A stretch of 64,000 nt of DNA, taken from assembly GCF_027622875.1 (NCBI RefSeq), contig NZ_JAPZVP010000007.1:62001-126000 (forward strand), in the 5' to 3' direction. Each line of letters begins with the position of its first letter. The first letter of the stretch is position 1. The translations under genes and the position numbers were made by a program. Shown piece by piece: positions 1 through 64,000 of this stretch. Under the pieces are notes generated by a model that was not told the DNA's origin, did no database searches, and saw nothing but the letters and a program-made list of their open reading frames with translations. This stretch comes from Glycomyces luteolus. GTDB lineage: Bacteria > Actinomycetota > Actinomycetes > Mycobacteriales > Micromonosporaceae.

Positions 1-369
1 CGGGGCCGCGGTCCCGTCGAGGTGCCCGGGGCTCATGGTGGAGGCGGCCGAGCCGCGCCGGTAGTAGTGGACGCGGGTGCCCTCGGGTCCGGGGTCTTTG
101 AAGTACACGCCGGTGGGCCGGCCGGGGTCGGTCTGGACGTGGCCGCAGTCGACGCCGGCCTCGCCGAGGACGTCGAGGATGCGCTGCCCGAGCGGGTCGT
201 CGCCGACCTTGCCGCACCAGGCGGCGTGCGCGCCGAGCCGTGCGAGGGCGACGGCGACGTTCGATTCGGCCCCGGCGACGCCCATGTGGAGGTCGACGGC
301 GCCGCGGAGGGGTTCGGCGGCGGCGGGGGCGAGGACGATCATCGATTCGCCCAGGCACAGGACGTCCAT
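1..369 (-). CDS. PfkB-family sugar kinase, C-terminus beyond window
   Basis: The minus-strand frame opens with ATG at 369, 5 nt after a GGAG. It reads MDVLCLGESMIVLAP, then a MGVAGAESNVAVALARLG stretch and GKVGDDPLGQRIL, the typical N-terminal signature of ribokinase-fold kinases (sugar-binding GG/GA-N segment, then G-x-VGDDxxG). The segment TGVYFKDPGPEGTRVHYYRRGSAAS resembles 2-keto-3-deoxygluconate or fructokinase-type members more than adenosine kinases. These enzymes phosphorylate a sugar or sugar acid in the cytosol using ATP. The catalytic Asp and ATP-binding region would lie in the C-terminal half outside the window, so the substrate cannot be assigned. About 123 of roughly 310 residues are visible. 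Confidence 0.85.
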   Translation of the reverse strand, partial: MDVLCLGESMIVLAPAAAEPLRGAVDLHMGVAGAESNVAVALARLGAHAAWCGKVGDDPLGQRILDVLGEAGVDCGHVQTDPGRPTGVYFKDPGPEGTRVHYYRRGSAASTMSPGHLDGTAAP

Positions 370-519
370 GTGGCTCCGTTCGTGTCCGCGCTCGCGCGTG
401 TGTGGGGTCGGCAAGAGGTGGCTTCAGCCTACCGACTGGAAAACGCATACACAAAGCGGCGGTCGCCGCTCGCCCGGGACGGCGTGGCTCGGGTTCCCGG
501 TTCGGCGCCCCCGCCCGCG

Positions 520-536
520 TAGACTGTGTGACACAG
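520..536 (+). promoter_or_regulatory. Candidate -10 box and CTGTGTGACACAG palindrome
   Basis: TAGACT at 520-525 is a plausible -10 hexamer for the downstream small membrane protein. It runs into the perfect odd palindrome CTGTGTGACACAG (524-536). No good -35 is visible. The palindrome sits where transcription should begin, so it could be an operator or a 5' hairpin; this is inference from position only. Confidence 0.3.
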
Positions 537-558
537 GCCTCTCACCTTGGAGCCGGAC

Positions 559-969
559 ATGACCGACCTGCGTCTGGTGAAGCTCTTCGCGTGGACCATC
601 GGCGTGCTCATCCTGCTGTGGATGCTCACCGAGTGCTTGGGGGGCGCGGACGAGACCGACCCCGGACCTCAGGATCTCAACCGCGACACGCAGCAGTACG
701 CGGCCGACTGCGAGCGCGCCTGGCAGGCGCTCGACCTGGCGGTCCAGGCCGATGACGACAACGTGGACAGCATCGTCGACCAGCTCGACACGCTGGGCAC
801 CGAGATCGAGGACCCGAACCTCAAGGCGCTCACGGCGGACTTCGGGCAGCAGGCCCAGGAGATGGTCGCCGACGCGCAGTCCCAGGACGCCGAGGCCCTC
901 GAGGACGCCCAGGCGGCGTTCCGGGACGACGCCGCGCTCGATCTCGCGATGCGCTGCCCGCTGCGGTGA
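559..969 (+). CDS. Small membrane-anchored protein of unknown function
   Basis: 136 residues from ATG 559, chosen because GGAG at 549-552 precedes it by 6 nt; a TTG at 547 is an in-frame alternative. One hydrophobic segment (about residues 7-25, LFAWTIGVLILLWMLTECL) is followed by an acidic, helical, glutamine- and alanine-rich exterior or cytosolic domain containing two cysteines (C48 region and near the C-terminus). The composition suggests an amphipathic helical bundle. I recognise no family. It stands alone between the sugar kinase and the SNF2 locus. Confidence 0.6.
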   Translation: MTDLRLVKLFAWTIGVLILLWMLTECLGGADETDPGPQDLNRDTQQYAADCERAWQALDLAVQADDDNVDSIVDQLDTLGTEIEDPNLKALTADFGQQAQEMVADAQSQDAEALEDAQAAFRDDAALDLAMRCPLR

Positions 970-995
970 ACATGCCCGCAAGCTGGACACAGGTA

Positions 996-1024
996 TTGAC
1001 AGTGTTCGAAATTATCGCTAACTT
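996..1024 (+). promoter_or_regulatory. Strong sigma70-type promoter upstream of SNF2 locus
   Basis: TTGACA (996-1001), a 17-nt spacer and TAACTT (1019-1024) form a near-consensus promoter in an unusually AT-rich patch. Two TTCGAA-containing sites flank it: TGTTCGAA at 1003-1010 inside the spacer and the palindrome GTTCGAAC at 1031-1038 just after the expected start. Paired sites around a promoter look like an operator. GTTCGA is also the half-site of actinobacterial SOS boxes, but the spacing here is not the SOS spacing. The purine-rich GGAAGGA at 1050-1056 and GTG at 1063 follow, suggesting translation starts there or did so once. Confidence 0.5.
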
Positions 1025-1148
1025 CTACACGTTCGAACATCCTTCTGCCGGAAGGAAGTTCAGTGAGCCTCAATGTGGAGGGACGCGGCACGGCGCGCGA
1101 GCGCCCGGACCGCCTGCGCCTCCGCGCGGACTTTGCTCTGGGGTTGAC

Positions 1149-1218
1149 GGGGCGGGACCGCCCGAAGGCGCCCGGGCCGCGTGATCGCGGCCCAGGCGGC
1201 GACGGGCGGTCCCGCCCC
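1149..1218 (+). terminator. Nested GC-rich hairpin, terminator or attenuator-like
   Basis: A perfect 16-bp outer stem (1149-1164 with 1203-1218) encloses an inner perfect 8-bp stem GGGCCGCG/CGCGGCCC with a TGAT loop (1174-1193). It lies between a strong promoter and the SNF2 gene on the same strand, so it could attenuate transcription. No clear T-run follows, which is common for actinomycete terminators. Confidence 0.45.
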
Positions 1219-1438
1219 GTTCCGTTCGCGGCTGGGGCTTACCTCCGGTGGCACGCCCCGATAGGCCGGCCCGCGCCAGTGCAAGCGTTCGTCTGCATTC
1301 GCACACCCTCGAGTACGCACGTGGCCGACGAGCTGCGGTTTCGCATGATTCCAGGCGCCCGTCGCGGACCGCGCGTTTGGGTTCGGGGCCGCGCTTGTGG
1401 CAAAATGGCACGTCTGCCGTTGACCCGTAGGAGCCTCG

Positions 1439-3343
1439 TTGCCACCCAGCGAATTGCACGCCACCTTCCTGCCCGACCACGCCTCCCCGGCCGACGGGCG
1501 GCTGCTCTTCTTCGGCGGCGCGCACCCCGAGGCCGCGGTGGCCGAGCTCGGGCTACCGCCGGGGGACCCGGTGGACGCCGAGCTGTACCTCGACGGCGAG
1601 CTCCGCGAGATGGAGGGCGTGGCCATGCCGGTGCGGCCGGTCCTGCCCGCGCTCACCCGGATCGCCTCCCGCCCGGACATCACCGAGTCGGTCGCGATCT
1701 GGGCGCGCATCGCGAACGCGGTCGACGACGACAAGTTCGACGACCTCGACCGCATCGCCGGCGAACTGCCCGCCGAAGGCCACTCCGTGCCGCACTCCGA
1801 GGGGCACGTGTGGACCGCGAAGGCGCTCGTGGGCGCGTTCGTCGAGTCGTTCACCGAGCTGCTGCGCTCCGACTCCGGACTGAACCTGCGCCTCATCACC
1901 GCCCAGCACTCCGACCCCGGCGAGGTCCGCGTCAACGCCGACCTGCGCAAGTACCAGGCCCACGGCATCGCCTGGCTGGAGGCCGCGGCCGAAGGCGGCG
2001 CGGGCGTCATCCTCGCCGACGACATGGGCCTCGGCAAGACCCTCCAGTCGATCGGGCTGCTCGTGCGCCGCGCCGGGAACGCCCCGCACCTCGTGGTCTG
2101 CCCGACCTCGCTGGTCGGCAACTGGCAGCGGGAGATCGCCCGATTCGCGTCCCAGCTCAGCGTCCACCTGCACCACGGCCCGGCCCGCACCAAGGACCGC
2201 GCGCCGCTGACCGAGGCCGACGTCATCGTCACCTCGTACTCGATCGCGTTGCGCGACATCAAACTCCTGCGCCAGATCGCGTTCGACACGATCGTCATCG
2301 ACGAGGCCCAGGCCATCAAGAACCACCGCTCGCGCACGGCCGGAGCCGTCCGCGACCTCACCGGGCGCGTCCGGGTCGCCCTCACCGGTACCCCGGTCGA
2401 GAACCACCTGTCCGAGCTGTGGTCGATCTCCGAGTTCGTCAACCCCGGGCTCCTCGGCGGCCAGACCGACTTCAAACGCCGCTTCGCCGACCCCATCGAG
2501 ATCGGCCGCGACCCCGTCTCGGCCGCCACCCTCCGCGCCCGCATCGACCCGGTCGTGCTGCGCCGCATGAAGGAAGACGTGGCCGCCGACCTGCCGCCGA
2601 AGATCGAGGCGGTCGTCGCCTGCACCATGACCGACGAGCAGGCCGGGCTCTACAAGGAGGCCATCCGCGAGGCCTTCGACGAGGGCCTCGGCGACGGCAT
2701 CACCCGCCGCGGCCGCGTCCTCAAACTCCTGACGCGGCTCAAGCAGATCTGCAACCACCCCGCCCAGTACGTCGGCGAAGGCGACGGCGGACTCGCCGAG
2801 CGCTCAGGGAAGCTCGACCGGGTCACCGAGATGCTCGCCGAAGTCGTCGACGAGGGCGACAAGACCCTCATCTTCACCCAGTACCGGCAGATGGGGGAGC
2901 TGCTCTCGCGCCACCTCCACGCCGAACTCGGCGTCGCCGCGCCGTTCCTGCACGGCGGGCTCGACCAGCCCGCCCGCGACCGGCTCGTGGACGAGTTCCA
3001 GACCGGCGAGGGACCGGCGATCCTGCTCGTGTCCCTCCGCGCCGGCGGCACCGGCCTCAACCTCACCGGCGCCTCGCACGTCGTCCACTACGACCGCTGG
3101 TGGAACCCGGCCGTCGAAGACCAGGCCACCGACCGGGCGCACCGCATCGGGCAGACCCAGACCGTCTACGTCCACAAGCTCGTCACCGCCGGGTCGCTCG
3201 AGGAACGGGTCGACGAGCTCCTCGCGCGCAAGCGGGCCATCGCCGACGCCGTGGTCGGCAACGGCGAGGACTGGCTGGGCGACCTCGACGACTCCCAGCT
3301 GCGCAAACTCATCGAACTCGACGCCGACGGAGGCCACCTGTGA
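1439..3343 (+). CDS. SNF2-family DNA-dependent ATPase/helicase
   Basis: 634 residues from TTG 1439, supported by AGGAG 5 nt upstream. The N-terminal 165 residues are a bacterial SNF2-associated helicase N-region. The ATPase core then shows motif I ADDMGLGKT (about 193-201), motif Ia CPTSLVGNW, motif II DEAQ (288-291), motif III ALTGTP, and the C-terminal lobe motifs V-VI ending SLRAGGTGLNLTGA, DRWWNPAVEDQATDRAHRIGQ. All catalytic motifs are intact. Such proteins translocate on double-stranded DNA and remodel DNA-protein complexes. The stop overlaps the start of the SWIM gene by 4 nt (GTGA), so the two are translationally coupled. HepA-like SNF2 plus SWIM pairs are common in actinobacteria; their exact role is not established. 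Confidence 0.93.
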   Translation: MPPSELHATFLPDHASPADGRLLFFGGAHPEAAVAELGLPPGDPVDAELYLDGELREMEGVAMPVRPVLPALTRIASRPDITESVAIWARIANAVDDDKFDDLDRIAGELPAEGHSVPHSEGHVWTAKALVGAFVESFTELLRSDSGLNLRLITAQHSDPGEVRVNADLRKYQAHGIAWLEAAAEGGAGVILADDMGLGKTLQSIGLLVRRAGNAPHLVVCPTSLVGNWQREIARFASQLSVHLHHGPARTKDRAPLTEADVIVTSYSIALRDIKLLRQIAFDTIVIDEAQAIKNHRSRTAGAVRDLTGRVRVALTGTPVENHLSELWSISEFVNPGLLGGQTDFKRRFADPIEIGRDPVSAATLRARIDPVVLRRMKEDVAADLPPKIEAVVACTMTDEQAGLYKEAIREAFDEGLGDGITRRGRVLKLLTRLKQICNHPAQYVGEGDGGLAERSGKLDRVTEMLAEVVDEGDKTLIFTQYRQMGELLSRHLHAELGVAAPFLHGGLDQPARDRLVDEFQTGEGPAILLVSLRAGGTGLNLTGASHVVHYDRWWNPAVEDQATDRAHRIGQTQTVYVHKLVTAGSLEERVDELLARKRAIADAVVGNGEDWLGDLDDSQLRKLIELDADGGHL

Positions 3344-3912
3344 GCGACCCCTACGGCCGGACCTGGTGGGGCCGCAAATGGTGGCGGGCCCTGGAGACCA
3401 TCGGCCTGAACTATCCCGACCAGCGGATCGTCAGAGGGCGCGCCCTGGCCGGGCAGGGCGCCGTCAGCGGCATGTCGATCGACCCGGGCAAGGTCTCGGG
3501 CCGCGTCACGGACGGCGGCCGCGCCTTCGACACCGAGATCAGGATCCCCGTCTACAACGCGTCAGCGTGGGCCGCGGGGATGACCGCGCTGTCCCTGTCG
3601 CCCTCGTGCGTGGCCGGGCTGCTCGCCGGGCGCCTGCCCAAGCGGATCGACGACGTCCTCGCCGAGACCGGGATGCGCCTGCTGCCCAAGAAATTCGTCA
3701 CCGAGGAACACAACCGCATCACCGCGAGCTGCCCCTGCTCCGACAGCCGCGAAGTATGCGCCCACATCATGGCGCTCGCCCTGGTCAGCGCGGCGAAGAT
3801 GGACGACGACCCGTGGCTGGTCCTGCTCCTGCGCGGCGGCCCCACCCGCGACCTCGCCGGGCGCCTGCGCGCCGCCAGGCTCGCCAGCATGGACGCCGCC
3901 CAGCCCGTCTGA
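3340..3912 (+). CDS. SWIM zinc-finger protein partnered with SNF2 ATPase
   Basis: 190 residues from GTG 3340, overlapping the SNF2 stop by 4 nt. The SWIM motif CxCx(n)CxH is clear: C131, C133, C140, H142, which should bind zinc and mediate DNA or protein contact. The N-terminus YGRTWWGRKWWRALE is tryptophan-rich, as in other SWIM proteins encoded beside SNF2 ATPases. Family knowledge suggests the SWIM protein acts with the ATPase on DNA. A perfect palindromic terminator follows at 3938-3969. Confidence 0.88.
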   Translation: MSDPYGRTWWGRKWWRALETIGLNYPDQRIVRGRALAGQGAVSGMSIDPGKVSGRVTDGGRAFDTEIRIPVYNASAWAAGMTALSLSPSCVAGLLAGRLPKRIDDVLAETGMRLLPKKFVTEEHNRITASCPCSDSREVCAHIMALALVSAAKMDDDPWLVLLLRGGPTRDLAGRLRAARLASMDAAQPV

Positions 3913-3937
3913 CCGCCTCCATCGACGATGAGGACGC

Positions 3938-3969
3938 CGAAGCCGGGCCGCGATCGCGGCCCGGCTTCG
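3938..3969. terminator. Perfect 32-bp palindrome between convergent genes
   Basis: Two 16-nt arms (left arm CGAAGCCGGGCCGCGA) pair perfectly, with no unpaired loop bases in DNA form. It sits between the SWIM gene and the convergent Rpn-like gene, so it likely terminates both. An AT-richer TATTCGATTCG follows on the plus strand. Confidence 0.75.
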
Positions 3970-3986
3970 TATTCGATTCGCGCGGA

Positions 3987-4850
3987 TCAGCCCTTGGCAG
4001 GCCGGATCCGATCAGTGATCCAAGCGTCGAGCCGGCCGAGATCGGCGCAGGCCGCGACCTCGGCGCGACGTTGGTCGCCCACCTCGCCGTCCGCCTCCAG
4101 CATCCGAAGCAAGGTGGCGCGGGCGTGTCGGACAGCGCCTTCGCCACGGCCCTCTTCACGGCCCCTGGCCAGGAGCTCCTCGGTGTACTCCGAGTGGTAG
4201 CGACGGGCTTCGGTCTTCATGAGTGCCTCCAGCAAGCTCGCAGGCTCCTTGGCCAAAGTGGTGAGCAGGAATGTCGCGTAGCCGGCCGCTCGTCCAGGCT
4301 CGATGGTGCCGAGCCAGCGGTCGAGCGTCGAGACGAACAGTTCGGTCGGAATGGTCTTGGGCTGCCGGCGCATGACCGCCGCGGCGACGGCCGCCGCCGC
4401 GTTCGGCGGGGCCTCGTCGGAGCCGAGATCCGGCATGTTCGCGGGGCCGACCGTCGCGACCGCGAGGATGCTGTCCGGACCGGTGCTGATCCCGCGGCGG
4501 AACCTCCTGGCGAGCGCGTCGGTACGGCACAGCATGAGCGGTACGACCGGGATGCGGTGGTCCTCGAAGGCGCGCGCCACGTAACCGGGCAGCCGGTGGT
4601 ACTCGTCTTCGCTCCACTCGTGCTGCACCACGCAGACGACCAGCGACTCCGACCCGTCCGCGAACCCGAGACGAACGACGGCGTCCGCCCCGCGCTCGGT
4701 CGGCCCCGGCGAGCCGACCGCGCCCGAGCGCGTCTCCGCCAGGACCCATCTCGCGCCGCGCGGTCCGCCCGCGAGCGCCAGCATCCACGGCACCGACGCC
4801 GGCTCGTCCTGGATCAGCTTCACGAGGATCTCGTGGAACTCTCCTGGCAT
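3987..4850 (-). CDS. Rpn/PD-(D/E)XK-like protein of a multi-copy actinobacterial family
   Basis: 287 residues from ATG 4850, with GAGGA 5 nt upstream. The opening MPGEFHEILVKLIQDEPASVPWML and the central block ADAVVRLGFADGSESLVVCV-VQHEWSEDEYHRLPGYVARAF match the layout of Rpn-like (YhgA/transposase_31-type) PD-(D/E)XK proteins: an Asp-bearing strand, then a hydrophobic strand ending in an E/Q-H motif, then a Tyr-containing helix. The C-terminal half is helical and ends with a charged EEGRGEGAVRHARATLLRML segment typical of the family. Related Rpn proteins are DNA nucleases linked to recombination or defence. Activity here is unproven: the canonical E-x-K/Q is not fully clear. Confidence 0.65.
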   Translation of the reverse strand: MPGEFHEILVKLIQDEPASVPWMLALAGGPRGARWVLAETRSGAVGSPGPTERGADAVVRLGFADGSESLVVCVVQHEWSEDEYHRLPGYVARAFEDHRIPVVPLMLCRTDALARRFRRGISTGPDSILAVATVGPANMPDLGSDEAPPNAAAAVAAAVMRRQPKTIPTELFVSTLDRWLGTIEPGRAAGYATFLLTTLAKEPASLLEALMKTEARRYHSEYTEELLARGREEGRGEGAVRHARATLLRMLEADGEVGDQRRAEVAACADLGRLDAWITDRIRPAKG

Positions 4851-4978
4851 TGATTCCTCTTTCCAAATCGGGGATCACCCGAAAGAACGAGGAACGAACC
4901 GGACGGACACGGCCCTGTCGGAAACCTGACAGTCTGGGAGAGAAGGGGACTGCCCCGACCAGCGGCGGCGCCGCAGAC

Positions 4979-5629
4979 TCAGGCCAACGTCACCGACAAA
5001 CCGGAACCGTTGGGCGACACCGCCACCGAGAGCATGTCCGCGACCCTCGGCAGACCGTCGGCCGCCTCACCCTTGTAATCGCCCACCACCACCGTGGCCG
5101 CACCCGCGGCCCTCGCCGAGGCCAGACCCGCAGGAGCGTCCTCGAACACCACCGCCTCCGTCGCATCGAACCCGAGCGCCTTCGCCGCCAGCATGTACGG
5201 CTGCGGATGCGGCTTGCCCTTCGTCACGTCATCGGCCGCCACCAGGATCTTCGGCAGCGGAATGCCCACCGCCGCCAGCCGCCGCACCGTCAGCGCACGC
5301 GTCGCCGACGTCACCACCGCCCACCGGTCCCGGTCCAGACCGCGCAGCAGCGCCGCCGCCCCCGGAATCTCACTGATCCCGTCCGTGCGGTCGATCTCCT
5401 CCGCCTCGATCCGGTCGGTCTCCGCCACCACGTCCACGCCGTGCGGCGCGAACTCCGCGACCACCTCGATCGTGGGCCTCCCGTGCGCCACCGCCAGAAT
5501 CGCCGAAGCCTCCAAGCCGTGCCGGTCGGCGAACCGCCCCCACGCCCGCTCCACCGACGCCGTCGAATCGACCAGCGTCCCGTCCATGTCGAACAGCAGC
5601 ACCGAAGCCGTCAGCACCGAATCGCCCAT
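4979..5629 (-). CDS. HAD-superfamily phosphatase (sugar-phosphatase type)
   Basis: 216 residues from ATG 5629, preceded by AGGAGG with 6-nt spacing; an upstream in-frame start lacks this. Motif I is DMDGTLVDST, with the nucleophile and acid/base Asp pair. Motif II is VVTSA, and motif III is around KGKPHPQPY with the acidic VVFEDAPAGLASARAAG. The helical cap inserted after motif I marks subclass IA (beta-phosphoglucomutase/2-deoxyglucose-6-phosphatase-like). It should hydrolyse small phosphorylated metabolites in the cytosol. It stands alone, divergent from the GNAT gene. Confidence 0.88.
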   Translation of the reverse strand: MGDSVLTASVLLFDMDGTLVDSTASVERAWGRFADRHGLEASAILAVAHGRPTIEVVAEFAPHGVDVVAETDRIEAEEIDRTDGISEIPGAAALLRGLDRDRWAVVTSATRALTVRRLAAVGIPLPKILVAADDVTKGKPHPQPYMLAAKALGFDATEAVVFEDAPAGLASARAAGAATVVVGDYKGEAADGLPRVADMLSVAVSPNGSGLSVTLA

Positions 5630-5752
5630 GCGTACCCTCCTCGAGTCCAATGGACCGTCACGCTACCAACGGAACATGACGGCCACGCTAACTCTCACGA
5701 AGGATTCGAACATCGCACCGTGAGCCTGAGCCCCGCACCGCACCGATAACGG

Positions 5753-5781
5753 TTGCGCCGAACCGGACGACCACCTAGCGT
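5753..5781 (+). promoter_or_regulatory. Leaderless promoter of the GNAT gene
   Basis: TTGCGC (5753-5758), a 17-nt spacer, then TAGCGT (5776-5781). The GTG start at 5789 follows after 7 nt, so transcription should begin at or next to the start codon. There is no Shine-Dalgarno sequence. The same TAGCGT-N7-start geometry recurs upstream of the ABC ATPase gene at 10943. Confidence 0.6.
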
Positions 5782-5788
5782 CGACACC

Positions 5789-6322
5789 GTGCCAGCACTG
5801 ATCCTCCCCACTGAGCGCCTTGGACTCTCCTTCGCCGAGGCCGTCCGAGAATTCCTCGCCGAAGGCCGCGGCGGACCCGACGACCGCACCCTCCTCGGCG
5901 ACCTCATCCGCGAAGCCGGACACCCCGACGACACCGACCAGTGGATCGCACGCGTCCTCGACTTCGAACACCGGCTCACCACCGACCCGCCCGCGAACTT
6001 CGTCCCCGCCACCACCTACTGGTGGACCGACGACGACATGTACCTCGGACGCATCAACCTCCGCCACCGCCTCAACGCCTCCCTCAGCGAGACCGGCGGC
6101 CACATCGGCTACGACATCCGCCCCACCGCCCGCAGGCAGGGCCACGCCACCGCCATGCTCGCCGCCGTCCTGCCGCACGCCGCCGCCATCGGCATCGACA
6201 AGGCCCTCCTCACCTGCGGCGTCCAGAACATCGCCTCCCGCAAGGTCATCGAAGCCAACGGCGGGGTACTCGAAGACGAACGCGGCGGCAGACTCCGCTA
6301 CCGAGTGCCCACCGCGCCATAG
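5789..6322 (+). CDS. GNAT-family N-acetyltransferase
   Basis: 177 residues from GTG 5789, chosen because it fits a leaderless promoter; an upstream TTG is unlikely. It carries the RimJ/RimL-type arrangement: strands with YWWTDDDMYLGRINLRH, GGHIGYDIRPTARRQGHATAML (the R-x-x-G-x-A/G acetyl-CoA pyrophosphate loop) and the late Asn-rich segment VQNIASRKVIEANGG. It should transfer acetyl from acetyl-CoA to an amine. The substrate is unknown. A methyltransferase gene follows 35 nt later on the same strand, possibly cotranscribed. Confidence 0.85.
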   Translation: MPALILPTERLGLSFAEAVREFLAEGRGGPDDRTLLGDLIREAGHPDDTDQWIARVLDFEHRLTTDPPANFVPATTYWWTDDDMYLGRINLRHRLNASLSETGGHIGYDIRPTARRQGHATAMLAAVLPHAAAIGIDKALLTCGVQNIASRKVIEANGGVLEDERGGRLRYRVPTAP

Positions 6323-6357
6323 CCGCCACGCAAACAGACACCGGTTGGGGGAACAAG

Positions 6358-7125
6358 GTGGAACTCAAACGCGTCGACTACGACCGCACGCAGCACGCCG
6401 GATACGCGAAGGGCCGCAGACTCCTTCCCACGAGCCGCCGCACCTGGCTCCGGGCCTTCCGCGAGCACGCAGGGGACCGGCGCATCGGCACCGTCCTCGA
6501 CGTCGGCTCCGGCACCGGGCGCTTCACACCCGCGCTGGCCGACGAGTTCAGTGCCGACGTGATCGGCATCGAGCCCTCGGCGCGGATGCGGGAGGTCGCC
6601 CACATCGAGTCCTCGCACCCGCTCGTCTCGTACGTGCCCGGCCATGCCGCGGACCTGCCGGTCGCCGACGCGAGCGCCGACCTGGCGCTGATGTTCCTCG
6701 TCTGGCACCACGTGCCCGACCGGCCCGCCGCGGCGCGGGAACTGGCGCGCGTCCTCGCGCCGGGCGCGCGGCTGCTCATGGCGACCACGCTCTCGGACCG
6801 ACTCAAGGAGCTGCTGCTCTACCGGTACTTCCCGCGGACGCGCGACATCGACGCGGCGGTGTTCCCGACGCTGGAGGAGACCGTCGACGTGTTCGCCGAG
6901 GCCGGGTTCGCGCACTCGGGACTCACCGAGGTCCACCACCGCTCGGCCGACAGCCTGAGCGAGTACGCCGGGCGGCAGCGGATGCGGGCGCTGTCGGTCT
7001 ACGAGCACCTGACCGACGAGGAGTACCGGGAAGGGCTCGCGGCGCTGGAAGCCGACGCGGTCGCGGAGACCTCGCCTCGCGCGGTCGAATCCGAATGCGA
7101 CCTGCTCGTGTTCACTCGACGGTGA
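6358..7125 (+). CDS. Class I SAM-dependent methyltransferase
   Basis: 255 residues from GTG 6358, with GGGGGA 7 nt upstream. Motif I is VLDVGSGTGRFTPALA, followed by the acidic residue in IGIEPS, motif II/post-II PVADASADLALMFLVWHHV and the ARELARVLAPGARLLM strand-helix. This is the Methyltransf_11/25 fold, using S-adenosylmethionine. The acceptor cannot be deduced. The gene ends before a cluster of three palindromic repeat copies and converges on the response-regulator gene. Confidence 0.88.
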   Translation: MELKRVDYDRTQHAGYAKGRRLLPTSRRTWLRAFREHAGDRRIGTVLDVGSGTGRFTPALADEFSADVIGIEPSARMREVAHIESSHPLVSYVPGHAADLPVADASADLALMFLVWHHVPDRPAAARELARVLAPGARLLMATTLSDRLKELLLYRYFPRTRDIDAAVFPTLEETVDVFAEAGFAHSGLTEVHHRSADSLSEYAGRQRMRALSVYEHLTDEEYREGLAALEADAVAETSPRAVESECDLLVFTRR

Positions 7126-7152
7126 ACGGCCGCAATGGTTCCCGCGGTTGCG

Positions 7153-7180
7153 ATGGCACATGACATGTGACATGCCGCTG
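7153..7180 (+). repeat. Dispersed palindromic element, copy 1
   Basis: Contains TGTGACATGCCGCTG, 13 of 15 matches to the shared half-site TGTGAYATGSCACTG, preceded by ATGGCACATGAC which completes an imperfect palindrome. It lies between convergent genes. Two further copies follow within 120 bp. Confidence 0.7.
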
Positions 7181-7213
7181 AGGAGCGGCGGGGACGACAC
7201 CGAGATCGGCGAT

Positions 7214-7238
7214 GGTGCATGGCATGTGCCATATCATC
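7214..7238 (-). repeat. Dispersed palindromic element, copy 2
   Basis: Read on the minus strand it gives TGATATGGCACAT, the core of the shared half-site. Internally ATGGCA-TG-TGCCAT (7219-7232) is a perfect inverted repeat. One of the more diverged copies. Confidence 0.5.
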
Positions 7239-7269
7239 GCGGCCCCGCTGAGGCCGCCTCACCGACCGC

Positions 7270-7295
7270 GTGCCATGGCATATGACATGCCACTG
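7270..7295 (+). repeat. Dispersed palindromic element, copy 3
   Basis: GTGCCATG at the left and GACATGCCACTG at the right reproduce both arms of the palindrome, with a shortened centre. It lies 17 bp from the response-regulator stop codon. Confidence 0.65.
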
Positions 7296-7311
7296 ACTGG
7301 CCACCCGGGCC

Positions 7312-7986
7312 TCAGTTGCCGTCCGGGGCGACGAGACCGGTGTTGTAGGCGAAGATGACCGCCTGCACTCGGTCCCGGGCGCCGATCTTGGCGAGGATGC
7401 GGCCCACATGGGTCTTCACCGTCGACTCGGCGAGATGGAACCGCTCCGCGATCTCGGTGTTGTTCCAGCCCCGTCCGATCGCCGTCAGCACCTCCTTCTC
7501 CCGCTCGGTCAGGACCCCGAGCCGCTCGGCCGCCGCCGAGGTGTCGCCCTCGCCCTCGACCGGGAACTGGTCGGCGAAGCGGTCGAGCAGCCGCCGCGTC
7601 AGCTTCGGCGCGACCACCGCGTCACCTGCGGCCACTACACGGATCCCCGCCAGCAGCTCCTCCGGCTGGGCGTCCTTGACCAGGAACCCGCTCGCGCCGG
7701 CCCGCAGCGCCGCGTACGCGTACTCGTCGAGGTCGAACGTGGTCAGCACCAGCACCCGGCTGCGGCCGCCCGCGGCGATGATCCGGCGCGTCGCCTCGAT
7801 CCCGTCCACGCCAGGCATGCGCACGTCCATGAGCACCACGTCAGGGCCCAGCTCAGTCGCGCGCCGCACCGCGTCCGCCCCGTTGCCGGCCTCCCCGAGC
7901 ACCACGAGATCCGGCTGGCTCTCCACCAGCATCCGGAATCCCATGCGCTGCAAGGGATGGTCGTCCACGATCAGCAACGTGGTCAC
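7312..7986 (-). CDS. NarL/FixJ-type response regulator
   Basis: 224 residues from GTG 7986, which overlaps the sensor kinase stop by 4 nt. Receiver domain: acidic pocket D8/D9, phosphoacceptor D54 in VVLMDVRMPG, conserved T in VLTTFD and K104 in FLVKDA. C-terminal LuxR-type helix-turn-helix: LTEREKEVLTAIGRGWNNTEIAERFHLAESTVKTHVGRILAKI. Phosphorylated by the adjacent kinase, it likely controls the ABC exporter genes just upstream in the same minus-strand cluster, as in many Gram-positive kinase-regulator-ABC modules; the target is inferred from context. Confidence 0.93.
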   Translation of the reverse strand: MTTLLIVDDHPLQRMGFRMLVESQPDLVVLGEAGNGADAVRRATELGPDVVLMDVRMPGVDGIEATRRIIAAGGRSRVLVLTTFDLDEYAYAALRAGASGFLVKDAQPEELLAGIRVVAAGDAVVAPKLTRRLLDRFADQFPVEGEGDTSAAAERLGVLTEREKEVLTAIGRGWNNTEIAERFHLAESTVKTHVGRILAKIGARDRVQAVIFAYNTGLVAPDGN

Positions 7987-9194
7987 CGGTGCTCCTCTCC
8001 GTCCCCGGGCAGCCACAAGGCGACCCGCCAGCCCCCGAGCGCCTCCGGCCCGGCGACCATCGTGCCGCCGAACGCCGCCGCCCGCTCCGACAAGCCTGCC
8101 AGACCACGGGCGGTACCGGCCTCGTCCACCCGGTTCCCGCTGTTGCGCACCGTGACGGAAAGACCCGAGCCCCGGTACTCGATCGTCACCTCGGCCCGCT
8201 TCACGCCCTTCGCGTGCTTCAACACGTTCGTCAGCGACTCCTGCACCGTCCGGTACACCGCCAGCTGCTGGTTCTCCGACAGCGCCAGCGGCTCGCCCGT
8301 CACAGTCACCGTCACCGGCAGCCCCGCCTCCCGGACCCGCTCGATCAACGCATCCAGATCGGACAGTCCCGGCTGCGGCGCCAGCTCCAGCTCCCCGTTC
8401 TCCTCCGCCTTGAGCACCGACAGGACCCGGCGCAGCTCGCCCAGCGCCTCCCGGCTCGTGCGCCCGATCGCCTCGAGCGCCTCCTTCGCCTTCTCCGGCG
8501 AAGCGGTCGCGGCGTACGCGCCGCCGTCCGCGAGCGCGTTGATCACCGCCAGGTTGTGCCCGATGATGTCGTGCATCTCCCGCGCGATCCGGTTGCGCTC
8601 CGCCGTGACCGCCTGATGCGCGGCCTGGTCGCGCTCCGCGTGCTGGAACTCCCGGCGGGTGCGCATCAGCATCCCGATCGTCACGACGAACCCGAAGTAG
8701 ATCGCCCCAGGCGCGAAGTACCCCAGGAAACCGAGCACCGAATGACCCTCATTGACCAGCCAGTCGATCAACGAGGGCACCAGCGAGACCAGGCCCGCCC
8801 ACCACAGCAGCTTGAGCGGGCGCCGCACCACCAGGTTGTAGAGCACGAACGTGAACGCCACCGCCCCCGCCGCGTTCACGAACCCCGCGTTCTCATCGCT
8901 CGTGTACCCGAGCGGGATCGTGATCGCCAGCGGCGCGCACTGGCTCAGCAGCACCGTGAACGGGTACCGCCGCCGCCAGATCGTCGGCACCAGGAACATC
9001 GCCACCAGCACGAGCTGCAGCAGCGGACGCTCCGGCTCGAGCTCTTCAGCCGCGGCGAACACCATCGCCATGGCGGCGGGGAACGAGTACAGGAAGATCG
9101 GGAACAGATTCCAAAGCAGCGGATGCCGGGAGTCGAACTCCAGCATCCGCTGCCACATCCCGCGCTTGCGGGTAACGGTCACGGCCTCGGCCAC
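7983..9194 (-). CDS. HisKA_3-type sensor histidine kinase
   Basis: About 403 residues. GTG 9194 is taken as start, since an upstream start would extend into the permease gene; GTG 9182 is also possible. Five to six transmembrane helices occupy the N-terminal half (FPIFLYSFPAAMAMVF, LLQLVLVAMFLVPTIW, and others). The phosphoacceptor His is in AREMHDIIGHNLAVI, and the HATPase_c region has the N-box QESLTNVLKHAKG and G-box ARGLAGLSERAAAFGG. It senses a membrane or envelope signal and phosphorylates the co-transcribed regulator. It starts about 10 nt after the permease stop codon. Confidence 0.9.
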   Translation of the reverse strand: MAEAVTVTRKRGMWQRMLEFDSRHPLLWNLFPIFLYSFPAAMAMVFAAAEELEPERPLLQLVLVAMFLVPTIWRRRYPFTVLLSQCAPLAITIPLGYTSDENAGFVNAAGAVAFTFVLYNLVVRRPLKLLWWAGLVSLVPSLIDWLVNEGHSVLGFLGYFAPGAIYFGFVVTIGMLMRTRREFQHAERDQAAHQAVTAERNRIAREMHDIIGHNLAVINALADGGAYAATASPEKAKEALEAIGRTSREALGELRRVLSVLKAEENGELELAPQPGLSDLDALIERVREAGLPVTVTVTGEPLALSENQQLAVYRTVQESLTNVLKHAKGVKRAEVTIEYRGSGLSVTVRNSGNRVDEAGTARGLAGLSERAAAFGGTMVAGPEALGGWRVALWLPGDGEEHR

Positions 9195-9204
9195 GAGTAC
9201 ATGC

Positions 9205-10026
9205 TCACACGTCGCGACGCTTGAGCAGCACGCCCGCCAGGCCATACGTGACGACCAGCCAGATGCCCATCCACAACCACGACTCGCCCACCGACAGGTT
9301 CGCCCCGCCCGGGTCGACCATCAACAGCGTGTTGGACACGTTGCCCGGCGCGTACGGCGTCACATCGGCGACCCAGTTCCACGGCAGCAGCGTCGCCAAC
9401 TGCGGCAGGATCATGATCACGCCGATGTAGAACCCGATCGAACCGGCCGAGTTGCGCAGGATCGAACCGATCCCGAGCGCCAGCAGCGCCAGGTACACGA
9501 TCATCGCCGTGTACCCCAGCAGCGCCCGGAGCACCCCGTCGCCGGCCAGCGACACGCCGCCCAGATCCGTGCCCGAGAAGATCGCCTGCGTCATGAAGAA
9601 CGTCAGGAACACCATGACGCCGAACAGGACCGCGACCACGGCCCCGTACACGGCGGCCTTCGCCCACAGCACCGAGACGCGCCTCGGCGCGGCCGACATG
9701 GTCGAGCGGATCGACCCGGTCGTGTACTCACCCGTGACCGTGAGGATGCCCAGCACCGCCACGAACACCGAAGCGAGTGAAATCCCCGCCATCGAGAAAT
9801 CGAGCGCCGCACCCGCGCCGCCCGACGCCTGGTCGCTCGGCACACTGGACGCGATGAGCGCACCCAGGCCGGCGCTGAACACGACCGCGCACAGCAGCAC
9901 GATCCAGGTCGAACGCAGCGACCACAGCTTCGTCCACTCCGAACGCAGCAATCCCGCCGCGCTGAGCTTGTAGTTCGCCGGCGGCGTGTAGGCCGCGGGA
10001 CGGTCGGTCATCACGGCGGCGGTCAT
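9205..10026 (-). CDS. ABC-2 family transporter permease
   Basis: 273 residues from ATG 10026, overlapping the ATPase stop by 4 nt. About six transmembrane helices are visible. The N-terminal LLRSEWTKLWSLRSTWIVLL is the hallmark of actinobacterial ABC-2 exporter subunits, as is GEYTTGSIRSTMSAAPRR after the second helix. It forms the membrane channel for the ATPase at 10023-10943, exporting a drug, lipid or peptide. The neighbouring two-component system suggests induction by an envelope-active compound. Confidence 0.9.
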   Translation of the reverse strand: MTAAVMTDRPAAYTPPANYKLSAAGLLRSEWTKLWSLRSTWIVLLCAVVFSAGLGALIASSVPSDQASGGAGAALDFSMAGISLASVFVAVLGILTVTGEYTTGSIRSTMSAAPRRVSVLWAKAAVYGAVVAVLFGVMVFLTFFMTQAIFSGTDLGGVSLAGDGVLRALLGYTAMIVYLALLALGIGSILRNSAGSIGFYIGVIMILPQLATLLPWNWVADVTPYAPGNVSNTLLMVDPGGANLSVGESWLWMGIWLVVTYGLAGVLLKRRDV

Positions 10027-10943
10027 CGGTTCGCCCCTTCACTGGTCTGGCGGTACTCGACCGCGTCGGCGGTCAACTGCATGAACGCGTCCTCAAGGGA
10101 CCCGCGGTCGGTGCGCAGCTCGTGCAGCACGAGGCTGTGCGCGGCCGCGGCCTGGCCGACGACGGCGGCCTCGGTCCCCGTCACCTCCAGGACCCCGCGC
10201 TCCGGACTCGCGACGGAGATCCCGGGCCCGGCCAGATGCTCGGCCAGGCGCGCCGCGTCGGGCGAGACCACCCGCACGCGCGACCGCCCGTTGCCGGACA
10301 CGAAATCGTCCACCGTGGTATCGGCCAGGAGCCGGCCCTGCCCGATCACGACCAGGTGCTCGGCCGTCTGCGCCAGCTCGCTCATGAGGTGCGAGGACAG
10401 GAACACCGTCCGGCCCTCGGCTGCAAGGCCCTTGAGCAGCAGGCGGATCCACTTCACACCGTCCGGGTCGAGACCGTTCACCGGCTCGTCCAGGATCAGC
10501 ACTGCCGGGTCGCCGAGGAGCGCCACGGCGATGCCCAGGCGCTGGCCCATGCCGAGGCTGAAGCCGCCGACGCGCTTGCCGGCGACCTCGTGCAGGCCGA
10601 CGAGGTCGATGACCTCGGTGACGCGGCGTTTCGGGATGCCGTGGGTGCGGGCGAGGGCCAGGAGGTGCTTGTAGGCGCTGCGCCCGGCGTGAACGGACTT
10701 GGCCTCGAGCAGCGCGCCGACCTCGGTGAGGGGCGAGCGGAATTCGGAGTAGTGCTTCCCGTTGACCCGGGCGAGGCCGCTGGTGGGAGCGTCGAGGCCC
10801 ACGATGGCGCGCATCGTGGTGGACTTCCCGGCGCCGTTGGGGCCGAGGAAGCCGGTGACGACGCCGGGTTTGACGGCGAACGACAGATCATCCACGGCGG
10901 TCTTCTTGCCGTAGCGCTTCGTCAAGTGCTCGATCTCGATCAT
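10023..10943 (-). CDS. ABC transporter ATP-binding protein
   Basis: 306 residues from ATG 10943; the minus-strand TAGCGT (10951-10956) sits exactly 7 nt upstream, suggesting a leaderless mRNA. Walker A GPNGAGKST (34-42), signature FSLGMGQRLGIA (LSGGQ variant), Walker B VLILDEPVNGLD and the switch His in FLSSHLMSE. The C-terminal extension of about 80 residues is typical of drug-export ATPases. First gene of the minus-strand exporter-kinase-regulator operon. Confidence 0.92.
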   Translation of the reverse strand: MIEIEHLTKRYGKKTAVDDLSFAVKPGVVTGFLGPNGAGKSTTMRAIVGLDAPTSGLARVNGKHYSEFRSPLTEVGALLEAKSVHAGRSAYKHLLALARTHGIPKRRVTEVIDLVGLHEVAGKRVGGFSLGMGQRLGIAVALLGDPAVLILDEPVNGLDPDGVKWIRLLLKGLAAEGRTVFLSSHLMSELAQTAEHLVVIGQGRLLADTTVDDFVSGNGRSRVRVVSPDAARLAEHLAGPGISVASPERGVLEVTGTEAAVVGQAAAAHSLVLHELRTDRGSLEDAFMQLTADAVEYRQTSEGANR

Positions 10944-11074
10944 GCACCGAACGCTACGGCGCGCCGAAGGGCGCTTCATCGGTTCGAGGAGCGAACTTCA
11001 GGGACACGAGTGGTACCCGAGTACTACGACTTCAGGTCAGGGCGGGGCGGGCGCGCCATCACCGGGAATCCGAC

Positions 11075-11103
11075 AAGTGCCGCGTGACATGTCATATATC
11101 ACC
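11075..11103 (-). repeat. Dispersed palindromic element, copy 4
   Basis: Begins AAGTGCC and ends TATCACC around the perfect 10-bp palindrome TGACATGTCA (11085-11094). Arms match the family consensus, while the centre is inverted relative to most copies. It lies between the polymerase stop codon and the ABC operon promoter. Confidence 0.55.
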
Positions 11104-11191
11104 CGTATGGCGAACCCCCGGAAATACCCTGACACAGGGGTACGACAGTGATGGGGGAAGGACATCGGTTCCGGCCGTTCGGGCCGGTCCG

Positions 11192-12946
11192 TCATTTCGC
11201 CTCGGAGTAGCTGTCGACCACCTTGGGCCGCAGCGGAATGCGAACCGGAAGGTCACCGAAGAGGGTTCTCGTGGCGGCGTCGGCGGCCTGTTCGATGACC
11301 GAGCCGACGGTCGCGGCGTGCTCGGCCGGGCAGTGGACCACGACCTCGTCGTGCAGGAAGAACACGAGCTCGCCGAGTCCGCGCTCGTGGAGTTCACGCC
11401 GCAGCAGGGCCAGCAGGACCAGGGCCCACTCGGCCGCGGTGCCCTGCACGATGAAGTTCCGGGTGAAGCGTCCGCGGCCGGTCGCGGCCCGCGTGCCGTC
11501 CTCGGAGTTGAGGGTCTGCCACCAGCGCTCGCCCGGGGCCGGAACGGTCCGGCCGAGCCAGGTGCGGACCAGTCCGCCCTTCTCGCCGGTGCGCGCGGCC
11601 GACTCGACCCGGTGGAACGCGGCCGGGAACCGGTCGCGCATGAGCTGCACCAGCTGCGCCGCGTCCCCGGCCGTACCGCCGTACATCGCGGAGATGAGCG
11701 CGATCTTGGCCTTCGACCGCTCGCCGCCCAGTCGCGGCGCCAGCTCGGTGTACAGGTCGTCGGCGGCCGTGGCGGCGATCATCGCCTGGTCCCCGCTGAT
11801 GGCCGCGAGCAGCCGCGGCTCGAGCTGCGCGGCGTCGGCCGCGACGAGCTTCCAGCCCGGCTCGGCCCGGATCGCCTCCCGCACGGCGTGGGGGAGCTGG
11901 AGGGCCCCGCCGCCGTCAGTGCCCCAGCGGCCCGTGTCGGCCCCGCCCACCATGTAGACGGGCCGGAACCGGCCTCGGTCGGCGAGCCCCGGATCGGCAT
12001 CGGCCCCCGGCGCTCCCGTCGCGGAGACCCAGGCGTCCGCCCAGTTCCAGCCGAACGCCGACCACACCCGCGCGTGCTCGCGGTAGACCTTGAGCGCCTC
12101 GACGGCAGGGTGGTCGACGGAGGACAGCTCCCACGAGTGCGTGTTCTTCACATCGAGCCCGGCCGCGTGGAAGGCGGCGAGGACCTGCTTCGTCGAATCG
12201 GGATTGAGCTGGTGCCCGAACGCGTCGACCACCTTGTCCGCCAGCGCCTGGAGCTTCCTGGGCCGCATGCCCTTGGTGGGGCGCGGCCCGAGCAGGTCGC
12301 GCAGGAGGCGGTCGTGCACGCCGCGGTCGAAGGGGACCCCGGTGCGGCTCATCTCGGCGGCCACCAGAGCGCCGGCGGATTCGGCCGCGAGCAGCGTGCT
12401 CAGGCCCGGAATGGCGGCTGCCGCGGCGCGGCGGCGCTGGTCGAGCCAGGTCGCCTGCAGGCGGACGAGGAGGGCCGGGCCGTCCACGGGTTCGGGCTCG
12501 CGCTCGAAGAGCGTCCCGGCGTCGGGGTCGGACTCCGCGGTGACGGCGGGCGGCTCGCGGCCTTCGACGCGGGAGAGGATGCGTTCGGCCAGCCGAAGGT
12601 CGCGGCAGCGGTCGAGTCGGGCCCCGGCGTTCAGCAGCGGCGGGTAGTCGTGCGCGGCGTCGGCGAGGACCCATCGCGGCGCTTCAGGGTGGCGGTGGCC
12701 GAAGTCGGAGCGGGCGGACTCGGTCCCCCCGGTGCGGCGACCGCCGGAGAGTTCGCGAGCTGCGGTGTCCGTGCGAGCGGCGATGGCACCGCCAGTGGCG
12801 GTGTCGCCTGAGGCGGGGTTGCGCCGCGCATCGGCCTCGATCGCGGTCACCGCGGCGGCCAGGTCGTGGTGGTACGTGACGGCGCCGCCGGGCAGGGGCA
12901 TCGTCCACCCTTCCCCGCCGCGACCGTGCACGAGTGCGACCTCCAT
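11192..12946 (-). CDS. PolA-like DNA polymerase (bifunctional exonuclease/polymerase family)
   Basis: 584 residues, shorter than full DNA polymerase I. The polymerase core is intact: motif A VAADAAQLEPRLLA (metal-binding Asp and the QxE steric gate), motif B KIALISAMYGGTAG with its Lys and Tyr-Gly, and motif C FLHDEVVVHCP (H532, D533, E534). The N-terminal 170 residues are a degenerate 3'-5' exonuclease-like domain: no complete ExoI-III acidic set is visible. Actinobacterial homologues are annotated as bifunctional 3'-5' exonuclease/DNA polymerase; the physiological role, probably repair synthesis, is not established. It stands alone, divergent from the small GPGG gene. Confidence 0.85.
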   Translation of the reverse strand: MEVALVHGRGGEGWTMPLPGGAVTYHHDLAAAVTAIEADARRNPASGDTATGGAIAARTDTAARELSGGRRTGGTESARSDFGHRHPEAPRWVLADAAHDYPPLLNAGARLDRCRDLRLAERILSRVEGREPPAVTAESDPDAGTLFEREPEPVDGPALLVRLQATWLDQRRRAAAAAIPGLSTLLAAESAGALVAAEMSRTGVPFDRGVHDRLLRDLLGPRPTKGMRPRKLQALADKVVDAFGHQLNPDSTKQVLAAFHAAGLDVKNTHSWELSSVDHPAVEALKVYREHARVWSAFGWNWADAWVSATGAPGADADPGLADRGRFRPVYMVGGADTGRWGTDGGGALQLPHAVREAIRAEPGWKLVAADAAQLEPRLLAAISGDQAMIAATAADDLYTELAPRLGGERSKAKIALISAMYGGTAGDAAQLVQLMRDRFPAAFHRVESAARTGEKGGLVRTWLGRTVPAPGERWWQTLNSEDGTRAATGRGRFTRNFIVQGTAAEWALVLLALLRRELHERGLGELVFFLHDEVVVHCPAEHAATVGSVIEQAADAATRTLFGDLPVRIPLRPKVVDSYSEAK

Positions 12947-13127
12947 GGCTCAAGTGCACCATGTGCCACCGACATCCCGACCCATCCGGCGCCGCAAGGC
13001 GCATTCCGGGGCAGGCGAACCGCCTCCCGGTGAGGCGAGCCATGAATGCGCCTCGCTTCCCTGCGCCTCCGGTCCGTGTCGTGCCCGCATGTCAGGGTCG
13101 TACCGGGCCCGCAGATCGCGTAGTACG

Positions 13128-13151
13128 TAATATGTCACATGGCATTGCAGG
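13128..13151 (+). repeat. Dispersed palindromic element, copy 5
   Basis: Contains TGTCACATGGCATTG, 13 of 15 matches to the half-site, preceded by TAATA. It lies in the divergent intergenic region between the polymerase gene and the GPGG small-protein gene, about 70 bp from the latter. Confidence 0.65.
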
Positions 13152-13222
13152 TCAGGGCCGGAACTGGCGGCCGTGAGACGACTGTAGACATACTTTCGCG
13201 TCTTCCCGGGTAACCAGGCGCC

Positions 13223-13366
13223 ATGGCACTGATTCTGTGGATCCTCGCGGTCCTTCTCGTCATTTACGGCATCTTCATGATCTTCCGGGGCCAGGTGCTC
13301 CTGGGGATCGTGGTGATCATCGTCGGCCTCCTGGTCGGCCCCGGCGGGGTGAGCGTCTTCACCTGA
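13223..13366 (+). CDS. GPGG-motif small membrane protein (47 residues)
   Basis: ATG 13223 opens a 47-codon frame, MALILWILAVLLVIYGIFMI to GPGGVSVFT. Two hydrophobic helices (about 2-20 and 26-39) flank FRGQ, and the GPGG motif comes close to the C-terminus. This matches the actinobacterial GPGG-motif small membrane protein family, whose function is unknown. The start codon context ATGGCACTG resembles the 3' half of the dispersed repeat, perhaps by chance. No ribosome-binding site is evident. Confidence 0.8.
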   Translation: MALILWILAVLLVIYGIFMIFRGQVLLGIVVIIVGLLVGPGGVSVFT

Positions 13367-13496
13367 CCGGGCTGCGGGCGGCGGTGGCACCCGGCATGCG
13401 GCCGCCGCTGCGCAGCGCGCCCGGATGCCGCTGGGCGGCGTGCGACCGGCCGGGGAAGCTCGCGGTCGCCGCCCAGCGGCGCCACTGCGCTCGCCG

Positions 13497-14540
13497 CTAA
13501 GCGGACTCTCGCACCACCAGTTTGGTGGGAAGGATCTGGAGCGCTTCGACCTCGTGACCCTCCAAGAGCCGCAGCATGGTCCGGGCCATGGTGCGGCCGA
13601 TCTCCGCGATCGGCTGCCGCACCGTCGTCAACGGCGGATCGCAGTACGTCGCCAGCGCGATGTCGTCGAACCCGACCACCGCCACGTCGCCCGGCACGCT
13701 CCGGCCCGCTTCGCGCAGCGCCTGGAGCGCGCCGTGGGCCATGAGGTCCGAGGCCACGAACACCGCGTCGAGGTCCGGTTCGTCCGCGAGCAGCTGCCGC
13801 ATCCCCGCGTGTCCCGATTCGGCCGTGAAGTCGCCGACCGCGACGATCGCGCGACGGTCCGCGTCCGCGAGCGCCTGCCGGTACCCGTCCAGGCGCGCGC
13901 GCCCCGCGACCATGTCCTGCGGTCCGGCCACCGTCGCGATCCGCTTGCGGCCCTTGGCCAGCAGGAACTCCACCGCGGCGCGCACACCGCCGACATGGTC
14001 GACGTCGATGCAGGGCGCGGCCAGGTGGGGCAGGCCGTTGCACACCACCGGCACGCCGCGCCGCATCATCAGCTCGGGCAGGAGGTCGGCGTCGTGCAGC
14101 GAGGCGAACATGACCCCGTCGACGTGCCCGCCCACTGCGTACCGCTCGGCTCGCGAGCGCGCCTCCGCCGAACCGGTCGTCAGGAGCACCAGGAGCTTGC
14201 CCGCCGCGTCGAGCTCCGTGGCCACGCCGCGGATCACGCTCGGGAAGAACTGGTCGTCCGAGAAGACCCGGTTCGGCGACTCGGGGAGGATGAGCGCCAC
14301 CGAATCGGTCCGGTGGGTCACCAGGGACCGCGCGGCGGCGTGCGGGACGTAGCCGAGCTCGGCCGCCGCGGCCTCCACGGCCCGCCGCAAGTCCTCCGCG
14401 ACCGTGGTCTGCCCGTTGACGACCCGTGAGACCGTCGCACGCGACACGCCCGCCCGCTCGGCGACCGCCTCCAGCGTGGGCCGGCCGGTGCCGGGACTCC
14501 GCACCGGCCCGCCGCCGGGCACCGCCTCCGCTCGCCGCAT
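13497..14540 (-). CDS. LacI-family transcriptional repressor of the beta-glucan locus
   Basis: 347 residues from ATG 14540, with GGAGG and GGAAGG just upstream. The N-terminal helix-turn-helix and hinge helix are PTLEAVAERAGVSRATVSRVVNG ... ELGYVPHAAARSL. The rest is a periplasmic-binding-protein-like sugar sensor ending in VVGFDDIALATYCDPPLTTVRQP. It is the last gene of the minus-strand sugar-uptake cluster, 20 nt after the MalG-type permease. Three copies of a GAGAGCGCTCTC-type palindrome upstream of the uptake genes and the glucanase are the obvious operators, by analogy with CebR/CelR/BglR regulators, which bind similar TGGGAGCGCTCCCA sites. Confidence 0.92.
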   Translation of the reverse strand: MRRAEAVPGGGPVRSPGTGRPTLEAVAERAGVSRATVSRVVNGQTTVAEDLRRAVEAAAAELGYVPHAAARSLVTHRTDSVALILPESPNRVFSDDQFFPSVIRGVATELDAAGKLLVLLTTGSAEARSRAERYAVGGHVDGVMFASLHDADLLPELMMRRGVPVVCNGLPHLAAPCIDVDHVGGVRAAVEFLLAKGRKRIATVAGPQDMVAGRARLDGYRQALADADRRAIVAVGDFTAESGHAGMRQLLADEPDLDAVFVASDLMAHGALQALREAGRSVPGDVAVVGFDDIALATYCDPPLTTVRQPIAEIGRTMARTMLRLLEGHEVEALQILPTKLVVRESA

Positions 14541-14560
14541 GCCTTCCGCCTCCGTACCTC

Positions 14561-15505
14561 TCAGCCCTTGACCGCGCCCTGCATGATCCCGCTGATCATG
14601 TACTTGCCCAAGAGCGCGAACACCGCCAGCAGAGGAAGCGTAGCCAGCATCGTCCCGGTCAGCACCAACGACTGGTCGGTGACATAGCCGCCGCTGAGCG
14701 TCGACAGCGCCACCTGCACGGTCTGCCGCTCGGGGCTCGACAGCACGATGAGCGGCCAGAAGTAGTCGTTCCAGGAGGTCAGGAACGTGAGCACGCCGAG
14801 CACGACCGCAGCGGGCCGGGCGGCGGGCATGACGATCTGCCAGAAGATCCGGAACGTCGAGGCGCCGTCCATCCTGGCCGATTCGATGAGCGAACCGGGC
14901 AGCGCACCGCGCAGGTACTGGGTCATGAAGAAGACCCCGAACGCGCTCACCAGCCCCGGCGCGATCACCGCCCACAGCGTGTCCGTCCACTCCAGCTCGA
15001 TCATGAGCATGAACAGCGGGATCACGCCCAACTGCACCGGCACCATCATCGTCGCGACCACCGACACCAGCAGCACCTTGGCGCCCTTGAACTCCAGTTT
15101 CGCGAACGCGAACCCGGCGAGCGTCGAGAAGAACACCACCGACGCCGTCACCGAAGCGCTGACGAGCACCGAGTTCCACAGCGCCGTACCGAAAGGCACC
15201 GTGGCGAAGACCCGCTCGACGTTCGCGGCGAGATTCGCCCCGGGCAGGACCGGCGGCGGGACCTGCGCGAGCGCCGAGTTGTCGCGCGAAGCCACTACGA
15301 GGCTGTAGTAGAGCGGGAAGCCCGAGAAGAACAGCACCGCGACCAGCGTGAGGTAGACGAGGCGGCCGGGCTGCTCGCGCAGGGCCCGCAGCCGCGCTCG
15401 TGCCCGACGGCCCGGCCGGCCCGGCAAGGCTGTGCGGTCGGCCCGTCGGGGGTCTGCGGCGGCGGGGGAGGACGTCGGCGCGGCGGCGAGGTCGGGGCGG
15501 GTCAT
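14561..15505 (-). CDS. Sugar ABC transporter permease, MalG type
   Basis: 314 residues from ATG 15505, overlapping the partner permease stop by 4 nt; GGAG lies 6 nt upstream. Six transmembrane helices and the EAA loop ESARMDGASTFRIFWQIVMP, which contacts the shared ATPase. It pairs with the MalF-type permease at 15502-16494. No ATPase gene is in the cluster, so a global MsiK-type ATPase is presumably used, as in many actinomycete oligosaccharide importers. Confidence 0.92.
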   Translation of the reverse strand: MTRPDLAAAPTSSPAAADPRRADRTALPGRPGRRARARLRALREQPGRLVYLTLVAVLFFSGFPLYYSLVVASRDNSALAQVPPPVLPGANLAANVERVFATVPFGTALWNSVLVSASVTASVVFFSTLAGFAFAKLEFKGAKVLLVSVVATMMVPVQLGVIPLFMLMIELEWTDTLWAVIAPGLVSAFGVFFMTQYLRGALPGSLIESARMDGASTFRIFWQIVMPAARPAAVVLGVLTFLTSWNDYFWPLIVLSSPERQTVQVALSTLSGGYVTDQSLVLTGTMLATLPLLAVFALLGKYMISGIMQGAVKG

Positions 15506-16494
15506 GAATCGCTCCTGATGCGGCGGATGAAGAGGTAGTTGAGGAGGGCGACGATGACGATGACGAGGAACATCGTCCATGCGACCGCGGAGGCGTAGCC
15601 GAATGCGAAACCGCGGTTGAAGCCGTGCTCGTACAGGTAGAGCGTGAGCGTCTGGAACTGCCTCGAGGCGCCGCCGGTGACGCCGTTCGGTCCTCCGCCG
15701 CCGAAGAGCTGCGGTTCGGCGAAGATCTGCAGCCCGTAGATGGTCGAGACGATCACGGTGAACACGATGGTGGGCCGGATCATCGGGACCGTGACGTGGA
15801 ACAGCTGCTGCATCCGCGAAGCGCCGTCGAGATGGGCGGCCTCGTAGACCTCGCGCGGGACGGCCTGCATCGCGGCGAGGAAGATCAGGGCGTTGTAGCC
15901 GGTCCACTTCCACGCCACCATCACCGCGATGGCGATATGTGACGTGGCACTGCCGGACTGCCAGTCGACGCGCCCGGCTCCGAGCGATTCGAGCACCCAG
16001 TTGACGAGCCCGAAGTCGCGGCCGAACAGCTGGCTGAAGATGACGGCGACGGCCACCACGGAGGCGACGTTCGGCAGCAGCATCCCCATGCGCCAGAACG
16101 TCTGCCCGCGCAGGCGCAGCGTCAGCAGGTGCGCCAGGAGCAGGGCGGCCAGCAGCTGCGGCACCGTGGCGAGCAGCAGGATGGAAAGCGTGTTGCCCAG
16201 GGCGTTCCAGAAGTACGGGTCGCTCAGGAGCGTCTGGTAGTTGCCGAGCCCGAGGAACGCGTGCTCGTCGGAGAGCAGGCTCCACTCGTGTGTGGACACC
16301 CAGGCCGTGTAGGCGAGCGGGAAGAGCCCGAACGCGGCGAAGAGCGCGAAGAACGGGGCGATGTACAGGTACGGCGAGGCTTTGAGGTCCAAGCGGTACC
16401 GCAGGTGCTGGAAGCGCCCTGCGGGGCGCTCGGGTCCTGCGGTGGGGGAGGACCGTCCAGTGGGGTCGGCGGTGCTCTTGGCGGCGATGGTCAT
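15502..16494 (-). CDS. Sugar ABC transporter permease, MalF type
   Basis: 330 residues from ATG 16494. Six transmembrane helices, starting SPYLYIAPFFALFAAFGLFPLAYTAWVS, and the EAA loop EAAHLDGASRMQQLFHVTVP. It forms the membrane channel with the MalG-type subunit. The coding sequence contains palindromic element copy 6 at 15935-15953, encoding GSATSHIA with atypical TCA and CAT codons; alignment by eye to related permeases suggests no length change there. It is separated from the binding-protein gene by a hexanucleotide repeat and a large hairpin. Confidence 0.92.
   Translation of the reverse strand: MTIAAKSTADPTGRSSPTAGPERPAGRFQHLRYRLDLKASPYLYIAPFFALFAAFGLFPLAYTAWVSTHEWSLLSDEHAFLGLGNYQTLLSDPYFWNALGNTLSILLLATVPQLLAALLLAHLLTLRLRGQTFWRMGMLLPNVASVVAVAVIFSQLFGRDFGLVNWVLESLGAGRVDWQSGSATSHIAIAVMVAWKWTGYNALIFLAAMQAVPREVYEAAHLDGASRMQQLFHVTVPMIRPTIVFTVIVSTIYGLQIFAEPQLFGGGGPNGVTGGASRQFQTLTLYLYEHGFNRGFAFGYASAVAWTMFLVIVIVALLNYLFIRRIRSDS
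15935..15953 (+). repeat. Dispersed palindromic element, copy 6, inside permease gene
   Basis: ATATGTGACGTGGCACTGCC matches the half-site TGTGAYATGSCACTG at 13-14 of 15 positions. It lies antisense within the MalF-type permease reading frame, in frame and without a stop. Confidence 0.65.
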
Positions 16495-16514
16495 CGGGTC
16501 GCTTTCAGGATCGT

Positions 16515-16562
16515 CGGAAGCGGAAGCGGAAGCGGAAGCGGAAGCGGAAGCGGAAGCGGAAG
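16515..16562 (-). repeat. Hexanucleotide tandem repeat, eight copies
   Basis: Eight perfect tandem copies of CGGAAG on the plus strand (CTTCCG on the transcribed strand). It occupies the leader between the binding-protein hairpin and the MalF-type permease start (about 20 nt upstream of ATG 16494). Copy-number change by slippage would alter spacing but not any protein. Confidence 0.9.
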
Positions 16563-16604
16563 CGGGACCGGCCGGGCGCGGGCGGTGCGCCCGGCCGGTC
16601 CCGC
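16562..16604 (-). terminator. 18-bp perfect stem-loop after binding-protein gene
   Basis: GCGGGACCGGCCGGGCGC (16562-16579) pairs perfectly with 16587-16604 across a 7-nt loop. It starts 14 nt beyond the binding-protein stop codon and before the permease genes. Such hairpins usually make the binding protein more abundant than the permeases by partial termination or mRNA protection. Confidence 0.75.
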
Positions 16605-16617
16605 CTCCTTTGGGGGG

Positions 16618-17883
16618 CTAGAACGATTCGAGGTCGCCGAGGACCTGGCTCCAGGCCTCCTCGGGCGTCTGGCTGCCGTCCTCGATGCGGCCGAGTCCCT
16701 GGCCGATCGTCGCGAGCACGTCGCCCTGGAGCGGTCCCTGGTACTGCGGCTCGACGGCCTGGGCCGCCGCGGTGAAGATCTGCCCCACGGGTGCGTCGTT
16801 GAAGTAGGCCTTCGTCAGTCCCGTGAGCGCCTCGTTCTCGTACAGCTCCGGTGCGGACGGGAAGTTCCCGGTCGCCTCGAACACCTTGAGCTGCTGCTCA
16901 GGGGCGGTGAGCCATTCGATGAACGCGTATGCCTCCTCGGGGTGCTCCCCCTGCGAGGGCAGCACGAGGTGCGAGCCGCCCATGTTCCCGGCGCCGCCGG
17001 GCACGGTGGCGATGTCCCACAGCCCGGCCGAATCGGGCGCGTTCGTCTCGATGTACGAGGTCATCCACGCCGGGCAGATGATGGTGGCGAAGGTGCCCTC
17101 GCTGAAGCCCGCGTTCCATTCGGGCGTCCAGGCCTGGAGCCGGTTCGACATGCCCGCCTCGATCGCCTCCACGGTCAGGTCCCATGCCTGGCCGATCGCG
17201 GGGTTGGACTCGACGACGAGGTTGTCCTCGCGGTCGTAGACGCCCTCGTCGGCCTGCTCGACCATGGCGCGGAACATGTTCCCCGAGGACTCGAAGAAGT
17301 ACCCGCCGCCGGTGGCCGCCGAGTACTGGCGGCCCACGTCCACATAGTCCTCCCACGACGCGGCCCACAGCGCCGAGACCTCGTCGCGTTCCACCGGCAG
17401 TCCGGCCTGCTCGAAGAGGTCGCGGCGGTAGCACATGGCCATGCCGCCGACGTCGGTGCCGAGGCCGATCAGGGATTCGCCGTCCTTGGACAGGGCCTGC
17501 TGCCACTTCCATTCCAGCCATTGGCCTTCGAGGTCGTCGGCGCCGAGTTCCAGCAGGTTGTGGAAGCGGTCGGGCTGGGAAGTGTACTGCGAGATGTAGC
17601 CGACCTCGACGGCTTCGATGTCGGCGGTGCCCGAGCCGGTGGCGAGGTGGGTGGTGAGGTTGGTGTGGTGGTCGGCGAACTCGGCGATGCGCTCCTCGAA
17701 CTCGATCTCGGGGTGCAGCTTCGTGTACTCCTCGTAGAGGGGCCCGAATCCGAAGTCGCCGAACAGGCCGACGCTGAGGGTGATCTTGCCGTCGTCGTCC
17801 CCGCCGCCGGAGCAGGCGGCGGTCAAGGCGAGCGCCGCCGCGGCGGCAGCCGCCATGGCGGTGCGGATCGGTCTGGTGTTCAT
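16618..17883 (-). CDS. Extracellular sugar-binding lipoprotein of ABC importer
   Basis: 421 residues from ATG 17883; GGAGA about 8 nt upstream. A lipoprotein signal with lipobox LTAAC (Cys 24) and a G/D-rich tether anchors it outside the membrane. The body is a family 1 oligosaccharide-binding fold: TKLHPEIEFEERIAEF, IEAVEVGYISQYTSQPDRFHNLLEL, and the late NMGGSHLVLPSQGEHPEEAYAFIEWLTAPEQQ. First gene of the uptake operon, with a LacI operator about 110 bp upstream. With the GH16 enzyme next door, the ligand is probably a beta-1,3-gluco-oligosaccharide; that assignment rests on context. Confidence 0.92.
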   Translation of the reverse strand: MNTRPIRTAMAAAAAAALALTAACSGGGDDDGKITLSVGLFGDFGFGPLYEEYTKLHPEIEFEERIAEFADHHTNLTTHLATGSGTADIEAVEVGYISQYTSQPDRFHNLLELGADDLEGQWLEWKWQQALSKDGESLIGLGTDVGGMAMCYRRDLFEQAGLPVERDEVSALWAASWEDYVDVGRQYSAATGGGYFFESSGNMFRAMVEQADEGVYDREDNLVVESNPAIGQAWDLTVEAIEAGMSNRLQAWTPEWNAGFSEGTFATIICPAWMTSYIETNAPDSAGLWDIATVPGGAGNMGGSHLVLPSQGEHPEEAYAFIEWLTAPEQQLKVFEATGNFPSAPELYENEALTGLTKAYFNDAPVGQIFTAAAQAVEPQYQGPLQGDVLATIGQGLGRIEDGSQTPEEAWSQVLGDLESF

Positions 17884-17988
17884 CGGTGGTTCTCCACTCC
17901 GGGTGGTGAGGGATCCGCTGCCCGGTCGGGCAGCGGGCGGCGGCACGCGGCCGCCGTGGCGATAGGGCGTGGCTCCGGGCCAGCTTCA

Positions 17989-18002
17989 AGAGAGCGCTCT
18001 CT
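17989..18002. promoter_or_regulatory. LacI-type operator of the sugar-uptake operon
   Basis: AGAGAGCGCTCTCT, a perfect 14-bp palindrome upstream of the binding-protein gene. It equals the core of the operator at 19677-19694. It likely binds the repressor encoded at 13497-14540. Confidence 0.8.
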
Positions 18003-18087
18003 GCTCCGGATTGCGGGCCCCGAAGCCGAGCGGTGCGCTTCAGGGCCTTGGAAGGTCGAGCCGACCGGTGCCGGCATCGATTTCGGT

Positions 18088-18118
18088 ACGTCACGCGTGA
18101 CATGTGATGTGCCACCGC
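18088..18118 (+). repeat. Dispersed palindromic element, copy 7
   Basis: GTCACGCGTGAC (18090-18101) is a perfect 12-bp palindrome. TGTGATGTGCCACCG follows, matching the shared half-site at 13 of 15. It lies between the glucanase stop and the sugar-uptake promoter region. Confidence 0.6.
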
Positions 18119-18179
18119 TTTGGGGGAGTGGCGGAGCGGCGCGGCCGTGTGGAAGGACGGCGCGGCCGCGCCGATCGGA

Positions 18180-19610
18180 TCAGTGCCTGAAGTGGAACTC
18201 CTGCACGGACACGAAGTCCTGCGGCTGGCCCGAGGTGAAGGTGAGGAACACGTCGTGGGTGCCGGTCACCGAGGCCACGTTGCCGGGCACGTCCCGCCAG
18301 GAGGTCCAGCCGCCGGTGTTCGCGATCGCGAACGAGCCGATCGGATTGGCGGTGGCCGAGTCGATCCGGACCTCGACGAGACCGCTCACCCCGCCTCCGG
18401 CACCCGAGGCGACCCGGGCGACGAAGTCCACCGGACTCGTCGACCCGAAGTCCACATCGTCATAGCGGGCCCAGTCGCCGTTGCCGAGCGGCCCGATCGA
18501 CGAGCCTCCGGCCGTGGCGCCCGAGGAGGCGTCGAACGACGCCGCCGCGATCGACGCGAACGCGTCGCGCTCCCCGCCGGGGCCGCCGGTCGTCGGCGGA
18601 TCGGTCGGCTCGCCGGTGCCGCCCCCGCCCGCGGTGAACACCCGCACGTAGTCGACGAGCATCGAATGCCCCGGCTCCGTCGCGGCCGTCGGCGTCGCCT
18701 GCCCCGACACGCCGTCGGGGAACGCCCCGCCGATCGCGAGATTGAGCAGCAGGAAGTACCCGGCGTGGTCGGTCATCTGCGCCCACGTGTCCGCCGGCAG
18801 GTCGCCCTCGTCGATGGTGTGGAACAGCGTCCCGTCCACGTACCAGCGCAGCTGGCCCGCCGCGCCCGACTCGTCCCACTCCATGCCGTAGGTGTGGAAG
18901 CCGCTGTGGCACGAACCGCCGCAGTAGGTCTGCCCGGCGAGCCCGTTGAACTCGTTGCAGGGCCCGCCCGGCGCCACACCGCAGTGGAGCGTCCCGAACG
19001 TCCAGTCCAGACCGTTCACGTTCTCCATGAAGTCGATCTCGCCGATGCCCGGCCAGTTCCAGTGGTTGCCGCGGAACGGCGCGCCCATGGACCAGAACGC
19101 GGGCCAGTATCCGAGCGCCGCCTCACCGTTCACCTGCGGCAGCTGGAGCCGTCCCTCGACTTTCAGCGTCCCGCCCGGCGGCGGCTTGAAGTCGGCCCGG
19201 ACGGTCTCGATCCGCGCCGAGGTCCACTGCCCGGCGGCGTCGCGCAGCGCGGTGATCTCGAGGTTCCCGCTGCCGTCCATGGAGACGTTCGCCGGGTCGT
19301 TCGTGTGGGCGGCGATCTCGCCGGTGCCCCAGTTGCCGGGCCCGCCGGGGTAGCCGTGCCCGAGGTCGTAGATCCAGTTCGCGGTCGAGGGCTGCGATCC
19401 GGCCGAGCCGTTGAACTCGTCGGACCAGACCAGGTCCCAGGTCTGCGCGGCCTCGGGGCCTTCCTGGGCGCCGGCTTCGGCGATGGTGAGGCCCGCCGCA
19501 GCGAGCACGGCCGCTCCCGCGGTGGCGGCGGCGACGGCTCGGACGAGCCTTCGCGGTGCAAGTCGGCGGCGGGGTGGATGCTGTCGTTCGGAGGTCTGCG
19601 CTTGTGCCAT
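18180..19610 (-). CDS. Secreted GH16 endo-beta-1,3-glucanase with CBM6-type domain
   Basis: 476 residues from ATG 19610 with AGGAG 6 nt upstream. Arginine-rich n-region and hydrophobic stretch, cleavage likely after about residue 48 (AEAGAQ). The GH16 laminarinase domain (about 57-330) has the catalytic signature GEIDFMEN: nucleophile E191, D193 and acid/base E196. A Gly/Thr/Pro linker (about 330-350) leads to a CBM6-like C-terminal domain (AFASIAAASFDASSGA ... NGDWARYDDVDFG ... TGTHDVFLTFTSG). It should cleave beta-1,3-glucans such as laminarin or fungal wall glucan outside the cell. Two LacI operators lie in its leader, tying it to the adjacent importer. Confidence 0.95.
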   Translation of the reverse strand: MAQAQTSERQHPPRRRLAPRRLVRAVAAATAGAAVLAAAGLTIAEAGAQEGPEAAQTWDLVWSDEFNGSAGSQPSTANWIYDLGHGYPGGPGNWGTGEIAAHTNDPANVSMDGSGNLEITALRDAAGQWTSARIETVRADFKPPPGGTLKVEGRLQLPQVNGEAALGYWPAFWSMGAPFRGNHWNWPGIGEIDFMENVNGLDWTFGTLHCGVAPGGPCNEFNGLAGQTYCGGSCHSGFHTYGMEWDESGAAGQLRWYVDGTLFHTIDEGDLPADTWAQMTDHAGYFLLLNLAIGGAFPDGVSGQATPTAATEPGHSMLVDYVRVFTAGGGGTGEPTDPPTTGGPGGERDAFASIAAASFDASSGATAGGSSIGPLGNGDWARYDDVDFGSTSPVDFVARVASGAGGGVSGLVEVRIDSATANPIGSFAIANTGGWTSWRDVPGNVASVTGTHDVFLTFTSGQPQDFVSVQEFHFRH

Positions 19611-19632
19611 GACGGCTCCTTTGCCGAGGGTT

Positions 19633-19650
19633 CGAGAGATCGCTCTCTCA
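19633..19650. promoter_or_regulatory. LacI-type operator, imperfect copy, glucanase leader
   Basis: CGAGAGATCGCTCTCTCA matches the perfect operator at 19677-19694 at 16 of 18 positions. It lies 22 bp before the glucanase start codon; a second operator in the same leader suggests cooperative or looped repression. Confidence 0.7.
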
Positions 19651-19676
19651 GATCTGATCTGGATGCAGATTGATCT

Positions 19677-19694
19677 TGAGAGAGCGCTCTCTCA
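19677..19694. promoter_or_regulatory. LacI-type operator, perfect 18-bp palindrome
   Basis: TGAGAGAGCGCTCTCTCA is perfectly symmetric and lies just downstream of the expected transcription start of the glucanase promoter, an ideal roadblock position. Confidence 0.85.
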
Positions 19695-19710
19695 GTCGGT
19701 TCAGAGCTCA

Positions 19711-19739
19711 TTCCTACCGAACAAATCGGTACATGTCAA
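19711..19739 (-). promoter_or_regulatory. Glucanase promoter
   Basis: On the minus strand: consensus TTGACA (19734-19739), 17-nt spacer, TAGGAA(T) (19711-19716). Transcription would start near 19704, about 10 nt before the perfect operator. Confidence 0.7.
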
Positions 19740-19824
19740 TGGGTCGTGGCCCAACCGTTATCGGCCGAGCCGCGGGTAAGCCCTTGCAGCGCTTGGTTAA
19801 CGATCACCTCGAAGGCGTGGCGGT

Positions 19825-20280
19825 TCAGCGTGCGCCTTCGTCGCCCTCGGTCTGCGGCGGCTGCCGCGCCTCCCGCGACCGCCGCTGCAGATCGTCGAGC
19901 CGCGCCTGCCGCTCGTGCCGCAGCCGCTCCAGGCGCCGCTGCCGCTCGCGCCGCTCCTCGGGCGACTCCGTGCCGCCGAGCATCCGCTTCTCGAGCCACT
20001 CCACGTGCTCGGCGTGCGCCGCGGCGTTGATCGCCCGGACGTCCTGGTAGGTGCCCCGCAGCGACTCCATCCGCTTGAGCGCGTCGTGGCACTGCGCCAG
20101 CAGGATCTCGATGTCGGCGTTCTCGGCCGGGTCGGCGTCCTCGCGACGCGCCTCGAGCCACGCGATGCCCTCCCGCAGCTTCTCGCGGGCCTTGAGGTTG
20201 TGCATCGCCAGGTCCTCGACGAGTCGGTCGGTCGTCTCGAGGAAGCTCAGGTGAGGATCGGGGCGGTCGTCGGTGCCCAT
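19825..20280 (-). CDS. Charged helical protein of unknown function
   Basis: 151 residues from ATG 20280, with GGAAGGA 8-9 nt upstream. Almost entirely helical and highly charged; the C-terminal part EERRERQRRLERLRHERQARLDDLQRRSREARQ is very likely a coiled coil. The middle (REGIAWLEARREDADPAENADIEILLAQCHDALKRMESLRGTYQDV) suggests a helical bundle. No transmembrane segment or catalytic motif is seen, and I recognise no family. It is divergent from the M50-like protease gene. Confidence 0.65.
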   Translation of the reverse strand: MGTDDRPDPHLSFLETTDRLVEDLAMHNLKAREKLREGIAWLEARREDADPAENADIEILLAQCHDALKRMESLRGTYQDVRAINAAAHAEHVEWLEKRMLGGTESPEERRERQRRLERLRHERQARLDDLQRRSREARQPPQTEGDEGAR

Positions 20281-20386
20281 GGGGGCCGTCCTTCCACGAG
20301 GAGGTGCCTCTACCCCCTCTACCATACGGGCGCGGCTACGATCATCCTTCACCGCGCGACCGATTCACCCCGAAGTCTGAGGCCCA

Positions 20387-21118
20387 GTGGAACCCATCGA
20401 GACCGTCATCGACACCCTCACCCGGACCCAGGACGCTCCCCCCGTCTGGGTCATGCTCGCCTGCCTGGCCGCCGCGGCCGCCGCCGTCCTCTACACGCCC
20501 GTGTGGCGCTGGTCCCGCGGCCTCGTCACCATCGCCCACGAAGGCGGCCATGCGTTCATGGCGGTCCTCATGCGCCGCCGCCTCACCGGCATCCGCCTGC
20601 ACGCCGACACCTCGGGCCTGACGTTCTCGCGCGGCAGGCCCACCGGATTCGGCGCCGCCATGACCCTCTTCGCCGGCTACATCGCCCCCGCCGCCCTCGG
20701 TCTCCTCGCCGCGGGACTCACCGGCGCCGGGCGCATCGTCCTGCTCCTGTGGATCACGCTGGTGCTCCTGGCGGTCATGCTCGTCTTCATCCGCAACTGG
20801 TACGGCGCGCTCGCGCTCATCGTGGTCGGGGCGGGCGTCTTCGCCGCCACCTGGTACGGCAACGCGATCGTGCAGACCGTCGCCGCCTACGTGGGCGCCT
20901 GGCTGCTGCTGCTCGGGTCGGTGAAGCCGGTGCTGGAACTCGGCTCGCGCCGCCGGGGCAGGCGCGGCTCGGGCCAGTCGGACGCCGACCAGCTCGCGGG
21001 GATCACCCCGCTGCCCGCCGGCGGCTGGATCTTCCTGTTCGCCCTCGCGACCATCGCGGCCGCGCTGTGGGGCACCTACATGCTGCTGCCCGCCGACGAA
21101 TGGCTCGCCGCCCTCTAG
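20387..21118 (+). CDS. M50-type membrane zinc metallopeptidase homologue
   Basis: 243 residues from GTG 20387. About seven transmembrane segments. The first long helix ends in VTIAHEGGHAFMAVLMRRR, carrying the HExxH zinc motif (HEGGH) inside the membrane, as in M50B/site-2-protease relatives. The following segment IRLHADTSGLTFSRG resembles the short beta region of actinobacterial M50 members. A clear third zinc-ligand motif (N/LDG) is not obvious, so activity is likely but not certain. Site-2 proteases cut membrane-bound regulators; no partner is encoded nearby. Confidence 0.78.
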   Translation: MEPIETVIDTLTRTQDAPPVWVMLACLAAAAAAVLYTPVWRWSRGLVTIAHEGGHAFMAVLMRRRLTGIRLHADTSGLTFSRGRPTGFGAAMTLFAGYIAPAALGLLAAGLTGAGRIVLLLWITLVLLAVMLVFIRNWYGALALIVVGAGVFAATWYGNAIVQTVAAYVGAWLLLLGSVKPVLELGSRRRGRRGSGQSDADQLAGITPLPAGGWIFLFALATIAAALWGTYMLLPADEWLAAL

Positions 21119-21143
21119 CGTCCGCTTCGGGAACGGCGCCGAT

Positions 21144-23840
21144 TCAGCGCAGATGCCGCTTGGTCTTCGCGGTCGGCGCCACCGAGTACGGGTCCTCCGG
21201 CCACGGGTGCTTGGGGTATCGGCCGCGCATCTCCTTGCGCACCTCCCGGTAGGGCCCTTCCCAGAACGACCTGAGGTCGGCGGTCACCGCGAGCGGCCGC
21301 CCGGCGGGGCTGAGGAGGTGCAGGACCACCGGCACGCCCGCGACGCGCGGGGTGTCGACGGCGCCGAACATCTCCTGGAGCTTGACGGCGAGCACCGGCG
21401 TCTCACCGGAATAGTCGACGCGGGCCTCGCGTCCTGAGGGGACCGCGAGCGCCTCCGGAGCGGTCTCGTCGATGCCGGCCTGCCACGGCAGCAGGTTCCG
21501 CAGCGCCTGGCCGACCGGGATGCGCTCCACATCGGATCGGCGCCTCGCCCGGGGCCACCACGGCTCCAGCCAGTCGGTGCCCGCCGTGAGCGCCGCGTCC
21601 GAGACGTCGGCCCACGGTTCGCCGAGCGCTCGGTGGCAGAACGCCATGCGCTCGCGCAGCCGCTTCGACTCCTCCGACCAGCGCAGCAGGCCGAGGCCTT
21701 CGCGGCGCAGCCCTTCGGCGAGCGCCGCCGCCACGAGCGCCGGATCGGGCTGGCGCAGCGGCTCCGAGGAGATCTCGATCGCCCCGAGCGACCGCACGCG
21801 GCGCGCGGCCACGTCCCGGCGCTCGCCGTCCCACTCGACGCGCTCGCCCGCGCTGTCGCCAACCAGCTCGCAGGCGAGCTCGCCGTCGATCGGGACGGCG
21901 GCCCGGATGAGGGCGGCGGCGCGGCCGGGGGAGCGGTCGGCGTCGGCGATGGCGAGCCACGGGCTTCCGGCGAGCGAGGAGCCCTCGGCGGCGACCGCGC
22001 CCGTGCCGGCGACGGTCCGCCACTGCCCGGCGCTCAGCGCCGCGCCCATCCGGTTCGGGTCGGCCCCTCGGCCCCGGATCGGCGTGAACGCCGCTCCCCC
22101 TTGGCTTTTGGCGACGCGCTCGGGAAAGGCCAGGGCGATGACGGTGGCGGCGGCCTCGTCGTCGGCGACCGCGAATCGGCGCGCACCACCGGATCGCGAC
22201 GCGGCCGCACCGGCTGGCGGGCTTCCGTTCGCCGCAACGGTGTCCGGGCTCCGCTCGGTGCCTGCGTCGCGCGCGCTCGACAGCGCTCGCTTCAGGCGTT
22301 TGACCTCGGACTCCCACTGCCGGTCCCTGCTGGTGCGCAGCTGGCGCCACTGCGCGAGGAGGTCGTCGCCTCTGGCGCGGCGGTCGAGGTTCAGGAGCGC
22401 GGCGACCTCCGCGGCCTTCTCCGCGCCGACGCGTTCCGCGCCGTCGACCAGCGCGCGGGCCAGTCGCGGCGGGACGCCCATCCGGGCGAGGGCACGGCCC
22501 CGCGCGGTCGCCATGCCGTCGGTGTCGATGGCGCCCAAGGCGCGGAGGGTCGTCTCGGCGGCCTCGAGCGCGCCCGCGGGCGGTGGGCCCGGCAACGCCA
22601 GGTCCTCGACGGGGGTGCCCCAGCAGGCGGCCTGGAGGCGGAACGCGGTGAGGTCGGAGCAGGCGATGTCCGGGGCGGGCTGGGCGGCGCGGCGGGCGTG
22701 CTCGGCTTCGCTCCAGCACCGCCAGACCGCGCCGGGGCCTTCGCGTCCGGCGCGGCCCGCGCGCTGGTCGGCGGAGGCGCGTGAGGCGTAGGCCGTGGTC
22801 AGGCCCGGCAGGCCGCGCGCGTGGTCGATGAGGGGCCTGCGGGCGAGTCCGGCGTCGACCACGATCCGCACCCCGGGCACGGTGAGGCTGGATTCGGCGA
22901 TGTCGGTGGCGAGGACGACCCGGCGGCGATCCCCTGCGCGCATGGCACGGTCCTGTTCGGACGACGAGACCGAGCCGTGCAATTGATATATATCGACTCC
23001 GAGGTTTTCGGAAGTCAAGTGGGACAGCCGCTCGGCGACGCGACGGATCTCGGCGGCGCCGGGGAGGAAGACCAGGAGGTCGCCGTCTCCCGCGTCGAGG
23101 GCCCGTTCGGCGGTGTGGGCGACGTGCGCGAGGAATCGGGGGTCGACGCGCATTCCGTCGGGTGCGTTGACACGCTCCCTCGTTGGGGCCCAGTGCATCT
23201 CGACGGGGTGGCGCATCGGTTCGGAGCTCACGGCGGGCGCGGGGGCGTGCTCGGTGCCGAGGAGGGCGGTCCAGAGGGTGACGTCGGCGGTGGCGGAGGC
23301 GGCCACGAGGCCGAGGTCGGGGCGCAGGATCTGGCGGGTCTCGGCGAGGAACGCGCAGGCGGTGTCCGTCTCGAGGTGGCGTTCGTGGCATTCGTCGAGC
23401 ATGACGAGGTCGACGCCGGGGAGTTCGGGGTCGGCGATGAGCCGGTTGAGAAGGACCCCGGTCGTCACGACCTCGACGCGGGTGGCGGCGGACCGGCGGG
23501 CTTCGCCCCGGATCTGGTAGCCGACCCGACCGCCGACCTGCTCGCCGAGGATCGCGGCCATGCGCGTGGCGGCGGCCCAGGTGGCGAGGCGCCGCGGCTC
23601 GGCCACCAGGACGCGCCGCTGTGGCATATCACGTGTCACACGTGACGCGGCATCGCCGGCGGGAACGTCCTCTCCGGGTATGAGCCCGGCGAGGGCGAGC
23701 GGAGCGAGCGTGGTCTTGCCGGTGCCGGGCGGCGCGGCGAGCACCGCGGTCCCGGTGCGCGCCACGGCTTCCAGGAGCGCGGGCAGGGCTTCGCGGATCG
23801 GCAGCTCGGGCAGCGCGGGCGGTTGCGGCATGACGACCAT
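21144..23840 (-). CDS. hrpB: ATP-dependent RNA helicase HrpB-like
   Basis: 898 residues; ATG 23840 or 23831 could be the start. DEAH/RHA architecture: Walker A APPGTGKTT (36-44), motif Ia VAEPRRLA, motif II DECH (149-152), motif III SAT (182-184), then VLATDIAESSLTVPGVRIVVDAGLARR and QRAGRAGREGPGAVWRCW. The helicase-associated region and the HrpB C-terminal domain end LPWQAGIDETAPEALAVPSGREARVDYSGETPVLAVKLQEMFG, which is diagnostic. HrpB is a presumed RNA helicase; its cellular role is poorly defined. Palindromic element copy 8 (23621-23650) encodes residues near 63-73, between Walker A and motif Ia, where related proteins seem shorter. Confidence 0.9.
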   Translation of the reverse strand: MVVMPQPPALPELPIREALPALLEAVARTGTAVLAAPPGTGKTTLAPLALAGLIPGEDVPAGDAASRVTRDMPQRRVLVAEPRRLATWAAATRMAAILGEQVGGRVGYQIRGEARRSAATRVEVVTTGVLLNRLIADPELPGVDLVMLDECHERHLETDTACAFLAETRQILRPDLGLVAASATADVTLWTALLGTEHAPAPAVSSEPMRHPVEMHWAPTRERVNAPDGMRVDPRFLAHVAHTAERALDAGDGDLLVFLPGAAEIRRVAERLSHLTSENLGVDIYQLHGSVSSSEQDRAMRAGDRRRVVLATDIAESSLTVPGVRIVVDAGLARRPLIDHARGLPGLTTAYASRASADQRAGRAGREGPGAVWRCWSEAEHARRAAQPAPDIACSDLTAFRLQAACWGTPVEDLALPGPPPAGALEAAETTLRALGAIDTDGMATARGRALARMGVPPRLARALVDGAERVGAEKAAEVAALLNLDRRARGDDLLAQWRQLRTSRDRQWESEVKRLKRALSSARDAGTERSPDTVAANGSPPAGAAASRSGGARRFAVADDEAAATVIALAFPERVAKSQGGAAFTPIRGRGADPNRMGAALSAGQWRTVAGTGAVAAEGSSLAGSPWLAIADADRSPGRAAALIRAAVPIDGELACELVGDSAGERVEWDGERRDVAARRVRSLGAIEISSEPLRQPDPALVAAALAEGLRREGLGLLRWSEESKRLRERMAFCHRALGEPWADVSDAALTAGTDWLEPWWPRARRRSDVERIPVGQALRNLLPWQAGIDETAPEALAVPSGREARVDYSGETPVLAVKLQEMFGAVDTPRVAGVPVVLHLLSPAGRPLAVTADLRSFWEGPYREVRKEMRGRYPKHPWPEDPYSVAPTAKTKRHLR
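23621..23650 (-). repeat. Dispersed palindromic element, copy 8, inside hrpB
   Basis: TCACGTG-TCA-CACGTGA is a perfect inverted repeat, and GTGGCATATCACG at the left matches the shared half-site read on the minus strand. It is in frame and encodes AASRVTRDMPQR with atypical TCA, ACA, CGT and CCA codons. Confidence 0.55.
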
Positions 23841-23961
23841 TCTCGCCGAGGCCCTGCGGGTGCGGCGACCGGACGAGGTGAGGGCGCGCAGGCCGGGTCG
23901 GCTCGGGGCCGAATACGGCGAGGGCGGCGACCGCGATGCGGTCGCCGCCCTCGCTCACGGC

Positions 23962-25557
23962 TCAGCCGGCCTGCTGGTTGCCGTCCGGGCAGGATTCGTC
24001 GTTTGCGACGTAGCTCAACTCGATCGCGGTCTCGTACCCGACCTCGGTGCCGCCTTCAGGGTCCTGGTAGAGCACCTCGCAGGTGTCGAACTCGCCGGTC
24101 TCGGTGGAGGTCGGCACCGCAGTCACGTCGGTGAAGCCCTGGCTCGCGAGCTCGTCCATGGCGTCGCTGACATTCTGACCGGTGAAGTCGTCCATCTCGA
24201 CGAGCTGCGGCTCCTCCTCGGAGGTCTGGTCGTCGGAGTTGTCCTCGTCGTCGCCGTCGCCGTGGTTGTCGGAGTCGCCCTCTCCGGAGTCGCCGCCCGA
24301 GTCGTCGCTGGTCTCCTCGGCGGCCTCGGTCTGCTCCGCCGACGTCTCGGCCTGCGACGTGGCGCCGGTGTCCTCGCCACCGGTCAGGTCCTTGTCGTCG
24401 TCGGACTGGTCCCACGGCTTCAGCAGGAACAGGGCGACGAGGATGACCGCGATGCCCGCCACGACCACCAGGATCGGCCCGGTCGGATTCCGCTTGGGCT
24501 GCTCGGCCTCGCGCGGGGGCGGCAGCGGGCGCTCGGGCGCGCCGCCGGTCCGGTACTGGCCGGTCCCGGGCGAGCCGTACTCGTCGTGCTGCACCGGCTG
24601 CGCCGAGGTGTGCGCGGGTGCGACGCCCGCGGCCATCGCCGGGGCCATGCCCGGCGTCATGACCTGGGTCGACTGCGGCGACGGGCCGGACTGGTACGGG
24701 CTCGGCGAGGGAGCGAGGATCGTCGTCGTGCCGCCGCCCATGCCGCCGGACTTGCAGACCTGCGCGAGCTCGGCCGCCGAGGCGAATCGCTGGCGCGGGT
24801 CCTTCGCGAGGCATCGCATGATGATCTGCGCGACCGGCCCGGGGACGTCGGGAGGGAGCGGCCCGGGCTGGCCGGTGAGGTGGCCGGCGATCGCGGCGGT
24901 CGGCTCGTTGCCCGCGAACGGGGGCCGTCCGGCGAGGCATTCGTACGCGACGATGCCCAGCGAGTAGAGGTCGGTCGCGCCGGTGAGCTGCGCGCCCTGG
25001 AGCTGCTCGGGGGAGGCGTAGGCGAGGGTGCCCATGACGGTGCCGGTCTCGGTCAGCCCCGCGCCGCCCTTGGCGGCGGCGATGCCGAAGTCGACGATCT
25101 TGACGCCGCCGTCGGAGTCGACGAGCAGGTTCCCCGGCTTGATGTCGCGGTGGATGATGTGGGCCTGGTGGGCCACGTCGAGGGCCTCGGCCGCCGAGGC
25201 CATGATCTTCAGCGTCTCGTTGGGGGACAGGCGCCCCCGCTGGCGCAGCACGTTGTCGAGTGCCTGGCCGCGCACGAGCTCCATGATGAGGTACGAGACC
25301 AGCCCCTCGGGGGCGTGCTCCTCGCCGTAGTCGTAGAGGCTGACGATCCCGGGCGACTGGAGCTGGGCGACGGCCTGCGCCTCCTGGTGGAAGCGGGCGC
25401 GGAACCGGTCGTTGCCGGACAGTCCTGAATGGAGCAATTTAACGGCGACCGTGCGGTTGAGCCGGGTGTCGGTGCCTCGCCACACCGCGCCCATGCCGCC
25501 CGCGGCCAGACGCTGTTCTAGGCGGTAACGGCCAGCGATCAGGTTCCCGGGTTCCAC
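23962..25557 (-). CDS. PknB-like Ser/Thr kinase with one PASTA-like domain
   Basis: 531 residues from GTG 25557. The N-terminal kinase domain (about 10-270) has the Gly loop AAGGMGAVW, K40, HRDIKPGN (D138), DFG (156-158) and ASPEQLQG. A Pro/Gln-rich linker leads to one transmembrane helix (361-379), then a very acidic extracellular spacer rich in D, E, S and a C-terminal PASTA-like domain with two Cys that could form a disulfide. PknB-type kinases sense cell-wall fragments or lipid II and phosphorylate cytosolic targets. A single PASTA unit is fewer than in PknB itself. Not in a division operon; msrB lies upstream, separated by a terminator. Confidence 0.92.
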   Translation of the reverse strand: MEPGNLIAGRYRLEQRLAAGGMGAVWRGTDTRLNRTVAVKLLHSGLSGNDRFRARFHQEAQAVAQLQSPGIVSLYDYGEEHAPEGLVSYLIMELVRGQALDNVLRQRGRLSPNETLKIMASAAEALDVAHQAHIIHRDIKPGNLLVDSDGGVKIVDFGIAAAKGGAGLTETGTVMGTLAYASPEQLQGAQLTGATDLYSLGIVAYECLAGRPPFAGNEPTAAIAGHLTGQPGPLPPDVPGPVAQIIMRCLAKDPRQRFASAAELAQVCKSGGMGGGTTTILAPSPSPYQSGPSPQSTQVMTPGMAPAMAAGVAPAHTSAQPVQHDEYGSPGTGQYRTGGAPERPLPPPREAEQPKRNPTGPILVVVAGIAVILVALFLLKPWDQSDDDKDLTGGEDTGATSQAETSAEQTEAAEETSDDSGGDSGEGDSDNHGDGDDEDNSDDQTSEEEPQLVEMDDFTGQNVSDAMDELASQGFTDVTAVPTSTETGEFDTCEVLYQDPEGGTEVGYETAIELSYVANDESCPDGNQQAG

Positions 25558-25669
25558 CCTCGGCCTCGCTTCTGATTCAGGGAGCAGGGGACGTGGGAGA
25601 GCTTAGTCGGCAGGCCCCGGACCGCCCGAGGGCGCCCGGGAGCTGCCGGGTTCGATCGGCACAGCCCGA

Positions 25670-25694
25670 ATGTGTGACATGTGATATGGCACTG
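25670..25694 (+). repeat. Dispersed palindromic element, copy 9
   Basis: TGTGATATGGCACTG is an exact match to the half-site TGTGAYATGSCACTG, preceded by TGTGTGACA. It lies between msrB and the kinase gene, next to the msrB terminator. Confidence 0.7.
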
Positions 25695-25703
25695 CTCGGT
25701 CGG

Positions 25704-25729
25704 TTCGGGCCGATCGCGATCGGCCCGAA
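25704..25729. terminator. Perfect 26-bp palindrome after msrB
   Basis: TTCGGGCCGATCG and its exact complement form a 13-bp stem ending 5 nt from the msrB stop codon; terminator for msrB. Confidence 0.7.
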
Positions 25730-25733
25730 GCAC

Positions 25734-26144
25734 CTACTGCGCGTCGTCGGCCGGCTCCAGGGTCAGGCTGATCGAGTTGATGCAGAAGCGGGCGTCGTCG
25801 GGGTTGTCCCAGCCCTCGCCGTAGAACACGTGGCCCAGGTGCGAATCGCAGTTGGCGCAGCGCACCTCGGTGCGGCGCATGCCGAGGCTGTCGTCCTCCA
25901 GGAGCCGCACGCGGTCCCCGGCCATGGGCGTCCAGAAGGAGGGCCACCCGCAGCGGGAGTCGAACTTCGTGTCGGAGGCGAACAGCTCGGCGCCGCACGC
26001 GCGGCACCGGTAGACGCCCCGGCGCTTCTCATCGACGTACTCGCCAGTCCACGGCGCCTCGGTGCCGCCCTGGCGCAGCACCTTGTACTCGTCGCGGCTG
26101 AGCTGCTCGCGCCACTGCGCGTCGGTCTTGCGGTCCTCGGCCAT
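25734..26144 (-). CDS. msrB: Peptide-methionine (R)-S-oxide reductase MsrB
   Basis: 136 residues from ATG 26144. Minus-strand TACACT lies 6 nt before the ATG, suggesting a leaderless or very short leader. Family landmarks: YKVLRQGGTEAPWTGEY, zinc-binding CRACG and CANC pairs, CGWPSFW, HLGHVF and the catalytic Cys in RFCINSISL. It reduces methionine-R-sulfoxide in proteins using thioredoxin. Monocistronic. Confidence 0.95.
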   Translation of the reverse strand: MAEDRKTDAQWREQLSRDEYKVLRQGGTEAPWTGEYVDEKRRGVYRCRACGAELFASDTKFDSRCGWPSFWTPMAGDRVRLLEDDSLGMRRTEVRCANCDSHLGHVFYGEGWDNPDDARFCINSISLTLEPADDAQ

Positions 26145-26381
26145 GCTCCAAGTGTAGGAGCAGCGCGCGCCGTCTCGTCTCGCCCGGGCGGGGCGCACCC
26201 CGATCGGGGAGCGGGCCCAGGACCGCGCGCCACCTCCCGGCAGCGGGCATGTGTTGGATCGACGGGCCGACAGCGCAGCGAGCGGGCGGTCCGATCCGCG
26301 GGACCTGCTTACCACTGCCGTTGCGGCACGGAGGCGCCCGAGCCCGCGTCGCCCTCCCGGCGGGCCGCTAGGATCGTGCCC

Positions 26382-27407
26382 ATGCGGTACCTCCTTGGCG
26401 ACTACACCACTGAAGGCGGCCCGGGCCTCGTCGTGGCCGGCCCCGACGGACTCGGCGCGGCGGCGGCGGTGGTCAACCCGACGTGGGTCCACGTCGGCCC
26501 CGAAGCGGTCTACACCCTCACCCACACCGAGCCCGGCTTCGCCGCGGCCTGGCGCCTCGGAGAGGACTTCACCCTCGACCGGGCCGGCCAGGGACAGTCC
26601 ACCGGCGGCGACAACCCCTGCCACGGCACCGTCGACCCGAGCGGGCGCTGGCTGCTGGTCGCCAACTACGGCGACGGCGACGGGGGCGGCTCCGTCGCGG
26701 TCCTGCCGATCGGCGAGGACGGCACGCTGGGCGAGGCGACCGACGTCTTCAAGTTCTCGGGCTCGGGCCCCGACGCGGATCGCCAGACCGGGCCGCACGC
26801 GCACCAAGTGGTATGTCACATGGGACGCGTCCTGGCCGTCGATCTGGGCACGGACCGTATCCACGCGTTCGACCTCGGCGAGGACGGCAAGCTCGTCCCG
26901 GCGGCGACCACCGTGCTCGAGCCGGGCTTCGGGCCGCGGCACCTGGCCTTCCTCGGCGACCGCGCGATCGTGGTGGGGGAGTTGGCGAACGCCGTGGCCG
27001 TCGGGACCTTCGACGAGCGCGCGGCCACGTTCGCCTTCCGGGCCCCGGTCGCCCTGCCGGGCGGCGAGGTCGCGGACTTCGCGGCCCTGCCGGACATCGG
27101 CCTTGACGAGGAGACGCCCCGCCCGCTTCCGGCGGCCGTGGTCCCCGACCCCGAACGAGGCCTGGTGTACGTCACGGTGCGCGGCCCCGACCAGGTCGCC
27201 ACCGTCGATCCCGCCGACGGCTCGCTCGTGCGCTCGGTCCCGGTAGGCGGCGCCTGGCCCCGCGATGCCGTGCTCACCGCCGACGGCACGCTGCTGGTGG
27301 CCTGCCAGCACTCCGGCGCCGTCACCCGGGTCGACCCGACCGGTGCGGCCGAGCCCGTCACCGAGTGGTCCGTCCCCGGCGCCACCTGCGTGGCCCCGCT
27401 CACATAA
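26382..27407 (+). CDS. Lactonase-family beta-propeller (6-phosphogluconolactonase-like)
   Basis: 341 residues from ATG 26382. TAGGAT (26369-26374) lies exactly 7 nt upstream and no Shine-Dalgarno is present, so the mRNA is probably leaderless. Seven-bladed propeller landmarks: NPCHGTVDPSGRWLLVANYG, TGPHAHQVV, RVLAVDLGTDRIHAFDL, GFGPRHLAF and GAWPRDAVLTADGTLLVACQHSG. Members hydrolyse 6-phosphogluconolactone or bind other ligands. Palindromic element copy 10 lies at 26806-26827, encoding VVCHMG in the loop after the conserved PHAH. Confidence 0.88.
   Translation: MRYLLGDYTTEGGPGLVVAGPDGLGAAAAVVNPTWVHVGPEAVYTLTHTEPGFAAAWRLGEDFTLDRAGQGQSTGGDNPCHGTVDPSGRWLLVANYGDGDGGGSVAVLPIGEDGTLGEATDVFKFSGSGPDADRQTGPHAHQVVCHMGRVLAVDLGTDRIHAFDLGEDGKLVPAATTVLEPGFGPRHLAFLGDRAIVVGELANAVAVGTFDERAATFAFRAPVALPGGEVADFAALPDIGLDEETPRPLPAAVVPDPERGLVYVTVRGPDQVATVDPADGSLVRSVPVGGAWPRDAVLTADGTLLVACQHSGAVTRVDPTGAAEPVTEWSVPGATCVAPLT
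26806..26827 (-). repeat. Dispersed palindromic element, copy 10, inside lactonase gene
   Basis: Contains TGTCACATG; read on the minus strand TGTGACATACCACTT matches the half-site at 13 of 15. It encodes QVVCHMG using atypical GTA, TGT and GGA codons, in frame. Confidence 0.6.
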
Positions 27408-27421
27408 ATCGTTCCGACCAG

Positions 27422-27458
27422 GCAAATTTGCGCCGCCTGCAAAATTTCTTCATTTGCA
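27422..27458. promoter_or_regulatory. Candidate TetR operators, AT-rich inverted repeats
   Basis: GCAAATTTGC (27422-27431) is a perfect palindrome. TGCAAA and TTTGCA (27438-27458) form a second inverted repeat with a 9-nt gap. Both sit directly upstream of the TetR gene promoter in an AT-rich island, as expected for an autoregulated repressor. Confidence 0.5.
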
Positions 27459-27460
27459 TC

Positions 27461-27489
27461 TTGTGAACATGAGTAACCTCCACTAGGGT
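27461..27489 (+). promoter_or_regulatory. Leaderless promoter of tetR-mmpL
   Basis: TTGTGA (27461-27466), 17-nt spacer, TAGGGT (27484-27489), then 7 nt to ATG 27497. Confidence 0.65.
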
Positions 27490-27496
27490 TGCTCTC

Positions 27497-28114
27497 ATGG
27501 CCGACCAGACCGGACTCCGCGAACGCAAGAAGGCCGCCACCAAGGCGGCCCTCTCCGCAGCGACCTTCCGTCTCGCGGTCACCAAGAAGGGCCTCGGGAG
27601 CGTCACGGCCGACGAGATCGCCGCCGAGGCCGGCGTCTCGACCCGCACCTTCCACAACTACTTCCCCTCGAAGGAAGCCGCGCTCCTGCACGACTTCAAC
27701 GAGACCACGAACGCACTGCTCGCCGACCTGCGCGAACGGGCCAAGACCCAGCCGATCTGGGACGCGATCCGCGACGCCGGCATCGCCATGCACCTCGACG
27801 AGAAGTTCGACCTCGAGATGATGCGCTGCCGCGAGCAGCTCATCCACGACTCTCCCTCGCTCATCAAAGAGCAGTCGGGCCAGTTCATGGCCCTGTTCAC
27901 CGAAGCGATCGGGATCGTCGCAGAAGCCACCGGCACCGCCGTCACCGACCTCTACCCGCGTCTCGTGCTCGGCAGCGCCCTGGTCTGCATCAAGACCACC
28001 ACCGAGCACTGGCTCTCCGAGCCCGGCGAACGCACCCTCGCCGAGGCGATCACCGAGGGCTTCGCCGTCCTCGAACACGGCATCACCAAGCCGCCCTCCG
28101 CACCCGGGAACTGA
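27497..28114 (+). CDS. TetR-family regulator of the MMPL exporter
   Basis: 205 residues from ATG 27497, leaderless. The N-terminal helix-turn-helix reads LRERKKAATKAALSAATFRLAV ... VTADEIAAEAGVSTRTFHNYFPSKEAALL, standard TetR. The C-terminal helical domain is ligand-binding. It is followed 181 bp later by the MMPL exporter on the same strand, so it most likely represses itself and the exporter, releasing on binding a transported compound. Confidence 0.9.
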   Translation: MADQTGLRERKKAATKAALSAATFRLAVTKKGLGSVTADEIAAEAGVSTRTFHNYFPSKEAALLHDFNETTNALLADLRERAKTQPIWDAIRDAGIAMHLDEKFDLEMMRCREQLIHDSPSLIKEQSGQFMALFTEAIGIVAEATGTAVTDLYPRLVLGSALVCIKTTTEHWLSEPGERTLAEAITEGFAVLEHGITKPPSAPGN

Positions 28115-28206
28115 AACCGCCCGGGTCAGAGACGACAACTGAAGAGAAGGCACTACCAGGAAACCCCACCGCCGACGACCTCGTCGGCGAACACCACCCG
28201 AGCCGA

Positions 28207-28267
28207 CCGGCTCCGCCGCCGCACACCCACTGCCGTCCTTGCGACGCAGCGCGGACGGCGGAGCCGG
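28207..28267 (+). other. Long-loop stem upstream of mmpL
   Basis: CCGGCTCCGCCG (28207-28218) pairs perfectly with 28256-28267 across 37 nt. It ends 14 nt before the AAGGAG of the exporter gene, so it may influence translation or readthrough from tetR. The rest of 28115-28295 shows nothing clear. Confidence 0.45.
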
Positions 28268-28295
28268 AAGGCGAACCCTGTAAGGAGCACCCAGC

Positions 28296-30539
28296 GTGGC
28301 CACCTTCCTCTACCGTCTCGGCAGAGGGTCCTTCAGACTGCGATGGCTCGTCCTCGTCGTCTGGGTCCTCATCGTCGGCGGCGTCGGCGCCGCGGCGGCG
28401 ACCATGCAGCAGGAGACGAACCCCGAGTTCGTCCTCCCCGGCACCGAATCCCAGGAGGCCTTCGACCTCCTCGAAGAACGCTTCCCCGAGGCGAGCGCGG
28501 ACGGCGGCAGCGCCCAGATCGTGTTCGAATCCGAGACCGGCGAACCGCTCACCTCCGAGGCCAACAAGGCCGCCATCGAGGACCTCGCGGCCGTCATGCA
28601 GGACTCGCCGCAGATCGCCGCGGTCACCAGCCCGTTCGCGACCGACGAAGCCGGCAACCCGATCGGCATGATCTCCGCCGACGGCCAGAACATCGCCGTC
28701 ATGCAGGTCACCTACGCCGAACCCTCCATGGAGCTCGACGAGGCCACCGTGGACTACCTCCAAGAGGCCGTAGCCGACACTGAAGACGCCGGCGTGCGCG
28801 TCGAGGTCGGCGGCGACGTCCTCCAGGCGATGCCCGAGACCGGCGCCACCGAGCTCATCGGCATCGGCGTCGCCCTGGTCGTCCTCGTCATCACCTTCGG
28901 CGCCCTCCTCGCGGCGGGCCTGCCGATCATCACCGCCGTCCTCGGCGTCATGCTCACCACCGCCGGCATCCTCGCCGCGACCTCCTTCATGAACGTCAGC
29001 GAATCCACCGGCACGCTGGCCTCCATGATCGGCCTCGCCGTCGGCATCGACTACGCGCTGTTCATCCTCTCGCGCTACCGCGGCGAACTCGCCAAGGACG
29101 GCCGCGTCGAAGACAAGCGCGCCCGCGCCGAGGCCATGGGCCGCGCCGTCGGCACCGCCGGCTCCGCCGTGTTCTTCGCCGGCCTCACCGTCGTGATCGC
29201 GCTCCTGGGCCTGTCGGTCGTGAACATCCCGTTCCTGACCGAGATGGCCGTGGCCGCCGCCGTCACCGTCGTCATCGCCGTGCTCATCGCCGTCACCCTG
29301 CTCCCGGCCTTCGCCGGATTCGCCGGGAAGCGGATCTTCACCAGGCGGCAGCGCCGCCGCATCGCCGAGGGCCTCCACGACTCCAAGCCCAACGGCGGCA
29401 AGCGCTGGGCCGGGTTCGTCACCCGACACCCGATCCTGGTCGCCCTGGTCGGCATCGTCGGCCTCGGCACGCTCGCCTACCCGGCGCTCGACCTCGAACT
29501 GGGCCTGCCCGACGCCGGCTCGTCCAGCGAGGACACCACCCAGCGCCAGGCGTACGACCTCATCAGCGAGGGCTTCGGCGAAGGCTTCAACGGCCAGCTC
29601 CTCATCGTGGGCGACCTCGAAGACGGCGTCGACGCCATGACGGCCGCGCAGAGCATCACGGACGAGCTGAACGGCATCGACGGCATCGCCGTCGTCGGCC
29701 AGGCGATGCCGAACGCCGACATGGACACCGTCATGGTCTCCCTCATCCCGGAGACCGGCCCGTCCGACCACGCCACCAACGAGCTCGTGCACGAGATCCG
29801 CGGCGTCCTCGCCGACGACGCCGACGCCGACTGGTCCGTCACCGGCGCCACCGCGCTGAACATCGACATCTCGGACAACCTCAACGACGCGCTGCTGCCG
29901 TACATGCTCATCGTCGTCAGCCTCGCCGCGCTCATCCTGCTGCTGGTCTTCCGCTCGCTCCTCGTGCCGATCATGGCCACGCTCGGCTTCATGCTCAGCG
30001 TGTTCGCCGCACTCGGCGCGCTCGTCGCGGTCTTCCAGTGGGGCTGGATGTCGGAGCTGTTCAACGTCGACCAGCCCGGCCCGATCATGTCGATGATGCC
30101 GATCCTCATGATCGGCCTCGTCTTCGGCCTCGCCATGGACTACCAGATCTTCCTGGTCACCCGTGTCCGCGAAGCCTACGTGCACGGCGCGAATCCGAAG
30201 CAGGCCATCGTGGAGGGCTACGGCCACTCCTCGCGGGTCGTGGTCGCCGCCGCGCTCATCATGATCAGCGTCTTCGCGGCGTTCATCTTCAGCGGCGAAG
30301 CGCTCATCGCCTCGATGGGCTTCGCCCTCGCGGCCGCGGTCATCTTCGACGCCTTCGTGGTCCGCATGGCGATCATCCCCGCGATCATGGCCCTCATCGG
30401 CCGCGGCTCGTGGTGGATCCCCAAGTGGCTCAACCGGATCCTGCCGAACGTGGACGTCGAAGGCGAAAAGCTCCAAGAGCACCTCGCCAAGGACGCCCCG
30501 CACGAAGCCGAGCGCGAGCTCGTCGGAGCGTCCAAGTAG
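28296..30539 (+). CDS. MMPL-family RND transporter
   Basis: 747 residues from GTG 28296; AAGGAG about 8 nt upstream. Two repeats of one transmembrane helix, a large extracytoplasmic domain and a five-helix bundle. First half: YRLGRGSFRLRWLVLVVWVL and GLAVGIDYALFILSRYRGEL; second half: MIGLVFGLAMDYQIFLVTRVREAY, each with the Asp-Tyr pair for proton coupling. Actinobacterial MMPL proteins export lipids, siderophores or drugs by proton motive force. Control by the upstream TetR suggests an efflux role. Confidence 0.93.
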   Translation: MATFLYRLGRGSFRLRWLVLVVWVLIVGGVGAAAATMQQETNPEFVLPGTESQEAFDLLEERFPEASADGGSAQIVFESETGEPLTSEANKAAIEDLAAVMQDSPQIAAVTSPFATDEAGNPIGMISADGQNIAVMQVTYAEPSMELDEATVDYLQEAVADTEDAGVRVEVGGDVLQAMPETGATELIGIGVALVVLVITFGALLAAGLPIITAVLGVMLTTAGILAATSFMNVSESTGTLASMIGLAVGIDYALFILSRYRGELAKDGRVEDKRARAEAMGRAVGTAGSAVFFAGLTVVIALLGLSVVNIPFLTEMAVAAAVTVVIAVLIAVTLLPAFAGFAGKRIFTRRQRRRIAEGLHDSKPNGGKRWAGFVTRHPILVALVGIVGLGTLAYPALDLELGLPDAGSSSEDTTQRQAYDLISEGFGEGFNGQLLIVGDLEDGVDAMTAAQSITDELNGIDGIAVVGQAMPNADMDTVMVSLIPETGPSDHATNELVHEIRGVLADDADADWSVTGATALNIDISDNLNDALLPYMLIVVSLAALILLLVFRSLLVPIMATLGFMLSVFAALGALVAVFQWGWMSELFNVDQPGPIMSMMPILMIGLVFGLAMDYQIFLVTRVREAYVHGANPKQAIVEGYGHSSRVVVAAALIMISVFAAFIFSGEALIASMGFALAAAVIFDAFVVRMAIIPAIMALIGRGSWWIPKWLNRILPNVDVEGEKLQEHLAKDAPHEAERELVGASK

Positions 30540-30550
30540 CCGATGCCTGA

Positions 30551-30582
30551 AGGGGACCGGGCCCGCCCCGGCCCGGTCCCCT
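30551..30582 (+). terminator. Stem-loop after mmpL
   Basis: AGGGGACCGGGCC and its perfect complement form a 13-bp stem with a CGCCCC loop, 12 nt after the exporter stop codon. Confidence 0.75.
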
Positions 30583-30610
30583 CCGGCAATCGGCGAACGG
30601 GGGACCCTTC

Positions 30611-31306
30611 ATGGTCTTCTTCTGGGCGATGCTCATCCTCATCGGCATGGTGGTCGCGGACTTCTTCGTCCCGATGCTTCCGAGCGCGACGCTCGTGACC
30701 GCCGCCGCCGGACTCGTCTTCGGCAACCCGATCCTCATCGGAGTGCTGCTCGTCGGCGCCGCCGTCGCCTCCTGGCTCGGCGAATTCCTCGGCTACCGGC
30801 TCTTCCGATCGCTGCGAACGGGACTCGCCCGCCGCAGCCCGCGCGCGGTGCGCGGCCTCGTGACCGGCACCGTCGCCAAACTCGAAACCCTCCTGCAGCG
30901 CACCATCAGCGACCACCCGTACCGGACGACGATGGTCGCCCGGTTCCTGCCCGCCGGACGCACCGCGCTGGCGTGGGCGGCGGCCGGCACCGCCAAGCCC
31001 CCGTACGCGCGCATGGCCGCCCTCGGCGGGGCCCTGTGGGCGGTGTACTCGGTGAGCCTCGGCCTCACGATCGCGTGGATCGCCGGGCCAGGACTGCAGT
31101 CCCTCATCGGATCCGTCGTCACCATGGCGGCCGTAGGCCTGTTCCTCGGCTGGCTGGCCCGCCGCTGGCAGCGGACCCACCCCGACCTGCCCGGCAGCGT
31201 CCCCGACGCCGCAGTCCTCCCGATCGCGGCCGCACCCGACACCGCGCTCCCCGTACCCCGCGACACTCCGGACGACGCGAGCGGCACGACCGCCCGCGCT
31301 GCCTGA
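30611..31306 (+). CDS. DedA/VTT-domain membrane protein
   Basis: 231 residues from ATG 30611 with GGGGGA about 7 nt upstream. The DedA/SNARE-associated pattern is visible: FFVPMLPSATLVTAAAGLVFGNP, a re-entrant GEFLGYRLFRSL, then TTMVARFLPAGRTALAWAAG with the conserved R-F-x-P-x-x-R and a C-terminal helix pair. DedA proteins flip undecaprenyl phosphate or phospholipids. The last 40 residues (DAAVLPIAAAPDTALP) are a disordered tail. A palindromic element begins 5 nt after the stop. Confidence 0.85.
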   Translation: MVFFWAMLILIGMVVADFFVPMLPSATLVTAAAGLVFGNPILIGVLLVGAAVASWLGEFLGYRLFRSLRTGLARRSPRAVRGLVTGTVAKLETLLQRTISDHPYRTTMVARFLPAGRTALAWAAAGTAKPPYARMAALGGALWAVYSVSLGLTIAWIAGPGLQSLIGSVVTMAAVGLFLGWLARRWQRTHPDLPGSVPDAAVLPIAAAPDTALPVPRDTPDDASGTTARAA

Positions 31307-31310
31307 ACCG

Positions 31311-31344
31311 CCCAGTGCCATGCCACATGTGACATGGCACTGGG
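31311..31344. repeat. Dispersed palindromic element, copy 11, near-perfect 34-bp palindrome
   Basis: The best copy. Both 17-nt arms read CCCAGTGCCATG(C/T)CACA and pair at 16 of 17 positions; each arm contains the half-site. It starts 5 nt after the DedA stop codon, so it could also act as its terminator. Confidence 0.8.
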
Positions 31345-31425
31345 CCCATCCCGGGCCCGGCAAGCCGCTCCACACGCCCACCGGCCGCGAAACCGCCGCT
31401 CCGGCACCGGCCCCACCGGGACCCC

Positions 31426-31454
31426 TTGCCGTATCCGGACGGCATTGATAGCGT
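31426..31454 (+). promoter_or_regulatory. Leaderless promoter of DUF2264 gene
   Basis: TTGCCG (31426-31431), 17-nt spacer, TAGCGT (31449-31454), then 8 nt to GTG 31463. Confidence 0.6.
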
Positions 31455-31462
31455 CTGCCAGC

Positions 31463-33172
31463 GTGACTTCACCGCAGCGCATCTTCGGACCGCTTGACCA
31501 CAGCCGCACCGGGTGGGCCTCGGCCGCGCTCGCGATCGGGAAGCCCGCCGCCGACCTGGCGGTCCAGGGCCCCGAGGCCATGCCGGTCACCATGTCCAAC
31601 CACACGCACGTCGAGAACTGGTTCGAGCTGCTGACCCGGCCCCTGTGGGGCCTGGCCGCCGCCAAGGACACCGTCCCCGCCGACCTGTGGGCCGGCATCG
31701 CCACCGCCCTCGCGCGGGCCCTCGACCCCGCCGATCCGTGGTATGTGGGCGACGTCCAGAACGGCGGGCAGCGCGTCGTCGAGTCCGCCGCCGTCGGCTG
31801 GACCTTCGCCCTCGCTCCCGAGAAGCTCTGGGAGCCCTTGGACGCCAAGGCGAAGGACAACGTCGCCGCCTGGCTGACCGCCGCTTACACAGCGCCGGTG
31901 GCCGACACCAACTGGCACTACTTCCCGGTCTTCGTCGGTCACGGGCTCAGGCGTCTCGGCATCGAGCACGACCGGGCCGTGACCACCGGCCACCTCGACC
32001 GCATGGGGGAGTTCGCCCTCGGCACCTCGGTCTTCGAGGACGGTCCCGGCGGGCGCGTGGACTACTACAACCCGTTCGCGTTCCACACCTACGCGCTGCT
32101 GCACTACAAGCTCTGCGGCGACGACCGGTTCGTGGCCAACGCCGCCGCGTTCGCCCGCAAGTTCCGCTCCTGGTTCGCCGCCGACGGCGCCGCCGTCCCC
32201 TACGGGCGCAGCCTCGGCTACCGGTTCGCGCAGGGCTCCATGTGGAGCGCTCTGGCGGCCGCCGACGTGGAGGCGGTGCCGTGGGCCGAGGCCGCGGGGT
32301 TCGCGCGCCGCCATCTCGACTGGTGGTGGCAGCGCCCGATCCTCGACCCCGAAGGGCGCCTCACCGTCGGCTACGCCTACCCCAACGACGCGGTGGTGGA
32401 GCAGTACCTGACGGCCGGTTCGCCGTGGTGGGCCACGAAGATCTTCACTGGACTCCTCGCTCCGGCCGACCATCCCTTCTGGACCGCTGACGCGGCGGTG
32501 CCGGAGCCGGTCGTGGAGCCGCACAAGGCGGCTCGCGCGGTCCACGTGCGTGACCGGGGCGGCCACGTGACGCGCCTGAACGGGCAGGCCTGGCACCCGT
32601 GGGCCCGCGGGGGTCAGGAGGCCTACAGCAAGTTCGCGTACTCGACGCTGGCGGGCTTCTCGCACTCGACGCCCGGTCCGGGCCTGGAGTTCGCGGTGCC
32701 GGACGGGGCGCTGATGCTCTCCGAGGACGGGCGCCACTGGCGCGGCCGCGAGGACTCCGACGAAGGCACGATCGACGCGAACGGCGTACTCACGATCGCT
32801 TGGCAGCCTTGGGAGGACGTCACGGTGACGACCTCCCTCGAAGCGGCCGTCGACGGCTGGCACGCGCGGGTCCACGTGATCGAGACCGAGCGGACCCTCC
32901 ACACCGGGGAGGGCGGCTGGTGCGTACCTCGGCCCGGGCACATCGCCGAAGTCGACGAGACGAAAGCCGTAGTGGTCAGCCAGGGGATCCGCTCGGAGAT
33001 CATCGACGGCGTCAGTGCGCATCAAAGCGGCGGCAGGCAGGCGGCGCTCATCGAACCGATGAACGGCACCCACCTGTACTGGCCCAGCACCGTCCTACCG
33101 GTGCTCAGGGGCGTCCTTGAACCAGGCAAACACGTCCTGAAATCTCTGATATATATCGGCACCGAGGTTTAA
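31463..33172 (+). CDS. DUF2264-family protein, probable carbohydrate-active
   Basis: 569 residues from GTG 31463, chosen by its promoter geometry. The N-terminal (alpha/alpha)-barrel-like region contains NHTHVENWFELLTRPLWGLAA, DPWYVGDVQNGGQRVVESAAVGW, NWHYFPVFVGHGLRRLG, GGRVDYYNPFAFHTYALLHY and YGRSLGYRFAQGSMW, which are hallmarks of DUF2264. The C-terminal part is beta-rich, resembling polysaccharide-lyase sandwich domains. DUF2264 proteins occur in polysaccharide utilisation loci, but no activity can be asserted. No signal peptide: likely cytosolic. The 3' end (33147-33157) has the AT-only run TGATATATATCG with ATA and TAT codons. Confidence 0.8.
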   Translation: MTSPQRIFGPLDHSRTGWASAALAIGKPAADLAVQGPEAMPVTMSNHTHVENWFELLTRPLWGLAAAKDTVPADLWAGIATALARALDPADPWYVGDVQNGGQRVVESAAVGWTFALAPEKLWEPLDAKAKDNVAAWLTAAYTAPVADTNWHYFPVFVGHGLRRLGIEHDRAVTTGHLDRMGEFALGTSVFEDGPGGRVDYYNPFAFHTYALLHYKLCGDDRFVANAAAFARKFRSWFAADGAAVPYGRSLGYRFAQGSMWSALAAADVEAVPWAEAAGFARRHLDWWWQRPILDPEGRLTVGYAYPNDAVVEQYLTAGSPWWATKIFTGLLAPADHPFWTADAAVPEPVVEPHKAARAVHVRDRGGHVTRLNGQAWHPWARGGQEAYSKFAYSTLAGFSHSTPGPGLEFAVPDGALMLSEDGRHWRGREDSDEGTIDANGVLTIAWQPWEDVTVTTSLEAAVDGWHARVHVIETERTLHTGEGGWCVPRPGHIAEVDETKAVVVSQGIRSEIIDGVSAHQSGGRQAALIEPMNGTHLYWPSTVLPVLRGVLEPGKHVLKSLIYIGTEV

Positions 33173-33178
33173 AACCTC
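33164..33178 (+). other. GAGGTTT-A-AAACCTC palindrome over the stop codon
   Basis: A perfect 7-bp inverted repeat around a central A overlaps the TAA stop of the DUF2264 gene. Its function is unclear. Confidence 0.4.
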
Positions 33179-33211
33179 CTCTTAATAAACAGACAAAAAA
33201 CACTGAATCGT

Positions 33212-33228
33212 GCGCGGCTTCGCCGCGC
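33212..33228 (+). terminator. Stem with stable UUCG-type loop after DUF2264 gene
   Basis: GCGCGGC-TTC-GCCGCGC: 7-bp stem whose top reads C(TTCG)-type, preceded by an A-rich stretch. It probably terminates the DUF2264 transcript before the sigma-factor promoter. Confidence 0.65.
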
Positions 33229-33275
33229 TCTCACCAAAAGAACGACTGCGAGCCCGGTCACGATCGCGATTCGGG

Positions 33276-33301
33276 TGTCACAAACGGCGGCCCTGTTCGG
33301 C
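33276..33301 (+). promoter_or_regulatory. ECF41-type autoregulated promoter
   Basis: TGTCACA (33276-33282), 15-nt spacer, CGGC (33298-33301). TGTCACA is, to my knowledge, the -35 element recognised by ECF41 sigma factors, normally followed by CGTC. It lies about 60 bp before the ECF41 gene, consistent with autoregulation. Confidence 0.6.
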
Positions 33302-33343
33302 TCTTGGAATGCAACTGGCCGAGAACCCTTGAGGAGGGCCGCC

Positions 33344-34231
33344 GTGAACGCAGTACCTGATCCGCCGGCAGCGGTGTTCGCCGAGCACCGCGAGCTGCTG
33401 TTCGGCATCGTCTACGGGATGCTGGGCACCGTCGCCGACACCGAGGACGTGCTCCAGGACGTCTGGCTCGCCTGGGAGCGCCGTTCGCACGGCGCGCCGA
33501 TCGAGCACGCCCGGGCCTATCTGGTGCGGGTGGCGATCAATGCCGCGATCGCCCGCCAGGAGGCCGTGAAGCGCCGCCGCGAGACGTACATCGGGCCGTG
33601 GCTGCCCGAGCCGGTGATGACCGAGACGGCGCCGGACGCCGCCGATCCCGCGTTGCGGGCCGAGTCGGTGTCCTTGGCGCTCATGGTGGTCCTCGAATCG
33701 CTGACTCCGGCCGAGCGGGCGGTGTTCGTGCTGGCCGAGGTCTTCGGGTACGCGCACGGGGAGATCGCCGAGCTGCTGGGGCGCTCGCCCGCGTCGGTGC
33801 GGCAGCTCGCCCACCGCGCCCGGTCGCATGTGCAAGCCCGCCGCCCCAGGTTCGCGGTGGACCCTGCGGTGCACCGGCAGGTCACGGAGCGGTTCATGGC
33901 CGCCGTCGCGGGCGGGGACCTCGACGCGCTGCTCGGGCTCATGTCGCCCGAGGTGGTGCTCAACTGCGACGGCGGCGGCATCGGTCCGGCGGCCGGGCCC
34001 CGGCCCATGCACGGGGCCGATCGCATCGCCGCCCTGCTGGTGGGTCGCACGTTCCGCCGCTCCGAAGGGCTGGCGATCGAGTTCCGGCCCGTGAACGGCT
34101 CGCCTTCGGCACTGATGGTGCGCGAGGGGCGCGTCGTCGGCGTGCTCATGCTCGAGCTCGCGCCCGAGGGGGACCGGGTCGCCGCGGTCTACGCGGTCAC
34201 GAACCCCGAGAAGCTCACCACCCTGCACTGA
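33344..34231 (+). CDS. ECF41 (SigJ-type) sigma factor with SnoaL-like C-terminal domain
   Basis: 295 residues from GTG 33344, with GAGGAGGG 5 nt upstream. Sigma region 2 (FAEHRELLFGIVYGMLGTVADTEDVLQDVWLAW), region 4 (ESLTPAERAVFVLAEVFGYAHGEIAELLGRSPASVRQLAHRAR), then a SnoaL-like domain of about 110 residues. The two ECF41 signature motifs are present: WLPEPV (86-91) in the linker and DGGG (209-212) in the SnoaL domain. In this group the C-terminal domain replaces a separate anti-sigma factor and tunes activity. The following oxidoreductase and DoxX genes are typical ECF41 partners. Confidence 0.93.
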   Translation: MNAVPDPPAAVFAEHRELLFGIVYGMLGTVADTEDVLQDVWLAWERRSHGAPIEHARAYLVRVAINAAIARQEAVKRRRETYIGPWLPEPVMTETAPDAADPALRAESVSLALMVVLESLTPAERAVFVLAEVFGYAHGEIAELLGRSPASVRQLAHRARSHVQARRPRFAVDPAVHRQVTERFMAAVAGGDLDALLGLMSPEVVLNCDGGGIGPAAGPRPMHGADRIAALLVGRTFRRSEGLAIEFRPVNGSPSALMVREGRVVGVLMLELAPEGDRVAAVYAVTNPEKLTTLH

Positions 34232-34316
34232 AAGCAGATCGAGTAGTCGCCGTGCCGGACCGCCGGTCGCGGCTCCCGCCACCGTGCGCCGATCAGGCGC
34301 GAATCCGAGGAAACCC

Positions 34317-34982
34317 ATGAAGCTCACCGTCATCGCAGCGACGGGCGGGGTCGGCCGCGCCGTACTCGCCCAAGCGCTCGAAGCGGGCCACGACGTCACC
34401 GCCGTAGCCCGCGATCTGTCCAGAATCGACAGCAGCATTCCGGCCGTGGCCGTCGACCTCACCGAGCCGGTCACCGAAGCGCTCGTCGCGGCCGTGGCCG
34501 GGGCGGACGCGGTCCTGTCCTGCCTCGGGCCGCGCGCCAAGGCCGAGACCGGCATCGTCGCTCCCGGTACCGCGCGCATCATCGCGGCGATGCAGGCGGC
34601 GGGGTCGCGGCGGCTGCTCGCGGTGAGCGGCATCGGCCTCGCCACCGTCCCGACCGCGGCCCGGCCGCACCCGCCGCGCCGCGAACCGGGCGCGGGCCCG
34701 TTCCTGAACTACGTGATGCTCCCGATCCTGCGGAGCGCGATGGGCACGCACATGAGCGACGTCGCCGCGATGGAGGAGCTGCTGGAGGAGAGCGGCCTCG
34801 ACTGGACCTCGGTGCGTCCGCCGCGCCTCACGGACGGCCCGCGCACCGGCGTCTACCAGGTCGCCTACGGCACCAGCCTTCCCTTGGCGCTCAAGATCTC
34901 CCGCGCCGACGTCGCTCACGCGATGCTCGCCGCGATCACCGACCCGCGCGCCTCGCGCACCCACATCACCACCGCTTACTAA
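34317..34982 (+). CDS. NAD(P)-binding epimerase/oxidoreductase, ECF41 partner
   Basis: 221 residues from ATG 34317 with GAGGAAA 5 nt upstream. Rossmann opening MKLTVIAATGGVGRAVLAQALEAGHDVTAVARD (GxxGxxG dinucleotide loop), then ADAVLSCLGP and GSRRLLAVSGIG. It resembles atypical SDR or NmrA-like proteins (SDR_a5 type) without the classic catalytic Tyr-x3-Lys. ECF41 genes are usually beside carboxymuconolactone decarboxylase, oxidoreductase or epimerase genes, so this is the likely regulatory target or signal source. Confidence 0.85.
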   Translation: MKLTVIAATGGVGRAVLAQALEAGHDVTAVARDLSRIDSSIPAVAVDLTEPVTEALVAAVAGADAVLSCLGPRAKAETGIVAPGTARIIAAMQAAGSRRLLAVSGIGLATVPTAARPHPPRREPGAGPFLNYVMLPILRSAMGTHMSDVAAMEELLEESGLDWTSVRPPRLTDGPRTGVYQVAYGTSLPLALKISRADVAHAMLAAITDPRASRTHITTAY

Positions 34983-34993
34983 GGAGCAATCCC

Positions 34994-35347
34994 ATGTCCA
35001 CGCTCGCTCTCGTCCTCGCGATCACGTTCGGCGTCCTCAACCTCGGTTCGGGCATCGGCGCGATGGTCCGACTGAAGGTCATCCTGCCGCTCATGGACGG
35101 CGCGCACGTGCCGCAGTCGATGCTCGTCTTCCCGATCGGCGTCCTCAAGGCCGCCGGCGGGCTCGGCCTCCTGCTCGGCCCGGCGTTCCCCCTGGTCGGC
35201 ACGGCCGCGGCCGCCGGCCTGGTCCTGTTCTGGACCTGCGCGGTCCACACGCACGTGCTCGCGAACTTCTGGCCGAAGGAGACTTTCGGGACGTTCACGT
35301 TCCTGGCCTCCTCGATCGCGCTGCTGGCGCTCGGCCTGGCCGTGTGA
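34994..35347 (+). CDS. DoxX-family membrane protein
   Basis: 117 residues from ATG 34994, 11 nt after the preceding stop, with AAGGAG upstream. Four transmembrane helices (LALVLAITFGVLNLGSGIGAMV, MLVFPIGVLKAAGGLGLLLG, LVGTAAAAGLVLFWTCAVHTHVLA, TFTFLASSIALLALGLAV), the DoxX-like layout with G/K in the second helix. Function in the DoxX group is uncertain (redox or thiol homeostasis is suggested). Probably cotranscribed with the sigma factor. Confidence 0.82.
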   Translation: MSTLALVLAITFGVLNLGSGIGAMVRLKVILPLMDGAHVPQSMLVFPIGVLKAAGGLGLLLGPAFPLVGTAAAAGLVLFWTCAVHTHVLANFWPKETFGTFTFLASSIALLALGLAV

Positions 35348-35475
35348 GCGCGAGCGTTCACCGCCAGGCGGAGCGGGGTTCTTCCGGCAGTCTTGAACAT
35401 TTCGCATTATTCGGGCAATCTGATTGCGCCATAACCGAAGCCGAGACCCCTCGGCCGCAAGACCACTGGAGTCAC

Positions 35476-36810
35476 ATGCACCTCCCGCCCCGCCTGGCGG
35501 CGCTCACCGCGCTGACCTCGCTCGCCGCCCTCACCCTCGCCGCCGCTCCCGAACGGGTCGAGGCGCAGGACGCCGCGATCAGCGGCGATCTCTCCGTCCT
35601 CTCCTACAACATCGCGGGCCTGCCGCTCGGGCTCGGCGATGGCGACCCCGAGACGAACACGCCGATCATCGGTTCCCGCCTGGGCTCCTACGACATCGTG
35701 CACGTCCAGGAGGACTTCAACTACCACGCGGCGCTGTACGCGGCCGACGACCATCCGCACCGGACGGCCACCAGCGGCGGCGTCCCCTTCGGCGACGGCC
35801 TCAACACGTTGTCCGACCTGCCGTTCGAGGACTTCGAGCGCGTCAAGTGGAACGACTGCTCCTCCGGTTCGGGCGACTGCCTGACACCCAAGGGCTTCAC
35901 GTTCATGCGCGCCCGCCTCGCCGAGGGCGTGTGGGTCGACCTGTACAACCTCCACACCGACGCCGGGAGTGAAGCGGCCGACATCGCGGCCCGCGAGAAG
36001 AACCTGGCGCAGGTCTCGGCGTTCATGGCCACGCACTCGGCCGGGAACGCGGTGATCGTCTACGGCGACACCAACACCCGCTACACGCGCGGCGACGGCA
36101 TCGCCGAGTTCGCGGCGGGCAGCGGCCTCACGGACGCCTGGGTGGAGCTGATCCGCGGCGGGGACGCCCCGAACGCGGGCGATCCTGCCCTGACCTGCCA
36201 GGACGCGACCGTGGATGCGACCTGCGAGGTGGTCGACAAGGTCCTCTACCGTTCCGGCGACCACGTCAAGCTCGACGCGGGCACCTACCGCAACGACCAT
36301 GCCGCCTTCAGGAACGACGCGGGCGAGAACCTCTCGGACCACTATCCGATCGCGGTGGACTTCTCCTGGAGCACCGGCGGCGACTTCGCGCTCAGCGACC
36401 AGCTCGGGGGGCCGCACGGCGACTTCTTCACCGATGTGGACGACCTCGACGCGGGCGACTCGGCCCGCGTGCTGCGCCTGCGCGCGGGGGAGCGGGTCGA
36501 CTCGATCGGCGCGACACTTGCGGACGGCACCGTGCTCGATCATGGCGGCAGCGGCGGCACCGTGCGTGAACTGACGCTGGCGGCGGGGGAGTACCCGGTC
36601 GCCCTTCGCGTCTGCCAGGCTCAGCATGACGGCCGCACGCGGATCTTCTACGCCCGCTTCACGACCAGCGCCGGCCGCACGCTCGAAGGCGGTACGGCGA
36701 CGGGCGAGTGCGCGACGTTCACGGCGCCGGCGGGCTGGCAGATCGCCGGTTTCCACGGTCGGGCGGGCGCGGCTCTCGACAAGGTCGGCGTGGTCTGCAC
36801 GCGCCGCTGA
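35476..36810 (+). CDS. Secreted endonuclease/exonuclease/phosphatase-fold enzyme with jacalin-like tail
   Basis: 444 residues from ATG 35476, GGAG 5 nt upstream. Signal peptide to about residue 32 (ALTLAAAPERVEAQDA). The DNase I-like fold shows LSVLSYNIAGLP, DIVHVQEDF (catalytic Glu), VDLYNLHTDAG, VIVYGDTNTRY (Asp/Asn pair) and LSDHYPIAVDF with the catalytic His; this fits sphingomyelinase C/phosphodiesterase-type members. From about residue 315 a beta-rich domain (GGPHGDFFTDVDDL ... GERVDSIGATLADG ... HGGSGGTVRELTLAAGEY) resembles a jacalin-like lectin. It probably acts on phospholipid, nucleic acid or another phosphodiester outside the cell. Confidence 0.82.
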   Translation: MHLPPRLAALTALTSLAALTLAAAPERVEAQDAAISGDLSVLSYNIAGLPLGLGDGDPETNTPIIGSRLGSYDIVHVQEDFNYHAALYAADDHPHRTATSGGVPFGDGLNTLSDLPFEDFERVKWNDCSSGSGDCLTPKGFTFMRARLAEGVWVDLYNLHTDAGSEAADIAAREKNLAQVSAFMATHSAGNAVIVYGDTNTRYTRGDGIAEFAAGSGLTDAWVELIRGGDAPNAGDPALTCQDATVDATCEVVDKVLYRSGDHVKLDAGTYRNDHAAFRNDAGENLSDHYPIAVDFSWSTGGDFALSDQLGGPHGDFFTDVDDLDAGDSARVLRLRAGERVDSIGATLADGTVLDHGGSGGTVRELTLAAGEYPVALRVCQAQHDGRTRIFYARFTTSAGRTLEGGTATGECATFTAPAGWQIAGFHGRAGAALDKVGVVCTRR

Positions 36811-36818
36811 ACGGGCGT

Positions 36819-37379
36819 CTAGCCGTACTCGGCGATGTCGTGGACCATGAATCCCAGAGGGGCGCTGATCCCGGTCAGCACGCAGAACCAGACGAGGTAT
36901 CCGGGGTCAGCGCCGTGGAGCAGGAAGCCCATGAGGATGACGGCAGCGACGCAGGCGATGGCGAGGACCCACTGGAGGAACGCGACGAAGTAGCTGATCG
37001 GGATCTGGGCGGCGGAGACGAGCGCGCCCGCCGACCCGGCGACGAGCATCGAGCAGCCGACGGCCGCGATGCCCCAGAGCAGGTTGGCGAAAACCTCGTC
37101 GGACCAGGCGCGCAGGCTCGCAAAGGTGAACTCGGGTGCTTGCGCGGTGTCGTTGTCGTCGGTGCTTTCCTGTTCGGCGCTTTCAATTTCGGTGGCCTGG
37201 CTCGTATCGGAGGTGGCTTCGGTGGTCTGCTCGACCGCGTTGATGTCCGGGTCGGTGCTGGGGGCGAGGGTCCAGCCCTGCTGCTCCAGCCACTGCTGGC
37301 CGCCGAACAGGGCGAAGATGGTCGCGACTCCCGACAGGAACGCGACCGTCCAGGCGAGGCCCTTCACGAATGTCGACAA
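36819..37379 (-). CDS. Four-helix membrane protein of unknown function
   Basis: 186 residues if started at TTG 37379, which has GGAG 4 nt upstream; GTG 37409 gives 196. One N-terminal transmembrane helix, then an extracytoplasmic acidic loop rich in T, E, S, D (DINAVEQTTEATSDTSQATEIESAEQES) and three helices at the C-terminus (VFANLLWGIAAVGCSMLVAG, ISYFVAFLQWVLAIACVAAVIL, YLVWFCVLTGISAPLGFMV). No family recognised. Confidence 0.65.
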   Translation of the reverse strand: MSTFVKGLAWTVAFLSGVATIFALFGGQQWLEQQGWTLAPSTDPDINAVEQTTEATSDTSQATEIESAEQESTDDNDTAQAPEFTFASLRAWSDEVFANLLWGIAAVGCSMLVAGSAGALVSAAQIPISYFVAFLQWVLAIACVAAVILMGFLLHGADPGYLVWFCVLTGISAPLGFMVHDIAEYG

Positions 37380-37515
37380 GGGGCTCCGAACCTCCAAAGC
37401 AGGGCGCACGACCGGCCTTCACGGGCAGCGGTGCGGGCGGGCACGACCGAGCTGATCCTATTGCGCCAGCGCCACTGGCGGGTTGCCGCATCGGGGTCGG
37501 CCCGAGCGCTCGTGG

Positions 37516-38535
37516 TCAGGCGTCCATCGCCAGGCAGCGGCGCACTTCCCGCATTCGGTAGGCGATGTGTTCGGCCGTGTCGAGTTCTGTGCTGCCGTTG
37601 CTGTGGACCAGGCCGGCCGCCCAGAGGCATTGGGCCGCATGGCGGGCGGCCATGAGCACGGGCAGGTGCGCCTCTAGTTCGGGCGGCAGTGGGCGCACCG
37701 ACCGGTACCCGGCCAGGAATGCGGTTCGCAATCGTCGGAAGTGGGGGTAGTCGCTGAGGTTGCCGAGGATGGGTCCGAGATCGGCGAGGTAGTGGCCCCA
37801 GCCGCTGTCGTCGAAGTCGATCACGCCGACGTTCCAGCCGTGCGAGGTGCGCGTGGTGTGGCAGTTGAGGAGGATGAAGTCGTGGTGGACGATCCCGTAC
37901 GTGTCGGGGCCGTTGCCGAGGCGGTGGAAGATCTCGGTGGTGCGGTCGGCGACGGTGTCGAAGAGTTTGCGGTCTTCGGTGTCCAGCAGGTCGTGGAGGG
38001 GGCCGGGGCGGTGCGGGGAGTCCTCGGTGAACAGCGCTGGGGCGTCCCAGGTGGGCAGGTGGAAGTCATCGGGTGGGGTGAAGGTTTCGGCCGCCTGGTG
38101 GAGGTGTGCCAGGGCGCGGCCGATCTGGTGTACGCCGCGGGGGCCGAGGCCGGATTCGGGGCGGCGTACGCGGCCGTCGACCCAGGTGAGCAGGTCGCAG
38201 TGGACGGTTCGGGGTTCGTCGGCTGCGGGCAGGGGGACCGCGACCGACAGTGCGCTGTTTTTGGTCGACACGGGTTTGGGGATGCGGACTCCGGTTTCGG
38301 CCAGGGGTTCATGGATCGCGTCGAGGAAGGCCAGTTCTGATCGGGTGTGGGCGGGGAGGCGGTAGTTGGGGCGGTGGACTCGGAGGGCGTAGCGGCTGTT
38401 TGCGGTTGTCACGGCGAAGACCGCGTTGTTGAGCAGTCGGATCGGTTCGATGGTGACCGGTCCGGGCAGGTCGTATTCGAGCAGGGCGGTTTCGGCGGCG
38501 GTCCTGGCCGTGTCGGCGTAGGCGGTGGGCGGCAC
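37516..38535 (-). CDS. Aminoglycoside phosphotransferase-fold kinase
   Basis: 339 residues from GTG 38535, with GGAG 6 nt upstream. Kinase fold: RLLNNAVFAVTTANSRYALRVHRPNY (N-lobe with Lys/Arg), catalytic loop GIVHHDFILLNCH (H-D-x4-N), and metal-binding VGVIDFDDSGWGHYLADLG. Resembles homoserine-kinase/APH-type small-molecule kinases. The substrate is unknown; antibiotic resistance cannot be assumed. Divergent from a methyltransferase gene. Confidence 0.88.
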   Translation of the reverse strand: MPPTAYADTARTAAETALLEYDLPGPVTIEPIRLLNNAVFAVTTANSRYALRVHRPNYRLPAHTRSELAFLDAIHEPLAETGVRIPKPVSTKNSALSVAVPLPAADEPRTVHCDLLTWVDGRVRRPESGLGPRGVHQIGRALAHLHQAAETFTPPDDFHLPTWDAPALFTEDSPHRPGPLHDLLDTEDRKLFDTVADRTTEIFHRLGNGPDTYGIVHHDFILLNCHTTRTSHGWNVGVIDFDDSGWGHYLADLGPILGNLSDYPHFRRLRTAFLAGYRSVRPLPPELEAHLPVLMAARHAAQCLWAAGLVHSNGSTELDTAEHIAYRMREVRRCLAMDA

Positions 38536-38740
38536 GCGGGCTCCTTCGGTGGTGCACCGGTCGGTGCGGGGTGGAGTGATCACAGCAGACTGGCAGCTCG
38601 GGCGCAATCGGGTATCGAAGGGCCGGAATGCGATTGCCCCGCAGGCGCAACCGGGACGCGGGGCTGCGCGTCTAGTACTCGCACGGGAAAGCAGGCCCAT
38701 GAGGTTGACGGGCTCGACGGGAACGCGGAAGGACCGAGCG

Positions 38741-39556
38741 ATGCACAGCGCTTCAGGACAGACCACCGACGAGCGGTTCCAGCAGGTCGGCAATTACCGG
38801 AGCGGCGACGGTCTCGCCGCGCGCCAGGGGATCTTCGCTTACAAGACCCCCGCCTACGACCTGCCCGGTGTCGTCAGCGCGAACCTCACGGGCGAGCCGA
38901 AGCGGGTGCTCGACGTCGGGTGCGGCAACGGCCGCTACACCGCGCGGCTGCGCGAGGCCTTCCCCGGTGCGGAGGTGATCGGTGTCGACCTCGCTTCGGG
39001 CATCCTCGAGTCCGTCGCGGAGCCGACGGTGGTCGCGGATGTCGCGGACTTGCCGTTCGAGGACGGTTCGGCAGACGTGGTGCTCGCGATGCACATGCTC
39101 TACCACGTGCCCGACATCCCGGCCGCGCTCGACGAGCTGCAGCGGGTGCTCGCTCCCGGCGGGGTCCTGTTCGTCTCCACGAACGCCTCGGACGACAAGG
39201 CTGAGTACGTCCCGATCTGGCAGGACGCGGCGAAGGCCGTGCTGGGAGCCGAAGTGCGGCTGACGCTCTCGGCGCTCCTGGAGCGGTTTTCGCTGGAGAC
39301 CGCCCAGTCGATGCTGGCCGAGCGTTTCGACAGGGTCGTGCTGCACGACCTGCCCGGTGTCATCGAGCTGCCCGAGCCGGGGCCGCTGGTCGCCGCGTTC
39401 CGGTCTGAAGAGGACTTCATCGGTCTGCCGCCGGAGGACTTCGAGCGGCTCATGGGCGAGATCGAGCGACGGTTGGGCGAGCACTTCGAGCAGCAAGACG
39501 TTCTGCGGATCACCAGCCACGGCGGGATCCTCGAATGCCGGGGCGCGAAGGGCTAG
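38741..39556 (+). CDS. Class I SAM-dependent methyltransferase
   Basis: 271 residues from ATG 38741 with GGAAGGA 7 nt upstream. Motif I RVLDVGCGNGRYTARLRE, acidic VIGVDLASG, motif II LPFEDGSADVVLAMHMLYHVP, and LQRVLAPGGVLFVSTN. Methyltransf_11/25 type. The N-terminal GNYRSGDGLAARQGIFAYKTPAYDLPG suggests a small-molecule acceptor. Not otherwise assignable. Confidence 0.88.
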   Translation: MHSASGQTTDERFQQVGNYRSGDGLAARQGIFAYKTPAYDLPGVVSANLTGEPKRVLDVGCGNGRYTARLREAFPGAEVIGVDLASGILESVAEPTVVADVADLPFEDGSADVVLAMHMLYHVPDIPAALDELQRVLAPGGVLFVSTNASDDKAEYVPIWQDAAKAVLGAEVRLTLSALLERFSLETAQSMLAERFDRVVLHDLPGVIELPEPGPLVAAFRSEEDFIGLPPEDFERLMGEIERRLGEHFEQQDVLRITSHGGILECRGAKG

Positions 39557-39628
39557 CGCCTCTCGACCGGGACACGCGCAGTCTGGGCCCGTTAGGATCG
39601 CAGGTGGTCGACCTGTTCGGAGGCAACG

Positions 39629-40072
39629 ATGCGCAATACCGAAATGGCGAAGCTCGGCGTCCTGGTCGGGGAATGGCGGACGACGATCTCCGACGCCTGG
39701 TTCATCGAACCGCCGGGGACGGCGGTGCCGGGCGAGACGAGCGTCAAGTGGCTCGGGGAGTCGATGTTGCTGGTGCACACGAGGTTCGGCGGGGGCGGGC
39801 ATGAGCATTCGGAGTTGCGGAACGTGCTGGGGCGGAGCGATGCGAACGACCGCTTCGTGGCGCTCTATGAGGACGACCGGGGCGTGTGCCGCGAGTTCGC
39901 GATGACCTTCGGGGACGGGCGATGGACGATGTCTCGCAAGGATCCGGACTTCCATCAGCGTTTCATCGCCGACGTCGTCGAGCAGGACCGGATTCTCGGG
40001 CGCTGGGAGGCTTCGGACGATGCGGGTGTGACCTGGCGCAAGGACTTCGACCTCACGTATGAGCGCCTTTAG
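39629..40072 (+). CDS. DUF1579-like small cytosolic protein
   Basis: 147 residues from ATG 39629, with GGAGG about 5 nt upstream; TAGGAT at 39593 could be its -10. The pattern LGVLVGEWRTTISDAWFIEPPGTAVPGETSVKWLGESMLLV ... RWEASDDAGVTWRKDFDLTYERL is that of DUF1579-like, calycin-type beta-barrel proteins. Function unknown. Confidence 0.72.
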   Translation: MRNTEMAKLGVLVGEWRTTISDAWFIEPPGTAVPGETSVKWLGESMLLVHTRFGGGGHEHSELRNVLGRSDANDRFVALYEDDRGVCREFAMTFGDGRWTMSRKDPDFHQRFIADVVEQDRILGRWEASDDAGVTWRKDFDLTYERL

Positions 40073-40118
40073 CGCTCTGGGGTGGGTGGGGGGCTGCTTC
40101 GCTGCTGCTGAACGGGTC

Positions 40119-40144
40119 GGGGCCACCGCGAAAGCGGTGGCCCC
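40119..40144. terminator. GAAA-loop terminator between convergent genes
   Basis: GGGGCCACCGC-GAAA-GCGGTGGCCCC, perfect 11-bp stem with a GNRA tetraloop, followed by GTTTGG. It serves the gene ending at 40072 and probably the convergent gene ending at 40160. Confidence 0.85.
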
Positions 40145-40159
40145 GTTTGGTCGTGGCGG

Positions 40160-40579
40160 TTATCCGGCGACCCAGAGGCTCAGGGGTTCGAATCCTCCGA
40201 GGTCGGTGATGGAGCTGGAGCCGGGGACTTGGTAGGGGCCGCCGACGCAGTCGTCGTTGGCGAAGAGGGCGGCGCTGGAGGTGTGGGTGTTGATGGCGGA
40301 GTTGACGCGGCCGGCCCAGCCGTGGTCGACGAGGCTGACGCAGGTGCCGGGTTCGACGAGTGAGCTGACGGTGAAGCGTTCGCCGGTGAAGCCGGGGCCT
40401 TCGAAGAGGCAGAGGGTCTCGGTGAAGGGGCAGTCGCCGGTGCTGGTGGTGTCCGAGGTGGAGGCTGCGGCGGGGCTGGCGGTGGCGAGGAGTGCGGTTG
40501 CGGTGAGTGCGAGGAGGACGGCGGGGGTTCGCTTGCGGGGGAGGGAAGTCGCGTCGGTGGCCTTGGGGTGCTTGCGCAT
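40160..40579 (-). CDS. Secreted peptidase inhibitor I36-type protein
   Basis: 139 residues from ATG 40579. Signal peptide to about residue 39 (AVLLALTATALLATASPAAAS). The mature part has CPFTETLCLFEGPGFTGERFTVS, a second Cys pair (GTCVSL, NDDCVGG) and NSAINTHTSSAALF, matching the beta/gamma-crystallin-like inhibitors related to Streptomyces SMPI (family I36). Two disulfides are likely. It may inhibit metalloproteases outside the cell; that function is inferred from the family. Confidence 0.85.
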   Translation of the reverse strand: MRKHPKATDATSLPRKRTPAVLLALTATALLATASPAAASTSDTTSTGDCPFTETLCLFEGPGFTGERFTVSSLVEPGTCVSLVDHGWAGRVNSAINTHTSSAALFANDDCVGGPYQVPGSSSITDLGGFEPLSLWVAG

Positions 40580-40921
40580 GCGCGGTTGCTCCTTTGGTCG
40601 CGAGTTGCTTTGCTAGTCAAGCATATCGATATTTGGGAGCGGTGTCATCGCGTCGAGCGCGTCGATTTCCGCTGGTTTGCGGATCACCGGTCTCGCTTGC
40701 GCGTTCGGTGACGGTGCGCACTTTTTTACGTCCCCGCAACGGGAGTTCATACGGTCGTTCTTGACGTGAACGGCAGTGAAACATCGCGCACTTAGCTTGT
40801 ACCCATAGCGGATACGACGCTGTATACGCACCTGTACACCGCCGCTGCCTGCGGCGGAACCCCTTACAGGCCCGGTCCCCGTCGAACCGGGACGCTCACC
40901 CCGCGAAAGGTCGATCACCGC
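40580..40921 (+). promoter_or_regulatory. 342-bp leader of the urea operon with two hairpins
   Basis: No gene seen. A weak promoter TTGTAC (40797-40802), 18-nt spacer, TGTATA (40821-40826) is possible. Two stem-loops follow: CCGCCGC/GCGGCGG (40839-40857) and CCCGGT/ACCGGG (40871-40891). The part 40610-40830 is AT-richer than its surroundings, with small inverted repeats (GTATAC, TGTACA). I looked for guanidine-I riboswitch landmarks and found none. Confidence 0.4.
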
Positions 40922-42193
40922 ATGCCACAGCGTTTCAAGTTCAGAGCCCGAGATGTCGCCCGTACCTTCACCGCCTCCGCCGCCGTCACCGCGCTCGCCC
41001 TGACCGCCGCGTGCGGTTCGCGGGCGGGAGAGGAGACGGCGGCCGCCGAGTCCTGCGTGGACACGTCGGGCGACACGGTCAAGGTCGGGGCGCTCAACTC
41101 CCTGTCCGGCACGATGTCCATTTCCGAGACCACGGTCCGCGACGCGATCTACCTGGCCGTCGAAGAGATCAACGCCGCAGGCGGCGTGCAGGGCAAGCAG
41201 ATCGAGATCGTCGCCGAGGACGGCGCCTCCGAGCCGACGGTGTTCGCCGAGAAGGCGGAGAAGCTGATCCGCGAGGACTGCGTCGCCGCCGTGTTCGGCG
41301 GTTGGACGTCGGCGTCGCGCAAGGCGATGCTGCCGGTGTTCGAGGACAACGACTCGCTGCTGTACTACCCGGTCCAGTACGAGGGCCTGGAAGCCTCCGA
41401 GAACATCTTCTACACCGGGGCGACGACCAACCAGCAGATCATCCCCGCCCTGGACTACCTGGCCGAGACCGGCGTGAAGTCGCTGTACCTCGTCGGCTCC
41501 GACTACGTCTTCCCCCGGACGGCGAACGCGATCATCAACGCCTACGCGGCCGACAAGGGCATCGAGATCGTCGGCGAGGACTACGCGCAGCTGGGCTCAG
41601 TGGAGTTCTCCACGATCGTCAACCAGGTCAACGCCTCCGGTGCGGACGCCGTGTTCAACACCCTCAACGGCGACTCGAACGTGGCGTTCTTCCGCGAATA
41701 CGCCAACGTCGGCCTGACCGCCGAGGAGATGCCGGTCATGAGCGTCTCGATCGCCGAGGAGGAGGTCGGCGGCATCGGTGTGGAGAACATCGAGGGCCAG
41801 CTGGCGGCATGGAACTACTACCAGACGGTCGAGTCGCCCGAGAACACGACCTTCGTGGAGGCGTTCAAGGCCGAGTACGGGGCCGAGCGGGTCACCTCCG
41901 ACCCGATGGAGGCCGCGTACAACTCCGTGTACCTGTGGGCCGCCACCGTCGAGAAGGCCGAATCCTTCGCGGTGGAGGACCTCCAAGCCGCCGCTGACGG
42001 GGTCTCTTTCGCCAGTCCTGAGGGCACCGTCGTGATCGACGGCGACAACCACCACGTGACCAAGACCGCGCGGATCGGGCAGATCAGCGCCGACGGGCTG
42101 CTGTACACGGTGTGGGAGTCCGAGGGCCCGATCGAGCCGGACCCGTTCCTCGAGGGCTACGACTGGGCCGCCGACCTCAAGGTGACCGAGTAA
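40922..42193 (+). CDS. urtA: Urea ABC transporter substrate-binding lipoprotein
   Basis: 423 residues from ATG 40922. Lipoprotein signal with lipobox LTAAC; then [40 protein letters not shown], the start typical of UrtA/AmiC-type type I binding proteins. [55 protein letters not shown] is strongly diagnostic of UrtA, as are [12 protein letters not shown] and [12 protein letters not shown]. It delivers urea or a short amide to UrtBCDE. First gene of a 10.8-kb operon reading to 51.7 kb. Confidence 0.95.
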
Positions 42194-42254
42194 CCACTTT
42201 GCACATGTACGGCTTGCAAGCATCGCCGTGATAGGCGATCAGGAAGGAGACACC

Positions 42255-43139
42255 GTGGACCTTCTCGTAGGGCAGTTGTTCACCGGTCTGAGCACCGGCT
42301 CGATCCTGCTGCTGGCGGCGCTGGGCCTCTCGCTCACGTACGGCCAGATGGGCGTGATCAACATGGCGCACGGCGAGTTCATCATGGCGGGCTGCTACAC
42401 GGCCTACGTGACGCAGCAGGTCGTCGGCGACGCCGGGGTGTCCCTCCTGATCGCCCTCCCCACCGGGTTCCTCGTCGGCGGGGCCATGGGCCTCATCCTC
42501 GAGACCCTGCTCATCCGGCACCTCTACCACCGGCCGCTCGACACGCTCCTGGTCACCTTCGGGGTCGGCCTGGTGCTGCAGCAGGTCGCGCGGGACGTGT
42601 TCGGGGCTCCCGCCGTGAACGTGACGGTGCCGCAGTTCCTGCGCGGCGGTGTCGACCTGCTCGGCACGGCGGTGCCGAAGACGCGCCTGTTCATCCTGGC
42701 GCTCGCGATCGCCGCGGTCGCCGCGGTGACCCTCGTCCTCCGGTTCACCCCGGCCGGCCGGCGCATCAGAGCCGTGGTCGGCAACCGGGACCTGGCCGAG
42801 ACGGCCGGGATCTCCTCGCGGGCCGTCGATGCGGGGACGTTCTTCATCGGCTCGGGGCTCGCCGGCGTCGCCGGTGTGGCGTTGACGCTCATCGGGGCGA
42901 CGAGCCCGACCACCGGCCAGTCCTATCTGGTCGACGCGTTCCTCGTCGTGGTCGCGGGCGGCATGGGCCGCATCAAAGGCGCCGTGGTCGCGGCGATCGC
43001 ACTGGGGACGTTCCAGGCCGTGTTCGAGACGTATTCGACCGCGTCGCTGGCGAAAGTGGGCGTGTTCGTCGTCATCGTCGTCTTCCTGCAGCTGCGGCCC
43101 CAAGGCCTGTTCACGCTGCGGACAAGGAGCCTCGCATGA
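42255..43139 (+). CDS. urtB: Urea ABC transporter permease UrtB
   Basis: 294 residues from GTG 42255 with GGAAGGAG 5-6 nt upstream. LivH-like permease with about eight helices; GLSLTYGQMGVINMAHGEFIMAGCYTAY and NRDLAETAGISSRAVDAGTFFIGSGLAGVAGVALT are characteristic. Pairs with UrtC as the channel. It overlaps urtC by 4 nt. An N-terminal periplasmic extension seen in some cyanobacterial UrtB proteins is absent. Confidence 0.95.
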   Translation: MDLLVGQLFTGLSTGSILLLAALGLSLTYGQMGVINMAHGEFIMAGCYTAYVTQQVVGDAGVSLLIALPTGFLVGGAMGLILETLLIRHLYHRPLDTLLVTFGVGLVLQQVARDVFGAPAVNVTVPQFLRGGVDLLGTAVPKTRLFILALAIAAVAAVTLVLRFTPAGRRIRAVVGNRDLAETAGISSRAVDAGTFFIGSGLAGVAGVALTLIGATSPTTGQSYLVDAFLVVVAGGMGRIKGAVVAAIALGTFQAVFETYSTASLAKVGVFVVIVVFLQLRPQGLFTLRTRSLA

Positions 43140-44208
43140 GCAAGTTCCTCACCGGCCGCGCCGGGACGTGGACCGGGTTCGCCGCCGCCGCGCTCGTCCT
43201 CTTCGGCGCCGCGCCCCTGCTGCTGTCGGGATTCCGGCTCGGGCTCCTCGCCCAATTCCTGTGCTACGCGATCGTCGCCGTCGGCATCGGCCTCGCCTGG
43301 GGCCGCGGCGGGATGCTCACCCTCGGCCAAGGCGTGTTCTTCGGCATGGGCGCCTACCTCATGGCCATGCACATGAAGATGGCCGACGCCGAATTCCGCA
43401 ATGGGCCCGGCTCGGTCCCCGACTTCATGGAACTCGCCGGCATCCGCGAAATCCCGGCGTACTGGGTGCCGTTCGCGTCCCCGGCGTTCACGATCGCGGC
43501 GATCCTCATCCTCCCCACCGCCTTCGCGGTCCTCCTCGGGTTCGCGGTGTTCAAACGCCGCGTCAAGGGCGCCTACTTCGCGATCCTCTCCCAAGCCCTC
43601 GCCGGCGCCTTCGCGATCCTCCTCATCGGACAGCAGTCCATGGGCGGGTTCAACGGCCTCTCCCGGTTCCGGTACTTCTTCGGCTACAACCTCGACGACC
43701 CGATCAACCAGCAGATGCTGTACTTCATCGCCGCCGGGATCCTCCTCGTCGTCCTCGCCGTCGCACTGCAACTGCGCCGCTCCCGCTACGGCGAACTGCT
43801 CGTCGCCGTCCGCGACGCCGAAGAACGCGTCCGCTTCCTCGGCTACGACGCCGCCAACATCAAAGTCGTCGCCTACGCTGCGGCCGCACTGTTCGCCGCC
43901 GTCGCCGGAGCGATCTTCGTCCCCATCGTCGGCATCATCTCCCCGGCCAACATCGGGATCGTGCCCTCCATCATGTTCATCCTCGGCGTCGCCATCGGCG
44001 GCCGAGGAAGCCTCATCGGCCCCGTCATCGGCGCGCTGGCCGTCGCCCTCGCCCAGTCCGCCCTCTCCGAGCAGTTCCCGTCCGCCTGGACCTACGCCCA
44101 AGGACTGCTGTTCATCGTCGTCATCGCCCTGCTCCCCGGCGGCATCGCCTCGATCGCCGCCGCCACCAAGCGGTTCCGCAGGGAACCGGTCACCGCGGAG
44201 GCCCCAGC

Positions 44209-44212
<4 letters not shown>
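43136..44212 (+). CDS. urtC: Urea ABC transporter permease UrtC
   Basis: 358 residues from ATG 43136 (ATGA overlap with urtB). LivM-like permease, about ten helices: YAIVAVGIGLAWGRGGMLTLGQGVFFGMGAYLMAMHMKM, YFAILSQALAGAFAILLIGQQSMGGFNGL and IVGIISPANIGIVPSIMFILGVAIGGRGSLIGPV identify the UrtC branch. It overlaps urtD by 4 nt. Confidence 0.95.
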
Positions 44213-44956
<744 letters not shown>

Positions 44957-44973
<17 letters not shown>

Positions 44974-45646
44974 TCTGACGTGCGGGTACGGTCGCTCTGC
45001 TGTGGTGCACGGTGTCGATCTGGAGGTCGGCGCTGATGAGGTCACTGCGGTGATGGGTCATAACGGGGCGGGGAAGACGACGTTGCTGCGTGCCGTCGTG
45101 GGTCTTGTCCCGGTCATGTCGGGGACGATCGAGTTCGATGGGGAGGCGATCAACCGGAAGCCGGCGAACAGGCGTGTGAGGGCCGGTATGGCCTATGTTC
45201 CCCAAGGGCAGCAATGCTTTGCGCATTTGACTGCGGGTGAGAATCTGCGTTTGGTGGCGGACGGCCGCAAGAGCGGCAGGGCGCTCGTGGATGCGCAGTT
45301 GGATCGGTTTCCGGCGTTGCGGGGGCTGCTGTCCCGGCAGGCCGGGCTGCTTTCGGGCGGTCAGCGGCAGCAGTTGGCGATCGCGCGTGCGCTGATCACG
45401 GAGCCGCGGTTGCTGATCCTGGACGAGCCGACGGAGGGGATCCAGCCGAACGTGGTCGCCGAGATCGAAGGGGCGATCGTGGACCTGGCCAAGGGCGGGT
45501 TGTCGGTGCTCCTGGTCGAGCAGCATCTCGGATTCGCGTTGCAGGCCGCGTCGCGGTTCACGGTGCTGCGGTCGGGCCGGGTCGCCTCCCAGGGCGAGGC
45601 GGGCAGCGGTGCGGTGGAACGGGTTCGGGAGGCGATGGCCATATGA
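44957..45646 (+). CDS. urtE: Urea ABC transporter ATPase UrtE
   Basis: 229 residues from ATG 44957, with AGGAGG 6 nt upstream inside urtD. Walker A GHNGAGKTT, signature LLSGGQRQQLAIARAL, Walker B LLILDEPTEGIQPNVVAEI, switch VLLVEQHLGFAL: a LivF-like ATPase of the UrtE branch. Translationally coupled to urtD and, by a 4-nt overlap, to the regulator gene. Confidence 0.94.
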
Positions 45647-46353
45647 GCGGGTTCATGGCGTTGCCTGAAATGGAGGGTCCCCTCGCTGCGCGGGTGTATG
45701 TGGCGTTGCGGGCGGACTTGATGGCGGGAAAGTACGAGCCGGGGAAGCGGCTTGGTGAAGAGCGTCTCGCGGGGAACTACGGTGTCTCGCGGACGCCCGT
45801 GCGGGAGGCGTTGAGCCGACTTTCAGCCGACGGGCTCGTGTCGCGCGAGGTGGACGGCCTGTATCCCTACCGGCCGAGGATCGACCAGTTGCATGATCTG
45901 TACGAGGTTCGTTTGACCCTTGAACTGCGGGGACTGGCTCGGGCGGCGGCTGACCCGGAGATCCGGCATGACCGGGATCTGCTGGGCCCGGAGCTGGAGC
46001 GCTGGTACCGGTTGCGGGAGGCGCCGCCGGGACCGGACGCCGGATTCGTCGAGTCCGACGAGCGCTACCACCTGACGCTGCTGGCGGCGTCGGGGAATCC
46101 GCAGCTCGCGGAGTCGCTGAAGGTGGTGAACAACCGGATCCGGCCGGCGCGGATGTTCGATTACTTCACGGCTGAGCGGATGGCCGACACGATCGGTGAG
46201 CACATCGCGATCGCTGAGGGTGCTTTGGAGGGCCGGTATGAGGAGGCGACGGCGATTCTCACCCGGCATATCGAGACGTCGCGGTCGATCGTGGTCGGTC
46301 GTGCTGAGGCGGCGTTGACGTGGGCGCATCTGGCGAATGCCGTCCGTCCTTAA
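45643..46353 (+). CDS. GntR/FCD-family regulator within the urea operon
   Basis: 236 residues from ATG 45643 (ATGA overlap with urtE). N-terminal winged helix: LAARVYVALRADLMAGKYEPGKRLGEERLAGNYGVSRTPVREALSRLSADGLV. The C-terminal FCD domain has the acidic and His ligands DLYEVRLTLELRGLA, DERYHLTLLAASGNPQL and GEHIAIAEGALEGRYEEA, likely metal- or carboxylate-binding. It lies between transporter and enzyme genes, so it most likely controls this operon in response to urea, allophanate or nitrogen state. Its operator was not identified. Confidence 0.92.
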   Translation: MSGFMALPEMEGPLAARVYVALRADLMAGKYEPGKRLGEERLAGNYGVSRTPVREALSRLSADGLVSREVDGLYPYRPRIDQLHDLYEVRLTLELRGLARAAADPEIRHDRDLLGPELERWYRLREAPPGPDAGFVESDERYHLTLLAASGNPQLAESLKVVNNRIRPARMFDYFTAERMADTIGEHIAIAEGALEGRYEEATAILTRHIETSRSIVVGRAEAALTWAHLANAVRP

Positions 46354-46383
46354 TCCCCTGGTTCTTTGAGAGTGAGTCCTGTC

Positions 46384-49300
46384 GTGTTCGACCGTATCTT
46401 GATCGCCAATCGCGGCGAGATTTCCAGGCGCATCACGCGCACCGCCCGCCGGCTCGGTGTCAGCACGGTCGCGGTCTATTCGGAGGCGGATGCGGCGTCG
46501 CTGCATGTGCGGGACGCTGATGCGGCGGTGTGCGTGGGTCCGGCGGCGCCTGCGGAGTCGTATTTGAACGTGGATGCGATCTTGTCGGCGGCGAAGGACA
46601 CCGGTGCGCAGGCGATCCATCCGGGGTATGGGTTCCTGGCCGAGAACGCGGATTTCGCGCGGCGTGTCGCGGAGGCGGGGCTGGTGTTCATCGGCCCGTC
46701 GCCTGAGCACCTCGAGTTGTTCGGCGACAAGGTGGCTGCGCGGGGGGCCGCGACGGCTGCGGGGGTGCCGCTCGCGGCGGGGACGGCGGCTTTGGACTCG
46801 GTGGAGGCGGCGGTTGCCGCGGCGGCTGGGGTCGGTTTCCCGGTGATCGTGAAGGCGTCGGCGGGTGGCGGTGGGATCGGGATGCGTGTTGCCGAGTCCG
46901 CGGCGGAGCTCGCTGAGGTGTTCGCGACGGTGAGGCGCTTGGCGGTGGACAACTTCGGTGACGACGCGGTCTACCTCGAGCAGTATGTGCGGCGTGCTCG
47001 GCATGTCGAGGTGCAGGTCTTCGGTGACGGGGAGGGGCGTGTGGTGAGTCTGTCCGATCGGGACTGCACGTTGCAGCGGCGTCATCAGAAGGTCATCGAG
47101 GAGGCTCCTGCTCCGGGGTTGCCGGATGCGGTGCGGGTGCGGATGCATGCGGCGGCGAGGGCGCTCGCGGGCGCGGCGAAGTACCGGTCGGCGGGGACGG
47201 TGGAGTTCATCTACGACGCCGAACGCGAACAGGTGTCGTTCCTGGAGTTCAACACGCGTCTGCAGGTCGAGCATCCGGTCACGGAGCAGGTCCTGGGGAT
47301 CGACTTGGTGGAGTGGATGATCCGGGCCGCCGCTGGCGATACGGGGTTTCTTGCGGGTGTGCCTGATTCGGGTCCGGCGGTCGTCGGTGCGGCGGTGGAG
47401 GCGCGGGTCTACGCCGAGGATCCGGCGCGGGGCCATCTCCCGTCGGCGGGTCTGCTGACCTGTGTGGATCTGCCTGAGGGGGCGCGGGTGGACACGTGGG
47501 TGGAGCGGGGTCTGGATGTCCCGGCGGCCTACGACCCGATGCTGGCCAAGATCATCACGGCGGGCGAGACCCGTGAGCGGGCGTGGGCTGCGCTGGCTGT
47601 TGCGTTGGGCGAGACCAGGATCGAGGGCGTGCACACCAATCTCGGCCAGTTGCAGGCCGCGGCGGTCGATGCGCGGGTCGCGGCGGTTGCGCACGACACT
47701 GGCACGGTGGCGTCGATCCGCGACGTGTCGCCGCGCATCGACGTGATCGCCGCGGGGGTGCTGACCACGGTGCAGGACTTTCCGGGCCGGATCGGGTACT
47801 GGCAGGTCGGGGTGCCGCCGTCGGGGCCGATGGACGACTATTCGTTCCGGCTGGGCAACCGGGCTCTGGGCAACCCTGAAGGGGTCCCGGGCCTCGAGTG
47901 CACGATCGCCGGGCCGACTTTGCGGTTCGGTGTGCCGGTCACGGTGTGCGTCACGGGTGCGCCCGCGCCGGTGACGCTCGACGGGGCGCCGGTGTCGCAG
48001 TGGGAGCCGATCGAGGTGCCCGCCGGTGGCGTGCTCGCCGTCGGCGCTATCAGTGGCGCGGGGGCCCGTACGTATGTGCTCTTCCAAGGGGGCCTTGACG
48101 TCCCGACGTTCCTCGGGTCCGCTTCCACGTTCCCGCCCGGCCGCATCGGCGGTTACACCGGCGACCAGCTGCGTGTCGGCGACCGCCTGGTCCCGGCCGG
48201 CGCGGGCCACGGGGATGCGGTAGCGGTGCCGGTGGGTGAGCGGCCGGAGTTCGGGCATGCGTGGACGCTCGCGGTGACGCCGGGGCCGCAGCCGGCGCCG
48301 CACTATTTCACGGTCGAGGACATGGAGCGGATCTACGCCGCCGACTGGTCGGTGCAGGTCCATGCTGGACGGTCGGGGGTGCGGTTGGACGGGCCGCGGC
48401 CCGAGTGGGCGCGGACGGACGGCGGTGAGGCCGGGCTGCACCCCTCGAACCTGCACGACAATCCGTACTCGGTCGGCACGGTGAACTTCACCGGGGATAC
48501 GCCTGCCCTGCTGGGCCCGGACGGGCCGAGCCTGGGCGGGTTCGCGTGCCCGTTCACGGTGACCACTTCGGACCGGTGGAAGCTGGGGCAGCTGCGGCCC
48601 GGCGACGCCGTCCGGTTCCTGCCCGTCAGCGAGGACGAGGCGGATCGGCTGCGCGCCGACCCGGTCGCCGCACCTGTCGCGCTGGTCGGCGCGAAGGACG
48701 ATACGGCGACGCTCGCCCAGATCGAGGCGGGGGAGGAGCGGCCGGCGGTCGCCTACCGGCGGGCGGGGGATGACGCGGTCCTCCTCGAGTACGGGCCGAT
48801 GCACCTCGACCTCGGCCTGCGGATGCGGGTCGGGGCGCTCATGGACGCGCTCGCGGCCGCGAATCCGGCCGGGCTCATCGACACCACTCCCGGGGTGCGC
48901 TCCCTCCACTTGCATGTGGACCCGGAGGTGCTGCCGATCCGGCGATTGACGGGGCTGCTGGTCGAGTTGGAGCAGGACCTGCCCGACATCGCGGACATGA
49001 CCGTGCCCTCGCGCGAGGTGCGGCTGCCGATCTCGTGGAACGACACGGTCGTCGACGAAGCCATCGCCCGCTACTCGACGAACGTGCGCGACGATGCGCT
49101 GTTCAACCCCTCCAACATCGAGTTCATCCGCCGCATCAACGGGCTCGACTCGGTCGAGGACGTCGCCGCGATCGCCACCAGCGCCGAATGGCTCGTCCTG
49201 GGTTTGGGCGACGTGTACCTCGGTGCGCCCGCGGCCGTTCCCGTCGACCCGAGGCACCGGCTGGTCACCACCAAGTACAACCCGGCCCGGACCTGGACCG

Positions 49301-49959
49301 CCGAGGGGACCGTCGGGATCGGCGGATCCTATATGTGCATTTACGGCATGGACTCGCCCGGCGGGTACCAGCTGGTCGGGCGCACGGCCCCGATCTGGGC
49401 GGGCCTGCGGGACCTGGCGTCGTTCCAGGACGGGCTGCCGTGGCTGCTGCGGTTCTTCGACCGCGTCGTGTTCGAGCGGGTCTCCGAGGAGGAGCTGGCC
49501 GAGACCCGCCGGGAACTCGCCGCCGGGCGGGCGCAGATCGACATCCGGCCGGGCCGGTTCGCCTACGCTGACTACCGGAAGCTGTTGGCCGACAACGCGG
49601 TCGAGATCGGGGCGTTCCAGTCGCGGCAGGCCGCGGCGTTCGAGGCCGAACGGCGCCGGTGGGCCGATGCCGGCGAATTCGACCGCGACCACACTGAACC
49701 CGCGCCCAGCAGCGGCGAGACGATCGCGCTCGAACCGGGCGAGACGCTCATCGAAGCGCCGATGGCCGCCAGCGTGTGGCGCGTCAACGTCGCCGAAGGC
49801 GACACCGTGGCCGCCGAAGACACCGTCGTCGTCCTCGAAGCGATGAAACTGGAGATGCCCGTGGCCGCCGGCCGCTCGGGCACCGTCACCCGCGTGCTCG
49901 CCCGGCCCGGCGCCCAGGCCGCGCCCGGCACGCCCCTGCTCGTCATCGCAGGCGCGTAA
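46384..49959 (+). CDS. Urea carboxylase (biotin-dependent, 5-oxoprolinase/urea amidolyase family)
   Basis: 1191 residues from GTG 46384; GTG 46372 is also possible. Biotin carboxylase domain (about 1-445): ILIANRGEIS, HPGYGFLAENADFA, VIVKASAGGGGIGMRV, VEFIYDAEREQVSFLEFNTRLQVEHPVTE. Carboxyltransferase region of KipA- and KipI-like modules (about 460-1090) with DFPGRIGYWQVGVPPSGPMDDYSFRLGN and GVRSLHLHVDP. Biotin carrier domain with EAMKLE (biotin Lys about 1155; usual EAMKME). It makes allophanate from urea, ATP and bicarbonate. Some homologues prefer guanidine, but the carboxyguanidine deiminase genes those need are absent, and UrtABCDE favours urea. Confidence 0.92.
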   Translation: MFDRILIANRGEISRRITRTARRLGVSTVAVYSEADAASLHVRDADAAVCVGPAAPAESYLNVDAILSAAKDTGAQAIHPGYGFLAENADFARRVAEAGLVFIGPSPEHLELFGDKVAARGAATAAGVPLAAGTAALDSVEAAVAAAAGVGFPVIVKASAGGGGIGMRVAESAAELAEVFATVRRLAVDNFGDDAVYLEQYVRRARHVEVQVFGDGEGRVVSLSDRDCTLQRRHQKVIEEAPAPGLPDAVRVRMHAAARALAGAAKYRSAGTVEFIYDAEREQVSFLEFNTRLQVEHPVTEQVLGIDLVEWMIRAAAGDTGFLAGVPDSGPAVVGAAVEARVYAEDPARGHLPSAGLLTCVDLPEGARVDTWVERGLDVPAAYDPMLAKIITAGETRERAWAALAVALGETRIEGVHTNLGQLQAAAVDARVAAVAHDTGTVASIRDVSPRIDVIAAGVLTTVQDFPGRIGYWQVGVPPSGPMDDYSFRLGNRALGNPEGVPGLECTIAGPTLRFGVPVTVCVTGAPAPVTLDGAPVSQWEPIEVPAGGVLAVGAISGAGARTYVLFQGGLDVPTFLGSASTFPPGRIGGYTGDQLRVGDRLVPAGAGHGDAVAVPVGERPEFGHAWTLAVTPGPQPAPHYFTVEDMERIYAADWSVQVHAGRSGVRLDGPRPEWARTDGGEAGLHPSNLHDNPYSVGTVNFTGDTPALLGPDGPSLGGFACPFTVTTSDRWKLGQLRPGDAVRFLPVSEDEADRLRADPVAAPVALVGAKDDTATLAQIEAGEERPAVAYRRAGDDAVLLEYGPMHLDLGLRMRVGALMDALAAANPAGLIDTTPGVRSLHLHVDPEVLPIRRLTGLLVELEQDLPDIADMTVPSREVRLPISWNDTVVDEAIARYSTNVRDDALFNPSNIEFIRRINGLDSVEDVAAIATSAEWLVLGLGDVYLGAPAAVPVDPRHRLVTTKYNPARTWTAEGTVGIGGSYMCIYGMDSPGGYQLVGRTAPIWAGLRDLASFQDGLPWLLRFFDRVVFERVSEEELAETRRELAAGRAQIDIRPGRFAYADYRKLLADNAVEIGAFQSRQAAAFEAERRRWADAGEFDRDHTEPAPSSGETIALEPGETLIEAPMAASVWRVNVAEGDTVAAEDTVVVLEAMKLEMPVAAGRSGTVTRVLARPGAQAAPGTPLLVIAGA

Positions 49960-49998
49960 GCGACAGTGGACCAAGTGGACAACCAGACAGGGGACCTC

Positions 49999-51702
49999 GT
50001 GAACAGTGCCAGCGCCGCGCAGCGGGTCAAGGCCGCCCTCGCCCGTATCGCCGAAGCCGAACGGCCCGAGGCGTGGATCGCGGTGCGCGGGGAGGCCGAC
50101 CTCGCGGCCGAGGCCGCCCGGATCGACGCCGCGGTCGCCGCGGGCGCGGACCTGCCGCTGGCCGGGACCGTGTTCGCCGCGAAGGACAACATCGACGTCG
50201 CCGGGCTGGCGACGACCGCGGCCGCGCCGTCGTTCGCGTATGTGCCGGAGGCGGATGCGACCGGGGTGGCGCGGCTGCAGGCGGCGGGGGCGATCTGCTT
50301 GGGCAAGACCAACCTCGACCAGTTCGCGACGGGCCTGGTCGGTACCCGCAGTCCGTTCGGTGCGGTCAGGTCCGCCGCCGATCCGGCGTTGATCTCGGGC
50401 GGGTCGTCCTCGGGTTCGGCCGTCGCCGTGGCCTTGGGCGTGGTCGATTTCGCGCTCGGCACCGACACGGCCGGGTCGGGGCGGGTCCCGGCCGCGCTCG
50501 GCGGGCTCGTCGGGGTCAAGGCGACCCTCGGGCTCGTCCCGGTCGACGGGGTCGTCCCCGCGTGCGCGTCCTACGACTGCCTGACCGTGTTCGCGCCCGA
50601 CCTGGATCTGGCCGCGCTCGCGATCGGGACCATGACCGGGCCCAGTGCCGCCGACCCGGCGTCGCGGGAGTGGCCGGCCGATGCCGTCTTGGCCGCGCCG
50701 CCGGTGCCGCGGGTCGCGATCCCCGCACCGGGCGCGCTGGCCGCGCTGGATCCGGATTTCCGGCCGTTGTGGGCGGCTGCGGTCGAACGGTGCGCGGACG
50801 CCGGGGCGGCGGTCGCGGTCATCGATGTGCAGCCGCTGCTGGATGCGGCGCTGCTGCTGTATGAGGGTGCGCTCGTGGCCGAGCGGTTCGCGGCGTTCGG
50901 GGCGCATCTGGACGCTGCGGACACCGACCCGACGGTCGCCGCGATCGTGGCCGGCGCCGTCGCCTTCTCGGGTGCGGACCTGGCCGCCGACCAGCAGCGG
51001 CTGCGCGCCATCCGCCGGGAGTCAGAAGCGCTGCTGGCCGGGTTCGATGCGCTCCTGCTGCCCACCGCGCCGTTGCACCCCAGCCTCGCCGAGGTCGCGG
51101 CGGATCCGATCGGCGTCAACGCGCGCATGGGCACGTACACGAACTTCGTGAACCTCCTCGACATGGCCGCCGTCGCGGTGCCCGCCGGGACCGCCGGCAC
51201 GAAGGGGTTCGGGGTCAGCTTCATCGTCCCCGCCTTCCGCGACCAGGTCGCCGTCGACCTCGCCGCGCGGTTCCTCGGGGTCGAGGCGCCGCGGTTCGGC
51301 CCGGCCGGGGCCGACCTGGTCGTCTTCGGCGCCCACCTGACCGGTATGAGTCTCAACCACCAGCTCACCGATCTCGGCGCCCGCTACGGCGGCGAGGTGC
51401 GCACCGCACCGGCCTACCGGATGTTCGCCCTCGACACCGACCCGCCCAAACCGCTCGTGGTCAGGGCCGGGGACGGCGCGAGCCTGCCCGGTGAGCGCTG
51501 GGTCCTCAGCCCGGCCGCGCTCGGCCGGTTCCTCGAGGCGCTCCCGGCGCCGATGACCCTCGGCAAGGTCGAACTCGACGACGGCACCTGGGCGACCGGG
51601 TTCGTCGCCGGGGCGGCCGCGGGCGAGGACATCACGGCCGCAGGCGGATGGAAGGCCTGGCGGCAGCAGGCGCCTACCATGGGCGGCACCCACGACGCTT
51701 GA
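49999..51702 (+). CDS. atzF: Allophanate hydrolase
   Basis: 567 residues from GTG 49999, chosen for GGGGA 5 nt upstream; GTG 49966 gives 11 more residues. Amidase-signature triad: K62 (FAAKDNID), cis-Ser in ISGGSSSGSA, nucleophile Ser about 159 in GTDTAGSGRVPAA. A C-terminal domain of about 130 residues (FGAHLTGMSLNHQLTDLGARYGGEVRTAPAYRMFALD ... GWKAWRQQ) is the allophanate-specific decarboxylating domain. It converts allophanate to two ammonia and two CO2, completing nickel-independent urea use. Last enzyme of the operon. Confidence 0.94.
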   Translation: MNSASAAQRVKAALARIAEAERPEAWIAVRGEADLAAEAARIDAAVAAGADLPLAGTVFAAKDNIDVAGLATTAAAPSFAYVPEADATGVARLQAAGAICLGKTNLDQFATGLVGTRSPFGAVRSAADPALISGGSSSGSAVAVALGVVDFALGTDTAGSGRVPAALGGLVGVKATLGLVPVDGVVPACASYDCLTVFAPDLDLAALAIGTMTGPSAADPASREWPADAVLAAPPVPRVAIPAPGALAALDPDFRPLWAAAVERCADAGAAVAVIDVQPLLDAALLLYEGALVAERFAAFGAHLDAADTDPTVAAIVAGAVAFSGADLAADQQRLRAIRRESEALLAGFDALLLPTAPLHPSLAEVAADPIGVNARMGTYTNFVNLLDMAAVAVPAGTAGTKGFGVSFIVPAFRDQVAVDLAARFLGVEAPRFGPAGADLVVFGAHLTGMSLNHQLTDLGARYGGEVRTAPAYRMFALDTDPPKPLVVRAGDGASLPGERWVLSPAALGRFLEALPAPMTLGKVELDDGTWATGFVAGAAAGEDITAAGGWKAWRQQAPTMGGTHDA

Positions 51703-51710
51703 GGAGCACG

Positions 51711-51953
51711 ATGCGCGACCGACACGACCTCACCCTGCAGGCGCTCGCCCGGATCGAACGCAAACTCGACCTGGTCATGCAGCACCTGGAGATCCGCGAC
51801 TACGCGCCGCCGGAGCCCGACCCGTTCGGCGGCGTCCGCGACCTCGTGCGGCAGGGCAGGAAGATCCAGGCGATCAAGGCCTACCGGGAGATCACCGGCG
51901 TCGGATTGAAGGAAGCGAAAGACGCGGTCGAGCGCATGGAAGCGGGCCGCTGA
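51711..51953 (+). CDS. Stand-alone bL7/L12 C-terminal-domain-like protein
   Basis: 80 residues from ATG 51711, GAGGAG 4-6 nt upstream and only 8 nt after atzF. N-terminal helix RDRHDLTLQALARIERKLDLVMQHLEI, then a proline linker and VRDLVRQGRKIQAIKAYREITGVGLKEAKDAVERMEAGR, clearly similar to the ribosomal L7/L12 C-terminal domain (KIxVIKxVREITGLGLKEAK). It lacks the L7/L12 N-terminal dimer domain. Such proteins are common in actinomycetes; binding of translation GTPases is conceivable but unproven. Confidence 0.8.
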   Translation: MRDRHDLTLQALARIERKLDLVMQHLEIRDYAPPEPDPFGGVRDLVRQGRKIQAIKAYREITGVGLKEAKDAVERMEAGR

Positions 51954-51973
51954 ACCGCCCCGGCCGGAGCAGA

Positions 51974-51998
51974 GCCCGGTCCACGTTGCGGACCGGGC
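51974..51998 (+). terminator. Stem-loop ending the urea operon
   Basis: GCCCGGTCC-N7-GGACCGGGC, a perfect 9-bp stem 20 nt after the last gene. A second small stem GCCGTTGC/GCAACGGC follows at about 52004-52022. Confidence 0.75.
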
Positions 51999-52095
51999 CC
52001 GATGCCGTTGCGACGCAACGGCACACGCTCGCGCGGGGCCACCGGGCACCGGTGGATGTGACGGTCACTCGCGGGATTCGGGTAGGGTCGCGGCC

Positions 52096-52539
52096 ATGAA
52101 ACCCCCGCCGCAGCCCACGGTCCGCCGCGCACTGGTAGCCGCCCTCTGGCTCGCGTGCGTCTTCGGCGGGCTCATCGCCGCCGTCTGGGGCATCGGCTGG
52201 GCCTTCGAAGGGGGCCCCCAGCCGAGCGTGGCCACCGTCGAAGGCGCCACGCACCTCGCCTTCCCCGAGGACACGGAGGTCACCGACGCCGACCTGTCCC
52301 AGATGGAGTCGCCCGCCCCCGGGGACCGGGCCGAGGTCACCGTCGAGATCCCCGCGGACGACTTCGACGACTTCCTCGCCGACAACGCGATGGAGGCGCC
52401 CCTGCTGGCCGGGACGACCCCCAACGGCACCGCCACGGGCACCATCCCGGCCGGATGCACCGAGGACGTCTGCCACGCCTCCAGCATCATCGTCGAGGGC
52501 GGCACCGTCACCGTCCAGCTCACCGTCACCCTCATCTGA
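52096..52539 (+). CDS. Membrane-anchored protein of unknown function
   Basis: 147 residues from ATG 52096, with TAGGGT (52083-52088) exactly 7 nt upstream and TGACGG 18 nt before that: a leaderless gene. One transmembrane helix (about 12-36), then an acidic extracytoplasmic domain with two Cys (CTEDVC) and a beta-rich end GGTVTVQLTVTLI. No family recognised. Converges on the ogt gene with 1 bp between stops. Confidence 0.68.
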   Translation: MKPPPQPTVRRALVAALWLACVFGGLIAAVWGIGWAFEGGPQPSVATVEGATHLAFPEDTEVTDADLSQMESPAPGDRAEVTVEIPADDFDDFLADNAMEAPLLAGTTPNGTATGTIPAGCTEDVCHASSIIVEGGTVTVQLTVTLI

Positions 52540-52540
52540 C

Positions 52541-53032
52541 TCAGGCGAACAGGGCCGGCTCGCCCCGTTCGAGCGACAGCAGCCGCTCCTTGCGCCACAG
52601 GCCGCCGGCGTAGCCGGTGAGCTTCCCGTTCGCGCCGATCACCCGGTGGCAGGGGACGACGATCGCGATCGGGTTGCGGCCGTTCGCCAAACCGACCGCG
52701 CGCACCGCCTTCCGGTCCCCGATCCGCTCCGCCACCTCCATATAGGACACGGTTTCGCCGTAGGGGATGCGGCACAGCTCGTCCCACACCCGGTGCTGGA
52801 AATCGGTGCCCTGCGCCGCCAGCGGCAGGTCGAACTCCTTGAGCTCGCCCGCGAAATACGCCTCGAGCTGATCGACCGCGGCCTCCAGGACCGGGGTCGC
52901 CTCCTCCGGGCCCCACGCGTCTTTCACCTCCTCCACGCCCATGTGGACGTAGGCGACGCCCGCCTCGACCGCCGAGACGGCCAGCAGGCCCAGAGGCGAC
53001 TCCATCGTCAGATGCCTCGCGCTGGTGTTCAT
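52541..53032 (-). CDS. ogt: Methylated-DNA-protein cysteine methyltransferase (Ogt/MGMT)
   Basis: 163 residues from ATG 53032, overlapping the Ada-AlkA stop by 4 nt. The acceptor Cys is C128 in IVVPCHRVIG; the helix-turn-helix has RIPYGETVSYMEVAERIG and VGLANGRNP. It removes O6-alkyl groups from guanine by suicide transfer. Cotranscribed with the Ada-AlkA gene, forming an alkylation-repair operon. Confidence 0.95.
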   Translation of the reverse strand: MNTSARHLTMESPLGLLAVSAVEAGVAYVHMGVEEVKDAWGPEEATPVLEAAVDQLEAYFAGELKEFDLPLAAQGTDFQHRVWDELCRIPYGETVSYMEVAERIGDRKAVRAVGLANGRNPIAIVVPCHRVIGANGKLTGYAGGLWRKERLLSLERGEPALFA

Positions 53033-54528
53033 CGCGTACTCGCTTCCTTCTCGATCGGCAGGTGGTTCGTCGGGTGCTCACTGGTGGCCCACAGGTACTG
53101 GACGGCGTAGGCCCGCCACGGCCGCCACGCCTGCGAACGCGCCTCCAGGGCCCGCCCGGCACCGAGTCCGAGATGCCGGGCGCCCTTGATGACGCCGAGG
53201 TCCTTCACCGGGAACGCGTCCGGGTCGCCCAGCGCGCGCATCGCGATCATCTCGATCGTCCACGGCCCCACCCCCGCCACGGCGGCCAGCGACGCGCGGG
53301 TGCGGGCCCAGTCGGCGCCCGGCCCCACATCGACCCGGCCCCCGGCCAGCGCGTCCGCCAGGGCGAGCACCGTGGTCTTGCGTCTGCCGGGCATGGGCAG
53401 GTGGGCGGGGTCGGCCTCGGCGAGCGCCGCGGGCGCGGGGAAGAGCCGGCTGAGGCCGCCGTCGGGGTCGTCGACCCTCTCGCCGTAGCGTTCGGCGAGG
53501 CCGGCGGCGATCGTGGCGGCCGAGGCGGTGGCGATCTGCTGGCCGATGACGGCGCGGATCGCGTACTCGGGGCCGTCGGCTTTGCGCGGCACCCGCCTGC
53601 CCGGGGTCTTCTCGGCCAGGGGCGCGAGGACCGGGTCGGCGGTGAGGGCCTCCATCGGGGCGTGCGGGTCGGCGTCGAGGTCGAGGGCGCGGCGGCAGCG
53701 GGCGACCGCGGCGGTGACGTCGCGCAGGTCGGCCACGCGCAGGCGGCATTCGATGTAGCCCGGTCCGGGGCGGAGGGCGGCGGTGCCGGGGCCGTGGGGC
53801 AGGCGCAGGGTGCGGCGGTAGGCGCCGTCCCGCCATTCCTCGACGCCGGGGGCCGCGGCGGCGGCGAGGTGCCCGAACAGGTTCGAGGGCTCGAACGGTT
53901 CGCGGTAGGCCAGGCGGAGCGTGATCGCGCCGCCGCCGGCGGCGGCGCGGCCTTTCGCTTTGGCGCGCAGTTCGGTGGGGGCGCAGGCGTAGACGTCGGC
54001 GACGACGCGGTTGAACGCCCGGATCGAGGCGAAGCCGGCGGCGAAGGCGACCTGGCCCATCGGCAGGTCGGTGTTCTCGATCAGGGTCCGGGCGACCTGG
54101 GCGCGCTGGGCGCGGGCGAGCGCGGCGGGTCCGGCGCCGACCTCCGCGATGAGGAGGCGTTCGAGCTGCCGGAGGGAGTAGCCGAGGCGGGTGGCCAGGC
54201 CGGCGGCGCCCTCGCGGTCGACGACGCCCTCGCCGATGAGGCGCATGGCGCGGGCGCACACGTCGGTGCGCCAGTCCCAGGCGGGGGAGCCGGGGGAGGC
54301 GTCGGGGCGGCAGCGTTTGCACGCGCGGTACCCGGCCTCCTGCGCCGCGGCCGCCGACGGGTAGAACCGCTGGTGCTCGCGTTTGGGTTTGACAGCAGGG
54401 CAGGAGGGGCGGCAGTAGATGCGGGTGGAGGTGACGGCGAGGAACACCCAGCCGTCGAAGCGGGCGTCACGGCCGGCGACGGCGGCCTGCAGCCGCTCCT
54501 CGTTGCCGATGATCGCTTGGAAGTCCAT
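53029..54528 (-). CDS. Ada-AlkA fusion: methyl-sensing activator and 3-methyladenine glycosylase
   Basis: 499 residues from ATG 54528 (GTG 54534 also possible). Ada zinc domain with four Cys: C39, C43, C70, C73, the first being the phosphotriester methyl acceptor; then an AraC helix-turn-helix (VVDREGAAGLATRLGYSLRQLERLLIAEVG, GFASIRAFNRVV). The AlkA N-terminal domain follows, then the HhH-GPD glycosylase with GVGPWTIEMIAMRALGDPDAFPVKDLG, its Asp catalytic. The protein senses methylated DNA, activates its operon and excises alkylated bases. The fusion is known in actinobacteria (M. tuberculosis AdaA-AlkA). Confidence 0.94.
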   Translation of the reverse strand: MDFQAIIGNEERLQAAVAGRDARFDGWVFLAVTSTRIYCRPSCPAVKPKREHQRFYPSAAAAQEAGYRACKRCRPDASPGSPAWDWRTDVCARAMRLIGEGVVDREGAAGLATRLGYSLRQLERLLIAEVGAGPAALARAQRAQVARTLIENTDLPMGQVAFAAGFASIRAFNRVVADVYACAPTELRAKAKGRAAAGGGAITLRLAYREPFEPSNLFGHLAAAAAPGVEEWRDGAYRRTLRLPHGPGTAALRPGPGYIECRLRVADLRDVTAAVARCRRALDLDADPHAPMEALTADPVLAPLAEKTPGRRVPRKADGPEYAIRAVIGQQIATASAATIAAGLAERYGERVDDPDGGLSRLFPAPAALAEADPAHLPMPGRRKTTVLALADALAGGRVDVGPGADWARTRASLAAVAGVGPWTIEMIAMRALGDPDAFPVKDLGVIKGARHLGLGAGRALEARSQAWRPWRAYAVQYLWATSEHPTNHLPIEKEASTR

Positions 54529-54578
54529 GTCCACAAGACTGCCCCGGGGGTACGACAACGGCTAGCCAGAAATCGACA

Positions 54579-55553
54579 TCACGATTCGGGGAGATGGAGG
54601 CGGTCGACGGCCTCGCGGGAGCGGCGGGCCGGGCGGCGGTCGTAGCGGGCGGTCGTCGCCGGCGAGGCGTGCCCGACCAGGGACTGGGTGATGGCCAGGT
54701 CGACGCCGGCGTCGAGGAGCTCGCCGATGAAGGTGCGCCGGAAGTCGTGCGGGGTGTGGCGGCGCTGCCCGGCCTCGACGAGGCGCTTCATGAGCAGGTC
54801 GGCGATCGCCTGCCCGGTCATGCCGGAGAGCTGGTTGCCGGTGCGGCGCAGCCGCCCGGCCTTGTTGATCGGGCAGAACAGGGCCCCGGCGTCGTTGCCG
54901 CGCACCGCCGTCCACCGGTCGATGCGGGCCTGGGCGGCCTCGGTGACGTACACCGACCGCTCCTTGTTGCCCTTGCCGACGATCCGGATCGAGCGTTCGA
55001 GGGGGTCGTAGTCGGCCAGGCGCATCGAGGCGATCTCCGAGCGGCGGCACCCCGTCGAGTACAGGGTCGCGAGGACGGCGGCGTCGCGGGCCCCGGCCGG
55101 GCCCGGGTCGGCGTCGCACGCGTACAGGGCCGCGCCGAGCGCTTCGGCGTCGACCTGCTGGCCCACCGGGAGCCGCTGGGCCTTCACCGGCTGCAGGTCG
55201 CAGGCCCGCTGGTAGTCCTCGGCGGCCATCAGGTCGAGCCGCCACGCCTCCTTGAGGACCCGGCGCAGCGCCGCCAGGTGCTTGTTGACGTACGCGCCCG
55301 ACCAGCCGGCGTCGATCATCGCCGCCCGCAGCCGCGAGGTGTGCTCATAGCGCAGCAGATGCCACGGCTGGCCGGCGCCGACCGTGTCGGGGTCGCCGGA
55401 GAGGAGCTGCGCGATCCGGTCGAGGCAGCCGCGCATGGTCCGCCGCGACTCGGCCGACCCGAGCGTGTCCAGATAGGCCCGGTACGGGTCCGCGCCCGGG
55501 CGGAGCGGTGCGGGGGCGCGGCTCCAGTCGATCCCTGCGATCTCAGCGGACAT
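54579..55553 (-). CDS. Tyrosine recombinase/integrase
   Basis: 324 residues from ATG 55553; minus-strand TATGGT (55561-55566) is exactly 7 nt upstream, so probably leaderless. Catalytic residues are present: Arg in STGCRRSEIASMRL, Lys in GKGNKERS, His-x-x-Arg in HTPHDFRRTFIGE, His in LVGHASPATTARYDRR with the nucleophile Tyr. The N-terminal SAM-like domain is DPYRAYLDTLGSAESRRTMRGCLDRIAQLL. No attachment site, tRNA or phage gene is adjacent, so it is either a resident recombinase or the remnant of an element; XerC/D-type function is less likely given the divergent N-terminus. Confidence 0.9.
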   Translation of the reverse strand: MSAEIAGIDWSRAPAPLRPGADPYRAYLDTLGSAESRRTMRGCLDRIAQLLSGDPDTVGAGQPWHLLRYEHTSRLRAAMIDAGWSGAYVNKHLAALRRVLKEAWRLDLMAAEDYQRACDLQPVKAQRLPVGQQVDAEALGAALYACDADPGPAGARDAAVLATLYSTGCRRSEIASMRLADYDPLERSIRIVGKGNKERSVYVTEAAQARIDRWTAVRGNDAGALFCPINKAGRLRRTGNQLSGMTGQAIADLLMKRLVEAGQRRHTPHDFRRTFIGELLDAGVDLAITQSLVGHASPATTARYDRRPARRSREAVDRLHLPES

Positions 55554-55600
55554 GCGTCCCACCATAGTTCACGTCCCACTCCCGTTCCGGCCGTAGCGGT

Positions 55601-56131
55601 TCACGCCGACTCGGCGGCCATGTCGCGGAGCTTGCGCACCGTGCGAATGTTCCGGGTCGTCGCCTCGAGGGCCCCGAGCGGCTTCCAGAACCCGGTCCGC
55701 TCCAGCGTGGAGCGGCCCAGCCCGTCGGGGTAGTACACCCACACCTCGGAACCGGCCGCGTGCGCCTCCTCGGCCTGCCCCGCGGGGACGGCCAGGTCGG
55801 GGGCGGGCCCGGACAGGAACGTCACGGTCACCTTCGATGCGTCGAGGCCCCGGCCCGCGAACGGGTCGGCCCCCGCGATCCGGTCGATCTCGGCGGCCGT
55901 GCGGACCATGACCGGGACCGTATGCCCGAAGGCCTCCGCGATCACCGCCGCGACCCCCGCCGCCACCGCGGACGCGTCCCGGCCTGAGTCGAGGACGATG
56001 TTCCCCGACTGGATGTAGGTCCGCACCCGCTCGAACCCGGCCGCCGCGAGGGCCTCGCGCAGCTCGCCCATCGGGACCTTCCGGTGCCCGCCGACGTTCA
56101 CGCCCCGCAGCAGCGCCACATAGGTCGTCAC
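55601..56131 (-). CDS. DUF1697 family protein
   Basis: 176 residues from GTG 56131, with GGAGGAG about 9 nt upstream. Opening TTYVALLRGVNVGGHRKVPMGELREALAAAGFERVRTYIQSGNIVLDS is diagnostic of DUF1697. The ending RTGFWKPLGALEATTRNIRTVRKL is also typical. Function unknown. Confidence 0.9.
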   Translation of the reverse strand: MTTYVALLRGVNVGGHRKVPMGELREALAAAGFERVRTYIQSGNIVLDSGRDASAVAAGVAAVIAEAFGHTVPVMVRTAAEIDRIAGADPFAGRGLDASKVTVTFLSGPAPDLAVPAGQAEEAHAAGSEVWVYYPDGLGRSTLERTGFWKPLGALEATTRNIRTVRKLRDMAAESA

Positions 56132-56209
56132 CAAAGCACTCCTCCCGCCGCAATGGACCCAACCTACCCCGACGGTACGACGGGCCGCGGCGTGGCAAGA
56201 TCGGCGGTT

Positions 56210-56629
56210 ATGAGCCCGGCGTTCCGCACCACCACCATCGCCGTCCACACCGGACGCCGCGAGACCGTCAAGGACCTCACCGGCGACTGCGAGGCGTTCC
56301 TGTCCTCCATCGGCGCCCGCGAGGGCCTGCTCAACGTGTTCGTCCCGCACGCCACCGCCGGGATCGCCGTCATCGAGACCGGCGCGGGATCGGACGAGGA
56401 CCTCCTCGACGCCCTCGCCGACCTCCTCCCGCGCACCGACCGGTGGCGCCACCAGCACGGCTCGACCGGGCACGGCCGGGACCACGTCCTGCCCGCCCTC
56501 GTCGCCCCGCACGCCACCCTCCCCGTCGTCGCCGGACGCATCGCCCTCGGCACCTGGCAGTCGGTGCTGCTGGTCGACACCAACCGCGACAACCCCGACC
56601 GGACCGTCCGCCTCAGCTTCCTCGGCTAG
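56210..56629 (+). CDS. YjbQ/UPF0047 family protein
   Basis: 139 residues from ATG 56210. Conserved FVPHATAGIAVIETGAG and HQHGSTGHGRDHVLPALVAPHATLPVVAGRIALGTWQSVLLVDTN, the UPF0047 core with metal-binding His residues. Members have thiamine-phosphate-synthase-like side activity in vitro; the real role is uncertain. Divergent from the DUF1697 gene; converges on the aldo/keto reductase with a 4-bp overlap of the ends. Confidence 0.9.
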   Translation: MSPAFRTTTIAVHTGRRETVKDLTGDCEAFLSSIGAREGLLNVFVPHATAGIAVIETGAGSDEDLLDALADLLPRTDRWRHQHGSTGHGRDHVLPALVAPHATLPVVAGRIALGTWQSVLLVDTNRDNPDRTVRLSFLG

Positions 56630-57591
56630 GCCGCGGCGCTCATGCGCTCCCACTGCCCGGCGTCGAGCTTCACCTCCAGGCCGGCCGCGACCTCGTCGAG
56701 CTGCGCCACCGACGACACCCCCACCAGGGGGATGATCGGCGCCCGGTGCCCGGCCAGCCACGCCAGCACCACCTGGTTGCGCGTCGCACCGGTCTCGGCG
56801 GCGACCTCGTCCAGGACCCGCAGGCGCGCCTCGGTCCCCGGGTGCCGGTAGTGCTCACCCAGCGGCTTGCCCGGGTTCACATAGGCGCCCGACAGGAGCG
56901 AGGAGTACGCCAGCAGCGCCGTCCCCGGCGTCCCGGCCACGAAATCGAGGTCCTCGGGCGCGGCGTGCACGTGCCCGCCCTCCGGCAGCGCCGTCCCCGG
57001 GCGCGGCTGCAGATACGAGTACCGGTTCTGCATCGCCGTATACGCCGCCGCGCCGGTCGCGGCCGCGACCGACCGCGCCCGCTCCACCCGCCACGCCGCA
57101 TGGTTCGACGCCCCGACCATCCGGGCCTTCCCGGCCCGCACCACCGCGTCGAACCCCGCCACCGTCGCCTCCAGCGGCGTGTCCCGGTCGTCGCGGTGCG
57201 ACCAGAACAGATCCACCCGGTCGGTGCCCAGCCGCCGCAGCGACTCCTCCAACCCGGCGCCGATCCGCTCCGCCGTCAACGGCTCCGAATGGTCCAGGCC
57301 CCCACCGGGAAACGACGGCCGCCGACCCACCTTCGTCGCGATCACCAGGTCGTCCCGGTTCCCGCGCGCGGCCAGCCAGCGCCCCAGCAGCAGCTCCGAC
57401 TCATCGCCGGTGCCGCCGTCGATCCAGAACATGTAGCAGTTGGCGGTGTCGATGAAATTGCCGCCCAGTTCGGTGAACCGGTCCAGGATCGCGAAGCTGG
57501 TCGCCTCGTCCTGCACGCCGCCGAGGGCCATGGCCCCCAGGCACAGGCGCGACACGTCGATCCGGTCCGGTCCCAATGCGATCCGCTCCAC
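56626..57591 (-). CDS. Aldo/keto reductase under MerR control
   Basis: 321 residues from GTG 57591 with GGAG 6 nt upstream. (Beta/alpha)8 barrel: LCLGAMALGG, GGNFIDTANCYMFW (catalytic Asp/Tyr), VIATKVGRR (catalytic Lys), DRVDLFWSHRDD (His or equivalent), and the NADPH site PIIPLVGVSSVAQLDEV. It reduces an aldehyde or ketone using NADPH. Its promoter has the 19-bp spacer and central inverted repeat of MerR-type activation, and the divergent neighbour encodes a MerR regulator. Confidence 0.93.
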   Translation of the reverse strand: MERIALGPDRIDVSRLCLGAMALGGVQDEATSFAILDRFTELGGNFIDTANCYMFWIDGGTGDESELLLGRWLAARGNRDDLVIATKVGRRPSFPGGGLDHSEPLTAERIGAGLEESLRRLGTDRVDLFWSHRDDRDTPLEATVAGFDAVVRAGKARMVGASNHAAWRVERARSVAAATGAAAYTAMQNRYSYLQPRPGTALPEGGHVHAAPEDLDFVAGTPGTALLAYSSLLSGAYVNPGKPLGEHYRHPGTEARLRVLDEVAAETGATRNQVVLAWLAGHRAPIIPLVGVSSVAQLDEVAAGLEVKLDAGQWERMSAAA

Positions 57592-57617
57592 AGCGGTCTC
57601 CTCTCGTTCGACCTCCG

Positions 57618-57648
57618 ACGCTAGGACTTGGAGTGGACTCCAACGCAA
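57618..57648 (-). promoter_or_regulatory. MerR-type 19-bp-spacer promoter with operator
   Basis: Minus strand: TTGCGT (57643-57648), 19-nt spacer, TAGCGT (57618-57623). The spacer holds the inverted repeat TTGGAGT-GG-ACTCCAA (57628-57643). Over-long spacers with a central dyad are the classic target that MerR activators distort to start transcription. Confidence 0.9.
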
Positions 57649-57685
57649 ACCCGCAGGCCAGTGGGGTGAGGTATCCTCGTTGCTC

Positions 57686-58060
57686 GTGGCAGACAATGCA
57701 ACGGCCCCGACCTACACGATCGGCGAATGCGCGCGCCGCTCCGGTTTCACCATGGACACCCTCCGGTACTACGAGCGCATCGGGTTGATCGACGACGTGC
57801 GGCGCACCGCGACCGGGCAGCGGCGCTTCACCGACGGCGACCTCGAATGGCTCGGCACCTTGAAATGCCTGCGCGACACCGGGATGCCGGTCGAGCAGAT
57901 GGCCCGCTTCGCCGACCTCGTGCGCGAAGGCGACCACACCATCCCCGAACGCATCCGCCTCCTCGAGGCCCACCGCGTCGCCGTCGACGAGCGCATGGCC
58001 GACCTCGCCGCGAAACGCGACTACATCTCCGGGAAGATCGACTACTACCGGAGCGTGTGA
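57686..58060 (+). CDS. MerR-family activator, aldehyde/nitrosative-type (NmlR/AdhR-like)
   Basis: 124 residues from GTG 57686, about 40 bp from the operator; TATCCT lies 8 nt upstream. N-terminal winged helix YTIGECARRSGFTMDTLRYYERIGLIDDVRRTATGQRRFTDGDLEWLGTLKCLRDTGMP, then a dimerisation coiled coil (RIRLLEAHRVAVDERMADLAAKRDYISGKIDYY). One Cys at LKCLRDTGM is at the conserved position of NmlR/AdhR-like aldehyde or nitrosative sensors. It should activate the divergent aldo/keto reductase. Confidence 0.93.
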   Translation: MADNATAPTYTIGECARRSGFTMDTLRYYERIGLIDDVRRTATGQRRFTDGDLEWLGTLKCLRDTGMPVEQMARFADLVREGDHTIPERIRLLEAHRVAVDERMADLAAKRDYISGKIDYYRSV

Positions 58061-58103
58061 AAACCAGTCGACACCGGCCCCGTAGCGCGGCGATACTCGG
58101 CGC

Positions 58104-58871
58104 GTGCCCCATCACCTGGAAGCGGCCCGCATCGCAGCGATCGTCGCCGCCGAGCTCGCCCCCGCCTCGATCGGGATCGCCCTGTTCGGGTCCGTCGCGA
58201 ACGGCACCGACCACCCCCACTCCGACATCGATCTGATCCTCGCCGCCGACGGCGCGAGCGGCGTGCAGGTCAAGCAGGTCGAGGGCCGCATGGTCACCCT
58301 CACCCGCAAGACCCCCGACGATCTGGCCGCCGCGTTCACCCGCCCCTGGGAGGCCGTGACCGCCGTCGCCGCCTGGCGCGCCGCGCGGATCCTCACCGAC
58401 CCGCAGGGCACCATGCACCGGCTCCGGACCGAAGCGCAAGCCTGGACATGGGACGCGCTGGCCGCCGAAGGCGACCGGTGGGCCGCGGCAGCACTCGTGG
58501 GCCTCGCCGAGGAAGTCCACAAAGTCTGCGGGATGCTCGCCCGAGGCCGGGCCCGCGCCGCCGCCGCCAACCGCGCCGTCCTCGCCCTCCAGCTCGGCCA
58601 GCCCATGGCCGCCGCCCACCGGATCCTGGTCGACTCCGAGAACGACCTGTGGGACGCCCTCGCCGACGCGGCGGGCCCGGCCTGGGCCCGCGCCTGGGAC
58701 GACGCCGCGGGCGTGAGCGGCTGCGACCACGAGCGGGGCTGCGCGGCCGCGCTCGAGCTGTACCGGCTCGCCACCGCCCGCCTCGACACCCACCTCGACG
58801 GCGACGACCGCGCGATCGTCCGCACCGCCCGCGACCTGGCCGCCGCAACCTGCACCGACAAGGACCACTGA
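58104..58871 (+). CDS. Pol-beta-fold nucleotidyltransferase
   Basis: 255 residues from GTG 58104. Active-site loop IALFGSVANGTDHPHSDIDLILAAD: G-S-x10-D-x-D with both metal-binding Asp. The helical C-terminal domain (residues about 100-250) resembles HEPN-like or KNTase C-terminal bundles (AALVGLAEEVHKVCGMLARGRA). It adds nucleotides to a small molecule or protein. Its stop overlaps the start of the downstream ATPase by 4 nt, so the genes form a coupled unit. Confidence 0.8.
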   Translation: MPHHLEAARIAAIVAAELAPASIGIALFGSVANGTDHPHSDIDLILAADGASGVQVKQVEGRMVTLTRKTPDDLAAAFTRPWEAVTAVAAWRAARILTDPQGTMHRLRTEAQAWTWDALAAEGDRWAAAALVGLAEEVHKVCGMLARGRARAAAANRAVLALQLGQPMAAAHRILVDSENDLWDALADAAGPAWARAWDDAAGVSGCDHERGCAAALELYRLATARLDTHLDGDDRAIVRTARDLAAATCTDKDH

Positions 58872-59425
58872 TCCGCCGCCACATCCTCACCGGCACCCCC
58901 GGCGCCGGCAAGACCACCATCCTGGGGCACCTCGCCGCCGCCGGGCACACCGCGACCGCCGAGACCGCCACCGACCTCATCACCGAAGCGCAAGCCGCAG
59001 GCGACCCGCTGCCATGGAACGCCCCCGGCTTCCTCGACGCCATCGCCGACGAGCAGGCACGCCGCCAACGCGCCGCCGACACCCTGCCCGGGCCCGTCCA
59101 GTACTTTGACCGCTCCCCGGTGTGCACCCTCGCGCTGGCCCGGTTGCAGAACCGCCCGGTCGGGCCGGCGCTCGCGGCCGAACTCGACCGCATCAAAGCC
59201 GAAGCCGTCTACGAACGGCGCGTCCTCTTCGTCGAGCACCTCGGGTTCATCACCCGCACCGAGGCGCGCCGCATCGGCTTCGAGGAGGCCCTCCACTTCG
59301 AACGGATCCACCGCGCGGCCTACCGCGAACTCGGGTACGAATGCGTCCCGGTCCCGCCCGCGCCCGCCGCCGAACGCGCCGCGCTCGTCCTGCGCCTGAC
59401 CACCGAGAACGAGACCGTTGACTGA
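58868..59425 (+). CDS. P-loop ATPase (AAA_28-type), CTG start
   Basis: 185 residues. The only plausible start is CTG 58868 in CTGA, overlapping the preceding stop; AAGGA lies just upstream and no in-frame ATG, GTG or TTG occurs for many codons. Walker A TGTPGAGKTT (about 8-17), then AETATDLITEAQAAGDPLPWN, QYFDRSPVCTLALA (Walker-B-like Asp) and VEHLGFITRTEARRIGFEEALHFERIHRAAYRELGYECVPVPPA, characteristic of AAA_28 (NadR kinase-like) proteins. Probably a small-molecule kinase. Confidence 0.82.
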   Translation: MIRRHILTGTPGAGKTTILGHLAAAGHTATAETATDLITEAQAAGDPLPWNAPGFLDAIADEQARRQRAADTLPGPVQYFDRSPVCTLALARLQNRPVGPALAAELDRIKAEAVYERRVLFVEHLGFITRTEARRIGFEEALHFERIHRAAYRELGYECVPVPPAPAAERAALVLRLTTENETVD

Positions 59426-60290
59426 CCTCACCGCCGCACTCGTCCAGGCCCTCGTCGCCGACCAGTTCCCGCACTGGGCCCACCTGCCGGTCGCACCGGT
59501 CCCGAAGCAGGGCTGGGACAACCGCACCTTCCGGCTCGGCACCGAACTGTCGGTCCGCCTGCCCAGCGGCGGCGCCTACGCCGCGGCCGTCGAGAAAGAA
59601 GACCGCGCCCTGCCCGCCCTCGCGGCGCACCTGCCGCTGCCGGTGCCCGAACCGGTCGCCACCGGCGCACCGTCCGAGCGCTACCCGCACCCGTGGTCGG
59701 TCCGGCGCTGGCTCGAAGGCGACACGCTCCTCGACGCGCCCGACGTCGACCGCGCCCGCCTCGCGCACGACCTCGGGACGGTCCTGACCGTGCTGCGCGC
59801 CGCCCCGACCAGGCGCGGCACCGCCGCCGGAGCGCACTCGTTCTACCGCGGCTGCCACCCCAGCGCCTACGCCGACCAGGTCCAGCGGTCCCTCCGCCTC
59901 CTTGCAGACACTGTGGACACGAAAGCGTGCGAAGCGATCTGGGACGAGGCGATGCGCACCGTCTGGGCCGGCCCGCCGGTGTGGTTCCACGGCGACATCG
60001 CGGCAGGGAACCTCCTCACCACCGGCGGAAGGCTCGCCGCGCTCATCGACTTCGGCACGTGCGGCATCGGCGACCCCGCCTGCGACCTCCCGATCGCCTG
60101 GACCTACTTCACCGGCGAGGACCGCGCCCGGTTCCGGGCAGCGGCCGGACTCGACGACGGCACGTGGGCGCGCGCCCGCGCCTGGACCCTCTGGAAGGCC
60201 CTCATCATGATGTCCGGCATCTCCGGGCACGACCCCGACGGCATCCAGGCCCGCAACCTCGCCGAAGTCCTCGCCGACCCGCTCACCTGA
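59418..60290 (+). CDS. Aminoglycoside phosphotransferase-family kinase
   Basis: 290 residues from TTG 59418, overlapping the previous gene by 8 nt. Kinase fold: KQGWDNRTFRLGTELSVRLPS, catalytic WFHGDIAAGNLLT (HGD-x4-N), metal site LAALIDFGTCGIGDPACDLPIAWTYF. Resembles APH-type proteins labelled kanamycin or unknown substrate kinases. The three coupled genes (nucleotidyltransferase, P-loop kinase, APH kinase) look like a small-molecule modification set; resistance is possible but unproven. Confidence 0.88.
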   Translation: MTDLTAALVQALVADQFPHWAHLPVAPVPKQGWDNRTFRLGTELSVRLPSGGAYAAAVEKEDRALPALAAHLPLPVPEPVATGAPSERYPHPWSVRRWLEGDTLLDAPDVDRARLAHDLGTVLTVLRAAPTRRGTAAGAHSFYRGCHPSAYADQVQRSLRLLADTVDTKACEAIWDEAMRTVWAGPPVWFHGDIAAGNLLTTGGRLAALIDFGTCGIGDPACDLPIAWTYFTGEDRARFRAAAGLDDGTWARARAWTLWKALIMMSGISGHDPDGIQARNLAEVLADPLT

Positions 60291-60795
60291 GGTCGGCGAC
60301 CAGGGCCTCCCCGGCCGGCCACGGCCCGAACCCGGTCTTCGAGTCGAGGTGCCCCACCTCTCCGGCGTCGAACAGCGCCGCACCCCACGCCTGGGCGTAG
60401 ACCCCGGCGGAAGCGAACGTGCAGTACGGGTCGTCACGGGAGGCGACGAGCACCGCGCGGAACGGCAACGGCGCCATCGGCACCCGCCGGTCCGCGTCCG
60501 AATCCGGCTCGGCCTCGCGCAGCCACGGCGGGGTCACCAGCAGTGCCGCGGCCACCGGCCCGTCGTGGCGCGAGGCCCACATGACCGTGGTGATGCAGCC
60601 CGCCGAGTGGGCGACGAGGACCACCGGCTCCGGACTGGCGCCGATCGCGAGGTCCAGGGCGGCAATGCGATCGGCGAACACCAGGGGCGGGCCCGGCGGC
60701 TCGGGCGCCCACGCCCAGCCCGGGCGCGAAGCCCACTCGCGCAGCCAATGTGTCGCCTTGGGAACGCCCCGCCCGGGGACCGCCAGGAACCGCAT
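60283..60795 (-). CDS. RBBP9/YdeN-type alpha/beta hydrolase
   Basis: 170 residues from ATG 60795. MRFLAVPGRGVPKATHWLREW opening, nucleophile loop VVLVAHSAGCITT (Ser), Asp in VLVASRDDPYC and His in GEVGHLDSKTGFGPWPAGE complete a Ser-His-Asp triad. Serine hydrolase, small cap-less type. It overlaps the convergent kinase gene by 8 bp. Confidence 0.9.
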   Translation of the reverse strand: MRFLAVPGRGVPKATHWLREWASRPGWAWAPEPPGPPLVFADRIAALDLAIGASPEPVVLVAHSAGCITTVMWASRHDGPVAAALLVTPPWLREAEPDSDADRRVPMAPLPFRAVLVASRDDPYCTFASAGVYAQAWGAALFDAGEVGHLDSKTGFGPWPAGEALVADLR

Positions 60796-60820
60796 GCCCC
60801 GATCATCCCAGCGCCGCCGT

Positions 60821-61396
60821 TCACGCCCGGCGGCGATGCCTGACCGTCACCCGCGCCTTCGGGGTCGGGCGGGCGACCTCCTCGAACCCCGCCGCCAGGA
60901 ACATCGGGAGCGTCCCGGTGTAGGAGCCGCCCGGGCTGCGGTCGACCACAGCCGGGTCGATCGGCACGCCCTCCACCACGGCGGCGCCGCCCCGGTAGGC
61001 GAAGTCGACGGCGGCATCCAGCAGTGCCCGCGAGACGCCGCGCCCGCGCCACTGCTCGGGCACGAAGAAGCAGGACACCACCCACACCGCGTCCAGATCC
61101 CCGGGTTCGGGCAGCGGCCGGGTGCCCCGGGCGGTGTTGAGCCGCGGATACGCCGAGCGCGGCGCCACGGCGCACCAGCCGACCGGCTCCCCGTCCGCAT
61201 AGGCGATCAGCCCCGGCGGGCCCTGGTCGACGACCTCCCTGGCCGCTGCCGACCGCGGCCGCGACAGGCGCTCGCCGCGCTCCTCGCGCCACCACATGCA
61301 GTAACAGGACCGGTTGGCGCCCATCTGCCGGGCCAGCGCCAGGAAGTCCGGCCACCGGTCCGGGACCAGTTCGGCGACGGTCACTTGCGGTTCCAC
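60821..61396 (-). CDS. GNAT-family N-acetyltransferase
   Basis: 191 residues from GTG 61396; minus-strand TAGGTT (61404-61409) is 7 nt upstream: leaderless. GNAT motif A: VVSCFFVPEQWRGRGVSRALLDAAVDFA. The N-terminal NRSCYCMWWREERGERLSRPRSAAAREVVDQGPPGLIAYADGEPVGWCAVAPRS is typical of a large actinobacterial group. The substrate is unknown. Confidence 0.88.
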   Translation of the reverse strand: MEPQVTVAELVPDRWPDFLALARQMGANRSCYCMWWREERGERLSRPRSAAAREVVDQGPPGLIAYADGEPVGWCAVAPRSAYPRLNTARGTRPLPEPGDLDAVWVVSCFFVPEQWRGRGVSRALLDAAVDFAYRGGAAVVEGVPIDPAVVDRSPGGSYTGTLPMFLAAGFEEVARPTPKARVTVRHRRRA

Positions 61397-61462
61397 GCCA
61401 TCGAACCTATCGCCCGCCGCGCGTCGGCGCCGCCGCTCGCCCCGAAACGGCGCCCGAGTGCG

Positions 61463-61963
61463 TCAGCCGATCGGGGCGTCGCCGACCAGGCCGCGCGCGT
61501 AGTTCACCGTGGACCGCTGATAGCGCGGCAGGTGCGGGGCGAGGGCGATGAGCGCGACCGACAGGCCCTCGCGGTCGCGGCCGAGCTTCGCGAGCGTCAA
61601 CGCCTCGCACATCGCCAGCGCGTCATCGTACGCATCCGAGCCGCGCGCCCGCTCCTCCTTGATCATCTCGAGCGCCCGCTCGGGGTGCCCGGTCTCGCGC
61701 AGCGACGACGCCATCTGGATCGACACCCGGCGGCGCCGCACCCCCGACAGTCCCGCGGCGATCGCGCGCCCGTAGTAGCCGACGGCGGCCTCGGTGTACC
61801 CGGTCGAATCGTGCGCGCCGCCGACCTCGAACAGCGCCAGCGGGTCGTCGGGGCCGCACTCGGCCGCGAGGTCGATCATCGCCTGCACGAACTCGTCGCG
61901 GCCCAGTTCGTCCAGCCGCTCCCACAGCGCGGCGACGCGCGCTTCCCAAGCCTCAGTTGCCAT
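61463..61963 (-). CDS. Tetratricopeptide-type helical protein
   Basis: 166 residues from ATG 61963; minus-strand TAGGTT (61971-61976) is 7 nt upstream: leaderless. Helical repeats: LALFEVGGAHDSTGYTEAAVGYYGRAIAAGL, RRRVSIQMASSLRETGHPERALEMIKEE, DDALAMCEALTLAKLGRDREGLSVALIALAPHLPRYQRSTVNYAR. This is the small TPR protein family common in actinomycetes and firmicutes. A protein-interaction role is likely. Confidence 0.85.
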   Translation of the reverse strand: MATEAWEARVAALWERLDELGRDEFVQAMIDLAAECGPDDPLALFEVGGAHDSTGYTEAAVGYYGRAIAAGLSGVRRRRVSIQMASSLRETGHPERALEMIKEERARGSDAYDDALAMCEALTLAKLGRDREGLSVALIALAPHLPRYQRSTVNYARGLVGDAPIG

Positions 61964-61998
61964 GCCCGGCAACCTACGCCACCGCGGCGCCGTCTCGC

Positions 61999-62724
61999 CT
62001 ACCGGTCGCTCAGCCCGTCGGCGAGCGCACCGAGCCCGCCCAGCAGGACCAGCCGCTCATCGGCGTCCAACGCCTCGTAGATCGGGGCGTCGAGCCGGTT
62101 CGTCTCGGCCTCGATCGCCTCCCGCTCCGGGCCGGGCTCCAGCGCCTGGATCTGCTCGACCGTCAAACCCGCAGCGCCCCAAGCGGCCCGGTGCGCATCC
62201 GCCCGGTGGTGCCGCAGCGCCTCCAGCCGCGAGGCCAGCAGCGCCGAAGGCGACGCACCCACCGGTTCCCACACCGGCGTCAACGCCTCGAACACCGGAC
62301 CGCCCGTCGCCTTCCCGGCCTCCAGCAGCCGCTGCACCAGCGGCAGGACCGCCTCGACCGCGGCCAGTCCCGGCATCGACGGACTGGGCCGGTAGGACCA
62401 CAGCCGCTCCGCGGTCGCCGCGAAGACCCGGTCGGCCTCCAATGTGATCGCGCGGCCGGCCTCGGTCAGGTGCCAGTACCCGTCGATGCGCTCCACCAGG
62501 CCCGGCGCTTCGGCGGCTTCCGGATCGAACGGCCAGTACGCCATCCGCGCCGCCAGCGCCGCCTCCGGCACCGGGTGGTCCAGCAGTGCAGCGAACACGT
62601 CGATCTCCAGGCCGGGCGTCAACCCGCGGCGCGCGTACAGGTCCCGGACCTCCGCGCGGGCCCCGGCGCGCAGCGACACGTGGACGCGATCGATCACAGG
62701 ACGGATCACGGCGGCATACAGCAT
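61999..62724 (-). CDS. SCO6745-family protein (helical, HTH-like)
   Basis: 241 residues from ATG 62724 with GGGAG 5 nt upstream. All-helical; AALLDHPVPEAALAARMAYWPFDPEAAEAPGLVERIDGYWHLTEAGRAI resembles a winged-helix MarR-like segment, and RLEALRHHRADAHRAAWGAAGLT is conserved in the SCO6745/SCO0208-type group. Function unknown; divergent from the maleylpyruvate isomerase-type gene, so mutual regulation is possible. Confidence 0.78.
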   Translation of the reverse strand: MLYAAVIRPVIDRVHVSLRAGARAEVRDLYARRGLTPGLEIDVFAALLDHPVPEAALAARMAYWPFDPEAAEAPGLVERIDGYWHLTEAGRAITLEADRVFAATAERLWSYRPSPSMPGLAAVEAVLPLVQRLLEAGKATGGPVFEALTPVWEPVGASPSALLASRLEALRHHRADAHRAAWGAAGLTVEQIQALEPGPEREAIEAETNRLDAPIYEALDADERLVLLGGLGALADGLSDR

Positions 62725-62763
62725 CGGCACTCCCAGGGACGCAAGACGATTAGGATGCCGCCC

Positions 62764-63435
62764 ATGATCCCATCCGCGCTCACCGCACTCAACCGCGAAT
62801 CCGAGCAGCTCTCCACCGTCCTCGACGGCCTCGACCACGGCGACTGGACCGCACCGACACGCTGCACCCCATGGGATGCCGCAGCACTCGCCGCGCACAT
62901 CACCATGACCCTCGCGCGGCTGTGCCCGATGCTCGACGCCCCCGAGCCCCCCGAAGCCGCCGTCGACGCCGCCGGCTACTACCGGCCCGACGAACGCTTC
63001 TCGCCCGACGTCAACGAGATCCGCATCGACTCGGCCGCCGAAGCGGCCGCAGCAGGCGGCCCGGCCGTCGCCGCCCGCTTCCACGCCACCCGACGCACAC
63101 TCGAGCGGTGCGCGAACGAGGCGCCCGGGCGGCGCGTCACCACCCGCCACGGCGACCCCATGACCCTCGAGGACTTCCTCACCACCCGCGTCGTCGAAGT
63201 CGCCGTGCACGGCATCGACCTCGCCGACGCGCTCGACCGGCCGCGCTGGACCACCCCCGAGGCCGCCGCGCACGTCGCCGCGCTCCTCCTCGGCCCCGAC
63301 CACGCCACCGTGCTGGCCGGCCTCGGTCTGGGCCCGGTCGCTTTCATCGCCAAGGCCACCGGCCGCGACGATTTCACCGCCGCCGAGCGGGCCGCGGTCG
63401 AGGCGCGCGGGATCACCTGGCTCGCGCTCGGCTAG
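62764..63435 (+). CDS. Maleylpyruvate isomerase N-terminal/TIGR03086-like protein
   Basis: 223 residues from ATG 62764; TAGGAT (62751-62756) is 7 nt upstream: leaderless. DinB-type four-helix bundle: LTALNRESEQLSTVLDGLDHGDWTAPTRCTPWDAAALAAHITMTLARL with W-D and H, and EVAVHGIDLADALDRP with the metal-binding E..H..D. Members are mycothiol-dependent enzymes or related hydrolases. Substrate unknown. Confidence 0.88.
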   Translation: MIPSALTALNRESEQLSTVLDGLDHGDWTAPTRCTPWDAAALAAHITMTLARLCPMLDAPEPPEAAVDAAGYYRPDERFSPDVNEIRIDSAAEAAAAGGPAVAARFHATRRTLERCANEAPGRRVTTRHGDPMTLEDFLTTRVVEVAVHGIDLADALDRPRWTTPEAAAHVAALLLGPDHATVLAGLGLGPVAFIAKATGRDDFTAAERAAVEARGITWLALG

Positions 63436-64000
63436 CAGGCCGAGGCGGTGTAGTCCAGCAGCGCGGCCTGCTCGGCCTCATCGACGGCGAGGTGCCATTC
63501 GGTCTTGACCTCGACCCACGCCCAGATGTAGGCGCACCACACGGTCTCGTCCTCGGGCATCCACTCGGCGGGGTCCTGGTCCGATTTGGAGCGGTTGGAG
63601 GAGGCCGTGACGGCGATGAGGTGCCAGTTGTTCTCCTGCCAGTTCGCGTAGGCCTGGCGGTCCTCGGTCGTCCAGTCGACCGCGCCGGAGCCCCACGCCT
63701 CCTTCAGCGGCACGAAGTGGTCGATGTCGATGTCCCCGGAAGCGGTCACGGTCTCGCCGTCGTACATCGAGACCCATTCGCCGGTCATCGCGCCGTCGCA
63801 GTCGGCCTCGGTGAGGGCCCCGGTGCGGTCCTGCTTGACGAGCACGTCGTCGCGGGCGTCGCAGCCGTTGCCGTCGTCGTCCTTCCAGTGGGGGAACAGG
63901 GACCGGTCGTAGCCGCTGTCGCGCTCCTCGGCGACCTCGAGCGCTTCGATGCCGGCGGTCAACGCGGCGGGGTCGACGGTGACGGTGAACGGCGCGGTAG
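63432..64000 (-). CDS. Secreted-type HNH endonuclease (DUF1524-like), N-terminus beyond window
   Basis: About 189 residues visible, frame open to the window edge (APFTVTVDPAALTAGIEALEVAEERDSGYDRSLFPHWKDDDGNGCDARDDVLV). The HNH core is GDIDIDHFVPLKEAWGSGAVDWTTEDRQAYANW, with NWHLIAVTASSNRSKSDQDPAEWMP; this DHxVPLxEAW pattern is the GmrSD-like DUF1524 HNH family common in actinomycetes, usually with a signal peptide. It should cut DNA, probably extracellular. Cys pairs (GCDARDD, ADCDG, WCAYIW, end C) suggest disulfides. Its stop codon overlaps the convergent gene's stop (CTAG). Confidence 0.9.
   Translation of the reverse strand, partial: TAPFTVTVDPAALTAGIEALEVAEERDSGYDRSLFPHWKDDDGNGCDARDDVLVKQDRTGALTEADCDGAMTGEWVSMYDGETVTASGDIDIDHFVPLKEAWGSGAVDWTTEDRQAYANWQENNWHLIAVTASSNRSKSDQDPAEWMPEDETVWCAYIWAWVEVKTEWHLAVDEAEQAALLDYTASAC

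Follow-up and report, generated by a model that had tools for sequence, protein, structure and literature searches.

A dispersed 28-bp palindrome resembling the HypR motif clusters around a hypR-like gene in part of the genus Glycomyces

Results

Eleven copies of a palindromic element on one Glycomyces luteolus contig

The stretch of DNA analysed here (the window) is 64,000 nucleotides long and corresponds to positions 62,001–126,000 of contig C47 (259,573 bases) of the source genome, G000 (5.74 Mb in 49 contigs). Its genes, as called by a home-made, uncurated codon-usage finder, are accompanied by eleven copies of an imperfect palindrome. They are listed below as 30-bp sites in window coordinates, with the profiles that detect them and their presence among eight site-rich Glycomyces genomes.

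7151..7180, + strand: convergent gap between methyltransferase-like and response-regulator genes, copy 1 of 3; 35.7 bits (independent profile 30.4 bits); gap carries a site in 7 of 8 genomes
7210..7239, + strand: same gap, copy 2 of 3, weaker; 25.1 bits (independent profile 19.4 bits, called on the opposite strand)
7266..7295, + strand: same gap, copy 3 of 3, weaker; 24.0 bits (independent profile 13.4 bits)
11075..11104, - strand: tandem gap (genes on the minus strand) near the 3′ end of a DNA polymerase/exonuclease-like gene; both profiles; 7 of 8 genomes
13118..13147, + strand: divergent gap; both profiles; 4 of 8 genomes, with a 26-bit site still in genome G018
15923..15952, + strand: within the coding sequence of a sugar-ABC permease, weak; 21.2 bits (independent profile not above 12 bits); 8 of 8 genomes; codons differ in G018 and G017
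18088..18117, + strand: tandem gap near the 3′ end of a glycoside-hydrolase-like gene; both profiles; 8 of 8 genomes
23619..23648, - strand: predicted 5′ part of an HrpB-like helicase gene whose start codon is uncertain; both profiles; 8 of 8 genomes; replaced in G018 and G017
25665..25694, + strand: tandem gap near the 3′ end of an msrB-like gene; both profiles; 5 of 8 genomes
26806..26835, - strand: inside a lactonase-like gene, on codons ending in A or T; both profiles and codon comparison; 8 of 8 genomes
31313..31342, + strand: 7 bp past the 3′ end of a gene, both half-sites near-perfect; both profiles; 5 of 8 genomes; last site of the domain on C47

A TGTCGTACCC module adjoins the site at 11075 and is also found beside some other sites.

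These are the eleven copies that the first-pass annotation had listed, each recovered within 12 bp of where it had placed them. Its claim that they exceed chance is borne out. When the half-site was searched with up to 3 mismatches, the window gave 12 matches, as compared to a mean of 2.25 and a maximum of 7 in 100 shuffles. Model R1 and our main profile were trained on sites of G000, so that the sites of this genome are recovered by construction; the independent profile was trained on 12 sites of C47 that all lie outside the window. This profile identified 10 window sites above 12 bits (mean 0.175 in 40 third-order shuffles) and 11 above 8 bits (mean 1.125 in 40 such shuffles), all of them within window positions 1–32000, with only the permease-gene site at 15923 falling below 12 bits. 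Forty column-shuffled profiles found on average 0.3 window sites above 12 bits, and at most 3. A chance origin of the copies is therefore rejected by the half-site shuffles, by the contig profile and by the outside-trained profile; the half-site match near 20085, which had been put down to chance, is indeed absent from the profile list. The checks that had been proposed (a profile, scans of the genome and of relatives, shuffled controls and conservation of position) give outcomes that favour a real, selected element.

Two points of the earlier description hold in part. A spacing of one copy every 2.2 kb is correct as an average, but the real spacing is uneven, with three copies within 145 bp and the other gaps ranging from about 1 to 5.5 kb. 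Similarly, the 24-kb run described as starting at 7153 has its right edge where it was drawn, but the set continues to the left beyond the window, as far as C47:1116. A profile built from half-site matches and iterated to convergence places 23 sites in C47:1116–93342, 11 of them in the window, and a scan with it finds zero sites from 93.4 kb to the contig end at 259.6 kb. The window copies are thus the right edge of a larger set of sites.

The element consists of four pentamers in 28 bp

Across 175 distinct sites, information is limited to 28 bp and the flanks are indistinguishable from background. The consensus, GTGMYRY-GTGACAT-GTSAYAT-GCCACTG, comprises four GTSAC-like pentamers at a 7-bp pitch, with a spacing of 2 bp at the core. 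The palindrome is imperfect: at one inner pair a G–G mismatch is more frequent than any other combination (113 of 175 sites). At 14 of the 15 symmetric pairs there is no pairing excess over the column-independent expectation in the 175 sites; the sole excess is at the central pair (0.85, versus 0.74 expected from column frequencies). This lack of excess pairing between the halves, together with the G–G inner pair, argues for a protein site and not an RNA stem. The first-pass view of a dispersed palindrome that could be a protein-binding site holds.

The sites resemble the HypR motif and surround a hypR-like gene

HypR of Streptomyces coelicolor (SCO6294) is described as a GntR/FCD repressor of hydroxyproline genes with the motif CTNTGC(A/C)ATGTCAC, and seven bound fragments are reported, from promoter regions located across the chromosome (PMC6608401). 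The element had been said to fit no known element, a statement that no longer stands, as its half-site resembles this published motif and the copy at 31313 includes an 11-mer, TGCCATGTCAC, identical to one reported in three HypR gel-shift-bound fragments (PMC6608401). When scored against the Streptomyces consensus (PMC6608401), all 175 sites match at 8–12 of the 13 scored positions, whereas equal-length windows from their flanks match at 5–8 positions in 292 of 350 cases, mostly at 6–8, with a tail reaching 12 that probably arises because flank windows include neighbouring copies. The 28-bp site can be read as two 14-bp HypR-like half-motifs placed face to face.

A candidate gene for the binding protein, g28, lies in the site domain at G000:C47:31162–31818 on the minus strand, 30.2–30.8 kb to the left of the first base of the window. 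Its product matches the Pfam families GntR (1.3e-14) and FCD (1.3e-21), and all six metal-site residues given for HypR (E96, D138, H142, E185, H186 and H208; PMC6608401) are present in g28 at a constant offset of 2 (E94, D136, H140, E183, H184 and H206). Next to it are genes for proline-racemase-family and DHDPS-family proteins and for aldehyde dehydrogenase, which is the setting of hydroxyproline catabolism. On the grounds of domains, metal-site residues, neighbours and motif likeness we call g28 HypR-like, and refer to it and its orthologues as hypR.

The three hydroxyproline-catabolism genes lie beside hypR in G000 and G017, and two of them do so in G005. In G014, G008, G006 and G019 hypR lacks these neighbours, though these genomes are site-rich. 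A site is found 48 bp before the predicted start of hypR in G000 (clade A) and 0.4 kb from hypR in G002, G007 and G005, and upstream of hypR in G014, G006 and G019 there are only 15–16-bit matches.

A second GntR/FCD gene accompanies the element elsewhere. Genomes with few sites retain one or two, located upstream of a peptide-ABC operon whose last two genes encode peptidases, and a paralogue of g28 is found about 11 kb from this site in all seven site-poor genomes covered and in G000. The paralogue is 46–53% identical to g28, which is its closest relative. VSATPVREA and NKGFRV are common to both in an alignment of 24 sequences, which were picked by a TPVREA-like motif, so that this stretch is partly shared by construction (one of 25 sequences, the G002 paralogue, was left out). 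The paralogue is absent from two site-rich genomes, G005 and G006, and is therefore not needed. Taken together, these comparisons suggest that the sites are very probably bound by the HypR-type protein encoded by g28, although another gene that shares the distribution of hypR may be responsible.

Site-rich genomes all carry hypR

An exact-match scan of genomes returned 11 stretches, 6 of which are from Glycomyces algeriensis, G. lechevalierae and G. salinus. Model R1, applied to 22 Glycomyces genomes at E ≤ 0.02, found at least 11–32 matches in nine genomes, at least 1–2 in six and none among the best candidates in seven; per genome the best 150 of about 170–350 first-look candidates were scored, making both numbers and absences lower bounds. 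With the same model, 0 of 19 relatives outside the genus had a match at E ≤ 0.1 among the best 150 of about 170–350 candidates, and a survey of 348 genomes of the order, taking the best 21 candidates per genome, found matches in at least seven Glycomyces and, once, in at least one other genome. Among the genomes compared, the element is restricted to part of the genus Glycomyces.

Of the 22 genomes, 10 have an orthologue of hypR (79–100% identity): all nine site-rich genomes and one, G017, of the 13 site-poor ones. This co-occurrence has a Fisher p of 2e-5 with kinship ignored and within one genus only; as the genomes share ancestry, this p-value, like that for the pooled tandem-gap sites described below, is too small. 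For comparison, the neighbouring gene g27, which encodes a His-rich protein, is found in 12 genomes, namely the 9 site-rich and 3 site-poor ones, with its frame broken in G007, G014 and G019. In a species tree built from four neighbouring proteins (support for clade C is weak, 0.338), the site-rich genomes form two groups. One has G018 nested in it (supports 0.996 and 0.998), and the other is joined by G011 (0.998), the exact place of which relative to the rest of clade B has a weak support of 0.533.

Two site-poor genomes offer informative comparisons. G018 is a natural knock-out: the stretch bearing hypR, between g25 and g33, has been swapped for unrelated genes and no hypR is left, with the neighbouring gene order kept, and the sites survive mainly as decayed remnants. 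Specifically, seven G018 gaps orthologous to site-bearing gaps have a mean z of 3.04, versus −0.41 in 19 other gaps (p 1.4e-4); four of the seven have z above 3, and one still scores 25.6 bits. In G017, a hypR of 79% identity, the hydroxyproline genes and syntenic gene order are all kept, and there is one site only, at the hydroxyproline genes; scoring of its other orthologous gaps against shuffles revealed no clear remnants. The single site is either the ordinary ancestral state or the product of an old loss, and the presence of hypR alone does not imply an array.

The sites occupy a domain around hypR

In the six site-rich genomes with at least 100 kb around hypR covered, 16–28 sites lie within 70 kb of the gene. 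The outermost sites on its own contig are at −64/+62 kb in G002, −56/+65 in G007, −86/+61 in G014, −49/+69 in G008, −33/+56 in G005 and contig end/+62 in G000. In total, 135 of the 137 sites on these six contigs are no more than 70 kb from hypR, with only G000, G014 and G008 covered for more than 5 kb beyond. Density is lopsided, under unequal coverage: of the 137 sites, one flank of hypR holds 38 and the opposite flank 99. In G000, 20 of 29 distinct matches (E ≤ 0.1, from the best 150 of about 170–350 candidates) fall on 1.7% of the genome. Site score shows no trend with distance from hypR (rho −0.02, n = 137), nor does the mean score in the domain (31.6, n = 158) depart from that elsewhere (31.8, n = 52), and a simple gradient of local concentration is thus unsupported.

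We located the domain relative to replication landmarks. The G014 domain spans 46–193 kb and the GC-skew switch, taken as the terminus, lies at about 420–450 kb (20 kb sampled per 50 kb), placing the domain 240–385 kb away and on one side. A terminus macrodomain is rejected on these grounds, the domain being off the terminus by GC skew and one-sided. A search with a dif consensus turned up dif-like sequences in two further genera of this family, and in G002 only a poor match with 3 mismatches. dnaA and canonical parS are found on contigs other than the domain contig, with parS near dnaA. The first-pass annotation was correct that the element is not parS: its sequence differs, and canonical parS near oriC is rejected accordingly.

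Most sites lie outside promoters, and most coding sites appear to be maintained at the DNA level

The eight site-rich genomes yielded 210 placed sites, of which tandem gaps hold 81, convergent gaps 57, and genes and divergent gaps 36 each. In the domain of G000, G002, G007 and G014, the density per kb is 3.2–4.6 for convergent gaps, 1.1–1.4 for tandem gaps, 0–1.3 for divergent gaps and 0.03–0.06 for coding sequence. Likewise, when gaps of at least 30 bp within 70 kb of hypR are counted in the six genomes, a site is present in 22 of 98 gaps between convergent genes, 45 of 325 between tandem genes and 14 of 125 between divergent genes. At the median, the 53 tandem-gap sites (related genomes pooled) are 73 bp away from the 3′ end of the preceding gene and 145 bp away from the start of the following one. 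Given the convergent enrichment and this 3′-end bias, the sites are mostly not in promoters, and a coherent promoter regulon is rejected by the gap-class counts, the densities and the tandem-site distances. Some sites may nonetheless be regulatory, as 36 of 210 are in divergent and 81 of 210 in tandem gaps.

Six positions are filled in all eight genomes: the g57/g58, g58/g59 (convergent) and g77/g78 gaps, and positions inside g76, g81 and g84. At four coding sites (g84, g76, g81 and g9), four-fold identity among site-rich genomes is 0.911–0.958 inside the site versus 0.792–0.87 outside, with 3–7 codons each; at the g23 coding site there is no excess (0.812 inside versus 0.831 outside). The A/T-ending codons at coding sites are kept in site-rich genomes, and many are replaced in G018 and G017, in both of which the g81 stretch is unrelated.

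Discussion

We consider it likely, on the sequence comparisons presented here, that the copies are HypR-type operators that have been multiplied into a mostly non-promoter domain around their own gene, where they would serve as a reservoir or an architectural array. The protein family and the motif are known; searches of the open-licence literature found neither a multiplied operator that forms a gene-centred, mostly non-promoter domain nor a paper on the element. That the distribution of a bacterial regulator depends on the location of its gene has been discussed previously. In the scheme that we propose, a single operator of the hydroxyproline-catabolism genes would have been multiplied in one part of Glycomyces, giving 16–28 sites within 70 kb of hypR plus about ten elsewhere. 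HypR made from the local gene would fill the array, probably sitting as pairs of dimers on the four pentamers. Instead of serving as a set of promoters, the array would then provide a reservoir close to the gene, bridge its sites, or both, and so mark or compact some 130 kb of chromosome. We infer, in other words, that the g28 protein binds the sites, fills the local array and uses it in this way. The arrangement of the sites does not look like ordinary gene regulation, and a reservoir or bridging array is favoured since most sites cannot act on a promoter yet are kept. Supposing that HypR is the binder, we regard the choice of a reservoir or architectural role over a roadblock or regulon as roughly an even call.

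More tentatively, a metabolic repressor with one operator may have turned into a local chromosome-organising protein whose gene lies inside the territory that it marks. The operator could then have spread over about 130 kb and been kept mostly off promoters, in part by codon choice. It might also have persisted in several species after the catabolic operon next to it had been lost, to decay once hypR itself was lost.

The main rival, which we consider unlikely, holds that HypR-bound sites are roadblocks or insulators at gene ends that block read-through into the convergent or following gene. Enrichment in convergent gaps and near upstream 3′ ends is what roadblocks would produce, as is the position of the g57/g58 site, which directly follows a terminator-like hairpin in several genomes. 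However, the confinement of the sites to the neighbourhood of hypR is left unexplained, as are the sites in divergent gaps (36 of 210) and inside genes, and the presence of sites in gaps that already have a terminator-like hairpin.

An ordinary regulon, with HypR (or a related protein) repressing or activating numerous neighbouring genes, of which many serve the use of sugars or amino acids, is improbable. It accords with the report of HypR as a repressor in Streptomyces (PMC6608401), with the promoter-like sites at the hydroxyproline genes, at hypR and at the peptide-ABC operon, and with some of the divergent-gap sites. It does not account for the 57 of 210 sites in convergent gaps or the 36 of 210 in genes, nor for tandem-gap sites placed away from the next start, and clade B and G006 keep their sites though hypR has there become separated from the hydroxyproline genes. 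The Glycomyces and S. coelicolor systems share a GntR/FCD protein with the same metal-site residues and a motif akin to the half-site (PMC6608401); the gene adjoins hydroxyproline-catabolism genes in clade A and G017, and in clade A a site lies just upstream of hypR. In contrast to the chromosome-wide promoter fragments reported for Streptomyces (PMC6608401), Glycomyces has tens of paired 28-bp sites clustered around the gene and mostly off promoters, and in clade B and G006 hypR has no adjoining catabolic genes.

In enterobacteria, MatP acts at matS, a set of dispersed GTGAC-containing palindromes (13 bp, with a 3-bp centre) that mark a chromosomal domain without acting on promoters. A MatP/matS-like or other macrodomain system with a binder other than HypR, such as a ribbon-helix-helix protein, would likewise display GTGAC units in dispersed non-promoter sites within one chromosomal domain. 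We hold this to be very doubtful in view of the likeness to the HypR motif, the co-occurrence with hypR and the position of the G014 domain, 240–385 kb from the skew switch and on one side; moreover, no ribbon-helix-helix protein was noticed by eye among the translated genes of the domain. The Glycomyces sites differ from matS in that they are spaced 2 bp at the core and not 3, are far denser, are not centred on the terminus and occur in part of one genus, and a different protein family is expected for them. The GTGAC-like units at a 7-bp pitch also recall the omega heptads of plasmid pSM19035 (GTGAT/GTGAC units at the same pitch). The Glycomyces sites, however, are fixed at four units and 28 bp without extension, and a polymerising omega-type heptad array is rejected as the sites stop there.

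A small mobile or duplicating palindrome of the REP/MITE type, with no function of its own, is highly improbable. Some copies do show flank similarity over about 20–55 bp, most clearly in G014, G008, G002 and G007, tandem copies lie about 50–80 bp apart, and G007:C22 contains a 116-bp repeat of two copies. Conservation is nevertheless limited to 28 bp over the 175 sites, G000 has only 2 flank-sharing pairs, orthologous positions are filled in up to 8 of 8 genomes and G018 shows remnants rather than clean empty sites. The mini mobile palindrome of the first-pass annotation is thus mostly unsupported, given the 28-bp limit and the six positions filled in all eight genomes. It retains some ground in that certain copies in some genomes share 20–50 bp of flank, such that some of the sites may have arisen by local duplication. 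As for a structured RNA end or terminator hairpin, also raised there, its chances are negligible: the element is palindromic and often near gene ends, but a Watson–Crick excess occurs only at the central pair, one inner pair is G–G in 113 of 175 sites, there are sites in divergent gaps, and the window has no Rfam match at the gathering threshold; an RNA hairpin is rejected on the pairing statistics and the absence of an Rfam match.

The sites described here provide a natural case, seen in six genomes, of a regulator whose gene is surrounded by its own probable binding sites, and G018 (gene lost) and G017 (gene plus single operator) offer ready-made comparisons. They make non-promoter binding sites and gene-centred binding domains directly testable in culturable, non-pathogenic soil bacteria. 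Transcriptionally inert binding sites are described for PhoB and similar transcription factors (PMC10294691). The Glycomyces sites resemble these in lying outside promoters, and differ from them in being mostly intergenic, in keeping their positions between genomes and in forming a single domain about the gene of the regulator.

Sequences associated with the predicted operators

Three of the 28-bp predicted HypR-type operators on contig C47 (G000, the Glycomyces luteolus genome) have a module, TGTCGTACCC...CAGGGT, approximately 40-60 bp away, which is loosely like a DNA-damage promoter:

Window 11138, (-) strand, module
Window 13077, (+) strand, module
C47:60682, left of the window, (+) strand, module

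Some flank sequence is common to the three copies, and several sites in the related genomes G014, G008, G006 and G019 are adjoined by a 45-bp stretch similar to the module. In G007 one gap holds several sites, some of them arranged as a 116-bp direct repeat of two copies:

G007:C22:7773-8163 (stretch L067), six site copies in a single convergent gap

Neighbouring genes and repeats

G000:C47:30802-31095, left of the window, (+) strand, g27, encoding a 97-aa histidine-rich protein, adjoining hypR
G000:C9 (stretch L026), peptide-ABC operon (F0), with a like site upstream at C9:16796
Window 16495-16617, short GGAAGC hexamer run within the gap separating two ABC-transporter genes

Streptomyces HypR binds zinc. 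Of 22 genomes, 12 have the g27 gene; the copies of G007, G014 and G019 are interrupted by an internal stop. The last genes of the peptide-ABC operon encode proline-iminopeptidase-like and aminopeptidase-P-like proteins, and a HypR paralogue lies ~11 kb from this operon. The hexamer run is missing from the equivalent gap in G018.

Replication landmarks

Searches of six Glycomyces with a dif consensus turned up no convincing dif. In addition to dnaA itself on C5, the DnaA domain has a second match at G000:C17:32026-32334, which is weaker, at 45.9 bits. On the right-hand side of oriC, GC skew has negative values (G014:C14, L100-L103; G014:C6, L080-L099), so the leading strand seems to be C-rich in Glycomyces.
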